A stretch of 64,000 bases of DNA from Gymnothorax reevesii (taxonomy: Eukaryota > Chordata > Actinopteri > Anguilliformes > Muraenidae). The stretch lies in assembly GCA_029721435.1 (NCBI GenBank), contig CM056573.1, positions 71,924,001 through 71,988,000 of the forward strand, given 5' to 3'. Shown piece after piece: positions 1 through 64,000 of the stretch; position 1 is the first letter of the stretch; each line of letters begins with the position of its first letter. The position numbers and the translations under genes were made by a program. Below the pieces are notes generated by a model. The model had not been told where the DNA came from and ran no database searches. It saw nothing but the letters and a program-made list of their open reading frames with translations.

Positions 1-24
1 CTTTTTGAATGGTTTGCAGGCGCA

Positions 25-32
25 TATATAAG
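25..32 (+). promoter_or_regulatory. TATA box of the piggyBac-like 5' region
   Basis: TATATAAG, preceded by a GC-containing stretch. It is conserved in every unit 16 bp after the unit anchor (for example 9557, 25484 and 57313). With usual TATA spacing, initiation would fall near position 55 to 60, about 100 nt before the ATG of the transposase-like segment. Promoter activity is inferred from position and motif only. Confidence 0.5.
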
Positions 33-45
33 CCAGTTGCTGTCA

Positions 46-53
46 TGACGTCA
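46..53 (+). promoter_or_regulatory. Consensus CRE (TGACGTCA)
   Basis: A perfect 8 bp CREB/ATF site lies 14 bp after the TATA box, just before the expected start of transcription. It is unchanged in all 21 units. A CRE between TATA and start site is an unusual position. Confidence 0.5.
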
Positions 54-161
54 GAATCAATTTGTTCTCCCATTTTGCAGGTAGAAATTGTGATTGTCAC
101 AGAGCTGTTCTTCTATTCATTTAGTTTATTTCGTAAGCTGGTTAGGATACAAGAAAAAGAA

Positions 162-414
162 ATGGATCAGAGGAAATGGATGAATGTAAGTCAGGCTTTG
201 GCAATGCTTCAGGACATGAGTTCTTGTGAGTCAGATGGAGAAGAAATATCAGGGCTCAGTGATGCTTCTAGGTCTAGTGAATCCGACTCCGATTTTTGAA
301 ACTGAATGCGATCGTGAGCCACACGGTAAAGGTATCACAGCTGCTGGGCAAACTAAGCCTTTGATGCCAGGAAGGTCACCAAAACTGCATATTTCTTCAC
401 GTCATAATGCTTAG
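162..414 (+). pseudogene. piggyBac-like transposase N-terminal fragment, frameshifted (U1)
   Basis: The likely original start is the ATG at 162, which opens MDQRKWMNVSQAL and leads into a Ser/Asp/Glu-rich stretch (ESDGEEISGLSD, then SSESDSDF). Acidic N-termini of this kind are usual in piggyBac-family transposases. Type A units have five T residues at 292-296 where B, C and D units have four. This shifts the frame and stops it at 297-299; the rest continues in the +1 frame to a stop at 412-414. No DDD catalytic domain follows, so this is only about the first 80 residues of a protein normally near 500 to 600 residues. The family call rests on the N-terminal composition and on the terminal sequence upstream, so it is moderate. 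Confidence 0.55.
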
Positions 415-691
415 GTTTCACAGCATAATATCAAGTCCAAATACTTTGAAACATTTAAAATTAGCCACAATATCAAAAAAAATTTGAAGTTTTAAAGCTC
501 TGACCTCTGTACTATTTAATCAATGAAGAATCTTAGCAAAACACCATTTATTGTCCTCCGAATTCTGAAAGTACTTTGAAATGCTTTCACTGAGGCAAGA
601 CCTCACAGCTTTAAAGTATTACAAAGAGTGGTGCATTTTTGTCAATAAAGAGGATTCAGTCATATTTCCACGTCATCCATGCCATGATGAG
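415..691. other. Unassigned AT-rich interval between piggyBac-like and SINE modules
   Basis: No recognised gene or element. In U17 a stop-to-Ser change lets the upstream frame run a further 29 codons into the equivalent stretch, so its first part may still be piggyBac-derived. An AATAAA sits at 644-649 in A units; B and C units have GATAAA at this place. Confidence 0.5.
644..649 (+). terminator. Candidate poly(A) signal AATAAA (A and D units only)
   Basis: AATAAA lies about 590 bp downstream of the expected start site of the TATA promoter. B and C units read GATAAA here. Functional status is unknown. Confidence 0.25.
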
Positions 692-1025
692 GGGAGACGC
701 AGTAGCGCAGTGGAGAGCATGGGCTTGACTTGGGATGGAAAAATTCTGTGTTCAAGTCCTTGCCTTAGCCTGTGCAAAGTGTTCTCAGGTAAAACTCTTC
801 ACTTCCACACTGCCTCACTCTACCCAGGTGTACAAATGGGTACCAGCAAAATTGTCAGGGAAACTTGACTGAGAGCAGTGGGAGAACCCGAGTTGGACTA
901 GTGTCCCATCGAGGGGGTTTAGCAATACTCCTATTTGCTTCATGTCACAGAAACCAGGGTTAAACACAGGCCTGGTGGGCCTCCAGGCATGACCTCCACG
1001 CCTGGTTAGAAATAGTCTTTATTCC
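692..1025 (+). mobile_element. tRNA-derived SINE (U1)
   Basis: The head holds a good pol III A box (TAGCGCAGTGG, 703-713) and B box (GTTCAAGTCC, 750-759), the arrangement of a tRNA promoter. It is followed by a long non-tRNA body containing CCCAGGTGTACAAATGGGTA and a CAGAAACC...GGCCTGGTGGGCC tail. The body resembles central domains of SINEs spread across aquatic animals (possibly the MetaSINE group, from memory). I see no clear target-site duplication, and the 3' limit is approximate. The body also reads as a short open frame on the + strand, which I treat as chance. Confidence 0.72.
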
Positions 1026-1039
1026 GTCTGAGCAGCTGC

Positions 1040-1215
1040 TCATTTTGAAAACAAGAAGGGCACTTGGTAGAGCTCATACCTCCGCCATGCCCACATGTAA
1101 GTATTATTGGTTCTGGATCCAGGAGAGTATCATCCAGACCAACAACAGCTGTGATTAGTTCCTCTTTTAGGGCAGATTCTATTCAGTGCTGAAATTTTAT
1201 GAAAATCTGTTCATT
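1040..1215 (+). mobile_element. LINE/SINE-tail-like relic
   Basis: GGCACTTGGTAGAGCTCATA, then CCTCCGCCA, then TGGTTCTGGATCCAGGAGAG, then TTTTATGAAAATCTGTTCAT. This is the order of blocks in a dispersed repeat common in fish genomes. The copy is strongly decayed, and the superfamily is not certain from sequence alone. Confidence 0.4.
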
Positions 1216-1530
1216 ACATAAGGACATTCCGAATATAAGACGATTCTGGATATGAGACTACTCCCCTTTCTCAAGTCATATTTTGGAAAAAATAGGGTTT
1301 TGATGACAAAATCTTGTTTTAGTCACTAAAGAATAATAATCATCGCAAAAATTTCTTTGAAAATACTGATAAAACAAACTGGAAGAAAAACCAATATTAA
1401 AGATTGCAGGCTGTTGTTTTGCGCCATCTATTGCTGTGAACATGTATTGAGTATAGACATAAAACGCACACACAGGAGGACTGTTATTGTTAGAAGTCTA
1501 ATCCACGGAAAATACGACGACCCCATTTCT
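1216..1530. other. AT-rich interval with short internal direct repeat
   Basis: It contains ATATAAGACGATTCTGG followed by ATATGAGACTACTCC, an imperfect direct repeat of the sort found in transposon subterminal regions, and a purine-rich stretch. Short open frames on both strands overlap here in every copy; they show no family resemblance and I do not call them genes. Confidence 0.4.
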
Positions 1531-1979
1531 CCGCTGTGACGTGTCTTTAATGGAACGGCGGAGGCGTCAAAGATAAAACAGGGTCACTTGAGCAAAAGGA
1601 GAGGAAATAGTAAACATGCCCGATGGACGAGAGATGCTAATTTACTGAGATTCCGCTGAGAAGTCACTGTTATGTCAAAGACGCAGAGTGCATCGTATGC
1701 CTGTTCCGTGGATATATAAAAAGCACCGTTGCCATAAACATATCTCCCCAGCGGGCCACGGAACGAAGTAGATTCCCAGTCCGTTGTGGAAACATATACT
1801 GGTGTACGTGCGATTAGGCAGTGATTGTTTTAAAATTTCATTTGATTTCATTTGACACACTCTTTTTACTTGAACAAAAGATTGACCGCGATTCCGTACC
1901 ATGCTTTCTGTTAACGTTCTGACAAAATGTGGCAGCCCTCCATGCTTAGGGTTGGGCGTGTAAAGTCACCGAACAGGCC
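1531..1979 (+). repeat. Internal ~450 bp subrepeat, copy a
   Basis: Begins GCTGTGACGTGTCTTTAATGG and runs through GGTCACTTGAGC, GCCCGATGGA, CCGTTGCCATAAAC and a TTACTTGAACAAAAG end. The same landmarks return in the same order 449 bp later. Copy a has lost the TTTGACGTCAAAG palindrome that copy b keeps. Origin is unknown; no coding capacity or terminal repeat is apparent. Confidence 0.8.
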
Positions 1980-2117
1980 TTGTGGTGACGTGTCTCAAAT
2001 GGAACACTCGAGGCGTCATAAATCAGACCGGGTCACTTGAGCAGAAGAAAACAAAGGAGTAAACAAGCCCGATGGATGAGAGGTTCGAATTCGCTTGGAT
2101 TCTGCTGAGAAGTCGCT

Positions 2118-2131
2118 TTGACGTCAAAGAG
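2118..2131. promoter_or_regulatory. 14 bp palindrome containing a CRE
   Basis: CTTTGACGTCAAAG equals its own reverse complement and has TGACGTCA at its centre. It is kept in A, B, C and C/D units. U13 and U17 have CGTGACGTCAAAG, which keeps the CRE but breaks the outer arms. Confidence 0.5.
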
Positions 2132-2322
2132 CCAGAGTGCATCGAATGTTCATTTTGTTGCTATAACAACAGCACCGTTGCTATAAACAACTCTGCCCAG
2201 GGGGCCGACGGAAGAATGCTGATTCTCAGTCCGTGTCCAATGCTCATGGAAACATGTCCAGGTGTACGTGCGATTTGGCAGTGATTTTATTTTTATGAAT
2301 GTAGATTTTAATTGACTCACTC

Positions 2323-2336
2323 TTTGCTTAAGCAAA
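2323..2336. other. 14 bp palindrome with paired variants between unit types
   Basis: A units read TTTGCTTAAGCAAA; most B and C units read TTTGTTTAAACAAA. Both are perfect palindromes. U14 is intermediate (TTTGTTTAAGCAAA), and units with D-type 3' ends have lost it (TTTTTTTAAACAAA). Confidence 0.6.
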
Positions 2337-2436
2337 AAAATGACCGCAATTCAGTTGCATGCTTTTTGTTTACGTATTGACAAAATGTGCCTGCCCTCCA
2401 CTTAGCCGTCGGGCTTGTCTTGTGACCAACCAGGCT

Positions 2437-2488
2437 CTGCTGTTACGTGACTTAAATGGACCAGTGGAGGTTTCAAATTCTCCGGCAG
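2437..2488 (+). repeat. Truncated third subrepeat, cut by the Tc1-like element
   Basis: CTGTTACGTGACTTAAATGG followed by a GGAGGTTTCAAATTC segment repeats the start of copies a and b, then breaks at the Tc1-like terminus. The Tc1-like element therefore probably inserted into a pre-existing subrepeat array. Confidence 0.65.
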
Positions 2489-2930
2489 CTACAGGTCTCA
2501 AAAAAGTTGGCGCACTTGTAAAAAGGGGCTTTAAAAGCATTGAATTTCTAAGAGAATCAGCTGAAAGAACATTTAGCAAGTAATTAAGTTAACTGTCATC
2601 TGCTGCGCAACATGATGACTTATAAAAGGGTTGTCATTGAGAGGCTGAGTTTCTCAGAATTAAAGATGGCCAGAAGCTCTACCACCTGTGAAGGCTTGCA
2701 TAAAAAAAAATGTTGAATACTTTAAAAACACTGCTCCTCGACGTTAAATTGCAAAGACATTGAAGGTCTCATCATCTTCAGTACATGACATCATCAAAAG
2801 ATTCAGAGTAACTGGAAAAATCTCTGCCTGTAAGGGACTAGGCCGAGACCTTTACTGGATGCCCTTTATCTTCGGACCCTCAGATGCCACTGCATCACTC
2901 ACCGGCATGATTCTTGGGATTCTGCAATGA
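2489..2930 (+). mobile_element. Tc1/mariner-like transposon 5' fragment (U1)
   Basis: Starts with CTACAGGTCTCAAAAAAGTT, which matches the terminal motif I recall for a large Tc1-like family of fish, then a TATAAAAGGGTTG leader and an ATG at 2666 opening MARSS. A dead coding relic reads KVSSSSVHDIIKRF (about 2766-2807), the helix-turn-helix part of the Tc1 DNA-binding domain. Stops lie on both sides. The DDE catalytic part and the 3' terminus are missing: homology ends near 2930, where the piggyBac-like end begins. In type A units other than U1 an 11 bp deletion lies just after the helix-turn-helix segment. Confidence 0.75.
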
Positions 2931-2974
2931 TAGAGAAAGAAAAAACATCACTGATTATACCTAGAACTGCCACA

Positions 2975-2989
2975 AGGTCATTCTGACCT
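2975..2989. promoter_or_regulatory. Perfect ERE-type palindrome (AGGTCA N3 TGACCT)
   Basis: AGGTCATTCTGACCT matches the consensus oestrogen response element (inverted AGGTCA half-sites, 3 bp spacer). It recurs 210 or 211 bp before every unit boundary; before several units the spacer is TTT. It may simply be the subterminal repeat of the transposon. Confidence 0.5.
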
Positions 2990-3140
2990 CCATTAGTCCC
3001 AGTGCAAAAGAATGTAAATGGACTATATAGGGGCTGACTATGGAGCTAGGCAGATTGGCAGCTCAAAGCACTTGACAGTAGCCTAATACCTCACGTATGC
3101 CCATTTATGCAACACATTCATACACTGACGGCTACGCAAG

Positions 3141-3167
3141 GCAGTCAACTGCATCTTGGTTGACTGC
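3141..3167. other. Perfect 9 bp stem-loop before the unit boundary
   Basis: GCAGTCAAC and GTTGACTGC flank a 9 nt loop (TGCATCTTG), followed by a T-rich run. It is kept before every unit boundary; only the copy before U13 has a change in the left arm (GTAGTCAAC, leaving a G-T pair). Confidence 0.7.
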
Positions 3168-3355
3168 ATTTTGTTACTTTTTGAATGGTGTGCAGGCGCA
3201 TATATAAGCCAGTTGCTGTCATGACGTCAGAATCAATTTGTTCTCCCATTTTGCAGGTACAAATTGTGATTGTCACAGAGCTGTTCTTCTATTCATTTAT
3301 TTTATTTAGTAAGCTGGTTAGGATACCAGAAAAATAAATTAATCAGAGGAAATGG

Positions 3356-3589
3356 ATGAATGTAAGTCAGGCTTTGACAAAGCTTCAGGACATGAGTTCT
3401 TGTGAGTCAGATGGAGAAGAAATATCAGGGCTCAGTGATGCTTCTAGGTCTAGTGAATCCGACTCCGATTTTGAAACTGAATGCGATCGTGAGCCACACG
3501 GTAAAGGTATCACAGCTGCTGGGCAAACTAAGCCTTTGATGCCAGGAAGGTCACCAAAACTGGATATTTATTCACGTCATAATGCTTAG
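3356..3589 (+). pseudogene. piggyBac-like N-terminal fragment (U2)
   Basis: The acidic segment is in frame (four T residues), but the original ATG is ATT and an upstream GAA has become TAA. Only the internal ATG at 3356 remains, giving 77 codons. Confidence 0.5.
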
Positions 3590-3864
3590 GTTTCACAGCA
3601 TAATTTCAAGTCCAAATACTTTGAAACATTTAAAATTAGCCACAATAGCCAACAAATTGATGCTTTAAAGCTCTGACCTCTATACTATTTAATCAATGAA
3701 GAATCTTAGCAAAACACCATTTATTGTCCTCTGAATTCTGAAAGTACTTTGAAATGCTTTCACTGAGGCAACACCTCACAGCTTAAAAGTATTACAAAGA
3801 GTGGTGCATTTTTGTCGATAAAGAGGATGCAGTCATATTTCCACGTCATCCATGCCATGATGAA

Positions 3865-4198
3865 GGGAGACGCAGTAGCGCAGTGGAGAGCATGGGCTTG
3901 ACTTGGGATGGAAAGATTCTGTGTTCAAGTCCTTGCCTTAGCCTGTGCAAAGTGTTCTCAGGCAAAACTCTTCACTTCCACACTGCCTCACTCTACCCAG
4001 GTGTACAAATGGGTCCCAGCAAAATTGTCAGGGAAACTTGACTGAGAGCAGTGGGAGAACCCGAGTTGGACTAGTGTCCCATCGAGGGGGTTTAGCAATA
4101 CTCCTATTTGCTTCATGTCACAGAAACCAGGGTTAAACACAGGCCTGGTGGGCCTCCAGGCATGACCTCCACGCCTGGTTAGAAATAGTCTTTATTCC
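3865..4198 (+). mobile_element. tRNA-derived SINE (U2)
   Basis: 334 bp copy with both pol III boxes intact; carries gggagacgc and gtccttgcc variants. Confidence 0.7.
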
Positions 4199-5675
4199 GT
4201 CTGAGCAGCTGCTCATTTTGAAAACAAGAAGGGCACTTGGTAGAGCTCATACCTCCGCCAAGCCCACATGTAAGTATTATTGGTTCTGGATCCAGGAGAG
4301 AATCATCCAGACCAACAACAGCTGTGATTATTTCCTCTTTTAGGGCAGATTCTATTCAGTGCTGAAATTTTCTGAAAATCTGTTCATTACATAAGGACAT
4401 ACCGAATTGTTCCAAATATAAGACGATTCTGGATATGAGACTACTCCCCTTTCTCAAGTCATATTTTGGAAAAAATAGGGTATTGATGACAAAATCTTGT
4501 ATTAGTCACTAAAGAATAATAATCATCGCAAAAATTTCTTTGAAAATACTGATAAAACAAACTGAAAGAAAAACCAATATAAAAGATTGCAGGCTGTTGT
4601 TTTGCGCCATCTATTGTTGTGAACATGTATTGAGTATAGATTATAAAACGCACACACAGGATGACTGTTATTGTTAGAAGCCTAGTCCACGGAAAATACG
4701 ACGACCCCATTTCTCCGCTGTGACGTGTCTTTAATGGAACGGCGGAGGCGTCAAAGATAAAACAGGGTCACATGAGCAAAAAGAGAGGAAATAGTAAACA
4801 TGCCCGATGGACGAGAGATGCTAATTTACTGAGATTCCGCAGAGAAGTCACTGTTATGTCAAAGACGCAGAGTGCATCGTATGCCTGTTCCGTGGATATG
4901 TAAAAAGCACCGTTGCCATAAACATATCTCCCCAGCGGGCCACAGTACGAAGTAGATTCCCAGTCCGTCGTGGAAACATATACTGGTGTACGTGCGATTA
5001 GGTAGTGATTGTTTTTAAATTTCATTTGATTTCATTTGACACACTCTTTTTACTTGAACAAAACATTGACCGCGATTCCGTACCATGCTTTCTGTTAACG
5101 TTCTGACAAAATGTGGCAGCCCTCCTTGCTTAGGGTCGGGCGTGTAAAGTCACCGAACAGGCCTTGTGGTGACGTGTCTTAAATGGAACACTCGAGGCGT
5201 CATAAATCAGACCGGGTCACTTGAGCAGAAGAAAACAAAGGAGTAAACAAGCCCGATGGATGAGAGGTTCGAATTCTCTTGGATTCTGCTGAGAAGTCGC
5301 TTTGACGTCAAAGAGCCAGAGTGCATCGAATGTTCATTTTGTTGCTATAACAACAGCACCGTTGCTATAAACAACTCTGCCCAGGGAGCCGACGGAAGAA
5401 TGCTGATTCTCAGTCCGTGTCCAATGCTCATGGAAAGATGTCCAGGAGTACGTGCGATTTGGCAGTGATTTTATTTTTATGAAATTAGATTTTAATTGAC
5501 TCACTCTTTGTTTAAACAAAAAAAAAAAATGCGCGATTCAGTAGCATGCTTTCTGTTTACGTATTGACAAAATGTGCCTGCCCTCCACTTAGCCGTCGGG
5601 CTTGTCTTGTGACCAAACAGGCTCTGCTGTGACGTGACTTAAATGGATCAGCGGAGGTTTCAAATTCTCCGGCAG

Positions 5676-6117
5676 CTACAGGTCTCAAAAAAGTTGGGAC
5701 ACTTGTAAAAAGGGGCTTTAAAAGCATTGAATTTCTAAGAGAATCAGCTGAAAGAACATTTAGCAAGTAATTAAGTTAACTGTCATCTGCTGCGCAACAT
5801 GATTACTTATAAAAGGGTTGTCATTGAGAGGCTGAGTTTCTCAGAAGTAAAGATGGCCAGAAGCTCTCCCACCTGTGAAGGCTTGCATGAAAAAAAATTT
5901 TGAATACTTTAAAAACACTGCTCCTCGACGTTAAATTGCAAAGGCATTGAAGGTCTCATCATCTTCAGTACATGACATCATCAAAAGATTCAGAGTAACT
6001 GGAAAAATCTCTGCGTGTAAGGGACTAGGCCGAAACCTTTACTGGATGCCCTTTATCTTCGGTCCCTCAGATGCCACTGCATCACTCACCGGCATGATTC
6101 TTGGGATTCTGCAATAA
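5676..6117 (+). mobile_element. Tc1-like 5' fragment (U2)
   Basis: Chimeric copy: B-type at the 5' side, then the D-type form (gcatgaaaaaaaatttt, caataacag) from about 5886. Confidence 0.7.
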
Positions 6118-6525
6118 CAGAGACAGAAAAAACATCACTGATTATACCTAGAACTGCCACAAGGTCATTTTGACCTCCATTAGTCCCAGTGCAAAAGAAT
6201 GTAAATGGACTATATAGCGGCTGACTATGGAGCTAGTCAGATTGGCAGCTCAAAGCACTTGACAGTAGCCTAAATCCCTCACGTATGCCCATTTATGCAA
6301 CACATTCATACACTGACGGCTACGCAAGGCAGTCAACTGCATCTTGGTTGACTGCATTTTGTTACTTTTTGAATGGTTTGCAGGCGCATATATAAGCCAG
6401 TTGCTGTCATGACGTCAGAATCAATTTGTTCTCCCATTTTGCAGGTAGAAATTGTGATTGTCACAGAGCTGTTCTTCTATTCATTTAGTTTATTTCGTAA
6501 GCTGGTTAGGATACAAGAAAAAGAA

Positions 6526-6778
6526 ATGGATCAGAGGAAATGGATGAATGTAAGTCAGGCTTTGGCAATGCTTCAGGACATGTGTTCTTGTGAGTCAGAT
6601 GGAGAAGAAATATCAGGGCTCAGTGATGCGTCTAGGTCTAGTGAATCCGACTCCGATTTTTGAAACTGAATGCGATCGTGAGCCACACGGTAAAGGTATC
6701 ACAGCTGCTGGGCAAACTAAGCCTTTGATGCCAGGAAGGTCACCAAAACTGCATATTTCTTCACGTCATAATGCTTAG
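6526..6778 (+). pseudogene. piggyBac-like N-terminal fragment, frameshifted (U3)
   Basis: Keeps the ATG of type A units and has the extra T that ends the first frame at 6661-6663. Confidence 0.5.
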
Positions 6779-7055
6779 GTTTCACAGCATAATATCAAGT
6801 CCAAATACTTTGAAACATTTAAAATTAGCCACAATATCAAAAAAAATTTGAAGTTTTAAAGCTCTGACCTCTGTACTATTTAATCAATGAAGAATCTTAG
6901 CAAAACACCATTTATTGTCCTCCGAATTCTGAAAGTACTTTGAAATGCTTTCACTGAGGCAAGACCTCACAGCTTTAAAGTATTACAAAGAGTGGTGCAT
7001 TTTTGTCAATAAAGAGGATTCAGTCATATTTCCACGTCATCCATGCCATGATGAG

Positions 7056-7389
7056 GGGAGACGCAGTAGCGCAGTGGAGAGCATGGGCTTGACTTGGGAT
7101 GGAAAAATTCTGTGTTCAAGTCCTTGCCTTAGCCTGTGCAAAGTGTTCTCAGGTAAAACTCTTCACTTCCACACTGCCTCACTCTACCCAGGTGTACAAA
7201 TGGGTACCAGCAAAATTGTCAGGGAAACTTGACTGAGAGCAGTGGGAGAACCCGAGTTGGACTAGTGTCCCATCGAGGGGGTTTAGCAATACTCCTATTT
7301 GCTTCATGTCACAGAAACCAGGGTTAAACACAGGCCTGGTGGGCCTCCAGGCATGACCTCCACGCCTGGTTAGAAATAGTCTTTATTCC
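7056..7389 (+). mobile_element. tRNA-derived SINE (U3)
   Basis: Type A copy, with gggtacc in the body where B and C copies have gggtccc; A and B boxes intact. Confidence 0.7.
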
Positions 7390-8854
7390 GTCTGAGCAGC
7401 TGCTCATTTTGAAAACAAGAAGGGCACTTGGTAGAGCTCATACCTCCGCCATGCCCACATGTAAGTATTATTGGTTCTGGATCCAGGAGAGTATCATCCA
7501 GACCAACAACAGCTGTGATTAGTTCCTCTTTTAGGGTAGATTCTATTCAGTGCTGAAATTTTATGAAAATCTGTTCATTACATAAGGACATTCCGAATAT
7601 AAGACGATTCTGGATATGAGACTACTCCCCTTTCTCAAGTCATATTTTGGAAAAAATAGGGTTTTGATGACAAAATCTTGTTTTAGTCACTAAAGAATAA
7701 TAATCATCGCAAAAATTTCTTTGAAAATACTGATAAAACAAACTGGAAGAAAAACCAATATTAAAGATTGCAGGCTGTTGTTTTGCGCCATCTATTGCTG
7801 TGAACATGTATTGAGTATAGACATAAAACGCACACACAGGAGGACTGTTATTGTTAGAAGTCTAATCCACGGAAAATACGACGACCCCATTTCTCCGCTG
7901 TGACGTGTTTTTAATGGAACGGCGGAGGCGTCAAAGATAAAACAGGGTCACTTGAGCAAAAGGAGAGGAAATAGTAAACATGCCCGATGGACGAGAGATG
8001 CTAATTTACTGAGATTCCGCTGAGAAGTCACTGTTATGTCAAAGACGCAGAGTGCATCGTATGCCTGTTCCGTGGATATATAAAAAGCACCGTTGCCATA
8101 AACATATCTCCCCAGCGGGCCACGGAACGAAGTAGATTCCCAGTCCGTTGTGGAAACATATACTGGTGTACGTGCGATTAGGCAGTGATTGTTTTAAAAT
8201 TTCATTTGATTTCATTTGACACACTCTTTTTACTTGAACAAAAGATTGACCGCGATTCCGTACCATGCTTTCTGTTAACGTTCTGACAAAATGTGGCAGC
8301 CCTCCATGCTTAGGGTTGGGCGTGTAAAGTCACCGAACAGGCCTTGTGGTGACGTGTCTCAAATGGAACACTCGAGGCGTCATAAATCAGACCGGGTCAC
8401 TTGAGCAGAAGAAAACAAAGGAGTAAACAAGCCCGATGGATGAGAGGTTCGAATTCGCTTGGATTCTGCTGAGAAGTCGCTTTGACGTCAAAGAGCCAGA
8501 GTGCATCGAATGTTCATTTTGTTGCTATAACAACAGCACCGTTGCTATAAACAACTCTGCCCAGGGGGCCGACGGAAGAATGCTGATTCTCAGTCCGTGT
8601 CCAATGCTCATGGAAACATGTCCAGGTGTACGTGCGATTTGGCAGTGATTTTATTTTTATGAATGTAGATTTTAATTGACTCACTCTTTGCTTAAGCAAA
8701 AAAATGACCGCAATTCAGTTGCATGCTTTTTGTTTACGTATTGACAAAATGTGCCTGCCCTCCACTTAGCCGTCGGGCTTGTCTTGTGACCAAACAGGCT
8801 GTCTGCTGTGACGTGACTTAAATGGATCAGCGGAGGTTTCAAATTCTACGGCAG

Positions 8855-9286
8855 CTACAGGTCTCAAAAAAGTTGGGACACTTGTAAAAAGGGGCTTTAA
8901 AAGCATTGAATTTCTAAGAGAATCAGCTGAAAGAACATTTAGCAAGTAATTAAGTTAACTGTCATCTGCTGCGCAACATGATTACTCATAAAAGGGTTGT
9001 CATTGAGAGGCTGAGTTTCTCAGAAGTAAAGATGGCCAGAAGCTCTCCCACCTGTGAAGGCTTGCATGAAAAATAATGTTGAATACTTTAAAAACACTGC
9101 TCCTCGACGTTAAATTGCAAAAGCATTGAAGGCCTCATCATCTTCAGTACATGACATCATCAAAAGATTCAGAGTAACTGGAAAAATCAGGGACTAGGCC
9201 GAAACCTTTACTGGATGCCCTTTATCTTCGGACCCTCAGATGCCACTGCATCACTCACCGGCATGATTCTTGGGATTCTGCAATGA
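8855..9286 (+). mobile_element. Tc1-like 5' fragment (U3)
   Basis: Type A form with the 11 bp deletion after the helix-turn-helix relic. Confidence 0.7.
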
Positions 9287-9540
9287 TAGAGAAAGAAAAA
9301 ACATCACTGATTATACCTAGAACTGCCACAAGGTCATTCTGACCTCCATTAGTCCCAGTGCAAAAGAATGTAAATGGACTATATAGGGGCTGACTATGGA
9401 GCTAGGCAGATTGGCAGCTCAAAGCACTTGACAGTAGCCTAATACCTCACGTATGCCCATTTATGCAACACATTCATACACTGACGGCTACGCAAGGCAG
9501 TCAACTGCATCTTGGTTGACTGCATTTTGTTACTTTTTGA

Positions 9541-9945
9541 ATGGTGTGCAGGCGCATATATAAGCCAGTTGCTGTCATGACGTCAGAATCAATTTGTTCT
9601 CCCATTTTGCAGGTACAAATTGTGATTGTCACAGAGCTGTTCTTCTATTCATTTAGTTTATTTAGTAAGCTGGTTAGGATACCAGAAAAAGAAATTAATC
9701 AGAGGAAATGGATGAATGTAAGTCAGGCTTTGACAAAGCTTCAGGACATGAGTTCTTGTGAGTCAGATGGAGAAGAAATATCAGGGCTCAGTGATGCTTC
9801 TAGGTCTAGTGAATCCGACTCCGATTTTGAAACTGAATGCGATCGTGAGCCACACGGTAAAGGTATCACAGCTGCTGGGCAAACTAAGCCTTTGATGCCA
9901 GGAAGGTCACCAAAACTGGATATTTATTCACGTCATAATGCTTAG
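9541..9945 (+). pseudogene. piggyBac-like N-terminal fragment, open for 134 codons (U4)
   Basis: The frame is open from the unit anchor across the TATA box to the stop, but the first 57 codons are probably promoter and leader read through by chance. The ancestral ATG is changed to ATT, so the best remaining start is an internal ATG. No catalytic domain follows. Confidence 0.5.
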
Positions 9946-10220
9946 GTTTCACAGCATAATTTCAAGTCCAAATACTTTGAAACATTTAAAATTAGCCACA
10001 ATAGCCAACAAATTGATGCTTTAAAGCTCTGACCTCTATACTATTTAATCAATGAAGAATCTTAGCAAAACACCATTTATTGTCCTCTGAATTCTGAAAG
10101 TACTTTGAAATGCTTTCACTGAGGCAACACCTCACAGCTTAAAAGTATTACAAAGAGTGGTGCATTTTTGTCGATAAAGAGGATGCAGTCATATTTCCAC
10201 GTCATCCATGCCATGATGAA

Positions 10221-10554
10221 GGGATACGCAGTAGCGCAGTGGAGAGCATGGGCTTGACTTGGGATGGAAAGATTCTGTGTTCAAGTCCATGCCTTAGCCT
10301 GTGCAAAGTGTTCTCAGGTAAAACTCTTCACTTCCACACTGCCTCACTCTACCCAGGTGTACAAATGGGTCCCAGCAAAATTGTCAGGGAAACTTGACTG
10401 AGAGCAGTGGGAGAACCCGAGTTGGACTAGTGTCCCATCGAGGGGGTTTAGCAATACTCCTATTTGCTTCATGTCACAGAAACCAGGGTTAAACACAGGC
10501 CTGGTGGGCCTCCAGGCATGACCTCCACGCCTGGTTAGAAATAGTCTTTATTCC
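10221..10554 (+). mobile_element. tRNA-derived SINE (U4)
   Basis: Carries the gggatacgc and gtccatgcc variant pair also seen in U5, U11, U15 and U19. Confidence 0.7.
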
Positions 10555-12034
10555 GTCTGAGCAGCTGCTCATTTTGAAAACAAGAAGGGCACTTGGTAGA
10601 GCTCATACCTCCGCCAAGCCCACATGTAAGTATTATTGGTTCTGGATCCAGGAGAGTATCATCCAGACCAACAACAGCTGTGATTAGTTCTTCTTTTAGG
10701 GCAGATTCTATTCAGTGCTGAAATTTTCTGAAAATCTGTTGATTACATAAGGACATACCGAATTGTTCCGAATATAAGACGATTCTGGATATGAGACTAC
10801 TCCCCTTTCTCAAGTCATATTTTGGAAAAAATAGGGTTTGGATGACAAAATCTTGTTTTAGTCACTAAAGAATAATAATCATGGCAAAAATTTCTTTGAA
10901 AATACTGATAAAACAAACTGAAAGAAAAACCAATATAAAAGATTGCAGGCTGTTGTTTTGCGCCATCTATTGTTGTGAACATGTATTGAGTATAGACTAT
11001 AAAACGCACACACAGGATGACTGCTATTGTGAGAAGCCTAGTCCACAGAAAATACGACGACCCCATTTCTCCGCTGTGACGTGTCTTTAATGGAACGGCG
11101 GAGGCGTCAAAGATAAAACAGGGTCACTTGAGCAAAAGGAGAGGAAATAGTAAACATGCCCGATGGACGAGAGATGCTAATTTACTGAGATTCCGCAGAG
11201 AAGTCACTGTTATGTCAAAGACGCAGAGTGCATCGTATGCCTGTTCCGTGGATATGTAAAAAGCACCGTTGCCATAAACATATCTCCCCAGCGGGCCACA
11301 GTACGAAGTAGATTCCCAGTCCGTCGTGGAAACATATACTGGTGTACGTGCGATTAGGTAGTGATTGTTTTTAAATTTCATTTGATTTCATTTGACACAC
11401 TCTTTTTACTTGAACAAAAGATTGACCGCGATTCCGTACCATGCTTTCTGTTAACGTTCTGACAAAATGTGGCAGCCCTCCATGCTTAGGGTCGGGCGTG
11501 TAAAGTCACCGAACAGGCCTTGTGGTGACGTGTCTTAAATGGAACACTCGAGGCATCATAAATCAGACCGGGTCACTTGAGCAGAAGAAAACAAAGGAGT
11601 AAACAAGCCCGATGGATGAGAGGTTCGAATTCTCTTGGATTCGGCTGAGAGGTCGCTTTGACGTCAAAGAGCCAGAGGGCATCGAATGTTCATTTTGTTG
11701 CTATAACAACAGCACCGTTGCTATAAACAACTCTGCCCAGGGAGCCGACGGAAGAATGCTGATTCTCAGTCCGTGTCCAATGCTCATGGAAAGATGTCCA
11801 GGAGTACATGCGATTTGGCAGTGATTTTATTTTTATGAAATTAGATTTTAATTGACTCACTCTTTGTTTAAACAAAAAAAAAAAAAGATGCGCGATTCAG
11901 TAGCATGCTTTCTGTTTACGTATTGACAAAATGTGCCTGCCCTCCACTTAGCCGTCGGGCTTGTCTTGTGACCAACCAGGCTCTGCTGTTACGTGACTTA
12001 AATGGACCAGTGGAGGTTTCAAATTCTCCGGCAG

Positions 12035-12476
12035 CTACAGGTCTCAAAAAAGTTGGCGCACTTGTAAAAAGGGGCTTTAAAAGCATTGAATTTCTAAGAG
12101 AATCAGCTGAAAGAACATTTAGCAAGTAATTAAGTTAACTGTCATCTGCTGCGCAACATGATGACTTATAAAAGGGTTGTCATTGAGAGGCTGAGTTTCT
12201 CAGAATTAAAGATGGCCAGAAGCTCTACCACCTGTGAAGGCTTGCATAAAAAAAAATGTTGAATACTTTAAAAACACTGCTCCTCGACGTTAAATTGCAA
12301 AGACATTGAAGGTCTCATCATCTTCAGTACATGACATCATCAAAAGATTCAGAGTAACTGGAAAAATCTCTGCCTGTAAGGGACTAGGCCGAGACCTTTA
12401 CTGGATGCCCTTTATCTTCGGACCCTCAGATGCCACTGCATCACTCACCGGCATGATTCTTGGGATTCTGCAATGA
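12035..12476 (+). mobile_element. Tc1-like 5' fragment (U4)
   Basis: C form with gttggcgca after the terminus; same variant as U1, U11 and U19. Confidence 0.7.
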
Positions 12477-12730
12477 TAGAGAAAGAAAAAACATCACTGA
12501 TTATACCTAGAACTGCCACAAGGTCATTCTGACCTCCATTAGTCCCAGTGCAAAAGAATGTAAATGGACTATATAGGGGCTGACTATGGAGCTAGGCAGA
12601 TTGGCAGCTCAAAGCACTTGACAGTAGCCTAATACCTCACGTATGCCCATTTATGCAACACATTCATACACTGACGGCTACGCAAGGCAGTCAACTGCAT
12701 CTTGGTTGACTGCATTTTGTTACTTTTTGA

Positions 12731-13135
12731 ATGGTGTGCAGGCGCATATATAAGCCAGTTGCTGTCATGACGTCAGAATCAATTTGTTCTCCCATTTTGC
12801 AGGTACAAATTGTGATTGTCACAGAGCTGTTCTTCTATTCATTTAGTTTATTTAGTAAGCTGGTTAGGATACCAGAAAAAGAAATTAATCAGAGGAAATG
12901 GATGAATGTAAGTCAGGCTTTGACAAAGCTTCAGGACATGAGTTCTTGTGAGTCAGATGGAGAAGAAATATCAGGGCTCAGTGATGCTTCTAGGTCTAGT
13001 GAATCCGACTCCGATTTTGAAACTGAATGCGATCGTGAGCCACACGGTAAAGGTATCACAGCTGCTGGGCAAACTAAGCCTTTGATGCCAGGAAGGTCAC
13101 CAAAACTGGATATTTATTCACGTCATAATGCTTAG
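12731..13135 (+). pseudogene. piggyBac-like N-terminal fragment, open for 134 codons (U5)
   Basis: Same state as U4: frame intact, ancestral ATG lost. Confidence 0.5.
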
Positions 13136-13410
13136 GTTTCACAGCATAATTTCAAGTCCAAATACTTTGAAACATTTAAAATTAGCCACAATAGCCAACA
13201 AATTGATGCTTTAAAGCTCTGACCTCTATACTATTTAATCAATGAAGAATCTTAGCAAAACACCATTTATTGTCCTCTGAATTCTGAAAGTACTTTGAAA
13301 TGCTTTCACTGAGGCAACACCTCACAGCTTAAAAGTATTACAAAGAGTGGTGCATTTTTGTCGATAAAGAGGATGCAGTCATATTTCCACGTCATCCATG
13401 CCATGATGAA

Positions 13411-13744
13411 GGGATACGCAGTAGCGCAGTGGAGAGCATGGGCTTGACTTGGGATGGAAAGATTCTGTGTTCAAGTCCATGCCTTAGCCTGTGCAAAGTG
13501 TTCTCAGGCAAAACTCTTCACTTCCACACTGCCTCACTCTACCCAGGTGTACAAATGGGTCCCAGCAAAATTGTCAGGGAAACTTGACTGAGAGCAGTGG
13601 GAGAACCCGAGTTGGACTAGTGTCCCATCGAGGGGGTTTAGCAATACTCCTATTTGCTTCATGTCACAGAAACCAGGGTTAAACACAGGCCTGGTGGGCC
13701 TCCAGGCATGACCTCCACGCCTGGTTAGAAATAGTCTTTATTCC
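13411..13744 (+). mobile_element. tRNA-derived SINE (U5)
   Basis: Carries gggatacgc and gtccatgcc, unlike its duplicate partner U8. Confidence 0.7.
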
Positions 13745-15221
13745 GTCTGAGCAGCTGCTCATTTTGAAAACAAGAAGGGCACTTGGTAGAGCTCATACCT
13801 CCGCCAAGCCCACATGTAAGTATTATTGGTTCTGGATCCAGGAGAGTATCATCCAGACCAACAACAGCTGTGATTAGTTCTTCTTTTAGGGCAGATTCTA
13901 TTCAGTGCTGAAATTTTCTGAAAATCTGTTCATTACATAAGGACATACCGAATTGTTCCGAATATAAGACGATTCTGGATATGAGACAACTCCCCTTTCT
14001 CAAGTCATATTTTGGAAAAAATAGGGTTTTGATGACAAAATCTTGTTTTAGTCACTAAAGAATAATAATCATCGCAAAAATTTCTTTGAAAATACTGATA
14101 AAACAAACTGAAAGAAAAACCAATATAAAAGATTGCAGGCTGTTGTTTTGCGCCATCTATTGTTGTGAACATGTATTGAGTATTGGCTATAAAACGCACA
14201 CACAGGATGACTGTTATTGTTAGAAGCCTAGTCCACGGAAAATACGACGACCCCATTTCTCCGCTGTGACGTGTCTTTAATGGAACGGCGGAGGCGTCAA
14301 AGATAAAACAGGGTCACTTGAGCAAAAGGAGAGGAAATAGTAAACATGCCCGATGGACGAGAGATGCTAATTTACTGAGATTCCGCAGAGAAGTCACTGT
14401 TATGTCAAAGACGCAGAGTGCATCGTATGCCTGTTCCGTGGATATGTAAAAAGCACCGTTGCCATAAACATATCTCCCCAGCGGGCCACAGTACGAAGTA
14501 GATTCCCAGTCCGTCGTGGAAACATATACTGGTGTACGTGCGATTAGGTAGTGATTGTTTTTAAATTTCATTTGATTTCATTTGACACACTCTTTTTACA
14601 TGAACAAAAGATTGACCGCGATTCCGTGCCATGCTTTCTGTTAACGTTCTGACAAAATGTGGCAGCCCTCCATGCTTAGGGTCGGGCGTGTAAAGTCACC
14701 GAACAGGCCTTGTGGTGACGTGTCTTAAATGGAACACTCGAGGCGTCATAAATCAGACCGGGTCACTTGAGCAGAAGAAAACAAAGGAGTAAACAAGCCC
14801 GATGGATGAGAGGTTCGAATTCTCTTGGATTCTGCTGAGAAGTCGCTTTGACGTCAAAGAGCCAGAGTGCATCGAATGTTCATTTTGTTGCTATAACAAC
14901 AGCACCGTTGCTATAAACAACTCTGCCCAGGGAGCCGACGGAAGAATGCTGATTCTCAGTCCGTGTCCAGTGCTCATGGAAAGATGTCCAGGAGTACATG
15001 CGATTTGGCAGTGATTTTATTTTTATGAAATTAGATTTTAATTGACTCACTCTTTGTTTAAACAAAAAAAAAAGATGCGCGATTCAGTAGCATGCTTTCT
15101 TTTTACGTATTGACAAAATGTGCCTGCCCTCCACTTAGCCGTCGGGCTTGTCTTGTGACCAAACAGGCTCTGCTGTGACGTGACTTAAATGGACCAGTGG
15201 AGGTTTCAAATTCTCCGGCAG

Positions 15222-15663
15222 CTACAGGTCTCAAAAAAGTTGGGACACTTGTAAAAAGGGGCTTTAACAGCATTGAATTTCTAAGAGAATCAGCTGAAAG
15301 AACATTTAGCAAGTAATTAAGTTAACTGTCATCTGCTGCGCAACATGATGACTTATAAAAGGGTTGTCATTGAGAGGCTGAGTTTCTCAGAAGTAAAGAT
15401 GGCCAGAAGCTCTACCACCTGTGAAGGCTTGCATAAAAAAAAATGTTGAATACTTTAAAAACACTGCTCCTCGACGTTAAATTGCAAAGACATTGAAGGT
15501 CTCATCATCTTCAGTACATGACATCATCAAAAGATTCAGAGTAACTGGAAAAATCTCTGCCTGTAAGGGACTAGGCCGAGACCTTTACTGGATGCCCTTT
15601 ATCTTCGGACCCTCAGATGCCACTGCATCACTCACCGGCATGATTCTTGGGATTCTGCAATGA
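15222..15663 (+). mobile_element. Tc1-like 5' fragment (U5)
   Basis: C form with the ttaacagcatt change shared only with U8. Confidence 0.7.
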
Positions 15664-15917
15664 TAGAGAAAGAAAAAACATCACTGATTATACCTAGAAC
15701 TGCCACAAGGTCATTCTGACCTCCATTAGTCCCAGTGCAAAAGAATGTAAATGGACTATATAGGGGCTGACTATGGAGCTAGGCAGATTGGCAGCTCAAA
15801 GCACTTGACAGTAGCCTAATACCTCACGTATGCCCATTTATGCAACACATTCATACACTGACGGCTACGCAAGGCAGTCAACTGCATCTTGGTTGACTGC
15901 ATTTTGTTACTTTTTGA

Positions 15918-16322
15918 ATGGTGTGCAGGCGCATATATAAGCCAGTTGCTGTCATGACGTCAGAATCAATTTGTTCTCCCATTTTGCAGGTACAAATTGT
16001 GATTGTCACAGAGCTGTTCTTCTATTCATTTAGTTTATTTAGTAAGCTGGTTAGGATACCAGAAAAAGAAATTAATCAGAGGAAATGGATGAATGTAAGT
16101 CAGGCTTTGACAAAGCTTCAGGACATGAGTTCTTGTGAGTCAGATGGAGAAGAAATATCAGGGCTCAGTGATGCTTCTAGGTCTAGTGAATCCGACTCCG
16201 ATTTTGAAACTGAATGCGATCGTGAGCCACACGGTAAAGGTATCACAGCTGCTGGGCAAACTAAGCCTTTGATGCCAGGAAGGTCACCAAAACTGGATAT
16301 TTATTCACGTCATAATGCTTAG
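15918..16322 (+). pseudogene. piggyBac-like N-terminal fragment, open for 134 codons (U6)
   Basis: Frame intact, ancestral ATG lost, as in U4. Confidence 0.5.
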
Positions 16323-16597
16323 GTTTCACAGCATAATTTGAAGTCCAAATACTTTGAAACATTTAAAATTAGCCACAATAGCCAACAAATTGATGCTTTA
16401 AAGCTCTGACCTCTATACTATTTAATCAATGAAGAATCTTAGCAAAACACCATTTATTGTCCTCTGAATTCTGAAAGTACTTTGAAATGCTTTCACTGAG
16501 GCAACACCTCACAGCTTAAAAGTATTACAAAGAGTGGTGCATTTTTGTCGATAAAGAGGATGCAGTCATATTTCCAAGTCATCCATGCCATGATGAA

Positions 16598-16931
16598 GGG
16601 AGACGCAGTAGCGCAGTGGAGAGCATGGGCTTGACTTGGGATGGAAAGATTCTGTGTTCAAGTCCTTGCCTTAGCCTGTGCAAAGTGTTCTCAGGCAAAA
16701 CTCTTCACTTCCACACTGCCTCACTCTACCCAGGTGTACAAATGGGTCCCAGCAAAATTGTCAGGGAAACTTGACTGAGAGCAGTGGGAGAACCCGAGTT
16801 GGACTAGTGTCCCATCGAGGGGGTTTAGCAATACTCCTATTTGCTTCATGTCACAGAAACCAGGGTTAAACACAGGCCTGGTGGGCCTCCAGGCATGACC
16901 TCCACGCCTGGTTAGAAATAGTCTTTATTCC
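16598..16931 (+). mobile_element. tRNA-derived SINE (U6)
   Basis: gggagacgc and gtccttgcc variants; boxes intact. Confidence 0.7.
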
Positions 16932-18408
16932 GTCTGAGCAGCTGCTCATTTTGAAAACAAGAAGGGCACTTGGTAGAGCTCATACCTCCGCCAAGCCCAC
17001 ATGTAAGTATTATTGGTTCTGGATCCAGGAGAGTATCATCCAGACCAACAACAGCTGTGATTAGTTCTTCTTTTAGGGCAGATTCTATTCAGTGCTGAAA
17101 TTTTCTGAAAATCTGTTCATTACATAAGGACATACCGAATTGTTCCGAATATAAGACGATTCTGGATATGAGACTACTCCCCTTTCTCAAGTCATATTTT
17201 GGAAAAAATAGGGTTTGGATGACAAAATCTTGTTTTAGTCACTAAAGAATAATAATCATGGCAAAAATTTCTTTAAAAATACTGATAAAACAAACTGAAA
17301 GAAAAACCAATATAAAAGATTGCAGGCTGTTGTTTTGCGCCATCTATTGTTGTGAACATGTATTGAGTATAGACTATAAAACGCACACACAGGATGACTG
17401 CCATTGTGAGAAGCCTAGTCCACAGAAAATACGACGACCCCATTTCTCCGCTGTGACGTGTCTTTAATGGAACGGCGGAGGCGTCAAAGATAAAACAGGG
17501 TCACTTGAGCAAAAGGAGAGGAAATAGTAAACATGCCCGATGGACGAGAGATGCTAATTTACTGAGATTCCGCAGAGAAGTCACTGTTATGTCAAAGACG
17601 CAGAGTGCATCGTATGCCTGTTCCGTGGATATGTAAAAAGCACCGTTGCCATAAACATATCTCCCCAGCGGGCCACAGTACGAAGTAGATTCCCAGTCCG
17701 TCGTGGAAACATATACTGGTGTACGTGCGATTAGGTAGCGATTGTTTTTAAATTTCATTTGATTTCAATTGACACACTCTTTTTACTTGAACAAAAGATT
17801 GACCGCGATTCCGTACCATGCTTTCTGTTAACGTTCTGACAAAATGTGGCAGCCCTCCATGCTTAGGGTCGGGCGTGTAAAGTCACCGAACAGGCCTTGA
17901 GGTGACGTGTCTTAAATGGAACACTCGAGGCGTCATAAATCAGACCGGGTCACTTGAGCAGAAGAAAACAAAGGAGTAAACAAGCCCGATGGATGAGAGG
18001 TTCGAATTCTCTTGGATTCTGCTGAGAAGTCGCTTTGACGTCAAAGAGCCAGAGTGCATCGAATGTTCATTTTGTTGCAATATCAACAGCACCGTTGCTA
18101 TAAACAACTCTGCTCAGGTGGCCGACGGAAGAATGCTGATTCTCAGTCCGTGTCCAATGCTCATGGAAACATGTCCAGGTGTACGTGCGATTTGGCAGTG
18201 ATATTATTTTTATGAAATTAGATTTTAATTGACTCACTCTTTTTTTAAACAAAAAAAATGGCCGCGATTCAGTAGCATGCTTTCTGTTTACGTATTGACA
18301 AATTGTGCTTGCCCTCCTCTTAGCCGTCGGGCTTGTCTTGTGACCAGACAGACTGTCCGCTGTGACGTGTCTTAAATGGATCAGCGGAGGTTTCAAATTC
18401 TCCGGCAG

Positions 18409-18857
18409 CTACAGGTCTCAAAAAAGTTGGGACACTTGTAAAAAGGGGCTTTAAAAGCATTGAATTTCTAAGAGAATCAGCTGAAAGAACATTTAGCAAG
18501 TAATTAAGTTAACTGTCATCTGCTGCGCAACATGATTACCGGGTACTTATAAAAGGGTTGTCATTGAGAGGCTGAGTTTCTCAGAAGTAAAGATGGCCAG
18601 AAGCTCTCCCACCTGTGAAGGCTTGCATGAAAAAAAATTTTGAATACTTTAAAAACACTGCTCCTCGACGTTAAATTGCAAAGGCATTGAAGGTCTCATC
18701 ATCTTCAGTACATGACATCATCAAAAGATTCAGAGTAACTGGAAAAATCTCTGCGTGTAAGGGACTAGGCCGAAACCTTTACTGGATGCCCTTTATCTTC
18801 GGACCCTCAGATGCCACTGCATCACTCACCGGCATGATTCTTGGGATTCTGCAATAA
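18409..18857 (+). mobile_element. Tc1-like 5' fragment with 7 bp insertion (U6)
   Basis: The insertion ccgggta in the leader marks the last unit of a higher-order block. Confidence 0.7.
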
Positions 18858-19265
18858 CAGAGACAGAAAAAACATCACTGATTATACCTAGAACTGCCAC
18901 AAGGTCATTTTGACCTCCATTAGTCCCAGTGCAAAAGAATGTAAATGGACTATATAGCGGCTGACTATGGAGCTAGTCAGATTGGCAGCTCAAAGCACTT
19001 GACAGTAGCCTAAATCCCTCACGTATGCCCATTTATGCAACACATTCATACACTGACGGCTACGCAAGGCAGTCAACTGCATCTTGGTTGACTGCATTTT
19101 GTTACTTTTTGAATGGTTTGCAGGCGCATATATAAGCCAGTTGCTGTCATGACGTCAGAATCAATTTGTTCTCCCATTTTGCAGGTAGAAATTGTGATTG
19201 TCACAGAGCTGTTCTTCTATTCATTTAGTTTATTTCGTAAGCTGGTTAGGATACAAGAAAAAGAA

Positions 19266-19518
19266 ATGGATCAGAGGAAATGGATGAATGTAAGTCAGGC
19301 TTTGGCAATGCTTCAGGACATGAGTTCTTGTGAGTCAGATGGAGAAGAAATATCAGGGCTCAGTGATGCGTCTAGGTCTAGTGAATCCGACTCCGATTTT
19401 TGAAACTGAATGCGATCGTGAGCCACACGGTAAAGGTATCACAGCTGCTGGGCAAACTAAGCCTTTGATGCCAGGAAGGTCACCAAAACTGCATATTTCT
19501 TCACGTCATAATGCTTAG
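19266..19518 (+). pseudogene. piggyBac-like N-terminal fragment, frameshifted (U7)
   Basis: Type A state: ATG kept, extra T, early stop at 19401-19403. Confidence 0.5.
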
Positions 19519-19795
19519 GTTTCACAGCATAATATCAAGTCCAAATACTTTGAAACATTTAAAATTAGCCACAATATCAAAAAAAATTTGAAGTTTTAAA
19601 GCTCTGACCTCTGTACTATTTAATCAATGAAGAATCTTAGCAAAACACCATTTATTGTCCTCCGAATTCTGAAAGTACTTTGAAATGCTTTCACTGAGGC
19701 AAGACCTCACAGCTTTAAAGTATTACAAAGAGTGGTGCATTTTTGTCAATAAAGAGGATTCAGTCATATTTCCACGTCATCCATGCCATGATGAG

Positions 19796-20129
19796 GGGAG
19801 ACGCAGTAGCGCAGTGGAGAGCATGGGCTTGACTTGGGATGGAAAAATTCTGTGTTCAAGTCCTTGCCTTAGCCTGTGCAAAGTGTTCTCAGGTAAAACT
19901 CTTCACTTCCACACTGCCTCACTCTACCCAGGTGTACAAATGGGTACCAGCAAAATTGTCAGGGAAACTTGACTGAGAGCAGTGGGAGAACCCGAGTTGG
20001 ACTAGTGTCCCATCGAGGGGGTTTAGCAATACTCCTATTTGCTTCATGTCACAGAAACCAGGGTTAAACACAGGCCTGGTGGGCCTCCAGGCATGACCTC
20101 CACGCCTGGTTAGAAATAGTCTTTATTCC
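19796..20129 (+). mobile_element. tRNA-derived SINE (U7)
   Basis: Type A copy with intact pol III boxes. Confidence 0.7.
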
Positions 20130-21594
20130 GTCTGAGCAGCTGCTCATTTTGAAAACAAGAAGGGCACTTGGTAGAGCTCATACCTCCGCCATGCCCACAT
20201 GTAAGTATTATTGGTTCTGGATCCAGGAGAGTATCATCCAGACCAACAACAGCTGTGATTAGTTCCTCTTTTAGGGCAGATTCTATTCAGTGCTGAAATT
20301 TTATGAAAATCTGTTCATTACATAAGGACATTCCGAATATAAGACGATTCTGGATATGAGACTACTCCCCTTTCTCAAGTCATATTTTGGAAAAAATAGG
20401 GTTTTGATGACAAAATCTTGTTTTAGTCACTAAAGAATAATAATCATCGCAAAAATTTCTTTGAAAATACTGATAAAACAAACTGGAAGAAAAACCAATA
20501 TTAAAGATTGCAGGCTGTTGTTTTGCGCCATCTATTGCTGTGAACATGTATTGAGTATAGATATAAAACGCACACACAGGAGGACTGTTATTGTTAGAAG
20601 TCTAATCCACGGAAAATACGACGACCCCATTTCTCCGCTGTGACGTGTCTTTAATGGAACGGCGGAGGCGTCAAAGATAAAACAGGGTCACTTGAGCAAA
20701 AGGAGAGGAAATAGAAAACATGCCCGATGGACGAGAGATGCTAATTTACTGAGATTCCGCTGAGAAGTCACTGTTATGTCAAAGACGCAGAGTGCATCGT
20801 ATGCCTGTTCCCTGGATATATAAAAAGCACCGTTGCCATAAACATATCTCCCCAGCGGGCCACGGAACGAAGTAGATTCCCAGTCCGTTGTGGAAACATA
20901 TACTGGTGTACGTGCGATTAGGCAGTGATTGTTTTAAAATTTCATTTGATTTCATTTGACACACTCTTTTTACTTGAACAAAAGATTGACCGCGATTCCG
21001 TACCATGCTTTCTGTTAACGTTCTGACAAAATGTGGCAGCCCTCCATGCTTAGGGTTGGGCGTGTAAAGTCACCGAACAGGCCTTGTGGTGACGTGTCTC
21101 AAATGGAACACTCGAGGCGTCATAAATCAGACCGGGTCACTTGAGCAGAAGAAAACAAAGGAGTAAACAAGCCCGATGGATGAGAGGTTCGAATTCGCTT
21201 GGATTCTGCTGAGAAGTCGCTTTGACGTCAAAGAGCCAGAGTGCATCGAATGTTCATTTTGTTGCTATAACAACAGCACCGTTGCTATAAACAACTCTGC
21301 CCAGGGAGCCGACGGAAGAATGCTGATTCTCAGTCCGTGTCCAATGCTCATGGAAACATGTCCAGGTGTACGTGCGATTTGGCAGTGATTTTATTTTTAT
21401 GAATGTAGATTTTAATTGACTCACTCTTTGCTTAAGCAAAAAAATGACCGCAATTCAGTTGCATGCTTTTTGTTTACGTATTGACAAAATGTGCCTGCCC
21501 TCCACTTAGCCGTCGGGCTTGTCTTGTGACCAAACAGGCTGTCTGCTGTGACGTGACTTAAATGGATCAGCGGAGGTTTCAAATTCTACGGCAG

Positions 21595-22026
21595 CTACAG
21601 GTCTCAAAAAAGTTGGGACACTTGTAAAAAGGGGCTTTAAAAGCATTGAATTTCTAAGAGAATCAGCTGAAAGAACATTTAGCAAGTAATTAAGTTAACT
21701 GTCATCTGCTGCGCAACATGATTACTCATAAAAGGGCTGTCATTGAGAGGCTGAGTTTCTCAGAAGTAAAGATGGCCAGAAGCTCTCCCACCTGTGAAGG
21801 CTTGCATGAAAAATAATGTTGAATACTTTAAAAACACTGCTCCTCGACGTTAAATTGCAAAAGCATTGAAGGCCTCATCATCTTCAGTACATGACATCAT
21901 CAAAAGATTCAGAGTAACTGGAAAAATCAGGGACTAGGCCGAAACCTTTACTGGATGCCCTTTATCTTCGGACCCTCAGATGCCACTGCATCACTCACCG
22001 GCATGATTCTTGGGATTCTGCAATGA
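21595..22026 (+). mobile_element. Tc1-like 5' fragment (U7)
   Basis: Type A form with the 11 bp deletion and aagggctgtc in the leader, shared with U10 and U18. Confidence 0.7.
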
Positions 22027-22280
22027 TAGAGAAAGAAAAAACATCACTGATTATACCTAGAACTGCCACAAGGTCATTCTGACCTCCATTAGTCCCAGTG
22101 CAAAAGAATGTAAATGGACTATATAGGGGCTGACTATGGAGCTAGGCAGATTGGCAGCTCAAAGCACTTGACAGTAGCCTAATACCTCACGTATGCCCAT
22201 TTATGCAACACATTCATACACTGACGGCTACGCAAGGCAGTCAACTGCATCTTGGTTGACTGCATTTTGTTACTTTTTGA

Positions 22281-22685
22281 ATGGTGTGCAGGCGCATATA
22301 TAAGCCAGTTGCTGTCATGACGTCAGAATCAATTTGTTCTCCCATTTTGCAGGTACAAATTGTGATTGTCACAGAGCTGTTCTTCTATTCATTTAGTTTA
22401 TTTAGTAAGCTGGTTAGGATACCAGAAAAAGAAATTAATCAGAGGAAATGGATGAATGTAAGTCAGGCTTTGACAAAGCTTCAGGACATGAGTTCTTGTG
22501 AGTCAGATGGAGAAGAAATATCAGGGCTCAGTGATGCTTCTAGGTCTAGTGAATCCGACTCCGATTTTGAAACTGAATGCGATCGTGAGCCACACGGTAA
22601 AGGTATCACAGCTGCTGGGCAAACTAAGCCTTTGATGCCAGGAAGGTCACCAAAACTGGATATTTATTCACGTCATAATGCTTAG
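22281..22685 (+). pseudogene. piggyBac-like N-terminal fragment, open for 134 codons (U8)
   Basis: Same state as U4. Confidence 0.5.
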
Positions 22686-22960
22686 GTTTCACAGCATAAT
22701 TTCAAGTCCAAATACTTTGAAACATTTAAAATTAGCCACAATAGCCAACAAATTGATGCTTTAAAGCTCTGACCTCTATACTATTTAATCAATGAAGAAT
22801 CTTAGCAAAACACCATTTATTGTCCTCTGAATTCTGAAAGTACTTTGAAATGCTTTCACTGAGGCAACACCTCACAGCTTAAAAGTATTACAAAGAGTGG
22901 TGCATTTTTGTCGATAAAGAGGATGCAGTCATATTTCCACGTCATCCATGCCTTGATGAA

Positions 22961-23294
22961 GGGAGACGCAGTAGCGCAGTGGAGAGCATGGGCTTGACTT
23001 GGGATGGAAAGATTCTGTGTTCAAGTCCTTGCCTTAGCCTGTGCAAAGTGTTCTCAGGCAAAACTCTTCACTTCCACACTGCCTCACTCTACCCAGGTGT
23101 ACAAATGGGTCCCAGCAAAATTGTCAGGGAAACTTGACTGAGAGCAGTGGGAGAACCCGAGTTGGACTAGTGTCCCATCGAGGGGGTTTAGCAATACTCC
23201 TATTTGCTTCATGTCACAGAAACCAGGGTTAAACACAGGCCTGGTGGGCCTCCAGGCATGACCTCCACGCCTGGTTAGAAATAGTCTTTATTCC
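22961..23294 (+). mobile_element. tRNA-derived SINE (U8)
   Basis: Has gggagacgc and gtccttgcc where its duplicate U5 has the other variants, and a private ccttgatg just upstream. Confidence 0.7.
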
Positions 23295-24771
23295 GTCTGA
23301 GCAGCTGCTCATTTTGAAAACAAGAAGGGCACTTGGTAGAGCTCATACCTCCGCCAAGCCCACATGTAAGTATTATTGGTTCTGGATCCAGGAGAGTATC
23401 ATCCAGACCAACAACAGCTGTGATTAGTTCTTCTTTTAGGGCAGATTCTATTCAGTGCTGAAATTTTCTGAAAATCTGTTCATTACATAAGGACATACCG
23501 AATTGTTCCGAATATAAGACGATTCTGGATATGAGACAACTCCCCTTTCTCAAGTCATATTTTGGAAAAAATAGGGTTTTGATGACAAAATCTTGTTTTA
23601 GTCACTAAAGAATAATAATCATCGCAAAAATTTCTTTGAAAATACTGATAAAACAAACTGAAAGAAAAACCAATATAAAAGATTGCAGGCTGTTGTTTTG
23701 CGCCATCTATTGTTGTGAACATGTATTGAGTATTGGCTATAAAACGCACACACAGGATGACTGTTATTGTTAGAAGCCTAGTCCACGGAAAATACGACGA
23801 CCCCATTTCTCCGCTGTGACGTGTCTTTAATGGAACGGCGGAGGCGTCAAAGATAAAACAGGGTCACTTGAGCAAAAGGAGAGGAAATAGTAAACATGCC
23901 CGATGGACGAGAGATGCTAATTTACTGAGATTCCGCAGAGAAGTCACTGTTATGTCAAAGACGCAGAGTGCATCGTATGCCTGTTCCGTGGATATGTAAA
24001 AAGCACCGTTGCCATAAACATATCTCCCCAGCGGGCCACAGTACGAAGTAGATTCCCAGTCCGTCGTGGAAACATATACTGGTGTACGTGCGATTAGGTA
24101 GTGATTGTTTTTAAATTTCATTTGATTTCATTTGACACACTCTTTTTACATGAACAAAAGATTGACCGCGATTCCGTGCCATGCTTTCTGTTAACGTTCT
24201 GACAAAATGTGGCAGCCCTCCATGCTTAGGGTCGGGCGTGTAAAGTCACCGAACAGGCCTTGTGGTGACGTGTCTTAAATGGAACACTCGAGGCGTCATA
24301 AATCAGACCGGGTCACTTGAGCAGAAGAAAACAAAGGAGTAAACAAGCCCGATGGATGAGAGGTTCGAATTCTCTTGGATTCTGCTGAGAAGTCGCTTTG
24401 ACGTCAAAGAGCCAGAGTGCATCGAATGTTCATTTTGTTGCTATAACAACAGCACCGTTGCTATAAACAACTCTGCCCAGGGAGCCGACGGAAGAATGCT
24501 GATTCTCAGTCCGTGTCCAGTGCTCATGGAAAGATGTCCAGGAGTACATGCGATTTGGCAGTGATTTTATTTTTATGAAATTAGATTTTAATTGACTCAC
24601 TCTTTGTTTAAACAAAAAAAAAAGATGCGCGATTCAGTAGCATGCTTTCTTTTTACGTATTGACAAAATGTGCCTGCCCTCCACTTAGCCGTCGGGCTTG
24701 TCTTGTGACCAAACAGGCTCTGCTGTGACGTGACTTAAATGGACCAGTGGAGGTTTCAAATTCTCCGGCAG

Positions 24772-25213
24772 CTACAGGTCTCAAAAAAGTTGGGACACTT
24801 GTAAAAAGGGGCTTTAACAGCATTGAATTTCTAAGAGAATCAGCTGAAAGAACATTTAGCAAGTAATTAAGTTAACTGTCATCTGCTGCGCAACATGATG
24901 ACTTATAAAAGGGTTGTCATTGAGAGGCTGAGTTTCTCAGAAGTAAAGATGGCCAGAAGCTCTACCACCTGTGAAGGCTTGCATAAAAAAAAATGTTGAA
25001 TACTTTAAAAACACTGCTCCTCGACGTTAAATTGCAAAGACATTGAAGGTCTCATCATCTTCAGTACATGACATCATCAAAAGATTCAGAGTAACTGGAA
25101 AAATCTCTGCCTGTAAGGGACTAGGCCGAGACCTTTACTGGATGCCCTTTATCTTCGGACCCTCAGATGCCACTGCATCACTCACCGGCATGATTCTTGG
25201 GATTCTGCAATGA
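24772..25213 (+). mobile_element. Tc1-like 5' fragment (U8)
   Basis: Matches the U5 copy, including ttaacagcatt. Confidence 0.7.
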
Positions 25214-25467
25214 TAGAGAAAGAAAAAACATCACTGATTATACCTAGAACTGCCACAAGGTCATTCTGACCTCCATTAGTCCCAGTGCAAAAGAATGTAA
25301 ATGGACTATATAGGGGCTGACTATGGAGCTAGGCAGATTGGCAGCTCAAAGCACTTGACAGTAGCCTAATACCTCACGTATGCCCATTTATGCAACACAT
25401 TCATACACTGACGGCTACGCAAGGCAGTCAACTGCATCTTGGTTGACTGCATTTTGTTACTTTTTGA

Positions 25468-25872
25468 ATGGTGTGCAGGCGCATATATAAGCCAGTTGCT
25501 GTCATGACGTCAGAATCAATTTGTTCTCCCATTTTGCAGGTACAAATTGTGATTGTCACAGAGCTGTTCTTCTATTCATTTAGTTTATTTAGTAAGCTGG
25601 TTAGGATACCAGAAAAAGAAATTAATCAGAGGAAATGGATGAATGTAAGTCAGGCTTTGACAAAGCTTCAGGACATGAGTTCTTGTGAGTCAGATGGAGA
25701 AGAAATATCAGGGCTCAGTGATGCTTCTAGGTCTAGTGAATCCGACTCCGATTTTGAAACTGAATGCGATCGTGAGCCACACGGTAAAGGTATCACAGCT
25801 GCTGGGCAAACTAAGCCTTTGATGCCAGGAAGGTCACCAAAACTGGATATTTATTCACGTCATAATGCTTAG
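25468..25872 (+). pseudogene. piggyBac-like N-terminal fragment, open for 134 codons (U9)
   Basis: Same state as U4. Confidence 0.5.
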
Positions 25873-26147
25873 GTTTCACAGCATAATTTGAAGTCCAAAT
25901 ACTTTGAAACATTTAAAATTAGCCACAATAGCCAACAAATTGATGCTTTAAAGCTCTGACCTCTATACTATTTAATCAATGAAGAATCTTAGCAAAACAC
26001 CATTTATTGTCCTCTGAATTCTGAAAGTACTTTGAAATGCTTTCACTGAGGCAACACCTCACAGCTTAAAAGTATTACAAAGAGTGGTGCATTTTTGTCG
26101 ATAAAGAGGATGCAGTCATATTTCCAAGTCATCCATGCCATGATGAA

Positions 26148-26481
26148 GGGAGACGCAGTAGCGCAGTGGAGAGCATGGGCTTGACTTGGGATGGAAAGAT
26201 TCTGTGTTCAAGTCCTTGCCTTAGCCTGTGCAAAGTGTTCTCAGGCAAAACTCTTCACTTCCACACTGCCTCACTCTACCCAGGTGTACAAATGGGTCCC
26301 AGCAAAATTGTCAGGGAAACTTGACTGAGAGCAGTGGGAGAACCCGAGTTGGACTAGTGTCCCATCGAGGGGGTTTAGCAATACTCCTATTTGCTTCATG
26401 TCACAGAAACCAGGGTTAAACACAGGCCTGGTGGGCCTCCAGGCATGACCTCCACGCCTGGTTAGAAATAGTCTTTATTCC
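26148..26481 (+). mobile_element. tRNA-derived SINE (U9)
   Basis: Same variants as U6, including ttccaagtcatcc just upstream. Confidence 0.7.
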
Positions 26482-27958
26482 GTCTGAGCAGCTGCTCATT
26501 TTGAAAACAAGAAGGGCACTTGGTAGAGCTCATACCTCCGCCAAGCCCACATGTAAGTATTATTGGTTCTGGATCCAGGAGAGTATCATCCAGACCAACA
26601 ACAGCTGTGATTAGTTCTTCTTTTAGGGCAGATTCTATTCAGTGCTGAAATTTTCTGAAAATCTGTTCATTACATAAGGACATACCGAATTGTTCCGAAT
26701 ATAAGACGATTCTGGATATGAGACTACTCCCCTTTCTCAAGTCATATTTTGGAAAAAATAGGGTTTGGATGACAAAATCTTGTTTTAGTCACTAAAGAAT
26801 AATAATCATGGCAAAAATTTCTTTAAAAATACTGATAAAACAAACTGAAAGAAAAACCAATATAAAAGATTGCAGGCTGTTGTTTTGCGCCATCTATTGT
26901 TGTGAACATGTATTGAGTATAGACTATAAAACGCACACACAGGATGACTGCCATTGTGAGAAGCCTAGTCCACAGAAAATACGACGACCCCATTTCTCCG
27001 CTGTGACGTGTCTTTAATGGAACGGCGGAGGCGTCAAAGATAAAACAGGGTCACTTGAGCAAAAGGAGAGGAAATAGTAAACATGCCCGATGGACGAGAG
27101 ATGCTAATTTACTGAGATTCCGCAGAGAAGTCACTGTTATGTCAAAGACGCAGAGTGCATCGTATGCCTGTTCCGTGGATATGTAAAAAGCACCGTTGCC
27201 ATAAACATATCTCCCCAGCGGGCCACAGTACGAAGTAGATTCCCAGTCCGTCGTGGAAACATATACTGGTGTACGTGCGATTAGGTAGCGATTGTTTTTA
27301 AATTTCATTTGATTTCAATTGACACACTCTTTTTACTTGAACAAAAGATTGACCGCGATTCCGTACCATGCTTTCTGTTAACGTTCTGACAAAATGTGGC
27401 AGCCCTCCATGCTTAGGGTCGGGCGTGTAAAGTCACCGAACAGGCCTTGAGGTGACGTGTCTTAAATGGAACACTCGAGGCGTCATAAATCAGACCGGGT
27501 CACTTGAGCAGAAGAAAACAAAGGAGTAAACAAGCCCGATGGATGAGAGGTTCGAATTCTCTTGGATTCTGCTGAGAAGTCGCTTTGACGTCAAAGAGCC
27601 AGAGTGCATCGAATGTTCATTTTGTTGCAATATCAACAGCACCGTTGCTATAAACAACTCTGCTCAGGTGGCCGACGGAAGAATGCTGATTCTCAGTCCG
27701 TGTCCAATGCTCATGGAAACATGTCCAGGTGTACGTGCGATTTGGCAGTGATATTGTTTTTATGAAATTAGATTTTAATTGACTCACTCTTTTTTTAAAC
27801 AAAAAAAATGGCCGCGATTCAGTAGCATGCTTTCTGTTTACGTATTGACAAATTGTGCTTGCCCTCCTCTTAGCCGTCGGGCTTGTCTTGTGACCAGACA
27901 GACTGTCCGCTGTGACGTGTCTTAAATGGATCAGCGGAGGTTTCAAATTCTCCGGCAG

Positions 27959-28407
27959 CTACAGGTCTCAAAAAAGTTGGGACACTTGTAAAAAGGGGCT
28001 TTAAAAGCATTGAATTTCTAAGAGAATCAGCTGAAAGAACATTTAGCAAGTAATTAAGTTAACTGTCATCTGCTGCGCAACATGATTACCGGGTACTTAT
28101 AAAAGGGTTGTCATTGAGAGGCTGAGTTTCTCAGAAGTAAAGATGGCCAGAAGCTCTCCCACCTGTGAAGGCTTGCATGAAAAAAAATTTTGAATACTTT
28201 AAAAACACTGCTCCTCGACGTTAAATTGCAAAGGCATTGAAGGTCTCATCATCTTCAGTACATGACATCATCAAAAGATTCAGAGTAACTGGAAAAATCT
28301 CTGCGTGTAAGGGACTAGGCCGAAACCTTTACTGGATGCCCTTTATCTTCGGACCCTCAGATGCCACTGCATCACTCACCGGCATGATTCTTGGGATTCT
28401 GCAATAA
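27959..28407 (+). mobile_element. Tc1-like 5' fragment with 7 bp insertion (U9)
   Basis: D-type end, as in U6. Confidence 0.7.
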
Positions 28408-28815
28408 CAGAGACAGAAAAAACATCACTGATTATACCTAGAACTGCCACAAGGTCATTTTGACCTCCATTAGTCCCAGTGCAAAAGAATGTAAATGGAC
28501 TATATAGCGGCTGACTATGGAGCTAGTCAGATTGGCAGCTCAAAGCACTTGACAGTAGCCTAAATCCCTCACGTATGCCCATTTATGCAACACATTCATA
28601 CACTGACGGCTACGCAAGGCAGTCAACTGCATCTTGGTTGACTGCATTTTGTTACTTTTTGAATGGTTTGCAGGCGCATATATAAGCCAGTTGCTGTCAT
28701 GACGTCAGAATCAATTTGTTCTCCCATTTTGCAGGTAGAAATTGTGATTGTCACAGAGCTGTTCTTCTATTCATTTAGTTTATTTCGTAAGCTGGTTAGG
28801 ATACAAGAAAAAGAA

Positions 28816-29068
28816 ATGGATCAGAGGAAATGGATGAATGTAAGTCAGGCTTTGGCAATGCTTCAGGACATGAGTTCTTGTGAGTCAGATGGAGAAGAAA
28901 TATCAGGGCTCAGTGATGCGTCTAGGTCTAGTGAATCCGACTCCGATTTTTGAAACTGAATGCGATCGTGAGCCACACGGTAAAGGTATCACAGCTGCTG
29001 GGCAAACTAAGCCTTTGATGCCAGGAAGGTCACCAAAACTGCATATTTCTTCACGTCATAATGCTTAG
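28816..29068 (+). pseudogene. piggyBac-like N-terminal fragment, frameshifted (U10)
   Basis: Type A state, early stop at 28951-28953. Confidence 0.5.
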
Positions 29069-29345
29069 GTTTCACAGCATAATATCAAGTCCAAATACTT
29101 TGAAACATTTAAAATTAGCCACAATATCAAAAAAAATTTGAAGTTTTAAAGCTCTGACCTCTGTACTATTTAATCAATGAAGAATCTTAGCAAAACACCA
29201 TTTATTGTCCTCCGAATTCTGAAAGTACTTTGAAATGCTTTCACTGAGGCAAGACCTCACAGCTTTAAAGTATTACAAAGAGTGGTGCATTTTTGTCAAT
29301 AAAGAGGATTCAGTCATATTTCCACGTCATCCATGCCATGATGAG

Positions 29346-29679
29346 GGGAGACGCAGTAGCGCAGTGGAGAGCATGGGCTTGACTTGGGATGGAAAAATTC
29401 TGTGTTCAAGTCCTTGCCTTAGCCTGTGCAAAGTGTTCTCAGGTAAAACTCTTCACTTCCACACTGCCTCACTCTACCCAGGTGTACAAATGGGTACCAG
29501 CAAAATTGTCAGGGAAACTTGACTGAGAGCAGTGGGAGAACCCGAGTTGGACTAGTGTCCCATCGAGGGGGTTTAGCAATACTCCTATTTGCTTCATGTC
29601 ACAGAAACCAGGGTTAAACACAGGCCTGGTGGGCCTCCAGGCATGACCTCCACGCCTGGTTAGAAATAGTCTTTATTCC
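29346..29679 (+). mobile_element. tRNA-derived SINE (U10)
   Basis: Type A copy with intact pol III boxes. Confidence 0.7.
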
Positions 29680-31144
29680 GTCTGAGCAGCTGCTCATTTT
29701 GAAAACAAGAAGGGCACTTGGTAGAGCTCATACCTCCGCCATGCCCACATGTAAGTATTATTGGTTCTGGATCCAGGAGAGTATCATCCAGACCAACAAC
29801 AGCTGTGATTAGTTCCTCTTTTAGGGCAGATTCTATTCAGTGCTGAAATTTTATGAAAATCTGTTCATTACATAAGGACATTCCGAATATAAGACGATTC
29901 TGGATATGAGACTACTCCCCTTTCTCAAGTCATATTTTGGAAAAAATAGGGTTTTGATGACAAAATCTTGTTTTAGTCACTAAAGAATAATAATCATCGC
30001 AAAAATTTCTTTGAAAATACTGATAAAACAAACTGGAAGAAAAACCAATATTAAAGATTGCAGGCTGTTGTTTTGCGCCATCTATTGCTGTGAACATGTA
30101 TTGAGTATAGACATAAAACGCACACACAGGAGGACTGTTATTGTTAGAAGTCTAATCCACGGAAAATACGACGACCCCATTTCTCCGCTGTGACGTGTCT
30201 TTAATGGAACGGCGGAGGCGTCAAAGATAAAACAGGGTCACTTGAGCAAAAGGAGAGGAAATAGAAAACATGCCCGATGGACGAGAGATGCTAATTTACT
30301 GAGATTCCGCTGAGAAGTCACTGTTATGTCAAAGACGCAGAGTGCATCGTATGCCTGTTCCCTGGATATATAAAAAGCACCGTTGCCATAAACATATCTC
30401 CCCAGCGGGCCACGGAACGAAGTAGATTCCCAGTCCGTTGTGGAAACATATACTGGTGTACGTGCGATTAGGCAGTGATTGTTTTAAAATTTCATTTGAT
30501 TTCATTTGACACACTCTTTTTACTTGAACAAAAGATTGACCGCGATTCCGTACCATGCTTTCTGTTAACGTTCTGACAAAATGTGGCAGCCCTCCATGCT
30601 TAGGGTTGGGCGTGTAAAGTCACCGAACAGGCCTTGTGGTGACGTGTCTCAAATGGAACACTCGAGGCGTCATAAATCAGACCGGGTCACTTGAGCAGAA
30701 GAAAACAAAGGAGTAAACAAGCCCGATGGATGAGAGGTTCGAATTCGCTTGGATTCTGCTGAGAAGTCGCTTTGACGTCAAAGAGCCAGAGTGCATCGAA
30801 TGTTCATTTTGTTGCTATAACAACAGCACCGTTGCTATAAACAACTCTGCCCAGGGGGCCGACGGAAGAATGCTGATTCTCAGTCCGTGTCCAATGCTCA
30901 TGGAAACATGTCCAGGTGTACGTGCGATTTGGCAGTGATTTTATTTTTATGAATGTAGATTTTAATTGACTCACTCTTTGCTTAAGCAAAAAAATGACCG
31001 CAATTCAGTTGCATGCTTTTTGTTTACGTATTGACAAAATGTGCCTGCCCTCCACTTAGCCGTCGGGCTTGTCTTGTGACCAAACAGGCTGTCTGCTGTG
31101 ACGTGACTTAAATGGATCAGCGGAGGTTTCAAATTCTACGGCAG

Positions 31145-31576
31145 CTACAGGTCTCAAAAAAGTTGGGACACTTGTAAAAAGGGGCTTTAAAAGCATTGAA
31201 TTTCTAAGAGAATCAGCTGAAAGAACATTTAGCAAGTAATTAAGTTAACTGTCATCTGCTGCGCAACATGATTACTCATAAAAGGGCTGTCATTGAGAGG
31301 CTGAGTTTCTCAGAAGTAAAGATGGCCAGAAGCTCTCCCACCTGTGAAGGCTTGCATGAAAAATAATGTTGAATACTTTAAAAACACTGCTCCTCGACGT
31401 TAAATTGCAAAAGCATTGAAGGCCTCATCATCTTCAGTACATGACATCATCAAAAGATTCAGAGTAACTGGAAAAATCAGGGACTAGGCCGAAACCTTTA
31501 CTGGATGCCCTTTATCTTCGGACCCTCAGATGCCACTGCATCACTCACCGGCATGATTCTTGGGATTCTGCAATGA
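31145..31576 (+). mobile_element. Tc1-like 5' fragment (U10)
   Basis: Type A form with the 11 bp deletion. Confidence 0.7.
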
Positions 31577-31830
31577 TAGAGAAAGAAAAAACATCACTGA
31601 TTATACCTAGAACTGCCACAAGGTCATTCTGACCTCCATTAGTCCCAGTGCAAAAGAATGTAAATGGACTATATAGGGGCTGACTATGGAGCTAGGCAGA
31701 TTGGCAGCTCAAAGCACTTGACAGTAGCCTAATACCTCACGTATGCCCATTTATGCAACACATTCATACACTGACGGCTACGCAAGGCAGTCAACTGCAT
31801 CTTGGTTGACTGCATTTTGTTACTTTTTGA

Positions 31831-32235
31831 ATGGTGTGCAGGCGCATATATAAGCCAGTTGCTGTCATGACGTCAGAATCAATTTGTTCTCCCATTTTGC
31901 AGGTACAAATTGTGATTGTCACAGAGCTGTTCTTCTATTCATTTAGTTTATTTAGTAAGCTGGTTAGGATACCAGAAAAAGAAATTAATCAGAGGAAATG
32001 GATGAATGTAAGTCAGGCTTTGACAAAGCTTCAGGACATGAGTTCTTGTGAGTCAGATGGAGAAGAAATATCAGGGCTCAGTGATGCTTCTAGGTCTAGT
32101 GAATCCGACTCCGATTTTGAAACTGAATGCGATCGTGAGCCACACGGTAAAGGTATCACAGCTGCTGGGCAAACTAAGCCTTTGATGCCAGGAAGGTCAC
32201 CAAAACTGGATATTTATTCACGTCATAATGCTTAG
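31831..32235 (+). pseudogene. piggyBac-like N-terminal fragment, open for 134 codons (U11)
   Basis: Same state as U4. Confidence 0.5.
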
Positions 32236-32510
32236 GTTTCACAGCATAATTTCAAGTCCAAATACTTTGAAACATTTAAAATTAGCCACAATAGCCAACA
32301 AATTGATGCTTTAAAGCTCTGACCTCTATACTATTTAATCAATGAAGAATCTTAGCAAAACACCATTTATTGTCCTCTGAATTCTGAAAGTACTTTGAAA
32401 TGCTTTCACTGAGGCAACACCTCACAGCTTAAAAGTATTACAAAGAGTGGTGCATTTTTGTCGATAAAGAGGATGCAGTCATATTTCCACGTCATCCATG
32501 CCATGATGAA

Positions 32511-32844
32511 GGGATACGCAGTAGCGCAGTGGAGAGCATGGGCTTGACTTGGGATGGAAAGATTCTGTGTTCAAGTCCATGCCTTAGCCTGTGCAAAGTG
32601 TTCTCAGGCAAAACTCTTCACTTCCACACTGCCTCACTCTACCCAGGTGTACAAATGGGTCCCAGCAAAATTGTCAGGGAAACTTGACTGAGAGCAGTGG
32701 GAGAACCCGAGTTGGACTAGTGTCCCATCGAGGGGGTTTAGCAATACTCCTATTTGCTTCATGTCACAGAAACCAGGGTTAAACACAGGCCTGGTGGGCC
32801 TCCAGGCATGACCTCCACGCCTGGTTAGAAATAGTCTTTATTCC
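32511..32844 (+). mobile_element. tRNA-derived SINE (U11)
   Basis: gggatacgc and gtccatgcc variants. Confidence 0.7.
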
Positions 32845-34324
32845 GTCTGAGCAGCTGCTCATTTTGAAAACAAGAAGGGCACTTGGTAGAGCTCATACCT
32901 CCGCCAAGCCCACATGTAAGTATTATTGGTTCTGGATCCAGGAGAGTATCATCCAGACCAACAACAGCTGTGATTAGTTCTTCTTTTAGGGCAGATTCTA
33001 TTCAGTGCTGAAATTTTCTGAAAATCTGTTGATTACATAAGGACATACCGAATTGTTCCGAATATAAGACGATTCTGGATATGAGACTACTCCCCTTTCT
33101 CAAGTCATATTTTGGAAAAAATAGGGTTTGGATGACAAAATCTTGTTTTAGTCACTAAAGAATAATAATCATGGCAAAAATTTCTTTGAAAATACTGATA
33201 AAACAAACTGAAAGAAAAACCAATATAAAAGATTGCAGGCTGTTGTTTTGCGCCATCTATTGTTGTGAACATGTATTGAGTATAGACTATAAAACGCACA
33301 CACAGGATGACTGCTATTGTGAGAAGCCTAGTCCACAGAAAATACGACGACCCCATTTCTCCGCTGTGACGTGTCTTTAATGGAACGGCGGAGGCGTCAA
33401 AGATAAAACAGGGTCACTTGAGCAAAAGGAGAGGAAATAGTAAACATGCCCGATGGACGAGAGATGCTAATTTACTGAGATTCCGCAGAGAAGTCACTGT
33501 TATGTCAAAGACGCAGAGTGCATCGTATGCCTGTTCCGTGGATATGTAAAAAGCACCGTTGCCATAAACATATCTCCCCAGCGGGCCACAGTACGAAGTA
33601 GATTCCCAGTCCGTCGTGGAAACATATACTGGTGTACGTGCGATTAGGTAGTGATTGTTTTTAAATTTCATTTGATTTCATTTGACACACTCTTTTTACT
33701 TGAACAAAAGATTGACCGCGATTCCGTACCATGCTTTCTGTTAACGTTCTGACAAAATGTGGCAGCCCTCCATGCTTAGGGTCGGGCGTGTAAAGTCACC
33801 GAACAGGCCTTGTGGTGACGTGTCTTAAATGGAACACTCGAGGCATCATAAATCAGACCGGGTCACTTGAGCAGAAGAAAACAAAGGAGTAAACAAGCCC
33901 GATGGATGAGAGGTTCGAATTCTCTTGGATTCGGCTGAGAGGTCGCTTTGACGTCAAAGAGCCAGAGGGCATCGAATGTTCATTTTGTTGCTATAACAAC
34001 AGCACCGTTGCTATAAACAACTCTGCCCAGGGAGCCGACGGAAGAATGCTGATTCTCAGTCCGTGTCCAATGCTCATGGAAAGATGTCCAGGAGTACATG
34101 CGATTTGGCAGTGATTTTATTTTTATGAAATTAGATTTTAATTGACTCACTCTTTGTTTAAACAAAAAAAAAAAAAGATGCGCGATTCAGTAGCATGCTT
34201 TCTGTTTACGTATTGATAAAATGTGCCTGCCCTCCACTTAGCCGTCGGGCTTGTCTTGTGACCAACCAGGCTCTGCTGTTACGTGACTTAAATGGACCAG
34301 TGGAGGTTTCAAATTCTCCGGCAG

Positions 34325-34766
34325 CTACAGGTCTCAAAAAAGTTGGCGCACTTGTAAAAAGGGGCTTTAAAAGCATTGAATTTCTAAGAGAATCAGCTGA
34401 AAGAACATTTAGCAAGTAATTAAGTTAACTGTCATCTGCTGCGCAACATGATGACTTATAAAAGGGTTGTCATTGAGAGGCTGAGTTTCTCAGAATTAAA
34501 GATGGCCAGAAGCTCTACCACCTGTGAAGGCTTGCATAAAAAAAAATGTTGAATACTTTAAAAACACTGCTCCTCGACGTTAAATTGCAAAGACATTGAA
34601 GGTCTCATCATCTTCAGTACATGACATCATCAAAAGATTCAGAGTAACTGGAAAAATCTCTGCCTGTAAGGGACTAGGCCGAGACCTTTACTGGATGCCC
34701 TTTATCTTCGGACCCTCAGATGCCACTGCATCACTCACCGGCATGATTCTTGGGATTCTGCAATGA
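34325..34766 (+). mobile_element. Tc1-like 5' fragment (U11)
   Basis: Same form as U4. Confidence 0.7.
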
Positions 34767-35191
34767 TAGAGAAAGAAAAAACATCACTGATTATACCTAG
34801 AACTGCCACAAGGTCATTCTGACCTCCATTAGTCCCAGTGCAAAAGAATGTAAATGGACTATATAGGGGCTGACTATGGAGCTAGGCAGATTGGCAGCTC
34901 AAAGCACTTGACAGTAGCCTAATACCTCACGTATGCCCATTTATGCAACACATTCATACACTGACGGCTACGCAAGGCAGTCAACTGCATCTTGGTTGAC
35001 TGCATTTTGTTACTTTTTGAATGGTGTGCAGGCGCATATATAAGCCAGTTGCTGTCATGACGTCAGAATCAATTTGTTCTCCCATTTTGCAGGTACAAAT
35101 TGTGATTGTCACAGAGCTGTTCTTCTATTCATTTATTTTATTTAGTAAGCTGGTTAGGATACCAGAAAAATAAATTAATCAGAGGAAATGG

Positions 35192-35425
35192 ATGAATGTA
35201 AGTCAGGCTTTGACAAAGCTTCAGGACATGAGTTCTTGTGAGTCAGATGGAGAAGAAATATCAGGGCTCAGTGATGCTTCTAGGTCTAGTGAATCCGACT
35301 CCGATTTTGAAACTGAATGCGATCGTGAGCCACACGGTAAAGGTATCACAGCTGCTGGGCAAACTAAGCCTTTGATGCCAGGAAGGTCACCAAAACTGGA
35401 TATTTATTCACGTCATAATGCTTAG
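35192..35425 (+). pseudogene. piggyBac-like N-terminal fragment (U12)
   Basis: Type B state: ancestral ATG lost, TAA just upstream, 77 codons from an internal ATG. Confidence 0.5.
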
Positions 35426-35700
35426 GTTTCACAGCATAATTTCAAGTCCAAATACTTTGAAACATTTAAAATTAGCCACAATAGCCAACAAATTGATGCT
35501 TTAAAGCTCTGACCTCTATACTATTTAATCAATGAAGAATCTTAGCAAAACACCATTTATTGTCCTCTGAATTCTGAAAGTACTTTGAAATGCTTTCACT
35601 GAGGCAACACCTCACAGCTTAAAAGTATTACAAAGAGTGGTGCATTTTTGTCGATAAAGAGGATGCAGTCATATTTCCACGTCATCCATGCCATGATGAA

Positions 35701-36024
35701 GGGAGACGCAGTAGCGCAGTGGAGAGCATGGGCTTGACTTGGGATGGAAAGATTCTGTGTTCAAGTCCTTGCCTTAGCCTGTGCAAAGTGTTCTCAGGCA
35801 AAACTCTTCACTTCCACACTACCCAGGTGTACAAATGGGTCCCAGCAAAATTGTCAGGGAAACTTGACTGAGAGCAGTGGGAGAACCCGAGTTGGACTAG
35901 TGTCCCATCGAGGGGGTTTAGCAATACTCCTATTTGCTTCATGTCACAGAAACCAGGGTTAAACACAGGCCTGGTGGGCCTCCAGGCATGACCTCCACGC
36001 CTGGTTAGAAATAGTCTTTATTCC
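35701..36024 (+). mobile_element. tRNA-derived SINE with 10 bp deletion (U12)
   Basis: gcctcactct is missing after cttccacact at 35820. The break lies between short ACT repeats, as expected for slippage or microhomology-mediated loss. The pol III boxes are unaffected. Confidence 0.75.
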
Positions 36025-37501
36025 GTCTGAGCAGCTGCTCATTTTGAAAACAAGAAGGGCACTTGGTAGAGCTCATACCTCCGCCAAGCCCACATGTAAG
36101 TATTATTGGTTCTGGATCCAGGAGAGTATCATCCAGACCAACAACAGCTGTGATTAGTTCTTCTTTTAGGGCAGATTCTATTCAGTGCTGAAATTTTCTG
36201 AAAATCTGTTCATTACATAAGGACATACCGAATTGTTCCGAATATAAGACGATTCTGGATATGAGACAACTCCCCTTTCTCAAGTCATATTTTGGAAAAA
36301 ATAGGGTTTTGATGACAAAATCTTGTTTTAGTCACTAAAGAATAATAATCATCGCAAAAATTTCTTTGAAAATACTGATAAAACAAACTGAAAGAAAAAC
36401 CAATATAAAAGATTGCAGGCTGTTGTTTTGCGCCATCTATTGTTGTGAACATGTATTGAGTATTGGCTATAAAACGCACACACAGGATGACTGTTATTGT
36501 TAGAAGCCTAGTCCACGGAAAATACGACGACCCCATTTCTCCGCTGTGACGTGTCTTTAATGGAACGGCGGAGGCGTCAAAGATAAAACAGGGTCACTTG
36601 AGCAAAAGGAGAGGAAATAGTAAACATGCCCGATGGACGAGAGATGTTAATTTACTGAGATTCCGCAGAGAAGTCACTGTTATGTCAAAGACGCAGAGTG
36701 CATCGTATGCCTGTTCCGTGGATATGTAAAAAGCACCGTTGCCATAAACATATCTCCCCAGCGGGCCACAGTACGAAGTAGATTCCCAGTCCGTCGTGGA
36801 AACATATACTGGTGTACGTGCGATTAGGTAGTGATTGTTTTTAAATTTCATTTGATTTCATTTGACACACTCTTTTTACATGAACAAAAGATTGACCGCG
36901 ATTCCGTGCCATGCTTTCTGTTAACGTTCTGACAAAATGTGGCAGCCCTCCATGCTTAGGGTCGGGCGTGTAAAGTCACCGAACAGGCCTTGTGGTGACG
37001 TGTCTTAAATGGAACACTCGAGGCGTCATAAATCAGACCGGGTCACTTGAGCAGAAGAAAACAAAGGAGTAAACAAGCCCGATGGATGAGAGGTTCGAAT
37101 TCTCTTGGATTCTGCTGAGAAGTCGCTTTGACGTCAAAGAGCCAGAGTGCATCGAATGTTCATTTTGTTGCTATAACAACAGCACCGTTGCTATAAACAA
37201 CTCTGCCCAGGGAGCCGACGGAAGAATGCTGATTCTCAGTCCGTGTCCAGTGCACATGGAAAGATGTCCAGGAGTACATGCGATTTGGCAGTGATTTTAT
37301 TTTTATGAAATTAGATTTTAATTGACTCACTCTTTGTTTAAACAAAAAAAAAAGATGCGCGATTCAGTAGCATGCTTTCTGTTTACGTATTGACAAAATG
37401 TGCCTGCCCTCCACTTAGCCGTCGGGCTTGTCTTGTGACCAAACAGGCTCTGCTGTGACGTGACTTAAATGGATCAGCGGAGGTTTCAAATTCTCCGGCA
37501 G

Positions 37502-37943
37502 CTACAGGTCTCAAAAAAGTTGGGACACTTGTAAAAAGGGGCTTTAAAAGCATTGAATTTCTAAGAGAATCAGCTGAAAGAACATTTAGCAAGTAATTAA
37601 GTTAACTGTCATCTGCTGCGCAACATGATTACTTATAAAAGGGTTGTCACTGAGAGGCTGAGTTTCTCAGAAGTAAAGATGGCCAGAAGCTCTCCCACCT
37701 GTGAAGGCTTGCATAAAAAAAAATGTTGAATACTTTAAAAACACTGCTCCTCGACGTTAAATTGCAAAGGCATTGAAGGTCTCATCATCTTCAGTACATG
37801 ACATCATCAAAAGATTCAGAGTAACTGGAAAAATCTCTGCCTGTAAGGGACTAGGCCGAGACCTTTACTGGATGCCCTTTATCTTTGGACCCTCAGATGC
37901 CACTGCATCACTCACCGGCATGATTCTTGGGATTCTGCAATAA
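37502..37943 (+). mobile_element. Tc1-like 5' fragment (U12)
   Basis: Full-length form ending caataatag, with atctttgga near the end as in U16. Confidence 0.7.
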
Positions 37944-38368
37944 TAGAGAAAGAAAAAACATCACTGATTATACCTAGAACTGCCACAAGGTCATTCTGAC
38001 CTCCATTAGTCCCAGTGCAAAAGAATGTAAATGGACTATATAGGGGCTGACTATGGAGCTAGTCAGATTGGCAGCTCAAAGCACTTGACAGTAGCCTAAT
38101 ACCTCACGTATGCCCATTTATGCAACACATTCATACACTGACGGCTACGCAAGGTAGTCAACTGCATCTTGGTTGACTGCATTTTGTTACTTTTTGAATG
38201 GTGTGCAGGCGCATATATAAGCCAGTTGCTGTCATGACGTCAGAATCAATTGGTTCTCCCATTTTGCAGGTAGAAATTGTGATTGTCACAGAGCTGTTCT
38301 TCTATTCATTTAGTTTATTTTGTAAGCTGGTTAGGATACCAGAAAAATAAATTAATCAGAGGAAATGG

Positions 38369-38602
38369 ATGAATGTAAGTCAGGCTTTGGCAAAGCTTCA
38401 GGACATGAGTTCTTGTGAGTCAGATGGAGAAGAAATATCAGGCCTCAGTGATGCTTTTAGGTCTAGTAAATCCGACTCCGATTTTGAAACTGAATGCGAT
38501 TGTGAGCCACACGGTAAAGGTATCACAGCTGCTGGGCAAACTAAGCCTTTGATGCCAGGAAGGTCACCAAAACTGGATATTTATTCACGTCATAATGCTT
38601 AG
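38369..38602 (+). pseudogene. piggyBac-like N-terminal fragment (U13)
   Basis: ATG lost and TAA upstream; the acidic segment has Ser-to-Phe, Glu-to-Lys and Arg-to-Cys changes, as expected for a non-functional copy. Confidence 0.5.
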
Positions 38603-38877
38603 GTTTCACAGCATAATTTCAAGTCCAAATACTTTGAAACATTTAAAATTAGCCACAATAGCCAACAAATTGAAGCTTTAAAGCTCTGACCTCTATACTA
38701 TTTAATCAATGAAGAATCTTAGCAAAACACCATTTATTGTCCTCTGAATTCTGAAATTACTTTGAAATGCTTTCACTGAGGCAACACCTCACAGCTTAAA
38801 AGTATTACAAAGAGTGGTGCATTTTTGTCAATAAAGAGGATGCAGTCATATTTCCACGTCATCCATGCCATGATGAA

Positions 38878-39211
38878 GCGAGACGCAGTAGCGCAGTGGA
38901 GAGCATGGGCTTGACTTGGGATGGAAAGATTCTGTGTTCAAGTCCTTGCCTTAGCCTGTGCAAAGTGTTCTCAGGCAAAACTCTTCACTTCCACACTGCC
39001 TCACTCTACCCAGGTGTACAAATGGGTCCCAGCAAAATTGTCAGGGAAACTTGACTGAGAGCAGTGGGAGAAGCCGAGTTGGACTAGTGTCCCATCGAGG
39101 GGGTTTAGCAATACTCCTATTTGCTTCATGTCACAGAAACCAGGGTTAAACACAGGCCTGGTGGGCCTCCAGGCATGACCTCCACGCCTGGTTAGAAATA
39201 GTCTTTATTCC
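38878..39211 (+). mobile_element. tRNA-derived SINE (U13)
   Basis: Begins gcgagacgc; boxes intact; gagaagccg in the body where other copies have gagaacccg. An AATAAA lies just upstream, as in A units. Confidence 0.7.
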
Positions 39212-40688
39212 GTCTGAGCAGCTGCTCATTTTGAAAACAAGAAGGGCACTTGGTAGAGCTCATACCTCCGCCAAGCCCACATGTAAGTATTATTGGTTCT
39301 GGATCCAAGAGAGTATCATCCAGACCAACTACAGCTGTGATTAGTTCCTCTTTTAGGGCAGATTCTATTCAGTGCTGAAATTTTCTGAAAATCTGTTCAT
39401 TACATAAGGACATACTGAATTGTTCTGAATATAAGACGATTCCGGATATGAGACTACTCCCCTTTCTCAAGTCATATTTTGGAAAAAATAGGGTTTTGAT
39501 GACAAAATCTTGTTTTAGTCACTAAAGAATAATAATCATCGCAAAAATTTCTTTGAAAGTACTGATAAAACAAACTGAAAGAAAAACCAATATAAAAGAT
39601 TGCAGGCTGTTGTTTTGCGCCATCTGTTGTTGTGAACATGTATTGAGTATAGACTATAAAACGCACACACAGGATGACTGTTATTGTTCGAAGGCTAGTC
39701 CACGGAAAATACGACGACCTAATTTCTCCGCTGTGACGTGTCTTTAATGGAACGGCGGAGGCGTCAAAGATAAAACAGGGTCACTTGAGCAAAAGGAGAG
39801 GAAATCGTAAACATGCCCGATGGACGAGAGATGCTAATTTACTGAGATTCCGCTGAGAAGTCACTATTATGTCAAGACGCAGAGTGCATCGTATGCCTGT
39901 TCCGTGGATATATAAAAAGCACCGTTGCCATAAACAGATCTCCCCAGCGGGCCACGGTACGAAGTAGATTCCCAGTCCGTCGTGGAAACATATACAGGTG
40001 TACGTGCGATTAGGTAGTGATTGTTTTTAAATTTCATTTGATTTCATTTGACGCACTCTTTTTACTTGAACAAAAGATTGACCGCGATTCCGTACCATGC
40101 TTTCTGTTAACGTTCTGACAAAATGTGGCAGCCCTCCATGCTTTGGGTCGGGCGTGTAAAGTCACCGAACAGGCCTTGTGGTGACGTGTCTTCAATGGAA
40201 CACCGGAGGCGTCATAAATCAGACCGGGTCACTTGAGCAGAAGAAAACAAAGGAGTAAACAAGCCCGATGGATGAGAGGTTCGAATTCTCTAGGATTCTG
40301 CTGAGAAGTCGCCGTGACGTCAAAGAGCCAGAGTGCATCGAATGTTCATTTTGTTGCAATATCAACAGCACCGTTGCTATAAACAACTCTGCCCAGGGGG
40401 CCGACGGAAGAATGCTGATTCTCAGTCCGTGTCCAATGCTCATGGAAACATGTCCAGGTGTACGTGCGATTTGGCAGTGATATTATTTTTATGAAATTAG
40501 ATTTTAATTGACTCACTCTTTTTTTAAACAAAAAAAAATGGCCGCGATTCAGTAGCATGCTTTCTGTTTACGTATTGACAAATTGTGCTTGCCCTCCTCT
40601 TAGCCGTCGGGCTTGTCTTGTGACCAGACAGACTGTCCGCTGTGACGTGTCTTAAATGGATCAGCGGAGGTTTCAAATTCTCCGGCAG

Positions 40689-41137
40689 CTACAGGTCTCA
40701 AAAAAGTTGGGACACTTGTAAAAAGGGGCTTTAAAAGCATTGAATTTCTAAGAGAATCAGCTGAAAGAACATTTAGCAAGTAATTAAGTTAACTGTCATC
40801 TGCTGCGCAACATGATTACCGGGTACTTATAAAAGGGTTGTCATTGAGAGGCTGAGTTTCTCAGAAGTAAAGATGGCCAGAAGCTCTCCCACCTGTGAAG
40901 GCTTGCATGAAAAAAAATTTTGAATACTTTAAAAACACTGCTCCTCGACGTTAAATTGCAAAGGCATTGAAGGTCTCATCATCTTCAGTACATGACATCA
41001 TCAAAAGATTCAGAGTAACTGGAAAAATCTCTGCGTGTAAGGGACTAGGCCGAAACCTTTACTGGATGCCCTTTATCTTCGGACCCTCAGATGCCACTGC
41101 ATCACTCACCGGCATGATTCTTGGGATTCTGCAATAA
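40689..41137 (+). mobile_element. Tc1-like 5' fragment with 7 bp insertion (U13)
   Basis: D-type end, as in U6. Confidence 0.7.
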
Positions 41138-41545
41138 CAGAGACAGAAAAAACATCACTGATTATACCTAGAACTGCCACAAGGTCATTTTGACCTCCAT
41201 TAGTCCCAGTGCAAAAGAATGTAAATGGACTATATAGCGGCTGACTATGGAGCTAGTCAGATTGGCAGCTCAAAGCACTTGACAGTAGCCTAAATCCCTC
41301 ACGTATGCCCATTTATGCAACACATTCATACACTGACGGCTACGCAAGGCAGTCAACTGCATCTTGGTTGACTGCATTTTGTTACTTTTTGAATGGTTTG
41401 CAGGCGCATATATAAGCCAGTTGCTGTCATGACGTCAGAATCAATTTGTTCTCCCATTTTGCAGGTAGAAATTGTGATTGTCACAGAGCTGTTCTTCTAT
41501 TCATTTAGTTTATTTCGTAAGCTGGTTAGGATACAAGAAAAAGAA

Positions 41546-41798
41546 ATGGATCAGAGGAAATGGATGAATGTAAGTCAGGCTTTGGCAATGCTTCAGGACA
41601 TGAGTTCTTGTGAGTCAGATGGAGAAGAAATATCAGGGCTCAGTGATGCGTCTAGGTCTAGTGAATCCGACTCCGATTTTTGAAACTGAATGCGATCGTG
41701 AGCCACACGGTAAAGGTATCACAGCTGCTGGGCAAACTAAGCCTTTGATGCCAGGAAGGTCACCAAAACTGCATATTTCTTCACGTCATAATGCTTAG
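41546..41798 (+). pseudogene. piggyBac-like N-terminal fragment, frameshifted (U14)
   Basis: Type A state, early stop at 41681-41683. Confidence 0.5.
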
Positions 41799-42075
41799 GT
41801 TTCACAGCATAATATCAAGTCCAAATACTTTGAAACATTTAAAATTAGCCACAATATCAAAAAAAATTTGAAGTTTTAAAGCTCTGACCTCTGTACTATT
41901 TAATCAATGAAGAATCTTAGCAAAACACCATTTATTGTCCTCTGAATTCTGAAAGTACTTTGAAATGCTTTCACTGAGGCAAGACCTCACAGCTTTAAAG
42001 TATTACAAAGAGTGGTGCATTTTTGTCAATAAAGAGGATTCAGTCATATTTCCACGTCATCCATGCCATGATGAG

Positions 42076-42409
42076 GGGAGACGCAGTAGCGCAGTGGAGA
42101 GCATGGGCTTGACTTGGGATGGAAAAATTCTGTGTTCAAGTCCTTGCCTTAGCCTGTGCAAAGTGTTCTCAGGTAAAACTCTTCAGTTCCACACTGCCTC
42201 ACTCTACCCAGGTGTACAAATGGGTACCAGCAAAATTGTCAGGGAAACTTGACTGAGAGCAGTGGGAGAACCCGAGTTGGACTAGTGTCCCATCGAGGGG
42301 GTTTAGCAATACTCCTATTTGCTTCATGTCACAGAAACCAGGGTTAAACACAGGCCTGGTGGGCCTCCAGGCATGACCTCCACGCCTGGTTAGAAATAGT
42401 CTTTATTCC
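42076..42409 (+). mobile_element. tRNA-derived SINE (U14)
   Basis: Type A copy with a private cttcagttcc. Confidence 0.7.
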
Positions 42410-43874
42410 GTCTGAGCAGCTGCTCATTTTGAAAACAAGAAGGGCACTTGGTAGAGCTCATACCTCCGCCATGCCCACATGTAAGTATTATTGGTTCTGG
42501 ATCCAGGAGAGTATCATCCAGACCAACAACAGCTGTGATTAGTTCCTCTTTTAGGGCAGATTCTATTCAGTGCTGAAATTTTATGAAAATCTGTTCATTA
42601 CATAAGGACATTCCGAATATAAGACGATTCTGGATATGAGACTACTCCCCTTTCTCAAGTCATATTTTGGAAAAAATAGGGTTTTGATGACAAAATCTTG
42701 TTTTAGTCACTAAAGAATAATAATCATCGCAAAAATTTCTTTGAAAATACTGATAAAACAAACTGGAAGAAAAACCAATATTAAAGATTGCAGGCTGTTG
42801 TTTTGCGCCATCTATTGTTGTGAACATGTATTGAGTATAGACATAAAACGCACACACAGGAGGACTGTTATTGTTGGAAGCCTAGTCCACGGAAAATACG
42901 ACGACCCCATTTCTCCGCTGTGACGTGTCTTTAATGGAACGGCGGAGGCGTCAAAGATAAAACAGGGTCACTTGAGCAAAAGGAGAGGAAATAGTAAACA
43001 TGCCCGATGGACGAGAGATGCTAATTTACTGAGATTCCGCTGAGAAGTCACTGTTATGTCAAAGACGCAGAGTGCATCGTATGCCTGTTCCGTGGATATA
43101 TAAAAAGCACCGTTGCCATAAACATATCTCCCCAGCGGGCCACGGAACGAAGTAGATTCCCAGTCCGTTGTGGAAACATATACTGGTGTACGTGCGATTA
43201 GGTAGTGATTGTTTTAAAATTTCATTTGATTTCATTTGACACACTCTTTTTACTTGAACAAAAGATTGACCGCGATTCCGTACCATGCTTTCTGTTAACG
43301 TTCTGACAAAATGTGCCAGCCCTCCATGCTTAGGGTTGGGCGTGTAAAGTCACCGAACAGGCCTTGTGGTGACGTGTCTCAAATGGAACACTCGAGGCGT
43401 CATAAATCAGACCGGGTCACTTGAGCAGAAGAAAACAAAGGAGTAAACAAGCCCGATGGATGAGAGGTTCGAATTCGCTTGGATTCTGCTGAGAAGTCGC
43501 TTTGACGTCAAAGAGCCAGAGTGCATCGAATGTTCATTTTGTTGCTAAAACAACAGCACCGTTGCTATAAACAACTCTGCCCAGGGGGCCGACGGAAGAA
43601 TGCTGATTCTCAGTCCGTGTCCAATGCTCATGGAAACATGTCCAGGAGTACGTGCGATTTGGCAGTGATTTTATTTTTATGAAATTAGATTTTAATTGAC
43701 TCACTCTTTGTTTAAGCAAAAAAATGACCGCAATTCAGTTGCATGCTTTTTGTTTACGTATTGACAAAATGTGCCTGCCCTCCACTTAGCCGTCGGGCTT
43801 GTCTTGTGACCAAACAGGCTGTCTGCTGTGACGTGACTTAAATGGATCAGCGGAGGTTTCAAATTCTACGGCAG

Positions 43875-44306
43875 CTACAGGTCTCAAAAAAGTTGGGACA
43901 CTTGTAAAAAGGGGCTTTAAAAGCATTGAATTTCTAAGAGAATCAGCTGAAAGAACATTTAGCAAGTAATTAAGTTAACTGTCATCTGCTGCGCAACATG
44001 ATTACTTATAAAAGGGTTGTCATTGAGAGGCTGAGTTTCTCAGAAGTAAAGATGGCCAGAAGCTCTCCCACCTGTGAAGGCTTGCATGAAAAATAATGTT
44101 GAATACTTTAAAAACACTGCTCCTCGACGTTAAATTGCAAAAGCATTGAAGGCCTCATCATCTTCAGTACATGACATCATCAAAAGATTCAGACTAACTG
44201 GAAAAATCAGGGACTAGGCCGAAACCTTTACTGGATGCCCTTTATCTTCGGACCCTCAGATGCCACTGCATCACTCACCGGCATGATTCTTGGGATTCTG
44301 CAATGA
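43875..44306 (+). mobile_element. Tc1-like 5' fragment (U14)
   Basis: Type A form with the 11 bp deletion; leader reads gattacttat where other A units from U3 on have gattactcat. Confidence 0.7.
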
Positions 44307-44560
44307 TAGAGAAAGAAAAAACATCACTGATTATACCTAGAACTGCCACAAGGTCATTCTGACCTCCATTAGTCCCAGTGCAAAAGAATGTAAATGGACT
44401 ATATAGGGGCTGACTATGGAGCTAGGCAGATTGGCAGCTCAAAGCACTTGACAGTAGCCTAATACCTCACGTATGCCCATTTATGCAACACATTCATACA
44501 CTGACGGCTACGCAAGGCAGTCAACTGCATCTTGGTTGACTGCATTTTGTTACTTTTTGA

Positions 44561-44965
44561 ATGGTGTGCAGGCGCATATATAAGCCAGTTGCTGTCATGA
44601 CGTCAGAATCAATTTGTTCTCCCATTTTGCAGGTACAAATTGTGATTGTCACAGAGCGGTTCTTCTATTCATTTAGTTTATTTAGTAAGCTGGTTAGGAT
44701 ACCAGAAAAAGAAATTAATCAGAGGAAATGGATGAATGTAAGTCAGGCTTTGACAAAGCTTCAGGACATGAGTTCTTGTGAGTCAGATGGAGAAGAAATA
44801 TCAGGGCTCAGTGATGCTTCTAGGTCTAGTGAATCCGACTCCGATTTTGAAACTGAATGCGATCGTGAGCCACACGGTAAAGGTATCACAGCTGCTGGGC
44901 AAACTAAGCCTTTGATGCCAGGAAGGTCACCAAAACTGGATATTTATTCACGTCATAATGCTTAG
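44561..44965 (+). pseudogene. piggyBac-like N-terminal fragment, open for 134 codons (U15)
   Basis: Same state as U4, with one private Leu-to-Arg change in the leader stretch. Confidence 0.5.
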
Positions 44966-45240
44966 GTTTCACAGCATAATTTCAAGTCCAAATACTTTGA
45001 AACATTTAAAATTAGCCACAATAGCCAACAAATTGATGCTTTAAAGCTCTGACCTCTATACTATTTAATCAATGAAGAATCTTAGCAAAACACCATTTAT
45101 TGTCCTCTGAATTCTGAAAGTACTTTGAAATGCTTTCACTGAGGCAACACCTCACAGCTTAAAAGTATTACAAAGAGTGGTGCATTTTTGTCGATAAAGA
45201 GGATGCAGTCATATTTCCACGTCATCCATGCCATGATGAA

Positions 45241-45574
45241 GGGATACGCAGTAGCGCAGTGGAGAGCATGGGCTTGACTTGGGATGGAAAGATTCTGTGT
45301 TCAAGTCCATGCCTTAGCCTGTGCAAAGTGTTCTCAGGCAAAACTCTTCACTTCCACACTGCCTCACTCTACCCAGGTGTACAAATGGGTCCCAGCAAAA
45401 TTGTCAGGGAAACTTGACTGAGAGCAGTGGGAGAACCCGAGTTGGACTAGTGTCCCATCGAGGGGGTTTAGCAATACTCCTATTTGCTTCATGTCACAGA
45501 AACCAGGGTTAAACACAGGCCTGGTGGGCCTCCAGGCATGACCTCCACGCCTGGTTAGAAATAGTCTTTATTCC
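45241..45574 (+). mobile_element. tRNA-derived SINE (U15)
   Basis: gggatacgc and gtccatgcc variants. Confidence 0.7.
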
Positions 45575-47050
45575 GTCTGAGCAGCTGCTCATTTTGAAAA
45601 CAAGAAGGGCACTTGGTAGAGCTCATACCTCCGCCAAGCCCACATGTAAGTATTATTGGTTCTGGATCCAGGAGAGTATCATCCAGACCAACAACAGCTG
45701 TGATTAGTTCTTCTTTTAGGGCAGATTCTATTCAGTGCTGAAATTTTCTGAAAATCTGTTGATTACATAAGGACATACCGAATTGTTCCGAATATAAGAC
45801 GATTCTGGATATGAGACTACTCCCCTTTCTCAAGTCATATTTTGGAAAAAATAGGGTTTGGATGACAAAATCTTGTTTTAGTCACTAAAGAATAATAATC
45901 ATGGCAAAAATTTCTTTGAAAATACTGATAAAACAAACTGAAAGAAAAACCAATATAAAAGATTGCAGGCTGTTGTTTTGCGCCATCTATTGTTGTGAAC
46001 ATGTATTGAGTATAGACTATAAAACGCACACACAGGATGACTGCTATTGTTAGAAGCCTAGTCCACAGAAAATACGACGACCCCATTTCTCCGCTGTGAC
46101 GTGTCTTTAATGGAACGGCGGAGGCGTCAAAGATAAAACAGGGTCACTTGAGCAAAAGGAGAGGAAATAGTAAACATGCCCGATGGACGAGAGATGCTAA
46201 TTTACTGAGATTCCACAGAGAAGTCACTGTTATGTCAAAGACGCAGAGTGCATCGTATGCCTGTTTCGTGGATATGTAAAAAGCACCGTTGCCATAAACA
46301 TATCTCCCCAGCGGGCCACAGTACGAAGTAGATTCCCAGTCCGTCGTGGAAACATATACTGGTGTACGTGCGATTAGGTAGTGATTGTTTTTAAATTTCA
46401 TTTGATTTCATTTGACACACTCTTTTTACTTGAACAAAAGATTGACCGCGATTCCGTACCATGCTTTCTGTTAACGTTCTGACAAAATGTGGCAGCCCTC
46501 CATGCTTAGGGTCGGGCGTGTAAAGTCACCGAACAGGCCTTGTGGTGACGTGTCTTAAATGGAACACTCGAGGCATCATAAATCAGACCGGGTCACTTGA
46601 CCAGAAGAAAACAAAGGAGTAAACAAGCCCGATGGATGAGAGGTTCGAATTCTCTTGGATTCTGCTGAGAAGTCGCTTTGACGTCAAAGAGCCAGAGTGC
46701 ATCGAATGTTCATTTTGTTGCTATAACAACAGCACCGTTGCTATAAACAACTCTGCACAGGGAGCCGACGGAAGAATGCTGATTCTCAGTCCGTGTCCAA
46801 TGCTCATGGAAAGATGTCCAGGAGTACATGCGATTTGGCAGTGATTTTATTTTTATGAAATTAGATTTTAATTGACTCACTCTTTGTTTAAACAAAAAAA
46901 AATGACCGCGATTCAGTAGCATGCTTTCTGTTTACGTATTGACAAAATGTGCCTGCCCTCCACTTAGCCGTTGGGCTTGTCTTGTGACCAAACAGGCTCT
47001 GCTGTGACGTGACTTCAATGGATCAGCGGAGGTTTCAAATTCTCCGGCAG

Positions 47051-47492
47051 CTACAGGTCTCAAAAAAGTTGGGAGACTTGTAAAAAGGGGCTTTAAAAGC
47101 ATTGAATTTCGAAAAGAATCAGCTGAAAGAACATTTAGCAAGTAATTAAGTTAACTGTCATCTGCTGCGCAACATGATTACTTATAAAAGGGTTGTCATT
47201 GAGAGGCTGAGTTTCTCAGAAGTAAAGATGGCCAGAAGCTCTCCCACCTGTGAAGGCTTGCATAAAAAAAAATGTTGAATACTTTAAAAACACTGCTCCT
47301 CGACGTTAAATTGCAAAGACATTGAAGGTCTCATCATCTTCAGTACATGACATCATCAAAAGATTCAGAGTAACTGGAAAAATCTCTGCCTGTAAGGGAC
47401 TAGGCCGAGACCTTTACTGGATGCCCTTTATCTTCGGACCCTCAGATGCCACTGCATCACTCACCGGCATGATTCTTGGGATTCTGCAATGA
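47051..47492 (+). mobile_element. Tc1-like 5' fragment (U15)
   Basis: C form with private changes (gggagactt, tcgaaaaga). Confidence 0.7.
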
Positions 47493-47746
47493 TAGAGAAA
47501 GAAAAAACATCACTGATTATACCTAGAACTGCCACAAGGTCATTCTGACCTCCATTAGTCCCAGTGCAAAAGAATGTAAATGGACTATATAGGGGCTGAC
47601 TATGGAGCTAGGCAGATTGGCAGCTCAAAGCACTTGACAGTAGCCTAATACCTCACGTATGCCCATTTATGCAACACATTCATACACTGACGGCTACGCA
47701 AGGCAGTCAACTGCATCTTGGTTGACTGCATTTTGTTACTTTTTGA

Positions 47747-48151
47747 ATGGTGTGCAGGCGCATATATAAGCCAGTTGCTGTCATGACGTCAGAATCAATT
47801 TGTTCTCCCATTTTGCAGGTACAAATTGTGATTGTCACAGAGCTGTTCTTCTATTCATTTAGTTTATTTAGTAAGCTGGTTAGGATACCAGAAAAAGAAA
47901 TTAATCAGAGGAAATGGATGAATGTAAGTCAGGCTTTGACAAAGCTTCAGGACATGAGTTCTTGTGAGTCAGATGGAGAAGAAATATCAGGGCTCAGTGA
48001 TGCTTCTAGGTCTAGTGAATCCGACTCCGATTTTGAAACTGAATGCGATCGTGAGCCACACGGTAAAGGTATCACAGCTGCTGGGCAAACTAAGCCTTTG
48101 ATGCCAGGAAGGTCACCAAAACTGGATATTTATTCACGTCATAATGCTTAG
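47747..48151 (+). pseudogene. piggyBac-like N-terminal fragment, open for 134 codons (U16)
   Basis: Same state as U4. Confidence 0.5.
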
Positions 48152-48426
48152 GTTTCACAGCATAATTTCAAGTCCAAATACTTTGAAACATTTAAAATTA
48201 GCCACAATAGCCAACAAATTGATGCTTTAAAGCTCTGACCTCTATACTATTTAATCAATGAAGAATCTTAGCAAAACACCATTTATTGTCCTCTGAATTC
48301 TGAAAGTACTTTGAAATGCTTTCACTGAGGCAACACCTCACAGCTTAAAAGTATTACAAAGAGTGGTGCATTTTTGTCGATAAAGAGGATGCAGTCATAT
48401 TTCCACGTCATCCATGCCATGATGAA

Positions 48427-48760
48427 GGGAGACGCAGTAGCGCAGTGGAGAGCATGGGCTTGACTTGGGATGGAAAGATTCTGTGTTCAAGTCCTTGCCT
48501 TAGCCTGTGCAAAGTGTTCTCAGGCAAAACTCTTCACTTCCACACTGCCTCACTCTACCCAGGTGTACAAATGGGTCCCAGCAAAATTGTCAGGGAAACT
48601 TGACTGAGAGCAGTGGGAGAACCCGAGTTGGACTAGTGTCCCATCGAGGGGGTTTAGCAATACTCCTATTTGCTTCATGTCACAGAAACCAGGGTTAAAC
48701 ACAGGCCTGGTGGGCCTCCAGGCATGACCTCCACGCCTGGTTAGAAATAGTCTTTATTCC
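48427..48760 (+). mobile_element. tRNA-derived SINE (U16)
   Basis: gggagacgc and gtccttgcc variants. Confidence 0.7.
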
Positions 48761-50238
48761 GTCTGAGCAGCTGCTCATTTTGAAAACAAGAAGGGCACTT
48801 GGTAGAGCTCATACCTCCGCCAAGCCCACATGTAAGTATTATTGGTTCTGGATCCAGGAGAGTATCATCCAGACCAACAACAGCTGTGATTAGTTCTTCT
48901 TTTAGGGCAGATTCTATTCAGTGCTGAAATTTTCTGAAAATCTGTTCATTACATAAGGACATACCGAATTGTTCCGAATATAAGACGATTCTGGATATGA
49001 GACTACTCCCCTTTCTCAAGTCATATTTTGGAAAAAATAGGGTTTTGATGACAAAATCTTGTTTTAGTCACTAAAGAATAATAATCATCGCAAAAATTTC
49101 TTTGAAAATACTGATAAAACAAACTGAAAGAAAAACCAATATAAAAGATTGCAGGCTGTTGTTTTGCGCCATCTATTGTTGTGAACATGTATTGAGTATT
49201 GGCTATAAAACGCACACACAGGATGACTGTTATTGTTAGAAGCCTAGTCCACGGAAAATACGACGACCCCATTTCTCCGCTGTGACGTGTCTTTAATGGA
49301 ACGGCGGAGGCGTCAAAGATAAAACAGGGTCACTTGAGCAAAAGGAGAGGAAATAGTAAACATGCCCGATGGACGAGAGATGCTAATTTACTGAGATTCC
49401 GCAGAGAAGTCACTGTTATGTCAAAGACGCAGAGTGCATCGTATGCCTGTTCCGTGGATATGTAAAAAGCACCGTTGCCATAAACATATCTCCCCAGCGG
49501 GCCACAGTACGAAGTAGATTCCCAGTCCGTCGTGGAAACATATACTGGTGTACGTGCGATTAGGTAGCGATTGTTTTTAAATTTCATTTGATTTCATTTG
49601 ACACACTCTTTTTACTTGAACAAAAGATTGACCGCGATTCCGTACCATGCTTTCTGTTAACGTTCTGACAAAATGTGGCAGCCCTCCATGCTTAGGGTCG
49701 GGCGTGTAAAGTCACCGAACAGGCCTTGAGGTGACGTGTCTTAAATGGAACACTCGAGGCGTCATAAATCAGACCGGGTCACTTGAGCAGAAGAAAACAA
49801 AGGAGTAAACAAGCCCGATGGATGAGAGGTTCGAATTCTCTTGGATTCTGCTGAGAAGTCGCTTTGACGTCAAAGAGCCAGAGTGCATCGAATGTTCATT
49901 TTGTTGCTATAACAAGAGCACCGTTGCTATAAACAACTCTGCCCAGGGAGCCGACGGAAGAATGCTGATTCTCAGTCCGTGTCCAATGCTCATGGAAAGA
50001 TGTCCAGGAGTACATGCGATTTGGCAGTGATTTTATTTTTATGAAATTAGATTTTAATTGACTCACTCTTTGTTTAAACAAAAAAAAAAAGATGCGCGAT
50101 TCAGTAGCATGCTTTCTGTTTACGTATTGACAAAATGTGCCTGCCCTCCACTTAGCCGTCGGGCTTGTCTTGTGACCAAACAGGCTCTGCTGTGACGTGA
50201 CTTAAATGGACCAGTGGAGGTTTCAAATTCTCCGGCAG

Positions 50239-50680
50239 CTACAGGTCTCAAAAAAGTTGGGACACTTGTAAAAAGGGGCTTTAAAAGCATTGAATTTCTA
50301 AGAGAATCAGCTGAAAGAACATTTAGCAAGTAATTAAGTTAACTGTCATCTGCTGCGCAACATGATTACTTATAAAAGGGTTGTCATTGAGAGGCTGAGT
50401 TTCTCAGAAGTAAAGATGGCCAGAAGCTCTCCCACCTGTGAAGGCTTGCATAAAAAAAAATGTTGAATACTTTAAAAACACTGCTCCTCGACGTTAAATT
50501 GCAAAGACATTGAAGGTCTCATCATCTTCAGTACATGACATCATCAAAAGATTCAGAGTAACTGGAAAAATCTCTGCCTGTAAGGGACTAGGCCGAGACC
50601 TTTACTGGATGCCCTTTATCTTTGGACCCTCAGATGCCACTGCATCACTCACCGGCATGATTCTTGGGATTCTGCAATAA
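50239..50680 (+). mobile_element. Tc1-like 5' fragment (U16)
   Basis: Ends caataatag, as in U12. Confidence 0.7.
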
Positions 50681-51105
50681 TAGAGAAAGAAAAAACATCA
50701 CTGATTATACCTAGAACTTCCACAAGGTCATTTTGACCTCCATTAGTCCCAGTGCAAAAGAATGTAAATGGACTATATAGGGGCTGACTATGGAGCTAGT
50801 CAGATTGGCAGCTCAAAGCACTTGACAGTAGCCTAATACCTCACGTATGCCCATTTATGCAGCACATTCATACACTGACGGCTACGCAAGGCAGTCAACT
50901 GCATCTTGGTTGACTGCATTTTGTTACTTTTTGAATGGTGTGCAGGCGCATATATAAGCCAGTTGCTGTCATGACGTCAGAATCAATTTGTTCTCCCATT
51001 TTGCAGGTAGAAATTGTGATTGTCACAGAGCTGTTCCTCTATTCATTTAGTTTATTTAGTAAGCTGGTTAGGATACCAGAAAAATAAATTAATCAGAGGA
51101 AATGG

Positions 51106-51426
51106 ATGAATGTAAGTCAGGCTTTGGCAAAGCTTCAGGACATGAGTTCTTGTGAGTCAGATGGAGAAGAAATATCAGGGCTCAGTGATGCTTCTAGGTC
51201 TAGTGAATCCGACTCCGATTTTGAAACTGAATGCGATCGTGAGCCACATGGTAAAGGTATCACAGCTGCTGGGCAAACTAAGCCTTTGATGCCAGGAAGG
51301 TCACCAAAACTGGATATTTATTCACGTCATAATGCTTCGGTTTCACAGCATAATTTCAAGTCCAAATACTTTGAAACATTTAAAATTAGCCACAATAGCC
51401 AACAAATTGATGCTTTAAATCTCTGA
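51106..51426 (+). pseudogene. piggyBac-like N-terminal fragment with stop lost, 106 codons (U17)
   Basis: The usual TAG after RHNA is TCG here, so the frame runs 29 codons further to a stop at 51424-51426. The extension (SVSQHNFKSKYFETFKISHN) is polar and may be the next part of the original transposase, but I cannot match it to a domain. Confidence 0.5.
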
Positions 51427-51614
51427 CCTCTATACTATTTAATCAATGAAGAATCTTAGCAAAACACCATTTATTGTCCTCTGAATTCTGAAAGTACTTT
51501 GAAATGCTTTCACTGAGGCAACACCTCACAGCTTAAAAGTATTACAAAGAGTGGTGCATTTTTGTCAATAAAGAGGATGCAGCCAAATTTCCACGTCATC
51601 CATGCCATGATGAA

Positions 51615-51948
51615 GGGAGACGCAGTAGCGCAGTGGAGAGCATGGGCTTGACTTGGGATGGAAAGATTCTGTGTTCAAGTCCTTGCCTTAGCCTGTGCAA
51701 AGTGTTCTCAGGCAAAACTCTTCACTTCCACACTGCCTCACTCTACCCAGGTGTACAAATGGGTACCAGCAAAATTGTCAGGGAAACTTGACTGAGAGCA
51801 GTGGGAGAACCCGAGTTGGACTAGTGTCCCATCGAGGGGGTTTAGCAATACTCCTATTTGCTTCATGTCACAGAAACCAGGGTTAAACACAGGCCTGGTG
51901 GGCCTCCAGGCATGACCTCCATGCCTGGTTAGAAATAGTCTTTATTCC
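51615..51948 (+). mobile_element. tRNA-derived SINE (U17)
   Basis: Boxes intact; gggtacc body variant as in A units; AATAAA just upstream. Confidence 0.7.
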
Positions 51949-53424
51949 GTCTGAGCAGCTGCTCATTTTGAAAACAAGAAGGGCACTTGGTAGAGCTCAT
52001 ACCTCCGCCAAGCCCACATGTAAGTATTATTGGTTCTGGATCCAGGAGAGTATCATCCAGACCAACAACAGCTGTGATTAGTTCCTCTTTTAGGGCAGAT
52101 TCTATTCAGTGCTGAAATTTTCTGAAAATCTGTTCATTACATAAGGACATACCGAATTGTTCCGAATATAAGACGATTCTGGATATGAGACTACTCCCCT
52201 TTCTCAAGTCATATTTTGGAAAAAATAGGGTTTTGATGACAAAATCTTGTTTTAGTCACTAAAGAATAATAATCATCGCAAAAATTTCTTTGAAAATACT
52301 GATAAAACAAACTGAAAGAAAAACCAATATAAAAGATTGCAGGCTGTTGTTTTGCGCCATCTATTGTTGTGAACATGTATTGAGTATAGACTATAAAACG
52401 CACACACAGGATGACTGTTATTGTTAGAAGCCTAGTCCACGGAAAATACGACGACCCCATTTCTCCGCTGTGACGTGTCTTTAATGGAACGGCGGAGGCG
52501 TCAAAGATAAAACAGGGTCACTTGAGCAAAAGGAGAGGAAATCGTAAACATGCCCGATGGACGAGAGATGCTAATTTACTGAGATTCCGCTGAGAAGTCA
52601 CTATTATGTCAAGACGCAGAGTGCATCGTATGCCTGTTCCGTGGATATATAAAAAGCACCGTTGCCATAAACATATCTCCCCAGCGGGCCACGGTACGAA
52701 GTAGATTCCCAGTCCGTCGTGGAAACATATACAGGTGTACGTGCGATTAGGTAGCGATTGTTTTTAAATTTCATTTGATTTCATTTGACGCACTCTTTTT
52801 ACTTGAACAAAAGATTGACCGCGATTCCGTACCATGCTTTCTGTTAACGTTCTGACAAAATGTGGCAGCCCTCCATGCTTTGGGTCGGGCGTGTAAAGTC
52901 ACCGAACAGGCCTTGTGGTGACGTGTCTTCAATGGAACACCGGAGGCGTCATAAATCAGACCGGGTCACTTGAGCAGAAGAAAACAAAGGAGTAAACAAG
53001 CCCGATGGATGAGAGGTTCGAATTCTCTTGGATTCTGCTGAGAAGTCGCCGTGACGTCAAAGAGCCAGAGTGCATCGAATGTTCATTTTGTTGCAATATC
53101 AACAGCACCGTTGCTATAAACAACTCTGCTCAGGTGGCCGACGGAAGAATGCTGATTCTCAGTCCGTGTCCAATGCTCATGGAAACATGTCCAGGTGTAC
53201 GTGCGATTTGGCAGTGATATTATTTTTATGAAATTAGATTTTAATTGACTCACTCTTTTTTTAAACAAAAAAAATGGCCGCGATTCAGTAGCATGCTTTC
53301 TGTTTACGTATTGACAAATTGTGCTTGCCCTCCTCTTAGCCGTCGGGCTTGTCTTGTGACCAGACAGACTGTCCGCTGTGACGTGTCTTAAATGGATCAG
53401 CGGAGGTTTCAAATTCTCCGGCAG

Positions 53425-53873
53425 CTACAGGTCTCAAAAAAGTTGGGACACTTGTAAAAAGGGGCTTTAAAAGCATTGAATTTCTAAGAGAATCAGCTGA
53501 AAGAACATTTAGCAAGTAATTAAGTTAACTGTCATCTGCTGCGCAACATGATTACCGGGTACTTATAAAAGGGTTGTCATTGAGAGGCTGAGTTTCTCAG
53601 AAGTAAAGATGGCCAGAAGCTCTCCCACCTGTGAAGGCTTGCATGAAAAAAAATTTTGAATACTTTAAAAACACTGCTCCTCGACGTTAAATTGCAAAGG
53701 CATTGAAGGTCTCATCATCTTCAGTACATGACATCATCAAAAGATTCAGAGTAACTGGAAAAATCTCTGCGTGTAAGGGACTAGGCCGAAACCTTTACTG
53801 GATGCCCTTTATCTTCGGACCCTCAGATGCCACTGCATCACTCACCGGCATGATTCTTGGGATTCTGCAATAA
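53425..53873 (+). mobile_element. Tc1-like 5' fragment with 7 bp insertion (U17)
   Basis: D-type end, as in U6. Confidence 0.7.
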
Positions 53874-54281
53874 CAGAGACAGAAAAAACATCACTGATTA
53901 TACCTAGAACTGCCACAAGGTCATTTTGACCTCCATTAGTCCCAGTGCAAAAGAATGTAAATGGACTATATAGCGGCTGACTATGGAGCTAGTCAGATTG
54001 GCAGCTCAAAGCACTTGACAGTAGCCTAAATCCCTCACGTATGCCCATTTATGCAACACATTCATACACTGACGGCTACGCAAGGCAGTCAACTGCATCT
54101 TGGTTGACTGCATTTTGTTACTTTTTGAATGGTTTGCAGGCGCATATATAAGCCAGTTGCTGTCATGACGTCAGAATCAATTTGTTCTCCCATTTTGCAG
54201 GTAGAAATTGTGATTGTCACAGAGCTGTTCTTCTATTCATTTAGTTTATTTCGTAAGCTGGTTAGGATACAAGAAAAAGAA

Positions 54282-54534
54282 ATGGATCAGAGGAAATGGA
54301 TGAATGTAAGTCAGGCTTTGGCAAAGCTTCAGGACATGAGTTCTTGTGAGTCAGATGGAGAAGAAATATCAGGGCTCAGTGATGCGTCTAGGTCTAGTGA
54401 ATCCGACTCCGATTTTTGAAACTGAATGCGATCGTGAGCCACACGGTAAAGGTATCACAGCTGCTGGGCAAACTAAGCCTTTGATGCCAGGAAGGTCACC
54501 AAAACTGCATATTTCTTCACGTCATAATGCTTAG
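54282..54534 (+). pseudogene. piggyBac-like N-terminal fragment, frameshifted (U18)
   Basis: Type A state, early stop at 54417-54419; LAKLQ where other A units have LAMLQ. Confidence 0.5.
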
Positions 54535-54811
54535 GTTTCACAGCATAATATCAAGTCCAAATACTTTGAAACATTTAAAATTAGCCACAATATCAAAAAA
54601 AATTTGAAGTTTTAAAGCTCTGACCTCTGTACTATTTAATCAATGAAGAATCTTAGCAAAACACCATTTATTGTCCTCCGAATTCTGAAAGTACTTTGAA
54701 ATGCTTTCACTGAGGCAAGACCTCACAGCTTTAAAGTATTACAAAGAGTGGTGCATTTTTGTCAATAAAGAGGATTCAGTCATATTTCCACGTCATCCAT
54801 GCCATGATGAG

Positions 54812-55145
54812 GGGAGACGCAGTAGCGCAGTGGAGAGCATGGGCTTGACTTGGGATGGAAAAATTCTGTGTTCAAGTCCTTGCCTTAGCCTGTGCAAAGT
54901 GTTCTCAGGTAAAACTCTTCACTTCCACACTGCCTCACTCTACCCAGGTGTACAAATGGGTACCAGCAAAATTGTCAGGGAAACTTGACTGAGAGCAGTG
55001 GGAGAACCCGAGTTGGACTAGTGTCCCATCGAGGGGGTTTAGCAATACTCCTATTTGCTTCATGTCACAGAAACCAGGGTTAAACACAGGCCTGGTGGGC
55101 CTCCAGGCATGACCTCCACGCCTGGTTAGAAATAGTCTTTATTCC
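54812..55145 (+). mobile_element. tRNA-derived SINE (U18)
   Basis: Type A copy with intact pol III boxes. Confidence 0.7.
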
Positions 55146-56610
55146 GTCTGAGCAGCTGCTCATTTTGAAAACAAGAAGGGCACTTGGTAGAGCTCATACC
55201 TCCGCCATGCCCACATGTAAGTATTATTGGTTCTGGATCCAGGAGAGTATCATCCAGACCAACAACAGCTGTGATTAGTTCCTCTTTTAGGGCAGATTCT
55301 ATTCAGTGCTGAAATTTTATGAAAATCTGTTCATTACATAAGGACATTCCGAATATAAGACGATTCTGGATATGAGACTACTCCCCTTTCTCAAGTCATA
55401 TTTTGGAAAAAATAGGGTTTTGATGACAAAATCTTGTTTTAGTCACTAAAGAATAATAATCATCGCAAAAATTTCTTTGAAAATACTGATAAAACAAACT
55501 GGAAGAAAAACCAATATTAAAGATTGCAGGCTGTTGTTTTGCGCCATCTATTGCTGTGAACATGTATTGAGTATAGACATAAAACGCACACACAGGAGGA
55601 CTGTTATTGTTAGAAGTCTAATCCACGGAAAATACGACGACCCCATTTCTCCGCTGTGACGTGTCTTTAATGGAACGGCGGAGGCGTCAAAGATAAAACA
55701 GGGTCACTTGAGCAAAAGGAGAGGAAATAGTAAACATGCCCGATGGACGAGAGATGCTAATTTACTGAGATTCCGCTGAGAAGTCACTGTTATGTCAAAG
55801 ACGCAGAGTGCATCGTATGCCTGTTCCGTGGATATATAAAAAGCACCGTTGCCATAAACATATCTCCCCAGCGGGCCACGGAACGAAGTAGATTCCCAGT
55901 CCGTTGTGGAAACATATACTGGTGTACGTGCGATTAGGCAGTGATTGTTTTAAAATTTCATTTGATTTCATTTGACACACTCTTTTTACTTGAACAAAAG
56001 ATTGACCGCGATTCCGTACCATGCTTTCTGTTAACGTTCTGACAAAATGTGGCAGCCCTCCATGCTTAGGGTTGGGCGTGTAAAGTCACCGAACAGGCCT
56101 TGTGGTGACGTGTCTCAAATGGAACACTCGAGGCGTCATAAATCAGACCGGGTCACTTGAGCAGAAGAAAACAAAGGAGTAAACAAGCCCGATGGATGAG
56201 AGGTTCGAATTCGCTTGGATTCTGCTGAGAAGTCGCTTTGACGTCAAAGAGCCAGAGTGCATCGAATGTTCATTTTGTTGCTATAACAACAGCACCGTTG
56301 CTATAAACAACTCTGCCCAGGGGGCCGACGGAAGAATGCTGATTCTCAGTCCGTGTCCAATGCTCATGGAAACATGTCCAGGTGTACGTGCGATTTGGCA
56401 GTGATTTTATTTTTATGAATGTAGATTTTAATTGACTCACTCTTTGCTTAAGCAAAAAAATGACCGCAATTCAGTTGCATGCTTTTTGTTTACGTATTGA
56501 CAAAATGTGCCTGCCCTCCACTTAGCCGTCGGGCTTGTCTTGTGACCAAACAGGCTGTCTGCTGTGACGTGACTTAAATGGATCAGCGGAGGTTTCAAAT
56601 TCTACGGCAG

Positions 56611-57042
56611 CTACAGGTCTCAAAAAAGTTGGGACACTTGTAAAAAGGGGCTTTAAAAGCATTGAATTTCTAAGAGAATCAGCTGAAAGAACATTTAGCA
56701 AGTAATTAAGTTAACTGTCATCTGCTGCGCAACATGATTACTCATAAAAGGGCTGTCATTGAGAGGCTGAGTTTCTCAGAAGTAAAGATGGCCAGAAGCT
56801 CTCCCACCTGTGAAGGCTTGCATGAAAAATAATGTTGAATACTTTAAAAACACTGCTCCTCGACGTTAAATTGCAAAAGCATTGAAGGCCTCATCATCTT
56901 CAGTACATGACATCATCAAAAGATTCAGAGTAACTGGAAAAATCAGGGACTAGGCCGAAACCTTTACTGGATGCCCTTTATCTTCGGACCCTCAGATGCC
57001 ACTGCATCACTCACCGGCATGATTCTTGGGATTCTGCAATGA
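56611..57042 (+). mobile_element. Tc1-like 5' fragment (U18)
   Basis: Type A form with the 11 bp deletion. Confidence 0.7.
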
Positions 57043-57296
57043 TAGAGAAAGAAAAAACATCACTGATTATACCTAGAACTGCCACAAGGTCATTCTGACC
57101 TCCATTAGTCCCAGTGCAAAAGAATGTAAATGGACTATATAGGGGCTGACTATGGAGCTAGGCAGATTGGCAGCTCAAAGCACTTGACAGTAGCCTAATA
57201 CCTCACGTATGCCCATTTATGCAACACATTCATACACTGACGGCTACGCAAGGCAGTCAACTGCATCTTGGTTGACTGCATTTTGTTACTTTTTGA

Positions 57297-57701
57297 ATGG
57301 TGTGCAGGCGCATATATAAGCCAGTTGCTGTCATGACGTCAGAATCAATTTGTTCTCCCATTTTGCAGGTACAAATTGTGATTGTCACAGAGCTGTTCTT
57401 CTATTCATTTAGTTTATTTAGTAAGCTGGTTAGGATACCAGAAAAAGAAATTAATCAGAGGAAATGGATGAATGTAAGTCAGGCTTTGACAAAGCTTCAG
57501 GACATGAGTTCTTGTGAGTCAGATGGAGAAGAAATATCAGGGCTCAGTGATGCTTCTAGGTCTAGTGAATCCGACTCCGATTTTGAAACTGAATGCGATC
57601 GTGAGCCACACGGTAAAGGTATCACAGCTGCTGGGCAAACTAAGCCTTTGATGCCAGGAAGGTCACCAAAACTGGATATTTATTCACGTCATAATGCTTA
57701 G
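57297..57701 (+). pseudogene. piggyBac-like N-terminal fragment, open for 134 codons (U19)
   Basis: Same state as U4. Confidence 0.5.
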
Positions 57702-57976
57702 GTTTCACAGCATAATTTCAAGTCCAAATACTTTGAAACATTTAAAATTAGCCACAATAGCCAACAAATTGATGCTTTAAAGCTCTGACCTCTATACTAT
57801 TTAATCAATGAAGAATCTTAGCAAAACACCATTTATTGTCCTCTGAATTCTGAAAGTACTTTGAAATGCTTTCACTGAGGCAACACCTCACAGCTTAAAA
57901 GTATTACAAAGAGTGGTGCATTTTTGTCGATAAAGAGGATGCAGTCATATTTCCACGTCATCCATGCCATGATGAA

Positions 57977-58310
57977 GGGATACGCAGTAGCGCAGTGGAG
58001 AGCATGGGCTTGACTTGGGATGGAAAGATTCTGTGTTCAAGTCCATGCCTTAGCCTGTGCAAAGTGTTCTCAGGCAAAACTCTTCACTTCCACACTGCCT
58101 CACTCTACCCAGGTGTACAAATGGGTCCCAGCAAAATTGTCAGGGAAACTTGACTGAGAGCAGTGTGAGAACCCGAGTTGGACTAGTGTCCCATCGAGGG
58201 GGTTTAGCAATACTCCTATTTGCTTCATGTCACAGAAACCAGGGTTAAACACAGGCCTGGTGGGCCTCCAGGCATGACCTCCACGCCTGGTTAGAAATAG
58301 TCTTTATTCC
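57977..58310 (+). mobile_element. tRNA-derived SINE (U19)
   Basis: gggatacgc and gtccatgcc variants, plus a private cagtgtgag. Confidence 0.7.
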
Positions 58311-59789
58311 GTCTGAGCAGCTGCTCATTTTGAAAACAAGAAGGGCACTTGGTAGAGCTCATACCTCCGCCAAGCCCACATGTAAGTATTATTGGTTCTG
58401 GATCCAGGAGAGTATCATCCAGACCAACAACAGCTGTGATTAGTTCTTCTTTTAGGGCAGATTCTATTCAGTGCTGAAATTTTCTGAAAATCTGTTGATT
58501 ACATAAGGACATACCGAATTGTTCCGAATATAAGACGATTCTGGATATGAGACTACTCCCCTTTCTCAAGTCATATTTTGGAAAAAATAGGGTTTGGATG
58601 ACAAAATCTTGTTTTAGTCACTAAAGAATAATAATCATGGCAAAAATTTCTTTGAAAATACTGATAAAACAAACTGAAAGAAAAACCAATATAAAAGATT
58701 GCAGGCTGTTGTTTTGCGCCATCTATTGTTGTGAACATGTATTGAGTATAGACTATAAAACGCACACACAGGATGACTGCTATTGTGAGAAGCCTAGTCC
58801 ACAGAAAATACGACGACCCCATTTCTCCGCTGTGACGTGTCTTTAATGGAACGGCGGAGGCGTCAAAGATAAAACAGGGTCACTTGAGCAAAAGGAGAGG
58901 AAATAGTAAACATGCCCGATGGACGAGAGATGCTAATTTACTGAGATTCCGCAGAGAAGTCACTGTTATGTCAAAGACGCAGAGTGCATCGTATGCCTGT
59001 TCCGTGGATATGTAAAAAGCACCGTTGCCATAAACATATCTCCCCAGCGGGCCACAGTACGAAGTAGATTCCCAGTCCGTCGTGGAAACATATACTGGTG
59101 TACGTGCGATTAGGTAGTGATTGTTTTTAAATTTCATTTGATTTCATTTGACACACTCTTTTTACTTGAACAAAAGATTGACCGCGATTCCGTACCATGC
59201 TTTCTGTTAACGTTCTGACAAAATGTGGCAGCCCTCCATGCTTAGGGTCGGGCGTGTAAAGTCACCGAACAGGCCTTGTGGTGACGTGTCTTAAATGGAA
59301 CACTCGAGGCATCATAAATCAGACCGGGTCACTTGAGCAGAAGAAAACAAAGGAGTAAACAAGCCCGATGGATGAGAGGTTCGAATTCTCTTGGATTCGG
59401 CTGAGAGGTCGCTTTGACGTCAAAGAGCCAGAGGGCATCGAATGTTCATTTTGTTGCTATAACAACAGCACCGTTGCTATAAACAACTCTGCCCAGGGAG
59501 CCGACGGAAGAATGCTGATTCTCAGTCCGTGTCCAATGCTCATGGAAAGATGCCCAGGAGTACATGCGATTTGGCAGTGATTTTATTTTTATGAAATTAG
59601 ATTTTAATTGACTCACTCTTTGTTTAAACAAAAAAAAAAAAGATGCGCGATTCAGTAGCATGCTTTCTGTTTACGTATTGACAAAATGTGCCTGCCCTCC
59701 ACTTAGCCGTCGGGCTTGTCTTGTGACCAACCAGGCTCTGCTGTTACGTGACTTAAATGGACCAGTGGAGGTTTCAAATTCTCCGGCAG

Positions 59790-60231
59790 CTACAGGTCTC
59801 AAAAAAGTTGGCGCACTTGTAAAAAGGGGCTTTAAAAGCATTGAATTTCTAAGAGAATCAGCTGAAAGAACATTTAGCAAGTAATTAAGTTAACTGTCAT
59901 CTGCTGCGCAACATGATGACTTATAAAAGGGTTGTCATTGAGAGGCTGAGTTTCTCAGAATTAAAGATGGCCAGAAGCTCTACCACCTGTGAAGGCTTGC
60001 ATAAAAAAAAATGTTGAATACTTTAAAAACACTGCTCCTCGACGTTAAATTGCAAAGACATTGAAGGTCTCATCATCTTCAGTACATGACATCATCAAAA
60101 GATTCAGAGTAACTGGAAAAATCTCTGCCTGTAAGGGACTAGGCCGAGACCTTTACTGGATGCCCTTTATCTTCGGACCCTCAGATGCCACTGCATCACT
60201 CACCGGCATGATTCTTGGGATTCTGCAATGA
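59790..60231 (+). mobile_element. Tc1-like 5' fragment (U19)
   Basis: Same form as U4. Confidence 0.7.
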
Positions 60232-60656
60232 TAGAGAAAGAAAAAACATCACTGATTATACCTAGAACTGCCACAAGGTCATTCTGACCTCCATTAGTCC
60301 CAGTGCAAAAGAATGTAAATGGACTATATAGGGGCTGACTATGGAGCTAGGCAGATTGGCAGCTCAAAGCACTTGACAGTAGCCTAATACCTCACGTATG
60401 CCCATTTATGCAACACATTCATACACTGACGGCTACGCAAGGCAGTCAACTGCATCTTGGTTGACTGCATTTTGTTACTTTTTGAATGGTGTGCAGGCGC
60501 ATATATAAGCCAGTTGCTGTCATGACGTCAGAATCAATTTGTTCTCCCATTTTGCAGGTACAAATTGTGATTGTCACAGAGCTGTTCTTCTATTCATTTA
60601 TTTTATTTAGTAAGCTGGTTAGGATACCAGAAAAATAAATTAATCAGAGGAAATGG

Positions 60657-60890
60657 ATGAATGTAAGTCAGGCTTTGACAAAGCTTCAGGACATGAGTTC
60701 TTGTGAGTCAGATGGAGAAGAAATATCAGGGCTCAGTGATGCTTCTAGGTCTAGTGAATCCGACTCCGATTTTGAAACTGAATGCGATCGTGAGCCACAC
60801 GGTAAAGGTATCACAGCTGCTGGGCAAACTAAGCCTTTGATGCCAGGAAGGTCACCAAAACTGGATATTTATTCACGTCATAATGCTTAG
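60657..60890 (+). pseudogene. piggyBac-like N-terminal fragment (U20)
   Basis: Type B state, 77 codons from an internal ATG. Confidence 0.5.
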
Positions 60891-61165
60891 GTTTCACAGC
60901 ATAATTTCAAGTCCAAATACTTTGAAACATTTAAAATTAGCCACAATAGCCAACAAATTGATGCTTTAAAGCTCTGACCTCTATACTATTTAATCAATGA
61001 AGAATCTTAGCAAAACACCATTTATTGTCCTCTGAATTCTGAAAGTACTTTGAAATGCTTTCACTGAGGCAACACCTCACAGCTTAAAAGTATTACAAAG
61101 AGTGGTGCATTTTTGTCGATAAAGAGGATGCAGTCATATTTCCACGTCATCCATGCCATGATGAA

Positions 61166-61499
61166 GGGAGACGCAGTAGCACAGTGGAGAGCATGGGCTT
61201 GACTTGGGATGGAAAGATTCTGTGTTCCAGTCCTTGCCTTAGCCTGTGCAAAGTGTTCTCAGGCAAAACTCTTCACTTCCACACTGCCTCACTCTACCCA
61301 GGTGTACAAATGGGTCCCAGCAAAATTGTCAGGGAAACTTGACTGAGAGCAGTGGGAGAACCCGAGTTGGACTAGTGTCCCATCGAGGGGGTTTAGCAAT
61401 ACTCCTATTTGCTTCATGTCACAGAAACCAGGGTTAAACACAGGCCTGGTGGGCCTCCAGGCATGACCTCCACGCCTGGTTAGAAATAGTCTTTATTCC
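61166..61499 (+). mobile_element. tRNA-derived SINE with both pol III boxes altered (U20)
   Basis: The A box reads TAGCACAGTGG and the B box GTTCCAGTCC. This is the only copy in the array in which I see both boxes changed. Confidence 0.75.
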
Positions 61500-62975
61500 G
61501 TCTGAGCAGCTGCTCATTTTGAAAACAAGAAGGGCACTTGGTAGAGCTCATACCTCCGCCAAGCCCACATGTAAGTATTATTGGTTCTGGATCCAGGAGA
61601 GAATCATCCAGACCAACAACAGCTGTGATTATTTCCTCTTTTAGGGCAGATTCTATTCAGTGCTGAAATTTTCTGAAAATCTGTTCATTACATAAGGACA
61701 TACCGAATTGTTCCAAATATAAGACGATTCTGGATATGAGACTACTCCCCTTTCTCAAGTCATATTTTGGAAAAAATAGGGTATTGATGACAAAATCTTG
61801 TATTAGTCACTAAAGAATAATAATCATCGCAAAAATTTCTTTGAAAATACTGATAAAACAAACTGAAAGAAAAACCAATATAAAAGATTGCAGGCTGTTG
61901 TTTTGCGCCATCTATTGTTGTGAACATGTATTGAGTATAGATTATAAAACGCACACACAGGATGACTGTTATTGTTAGAAGCCTAGTCCACGGAAAATAC
62001 GACGACCCCATTTCTCCGCTGTGACGTGTCTTTAATGGAACGGCGGAGGCGTCAAAGATAAAACAGGGTCACATGAGCAAAAAGAGAGGAAATAGTAAAC
62101 ATGCCCGATGGACGAGAGATGCTAATTTACTGAGATTCCGCAGAGAAGTCACTGTTATGTCAAAGACGCAGAGTGCATCGTATGCCTGTTCCGTGGATAT
62201 GTAAAAAGCACCGTTGCCATAAACATATCTCCCCAGCGGGCCACAGTACGAAGTAGATTCCCAGTCCGTCGTGGAAACATATACTGGTGTACGTGCGATT
62301 AGGTAGTGATTGTTTTTAAATTTCATTTGATTTCATTTGACACACTCTTTTTACTTGAACAAAACATTGACCGCGATTCCGTACCATGCTTTCTGTTAAC
62401 GTTCTGACAAAATGTGGCAGCCCTCCTTGCTTAGGGTCGGGCGTGTAAAGTCACCGAACAGGCCTTGTGGTGACGTGTCTTAAATGGAACACTCGAGGCG
62501 TCATAAATCAGACCGGGTCACTTGAGCAGAAGAAAACAAAGGAGTAAACAAGCCCGATGGATGAGAGGTTCGAATTCTCTTGGATTCTGCTGAGAAGTCG
62601 CTTTGACGTCAAAGAGCCAGAGTGCATCGAATGTTCATTTTGTTGCTATAACAACAGCACCGTTGCTATAAACAACTCTGCCCAGGGAGCCGACGGAAGA
62701 ATGCTGATTCTCAGTCCGTGTCCAATGCTCATGGAAAGATGTCCAGGAGTACGTGCGATTTGGCAGTGATTTTATTTTTATGAAATTAGATTTTAATTGA
62801 CTCACTCTTTGTTTAAACAAAAAAAAAAATGCGCGATTCAGTAGCATGCTTTCTGTTTACGTATTGACAAAATGTGCCTGCCCTCCACTTAGCCGTCGGG
62901 CTTGTCTTGTGACCAAACAGGCTCTGCTGTGACGTGACTTAAATGGATCAGCGGAGGTTTCAAATTCTCCGGCAG

Positions 62976-63417
62976 CTACAGGTCTCAAAAAAGTTGGGAC
63001 ACTTGTAAAAAGGGGCATTAAAAGCATTGAATTTCTAAGAGAATCAGCTGAAAGAACATTTAGCAAGTAATTAAGTTAACTGTCATCTGCTGCGCAACAT
63101 GATTACTTATAAAAGGGTTGTCATTGAGAGGCTGAGTTTCTCAGAAGTAAAGATGGCCAGAAGCTCTCCCACCTGTGAAGGCTTGCATAAAAAAAAATGT
63201 TGAATACTTTAAAAACACTGCTCCTCGACGTTAAATTGCAAAGACATTGAAGGTCTCATCATCTTCAGTACATGACATCATCAAAAGATTCAGAGTAACT
63301 GGAAAAATCTCTGCCTGTAAGGGACTAGGCCGAGACCTTTACTGGATGCCCTTTATCTTCGGACCCTCAGATGCCACTGCATCACTCACCGGCATGATTC
63401 TTGGGATTCTGCAATGA
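62976..63417 (+). mobile_element. Tc1-like 5' fragment (U20)
   Basis: Full-length form with a private ggggcattaaaag. Confidence 0.7.
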
Positions 63418-63671
63418 TAGAGAAAGAAAAAACATCACTGATTATACCTAGAACTGCCACAAGGTCATTCTGACCTCCATTAGTCCCAGTGCAAAAGAAT
63501 GTAAATGGACTATATAGGGGCTGACTATGGAGCTAGGCAGATTGGCAGCTCAAAGCACTTGACAGTAGCCTAATACCTCACGTATGCCCATTTATGCAAC
63601 ACATTCATACACTGACGGCTACGCAAGGCAGTCAACTGCATCTTGGTTGACTGCATTTTGTTACTTTTTGA

Positions 63672-64000
63672 ATGGTGTGCAGGCGCATATATAAGCCAGT
63701 TGCTGTCATGACGTCAGAATCAATTTGTTCTCCCATTTTGCAGGTACAAATTGTGATTGTCACAGAGCTGTTCTTCTATTCATTTAGTTTATTTAGTAAG
63801 CTGGTTAGGATACCAGAAAAATAAATTAATCAGAGGAAATGGATGAATGTAAGTCAGGCTTTGACAAAGCTTCAGGACATGAGTTCTTGTGAGTCAGATG
63901 GAGAAGAAATATCAGGGCTCAGTGATGCTTCTAGGTCTAGTGAATCCGACTCCGATTTTGAAACTGAATGCGATCGTGAGCCACACGGTAAAGGTATCAC
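63672..64000 (+). repeat. Unit U21, B-like, cut by window end (329 bp)
   Basis: Has the aaaaataaattaatc stop of type B but the atttagtttattt form of other types upstream, so it is a B variant or an exchange product. Confidence 0.85.
63843..64000 (+). pseudogene. piggyBac-like N-terminal fragment, partial (U21)
   Basis: Frame open from the internal ATG to the window end; the ancestral ATG is absent. Confidence 0.45.

What the first reader, a model, noticed from the sequence alone, without database searches (positions are those of the whole stretch)
1..64000. Megasatellite with higher-order structure built from a nested transposon mosaic
Units of about 3.18 kb fall into distinguishable types whose order repeats: an A unit opens each block, and a unit with a D-type end closes it (blocks of 12,740, 9,550, 12,730, 12,736 bp and a chimeric dimer). 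Higher-order repeats are well known for short centromeric satellites; a clear one with a 3.2 kb monomer made of piggyBac-like, SINE, LINE-like and Tc1-like pieces is unusual. The layout is read directly from the sequence; novelty is inference.
Basis: partly seen in the sequence, partly recalled or inferred. Interest (0 to 1): 0.75.

Follow-up and report, generated by a model that had tools for sequence, protein, structure and literature searches.

The report
Kilobase satellite with higher-order repeats
The window lies inside a long run of a 3.2-thousand-letter repeat, partly built from a dead jumping gene, whose four versions recur in a nearly fixed order as human centromere repeats do; the arrangement is real and the repeat is very abundant in this genome, but human DNA holds a close precedent.

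Summary
The layout is real. The window is tandem array throughout: 20 full units of 3168-3195 bp plus partial ends. Label order beats all 200,000 shuffles.

The window lies in an array of about 1.26-1.29 Mb (by sampling) on a 193.4 Mb contig of a 2.17 Gb genome, a ray-finned fish by its globins. One exact 30-mer of the unit occurs 6,997 times, roughly 22 Mb or 1% of the genome. The ABCD order is local; other sampled parts hold other types or are monomeric.

Of the transposon labels only Tc1 was confirmed. piggyBac found no support, SINE rests on two motifs, LINE was not tested.

Best explanation: unequal crossing over and conversion among diverged units, then recent amplification of a four-unit block, probably in or beside a centromere (inferred). 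Human "LTR arrays" (PMC2588610) are a direct precedent: 3.5 kb transposon-fragment monomers in six-unit higher-order repeats with deleted monomers. New member of a known kind.

The parts
1..14 (+). tail of the unit before u01
   Evidence: anchor at 15; sequence read
15..3190 (+). u01, A/B chimera, 3176 bp; A up to window 2366 (one B-type column at 266), B from 2430
3191..6378 (+). u02, like u20 up to about 5804 (with three D-type columns on the way), D-type end from 5889; closes the chimeric dimer block 15-6378 (6,364 bp)
6379..19118 (+). block 2: A (u03) B (u04) C (u05) D (u06), 12,740 bp
19119..28668 (+). block 3: A (u07) C (u08) D (u09), 9,550 bp; B missing
   Evidence: u08 is C at 26 of 26 B/C-diagnostic columns
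28669..41398 (+). block 4: A (u10) B (u11) C* (u12) D* (u13), 12,730 bp
41399..54134 (+). block 5: A (u14) B/C patchwork (u15) C-like (u16) D** (u17), 12,736 bp
54135..64000 (+). block 6, unfinished: A (u18) B (u19) C-like (u20) and 323 bases of a non-A unit
   Evidence: the partial unit differs at 1 of 323 bases from 11 units, 2 from u15, 4 from u17, 8 from u13, and 8-10 from the six units with an A start
12154..12456 (+). Tc1 transposase N-terminal fragment (example in u04; consensus 2608-2910 mapped by offset, approximate), frameshifted
9541..9945 (+).
11076..11297 (+). internal direct repeat, copy 1 (example in u04, gap-free core)
   Evidence: consensus 1530-2000 against 1979-2459, 74.8% identity
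11525..11746 (+). internal direct repeat, copy 2 (example in u04), 449 bases on
10232..10288 (+). SINE-like head with A-box-like TAGCGCAGTGG (10232) and B-box-like GTTCAAGTCC (10279), example in u04; unconfirmed
   Evidence: ARAGORN and Rfam negative on window 1-7000; box names recalled

Best explanation
This is one higher-order-repeat domain of an abundant, non-coding kilobase satellite. A stretch of genomic DNA holding a dead Tc1 fragment and an internal 450-bp duplication was amplified in tandem. Units diverged by about 1-3%, a block of four (A, B, C, D) became the unit of amplification, and out-of-register exchange then dropped single units (the ACD block and the A/B plus C/D dimer) while short conversion tracts mixed B, C and D. 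The array probably forms centromeric or pericentromeric heterochromatin and is not selected for its letters. Shown: unit types, order, chimeric breakpoints, near-identical block copies, approximate array length, genome-wide abundance, other domains with a different order. Inferred: unequal crossing over and conversion as the process, recency, and the centromeric place.
For: Block-wise near identity: A, C and D of blocks 2 and 3 are 99.75, 99.91 and 99.97% alike, against 96.7-98.5% between A, C and D and 98.7-99.3% between B and C. Two switches in the dimer: u01 is A at 84 consecutive diagnostic columns up to 2366, then B at the last 30 (one B column earlier, at 266); u02 is u20-like at most informative columns, then D at the last 14 (three D columns earlier). 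The ACD block lacks one monomer. 1,786 of 10,731 pairs of 147 two-state columns hold all four combinations (4 of 146 adjacent pairs), as recombination or conversion would give. A second A-B-C*-D stretch lies at C1:71.728-71.737 Mb: two units compared whole, 99.97% to u04 and 99.94% to u12, with A-type words before and D-type words after. Two other sampled domains obey other orders. 3,743 + 3,254 exact copies of one 30-mer in the genome, 0 of the reversed control. The only listed frames of 120 aa or more in the window are the 134-aa one, whole in 9 of 21 unit starts. The same process is proposed for human 3.5 kb arrays (PMC2588610 sections 7-9).
Against: No centromere mark, FISH, raw reads or second individual were available. 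The CENP-B-box-like string has a mismatch in its core and sits at one place per unit; its 17 matches exceed 100 of 100 shuffles (mean 4.4, largest 12) but are one event copied with the unit. Whether the about 7,000 copies lie in centromeres is unknown; only C1, C36 and C355 were seen. The assembly could have collapsed or misjoined some blocks. Four-gamete conflicts can also come from repeated mutation. D units of different blocks (98.25% at the lowest) can be less alike than some B-D or C-D pairs (up to 98.46%).
Confidence: 0.78

Rival explanations
1. The array is the functional centromere of C1 and the ABCD block is the kinetochore-forming higher-order repeat, with other layers around it as in human alpha satellite.
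For: An array of about 1.26-1.29 Mb at 37% of a 193.4 Mb contig; about 1% of the genome; block-ordered and monomeric domains in one array.
Against: The ABCD domain is broken: 71.728-71.737 Mb and at least 71.905-72.001 Mb, with other types at 71.80, 71.84 and 71.88 Mb. The monomeric part at 71.03 Mb is more homogeneous (pairs 99.1-100% in the piece compared) than the ABCD part, unlike old flanks. No CENP-A data; no exact CENP-B box in the window. The rest of C1 was sampled at few places, so other arrays on it are not excluded.
Confidence: 0.35
2. The block pattern is partly an assembly artefact: real units, wrongly joined or collapsed.
For: Arrays of near-identical units are hard to assemble; C36 and C355 are separate contigs that carry the same satellite.
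Against: Each block has private variant columns (1, 3, 2, 37, 25 and 5 for blocks 1-6), and the same type order recurs about 200 kb away with small differences.
Confidence: 0.07
3. The unit is a selected element: a transcribed repeat (piRNA or non-coding RNA source) with its own promoter and a short peptide.
For: A TATA-like and a CRE-like string (TGACGTCA at consensus 32; names recalled) near the start of a 134-aa frame; a 97% variant of the frame exists outside the window.
Against: The frame is shortened to 96 or 50 aa in 12 of 21 unit starts; no Pfam family over its cut-off; the only protein found at E <= 0.01 is a variant of the same frame.
Confidence: 0.08

Closest known systems
Human 'LTR arrays' (PMC2588610, 2008; sections 7-9 read whole, other passages seen)
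   Same: Monomer of similar size (about 3.5 kb) made of transposon fragments; tandem arrays of 4 to 25 units in its table; higher-order repeat of six monomers; single- and three-monomer deletions ascribed to unequal crossing over; the three largest arrays pericentromeric.
   Different: Made wholly of MaLR LTR pieces, with an LTR6A insertion as marker; six-unit block; about 460 kb in all, against roughly 22 Mb here; units here differ by point changes and indels of at most 10 alignment columns.
Other human megasatellites and macrosatellites, such as the 5.4 kb and 6 kb transposon-bearing families, DXZ4, D4Z4 (PMC2588610 sections 7-9; PMC8122249 passages)
   Same: Kilobase units in tandem, several carrying transposon pieces, copy-number variable, spread presumably by unequal exchange.
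   Different: No higher-order order is reported for these in the parts I read; D4Z4 carries a gene (DUX4), while no gene was found here.
Alpha satellite higher-order repeats (PMC8122249 and PMC2588610 passages)
   Same: Ordered monomer types amplified as a block.
   Different: 171-bp monomer; monomers of a block differ by 20-40% there (recalled), 1-3% here.
Solanum 2D8 repeat (one passage of PMC8122249)
   Same: 5.9 kb tandem unit arranged as a dimer of about 3 kb monomers, pericentric.
   Different: Related to an rDNA spacer, plant, dimer only.

Membership tests
Megasatellite / macrosatellite | head-to-tail kilobase units in long arrays | tested here: met
   20 full units in the window; array about 1.26-1.29 Mb by sampling; 6,997 exact anchors genome-wide
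Higher-order repeat | type order recurs and same-type units in different blocks are more alike than neighbours | tested here: met
   lag-4 identity 98.72% against 97.67% at lag 1; D units overlap with other types
Higher-order repeat | the same order extends over the whole array (not strictly required) | tested here: not met
   71.03 Mb is monomeric, 70.93 Mb shows another weak period, 71.80-71.88 Mb other types
Human LTR-array family itself | MaLR LTR sequence | not tested
   no MaLR sequence was compared; filed as same kind, not same family
Tc1 transposon | Tc1 N-terminal DNA-binding part | tested here: met
   137 of 158 candidates E <= 0.1, best 1.6e-28; 20 of 20 units; HTH_SB alone stays below its Pfam cut-off (E 0.002)
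Tc1 transposon | intact element with DDE catalytic domain | tested here: not met
   frame broken; on the consensus no match of the 120 listed proteins goes beyond residue 180 or consensus 3129
piggyBac transposon | transposase domain or related N-terminus | tested here: not met
   no transposase in Pfam; none of 40 candidates at E <= 0.1
piggyBac transposon | paired terminal inverted repeats at TTAA | not tested
   no dedicated test; the general repeat search of u04 lists three short inverted pairs, not examined for this
tRNA-derived SINE | pol III A and B boxes with tRNA-like head | tested here: inconclusive
   box-like strings in 19 of 20 units; ARAGORN 0 and Rfam 0 on window 1-7000
LINE-like part | reverse transcriptase or known 3' tail | not tested
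Centromeric satellite | CENP-A chromatin | not testable with these tools
   no ChIP data
Centromeric satellite | CENP-B box (not required in all species; motif recalled) | tested here: not met
   no exact core in the window; 17 one-mismatch sites, one string at the same place in 17 of 20 units

The most novel reading that the evidence does not exclude
A fish genome in which a 3.2 kb, transposon-bearing unit is the common centromere satellite and carries chromosome- or domain-specific higher-order repeats, so that alpha-satellite-like dynamics run on monomers nearly 20 times longer and lie visibly side by side (monomeric, trimer-like and tetramer domains) in one array.
Probability: 0.35. Interest if true: 0.6.

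Novelty: new member of a known kind. Interest (0 to 1): 0.4.

Why it matters
Within about 1.3 Mb the array holds a monomeric, a weakly trimer-like and a tetramer-ordered domain of one long monomer. The four type consensuses differ at 167 columns, so crossover points and conversion tracts can be placed within tens to hundreds of bases. If it is the centromere, it would make the rules by which higher-order repeats arise testable outside primates. The design itself is already in print for human DNA.

Tried and rejected
Tandem Repeats Finder found nothing because its period limit is 500. ARAGORN and Rfam found no RNA in window 1-7000. One exact 30-mer was absent from viral contigs and prokaryote contigs and u04 matched no phage or plasmid record, as expected for a eukaryote. 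A protein search for the Tc1 piece against solved structures gave one chance-level hit (E 0.73). The promoter and terminator scan uses bacterial consensus (13 promoter-like sites against a mean of 6.2 in shuffles) and is not used as evidence. CENP-B box: rejected. Six short strings of the unit in the full text of papers: 0 papers. Dispersed copies: in 96,632 bases of sampled non-array DNA only the Tc1 part of the consensus matched at E <= 1e-3, twice, at about 73%. A draft argument that left-edge units are older was dropped: their 96.6-98.2% is to a consensus made from the window.

Not done because the genome search stopped answering: the genome-wide map of A-type units, a search for piggyBac transposases in the same genome, and the list of contigs that carry the satellite.
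Full report
Observation. The window is array from end to end. An exact 30-mer marks 21 unit starts and gives 20 full units of 3168-3195 bp. The identity matrix clusters by place in the block: A (u03, u07, u10, u14, u18, and most of u01), B (u04, u11, u19, much of u15), C (u05, u08, and C-like u12, u16, u20), D (u06, u09, u13, u17, and the end of u02). Of 167 columns that differ among the four type consensuses, 82 set A apart from B, C and D, and 37 set D apart. The order test gives 17 of 19 expected neighbour pairs, with 0 of 200,000 shuffles reaching it; the label-free lag test is reached by 19 of 20,000 permutations. Within-type identity is 99.37-99.94% for A but only 98.25-99.97% for D, which overlaps with B-D and C-D pairs (up to 98.46%).

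How the blocks differ. The dimer is two fused pairs: u01 switches from A to B between window 2366 and 2430, apart from one B-type column at 266; u02 switches from a u20-like unit to D between 5804 and 5889, apart from three D-type columns before. The 9,550-bp block has lost B; its second unit is C at all 26 columns that tell B from C, and no such column lies in the first 1,197, so the exchange point there cannot be placed. u13, u15 and u17 alternate between types over short stretches, which looks like conversion tracts. Between-type diversity, in 200-column bins, is highest at columns 2200-2400 (5.6%; a three-column end bin is left out) and lowest at 800-1000 and 3000-3200 (0.5% and 0.9%). CpG observed/expected is 0.59, and 24 of 212 variable columns are CpG-context transitions.

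What a unit is made of. (i) A Tc1 transposase N-terminal remnant, frameshifted: best homologue 1.6e-28, 75% identity. All 120 listed homologues match each of the 20 full units at E <= 1e-5; on the consensus the matches lie between 2466 and 3129 and do not go beyond residue 180 of any homologue. (ii) An internal direct repeat, consensus 1530-2000 against 1979-2459 at 74.8%, with a third start at 2431-2473. (iii) A 134-aa frame across the chosen unit junction, whole in 9 of 21 starts. One outside variant, P0001, is 97% identical, comes from 4 contigs of at most 3,484 bases, and is not found letter for letter in the window. (iv) A- and B-box-like strings in 19 of 20 units without a tRNA or Rfam match in window 1-7000. 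The LINE-like label could not be tested.

Surroundings. The window is G000:C1:71,924,001-71,988,000 of a 2,173,976,663-base assembly in 421 contigs. C1 is 193,389,743 bases. Array was present at 70.848 Mb and up to 72.106 Mb; the nearest sampled stretches without it were at 70.835 and 72.130 Mb, and none of 20 one-kilobase outside stretches matched (8 left, 12 right). The length of 1.26-1.29 Mb assumes continuity between samples. Of ten 6-kb samples right of 72.106 Mb, one (72.600 Mb) held 1.4 kb of satellite and nine none. At 71.600 Mb the array is interrupted after 37 bases by at least 3.96 kb of other DNA. The anchor 30-mer has 3,743 forward and 3,254 reverse exact matches in the genome, none for the reversed control; at one 3.186-kb unit each this is 22.3 Mb, 1.0%. 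In the first 100 places (of 6,997), 12 of 99 intervals are about double, so the count misses units. C36 and C355 also carry the satellite; their six compared units form one supported group in a tree of 30 units (96/93), yet an A-type stretch on C355 is 99.88% identical to u18 over 2,573 bases, beside a unit of another type.

Domains. A 741-base piece of ten consecutive units was compared at each of two places (20 of 20 fetched). At 70.93 Mb identity is 99.02% at lag 1 and 99.32% at lag 3, a weak period. At 71.03 Mb it falls steadily from 99.86% at lag 1 to 99.42% at lag 7, which is monomeric spread. The same piece in the window gives 96.41% at lag 1 and 97.91% at lag 4. Window-type units recur at 71.728-71.737 Mb (99.97% and 99.94% to u04 and u12), at 71.905 Mb (99.90% to u17) and at 72.000 Mb (99.79% to u17), but the best matches at 71.80, 71.84 and 71.88 Mb are 99.0-99.1%, with few type-specific words there.

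Host. Seven globin exons were found and two were compared with solved structures. The beta exon is closest to 3bcq, 1xq5 and 1out. For the alpha exon, fused alpha-alpha haemoglobins rank first by summing two stretches, then 9tpz, 1out, 2r1h, 3bcq and 1xq5. That 1out, 1xq5, 3bcq and 2r1h are fish proteins is recalled. A ray-finned fish is the likely host; the species is unknown.

Known ground. PMC2588610 (sections 7, 8 and 9 read whole, other passages seen) describes human megasatellites of transposon-bearing units and, in section 8, LTR arrays of about 3.5 kb monomers in six-unit higher-order repeats, with one or three monomers missing in single copies, ascribed to unequal crossing over. PMC8122249 (passages) mentions a dimer of about 3 kb monomers in Solanum. 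The present array is therefore a new member of a known kind. Its abundance and mixed domains are worth study; its design is not new.

Noticed in passing
G000:C1:71,600,038 onward (L080): The array is interrupted by at least 3.96 kb of other DNA (the whole 4-kb stretch is 37% G+C) with no frame of 120 aa; its nature was not found.
   Followed up: partly
L009 1137-2690 and 3767-3991 (C1:70.849-70.852 Mb): Two gaps of non-satellite DNA near the left edge of the array.
   Followed up: no
C1:71.158-71.199 Mb (anchor spacings): A 3176-3177 bp unit recurs after 3, 4 and 5 unit lengths, hinting at another higher-order pattern.
   Followed up: no
consensus 1530-2473; window 11076-11746 in u04: A direct repeat of about 450 bp period inside each unit at 75% identity, with a third partial copy: an older tandem event within the monomer.
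   Followed up: partly
C355 1-6000 (L025): An A-type stretch almost identical to the window's A units sits beside a non-B unit on another contig, so either A has spread between arrays or C355 belongs to C1.
   Followed up: partly
L014 1-1415 (C1:72.600 Mb): A 1.4 kb satellite fragment at 98.5% to the consensus (1,360 bases, plus a 56-base piece at 93%), about half a megabase right of the array.
   Followed up: no
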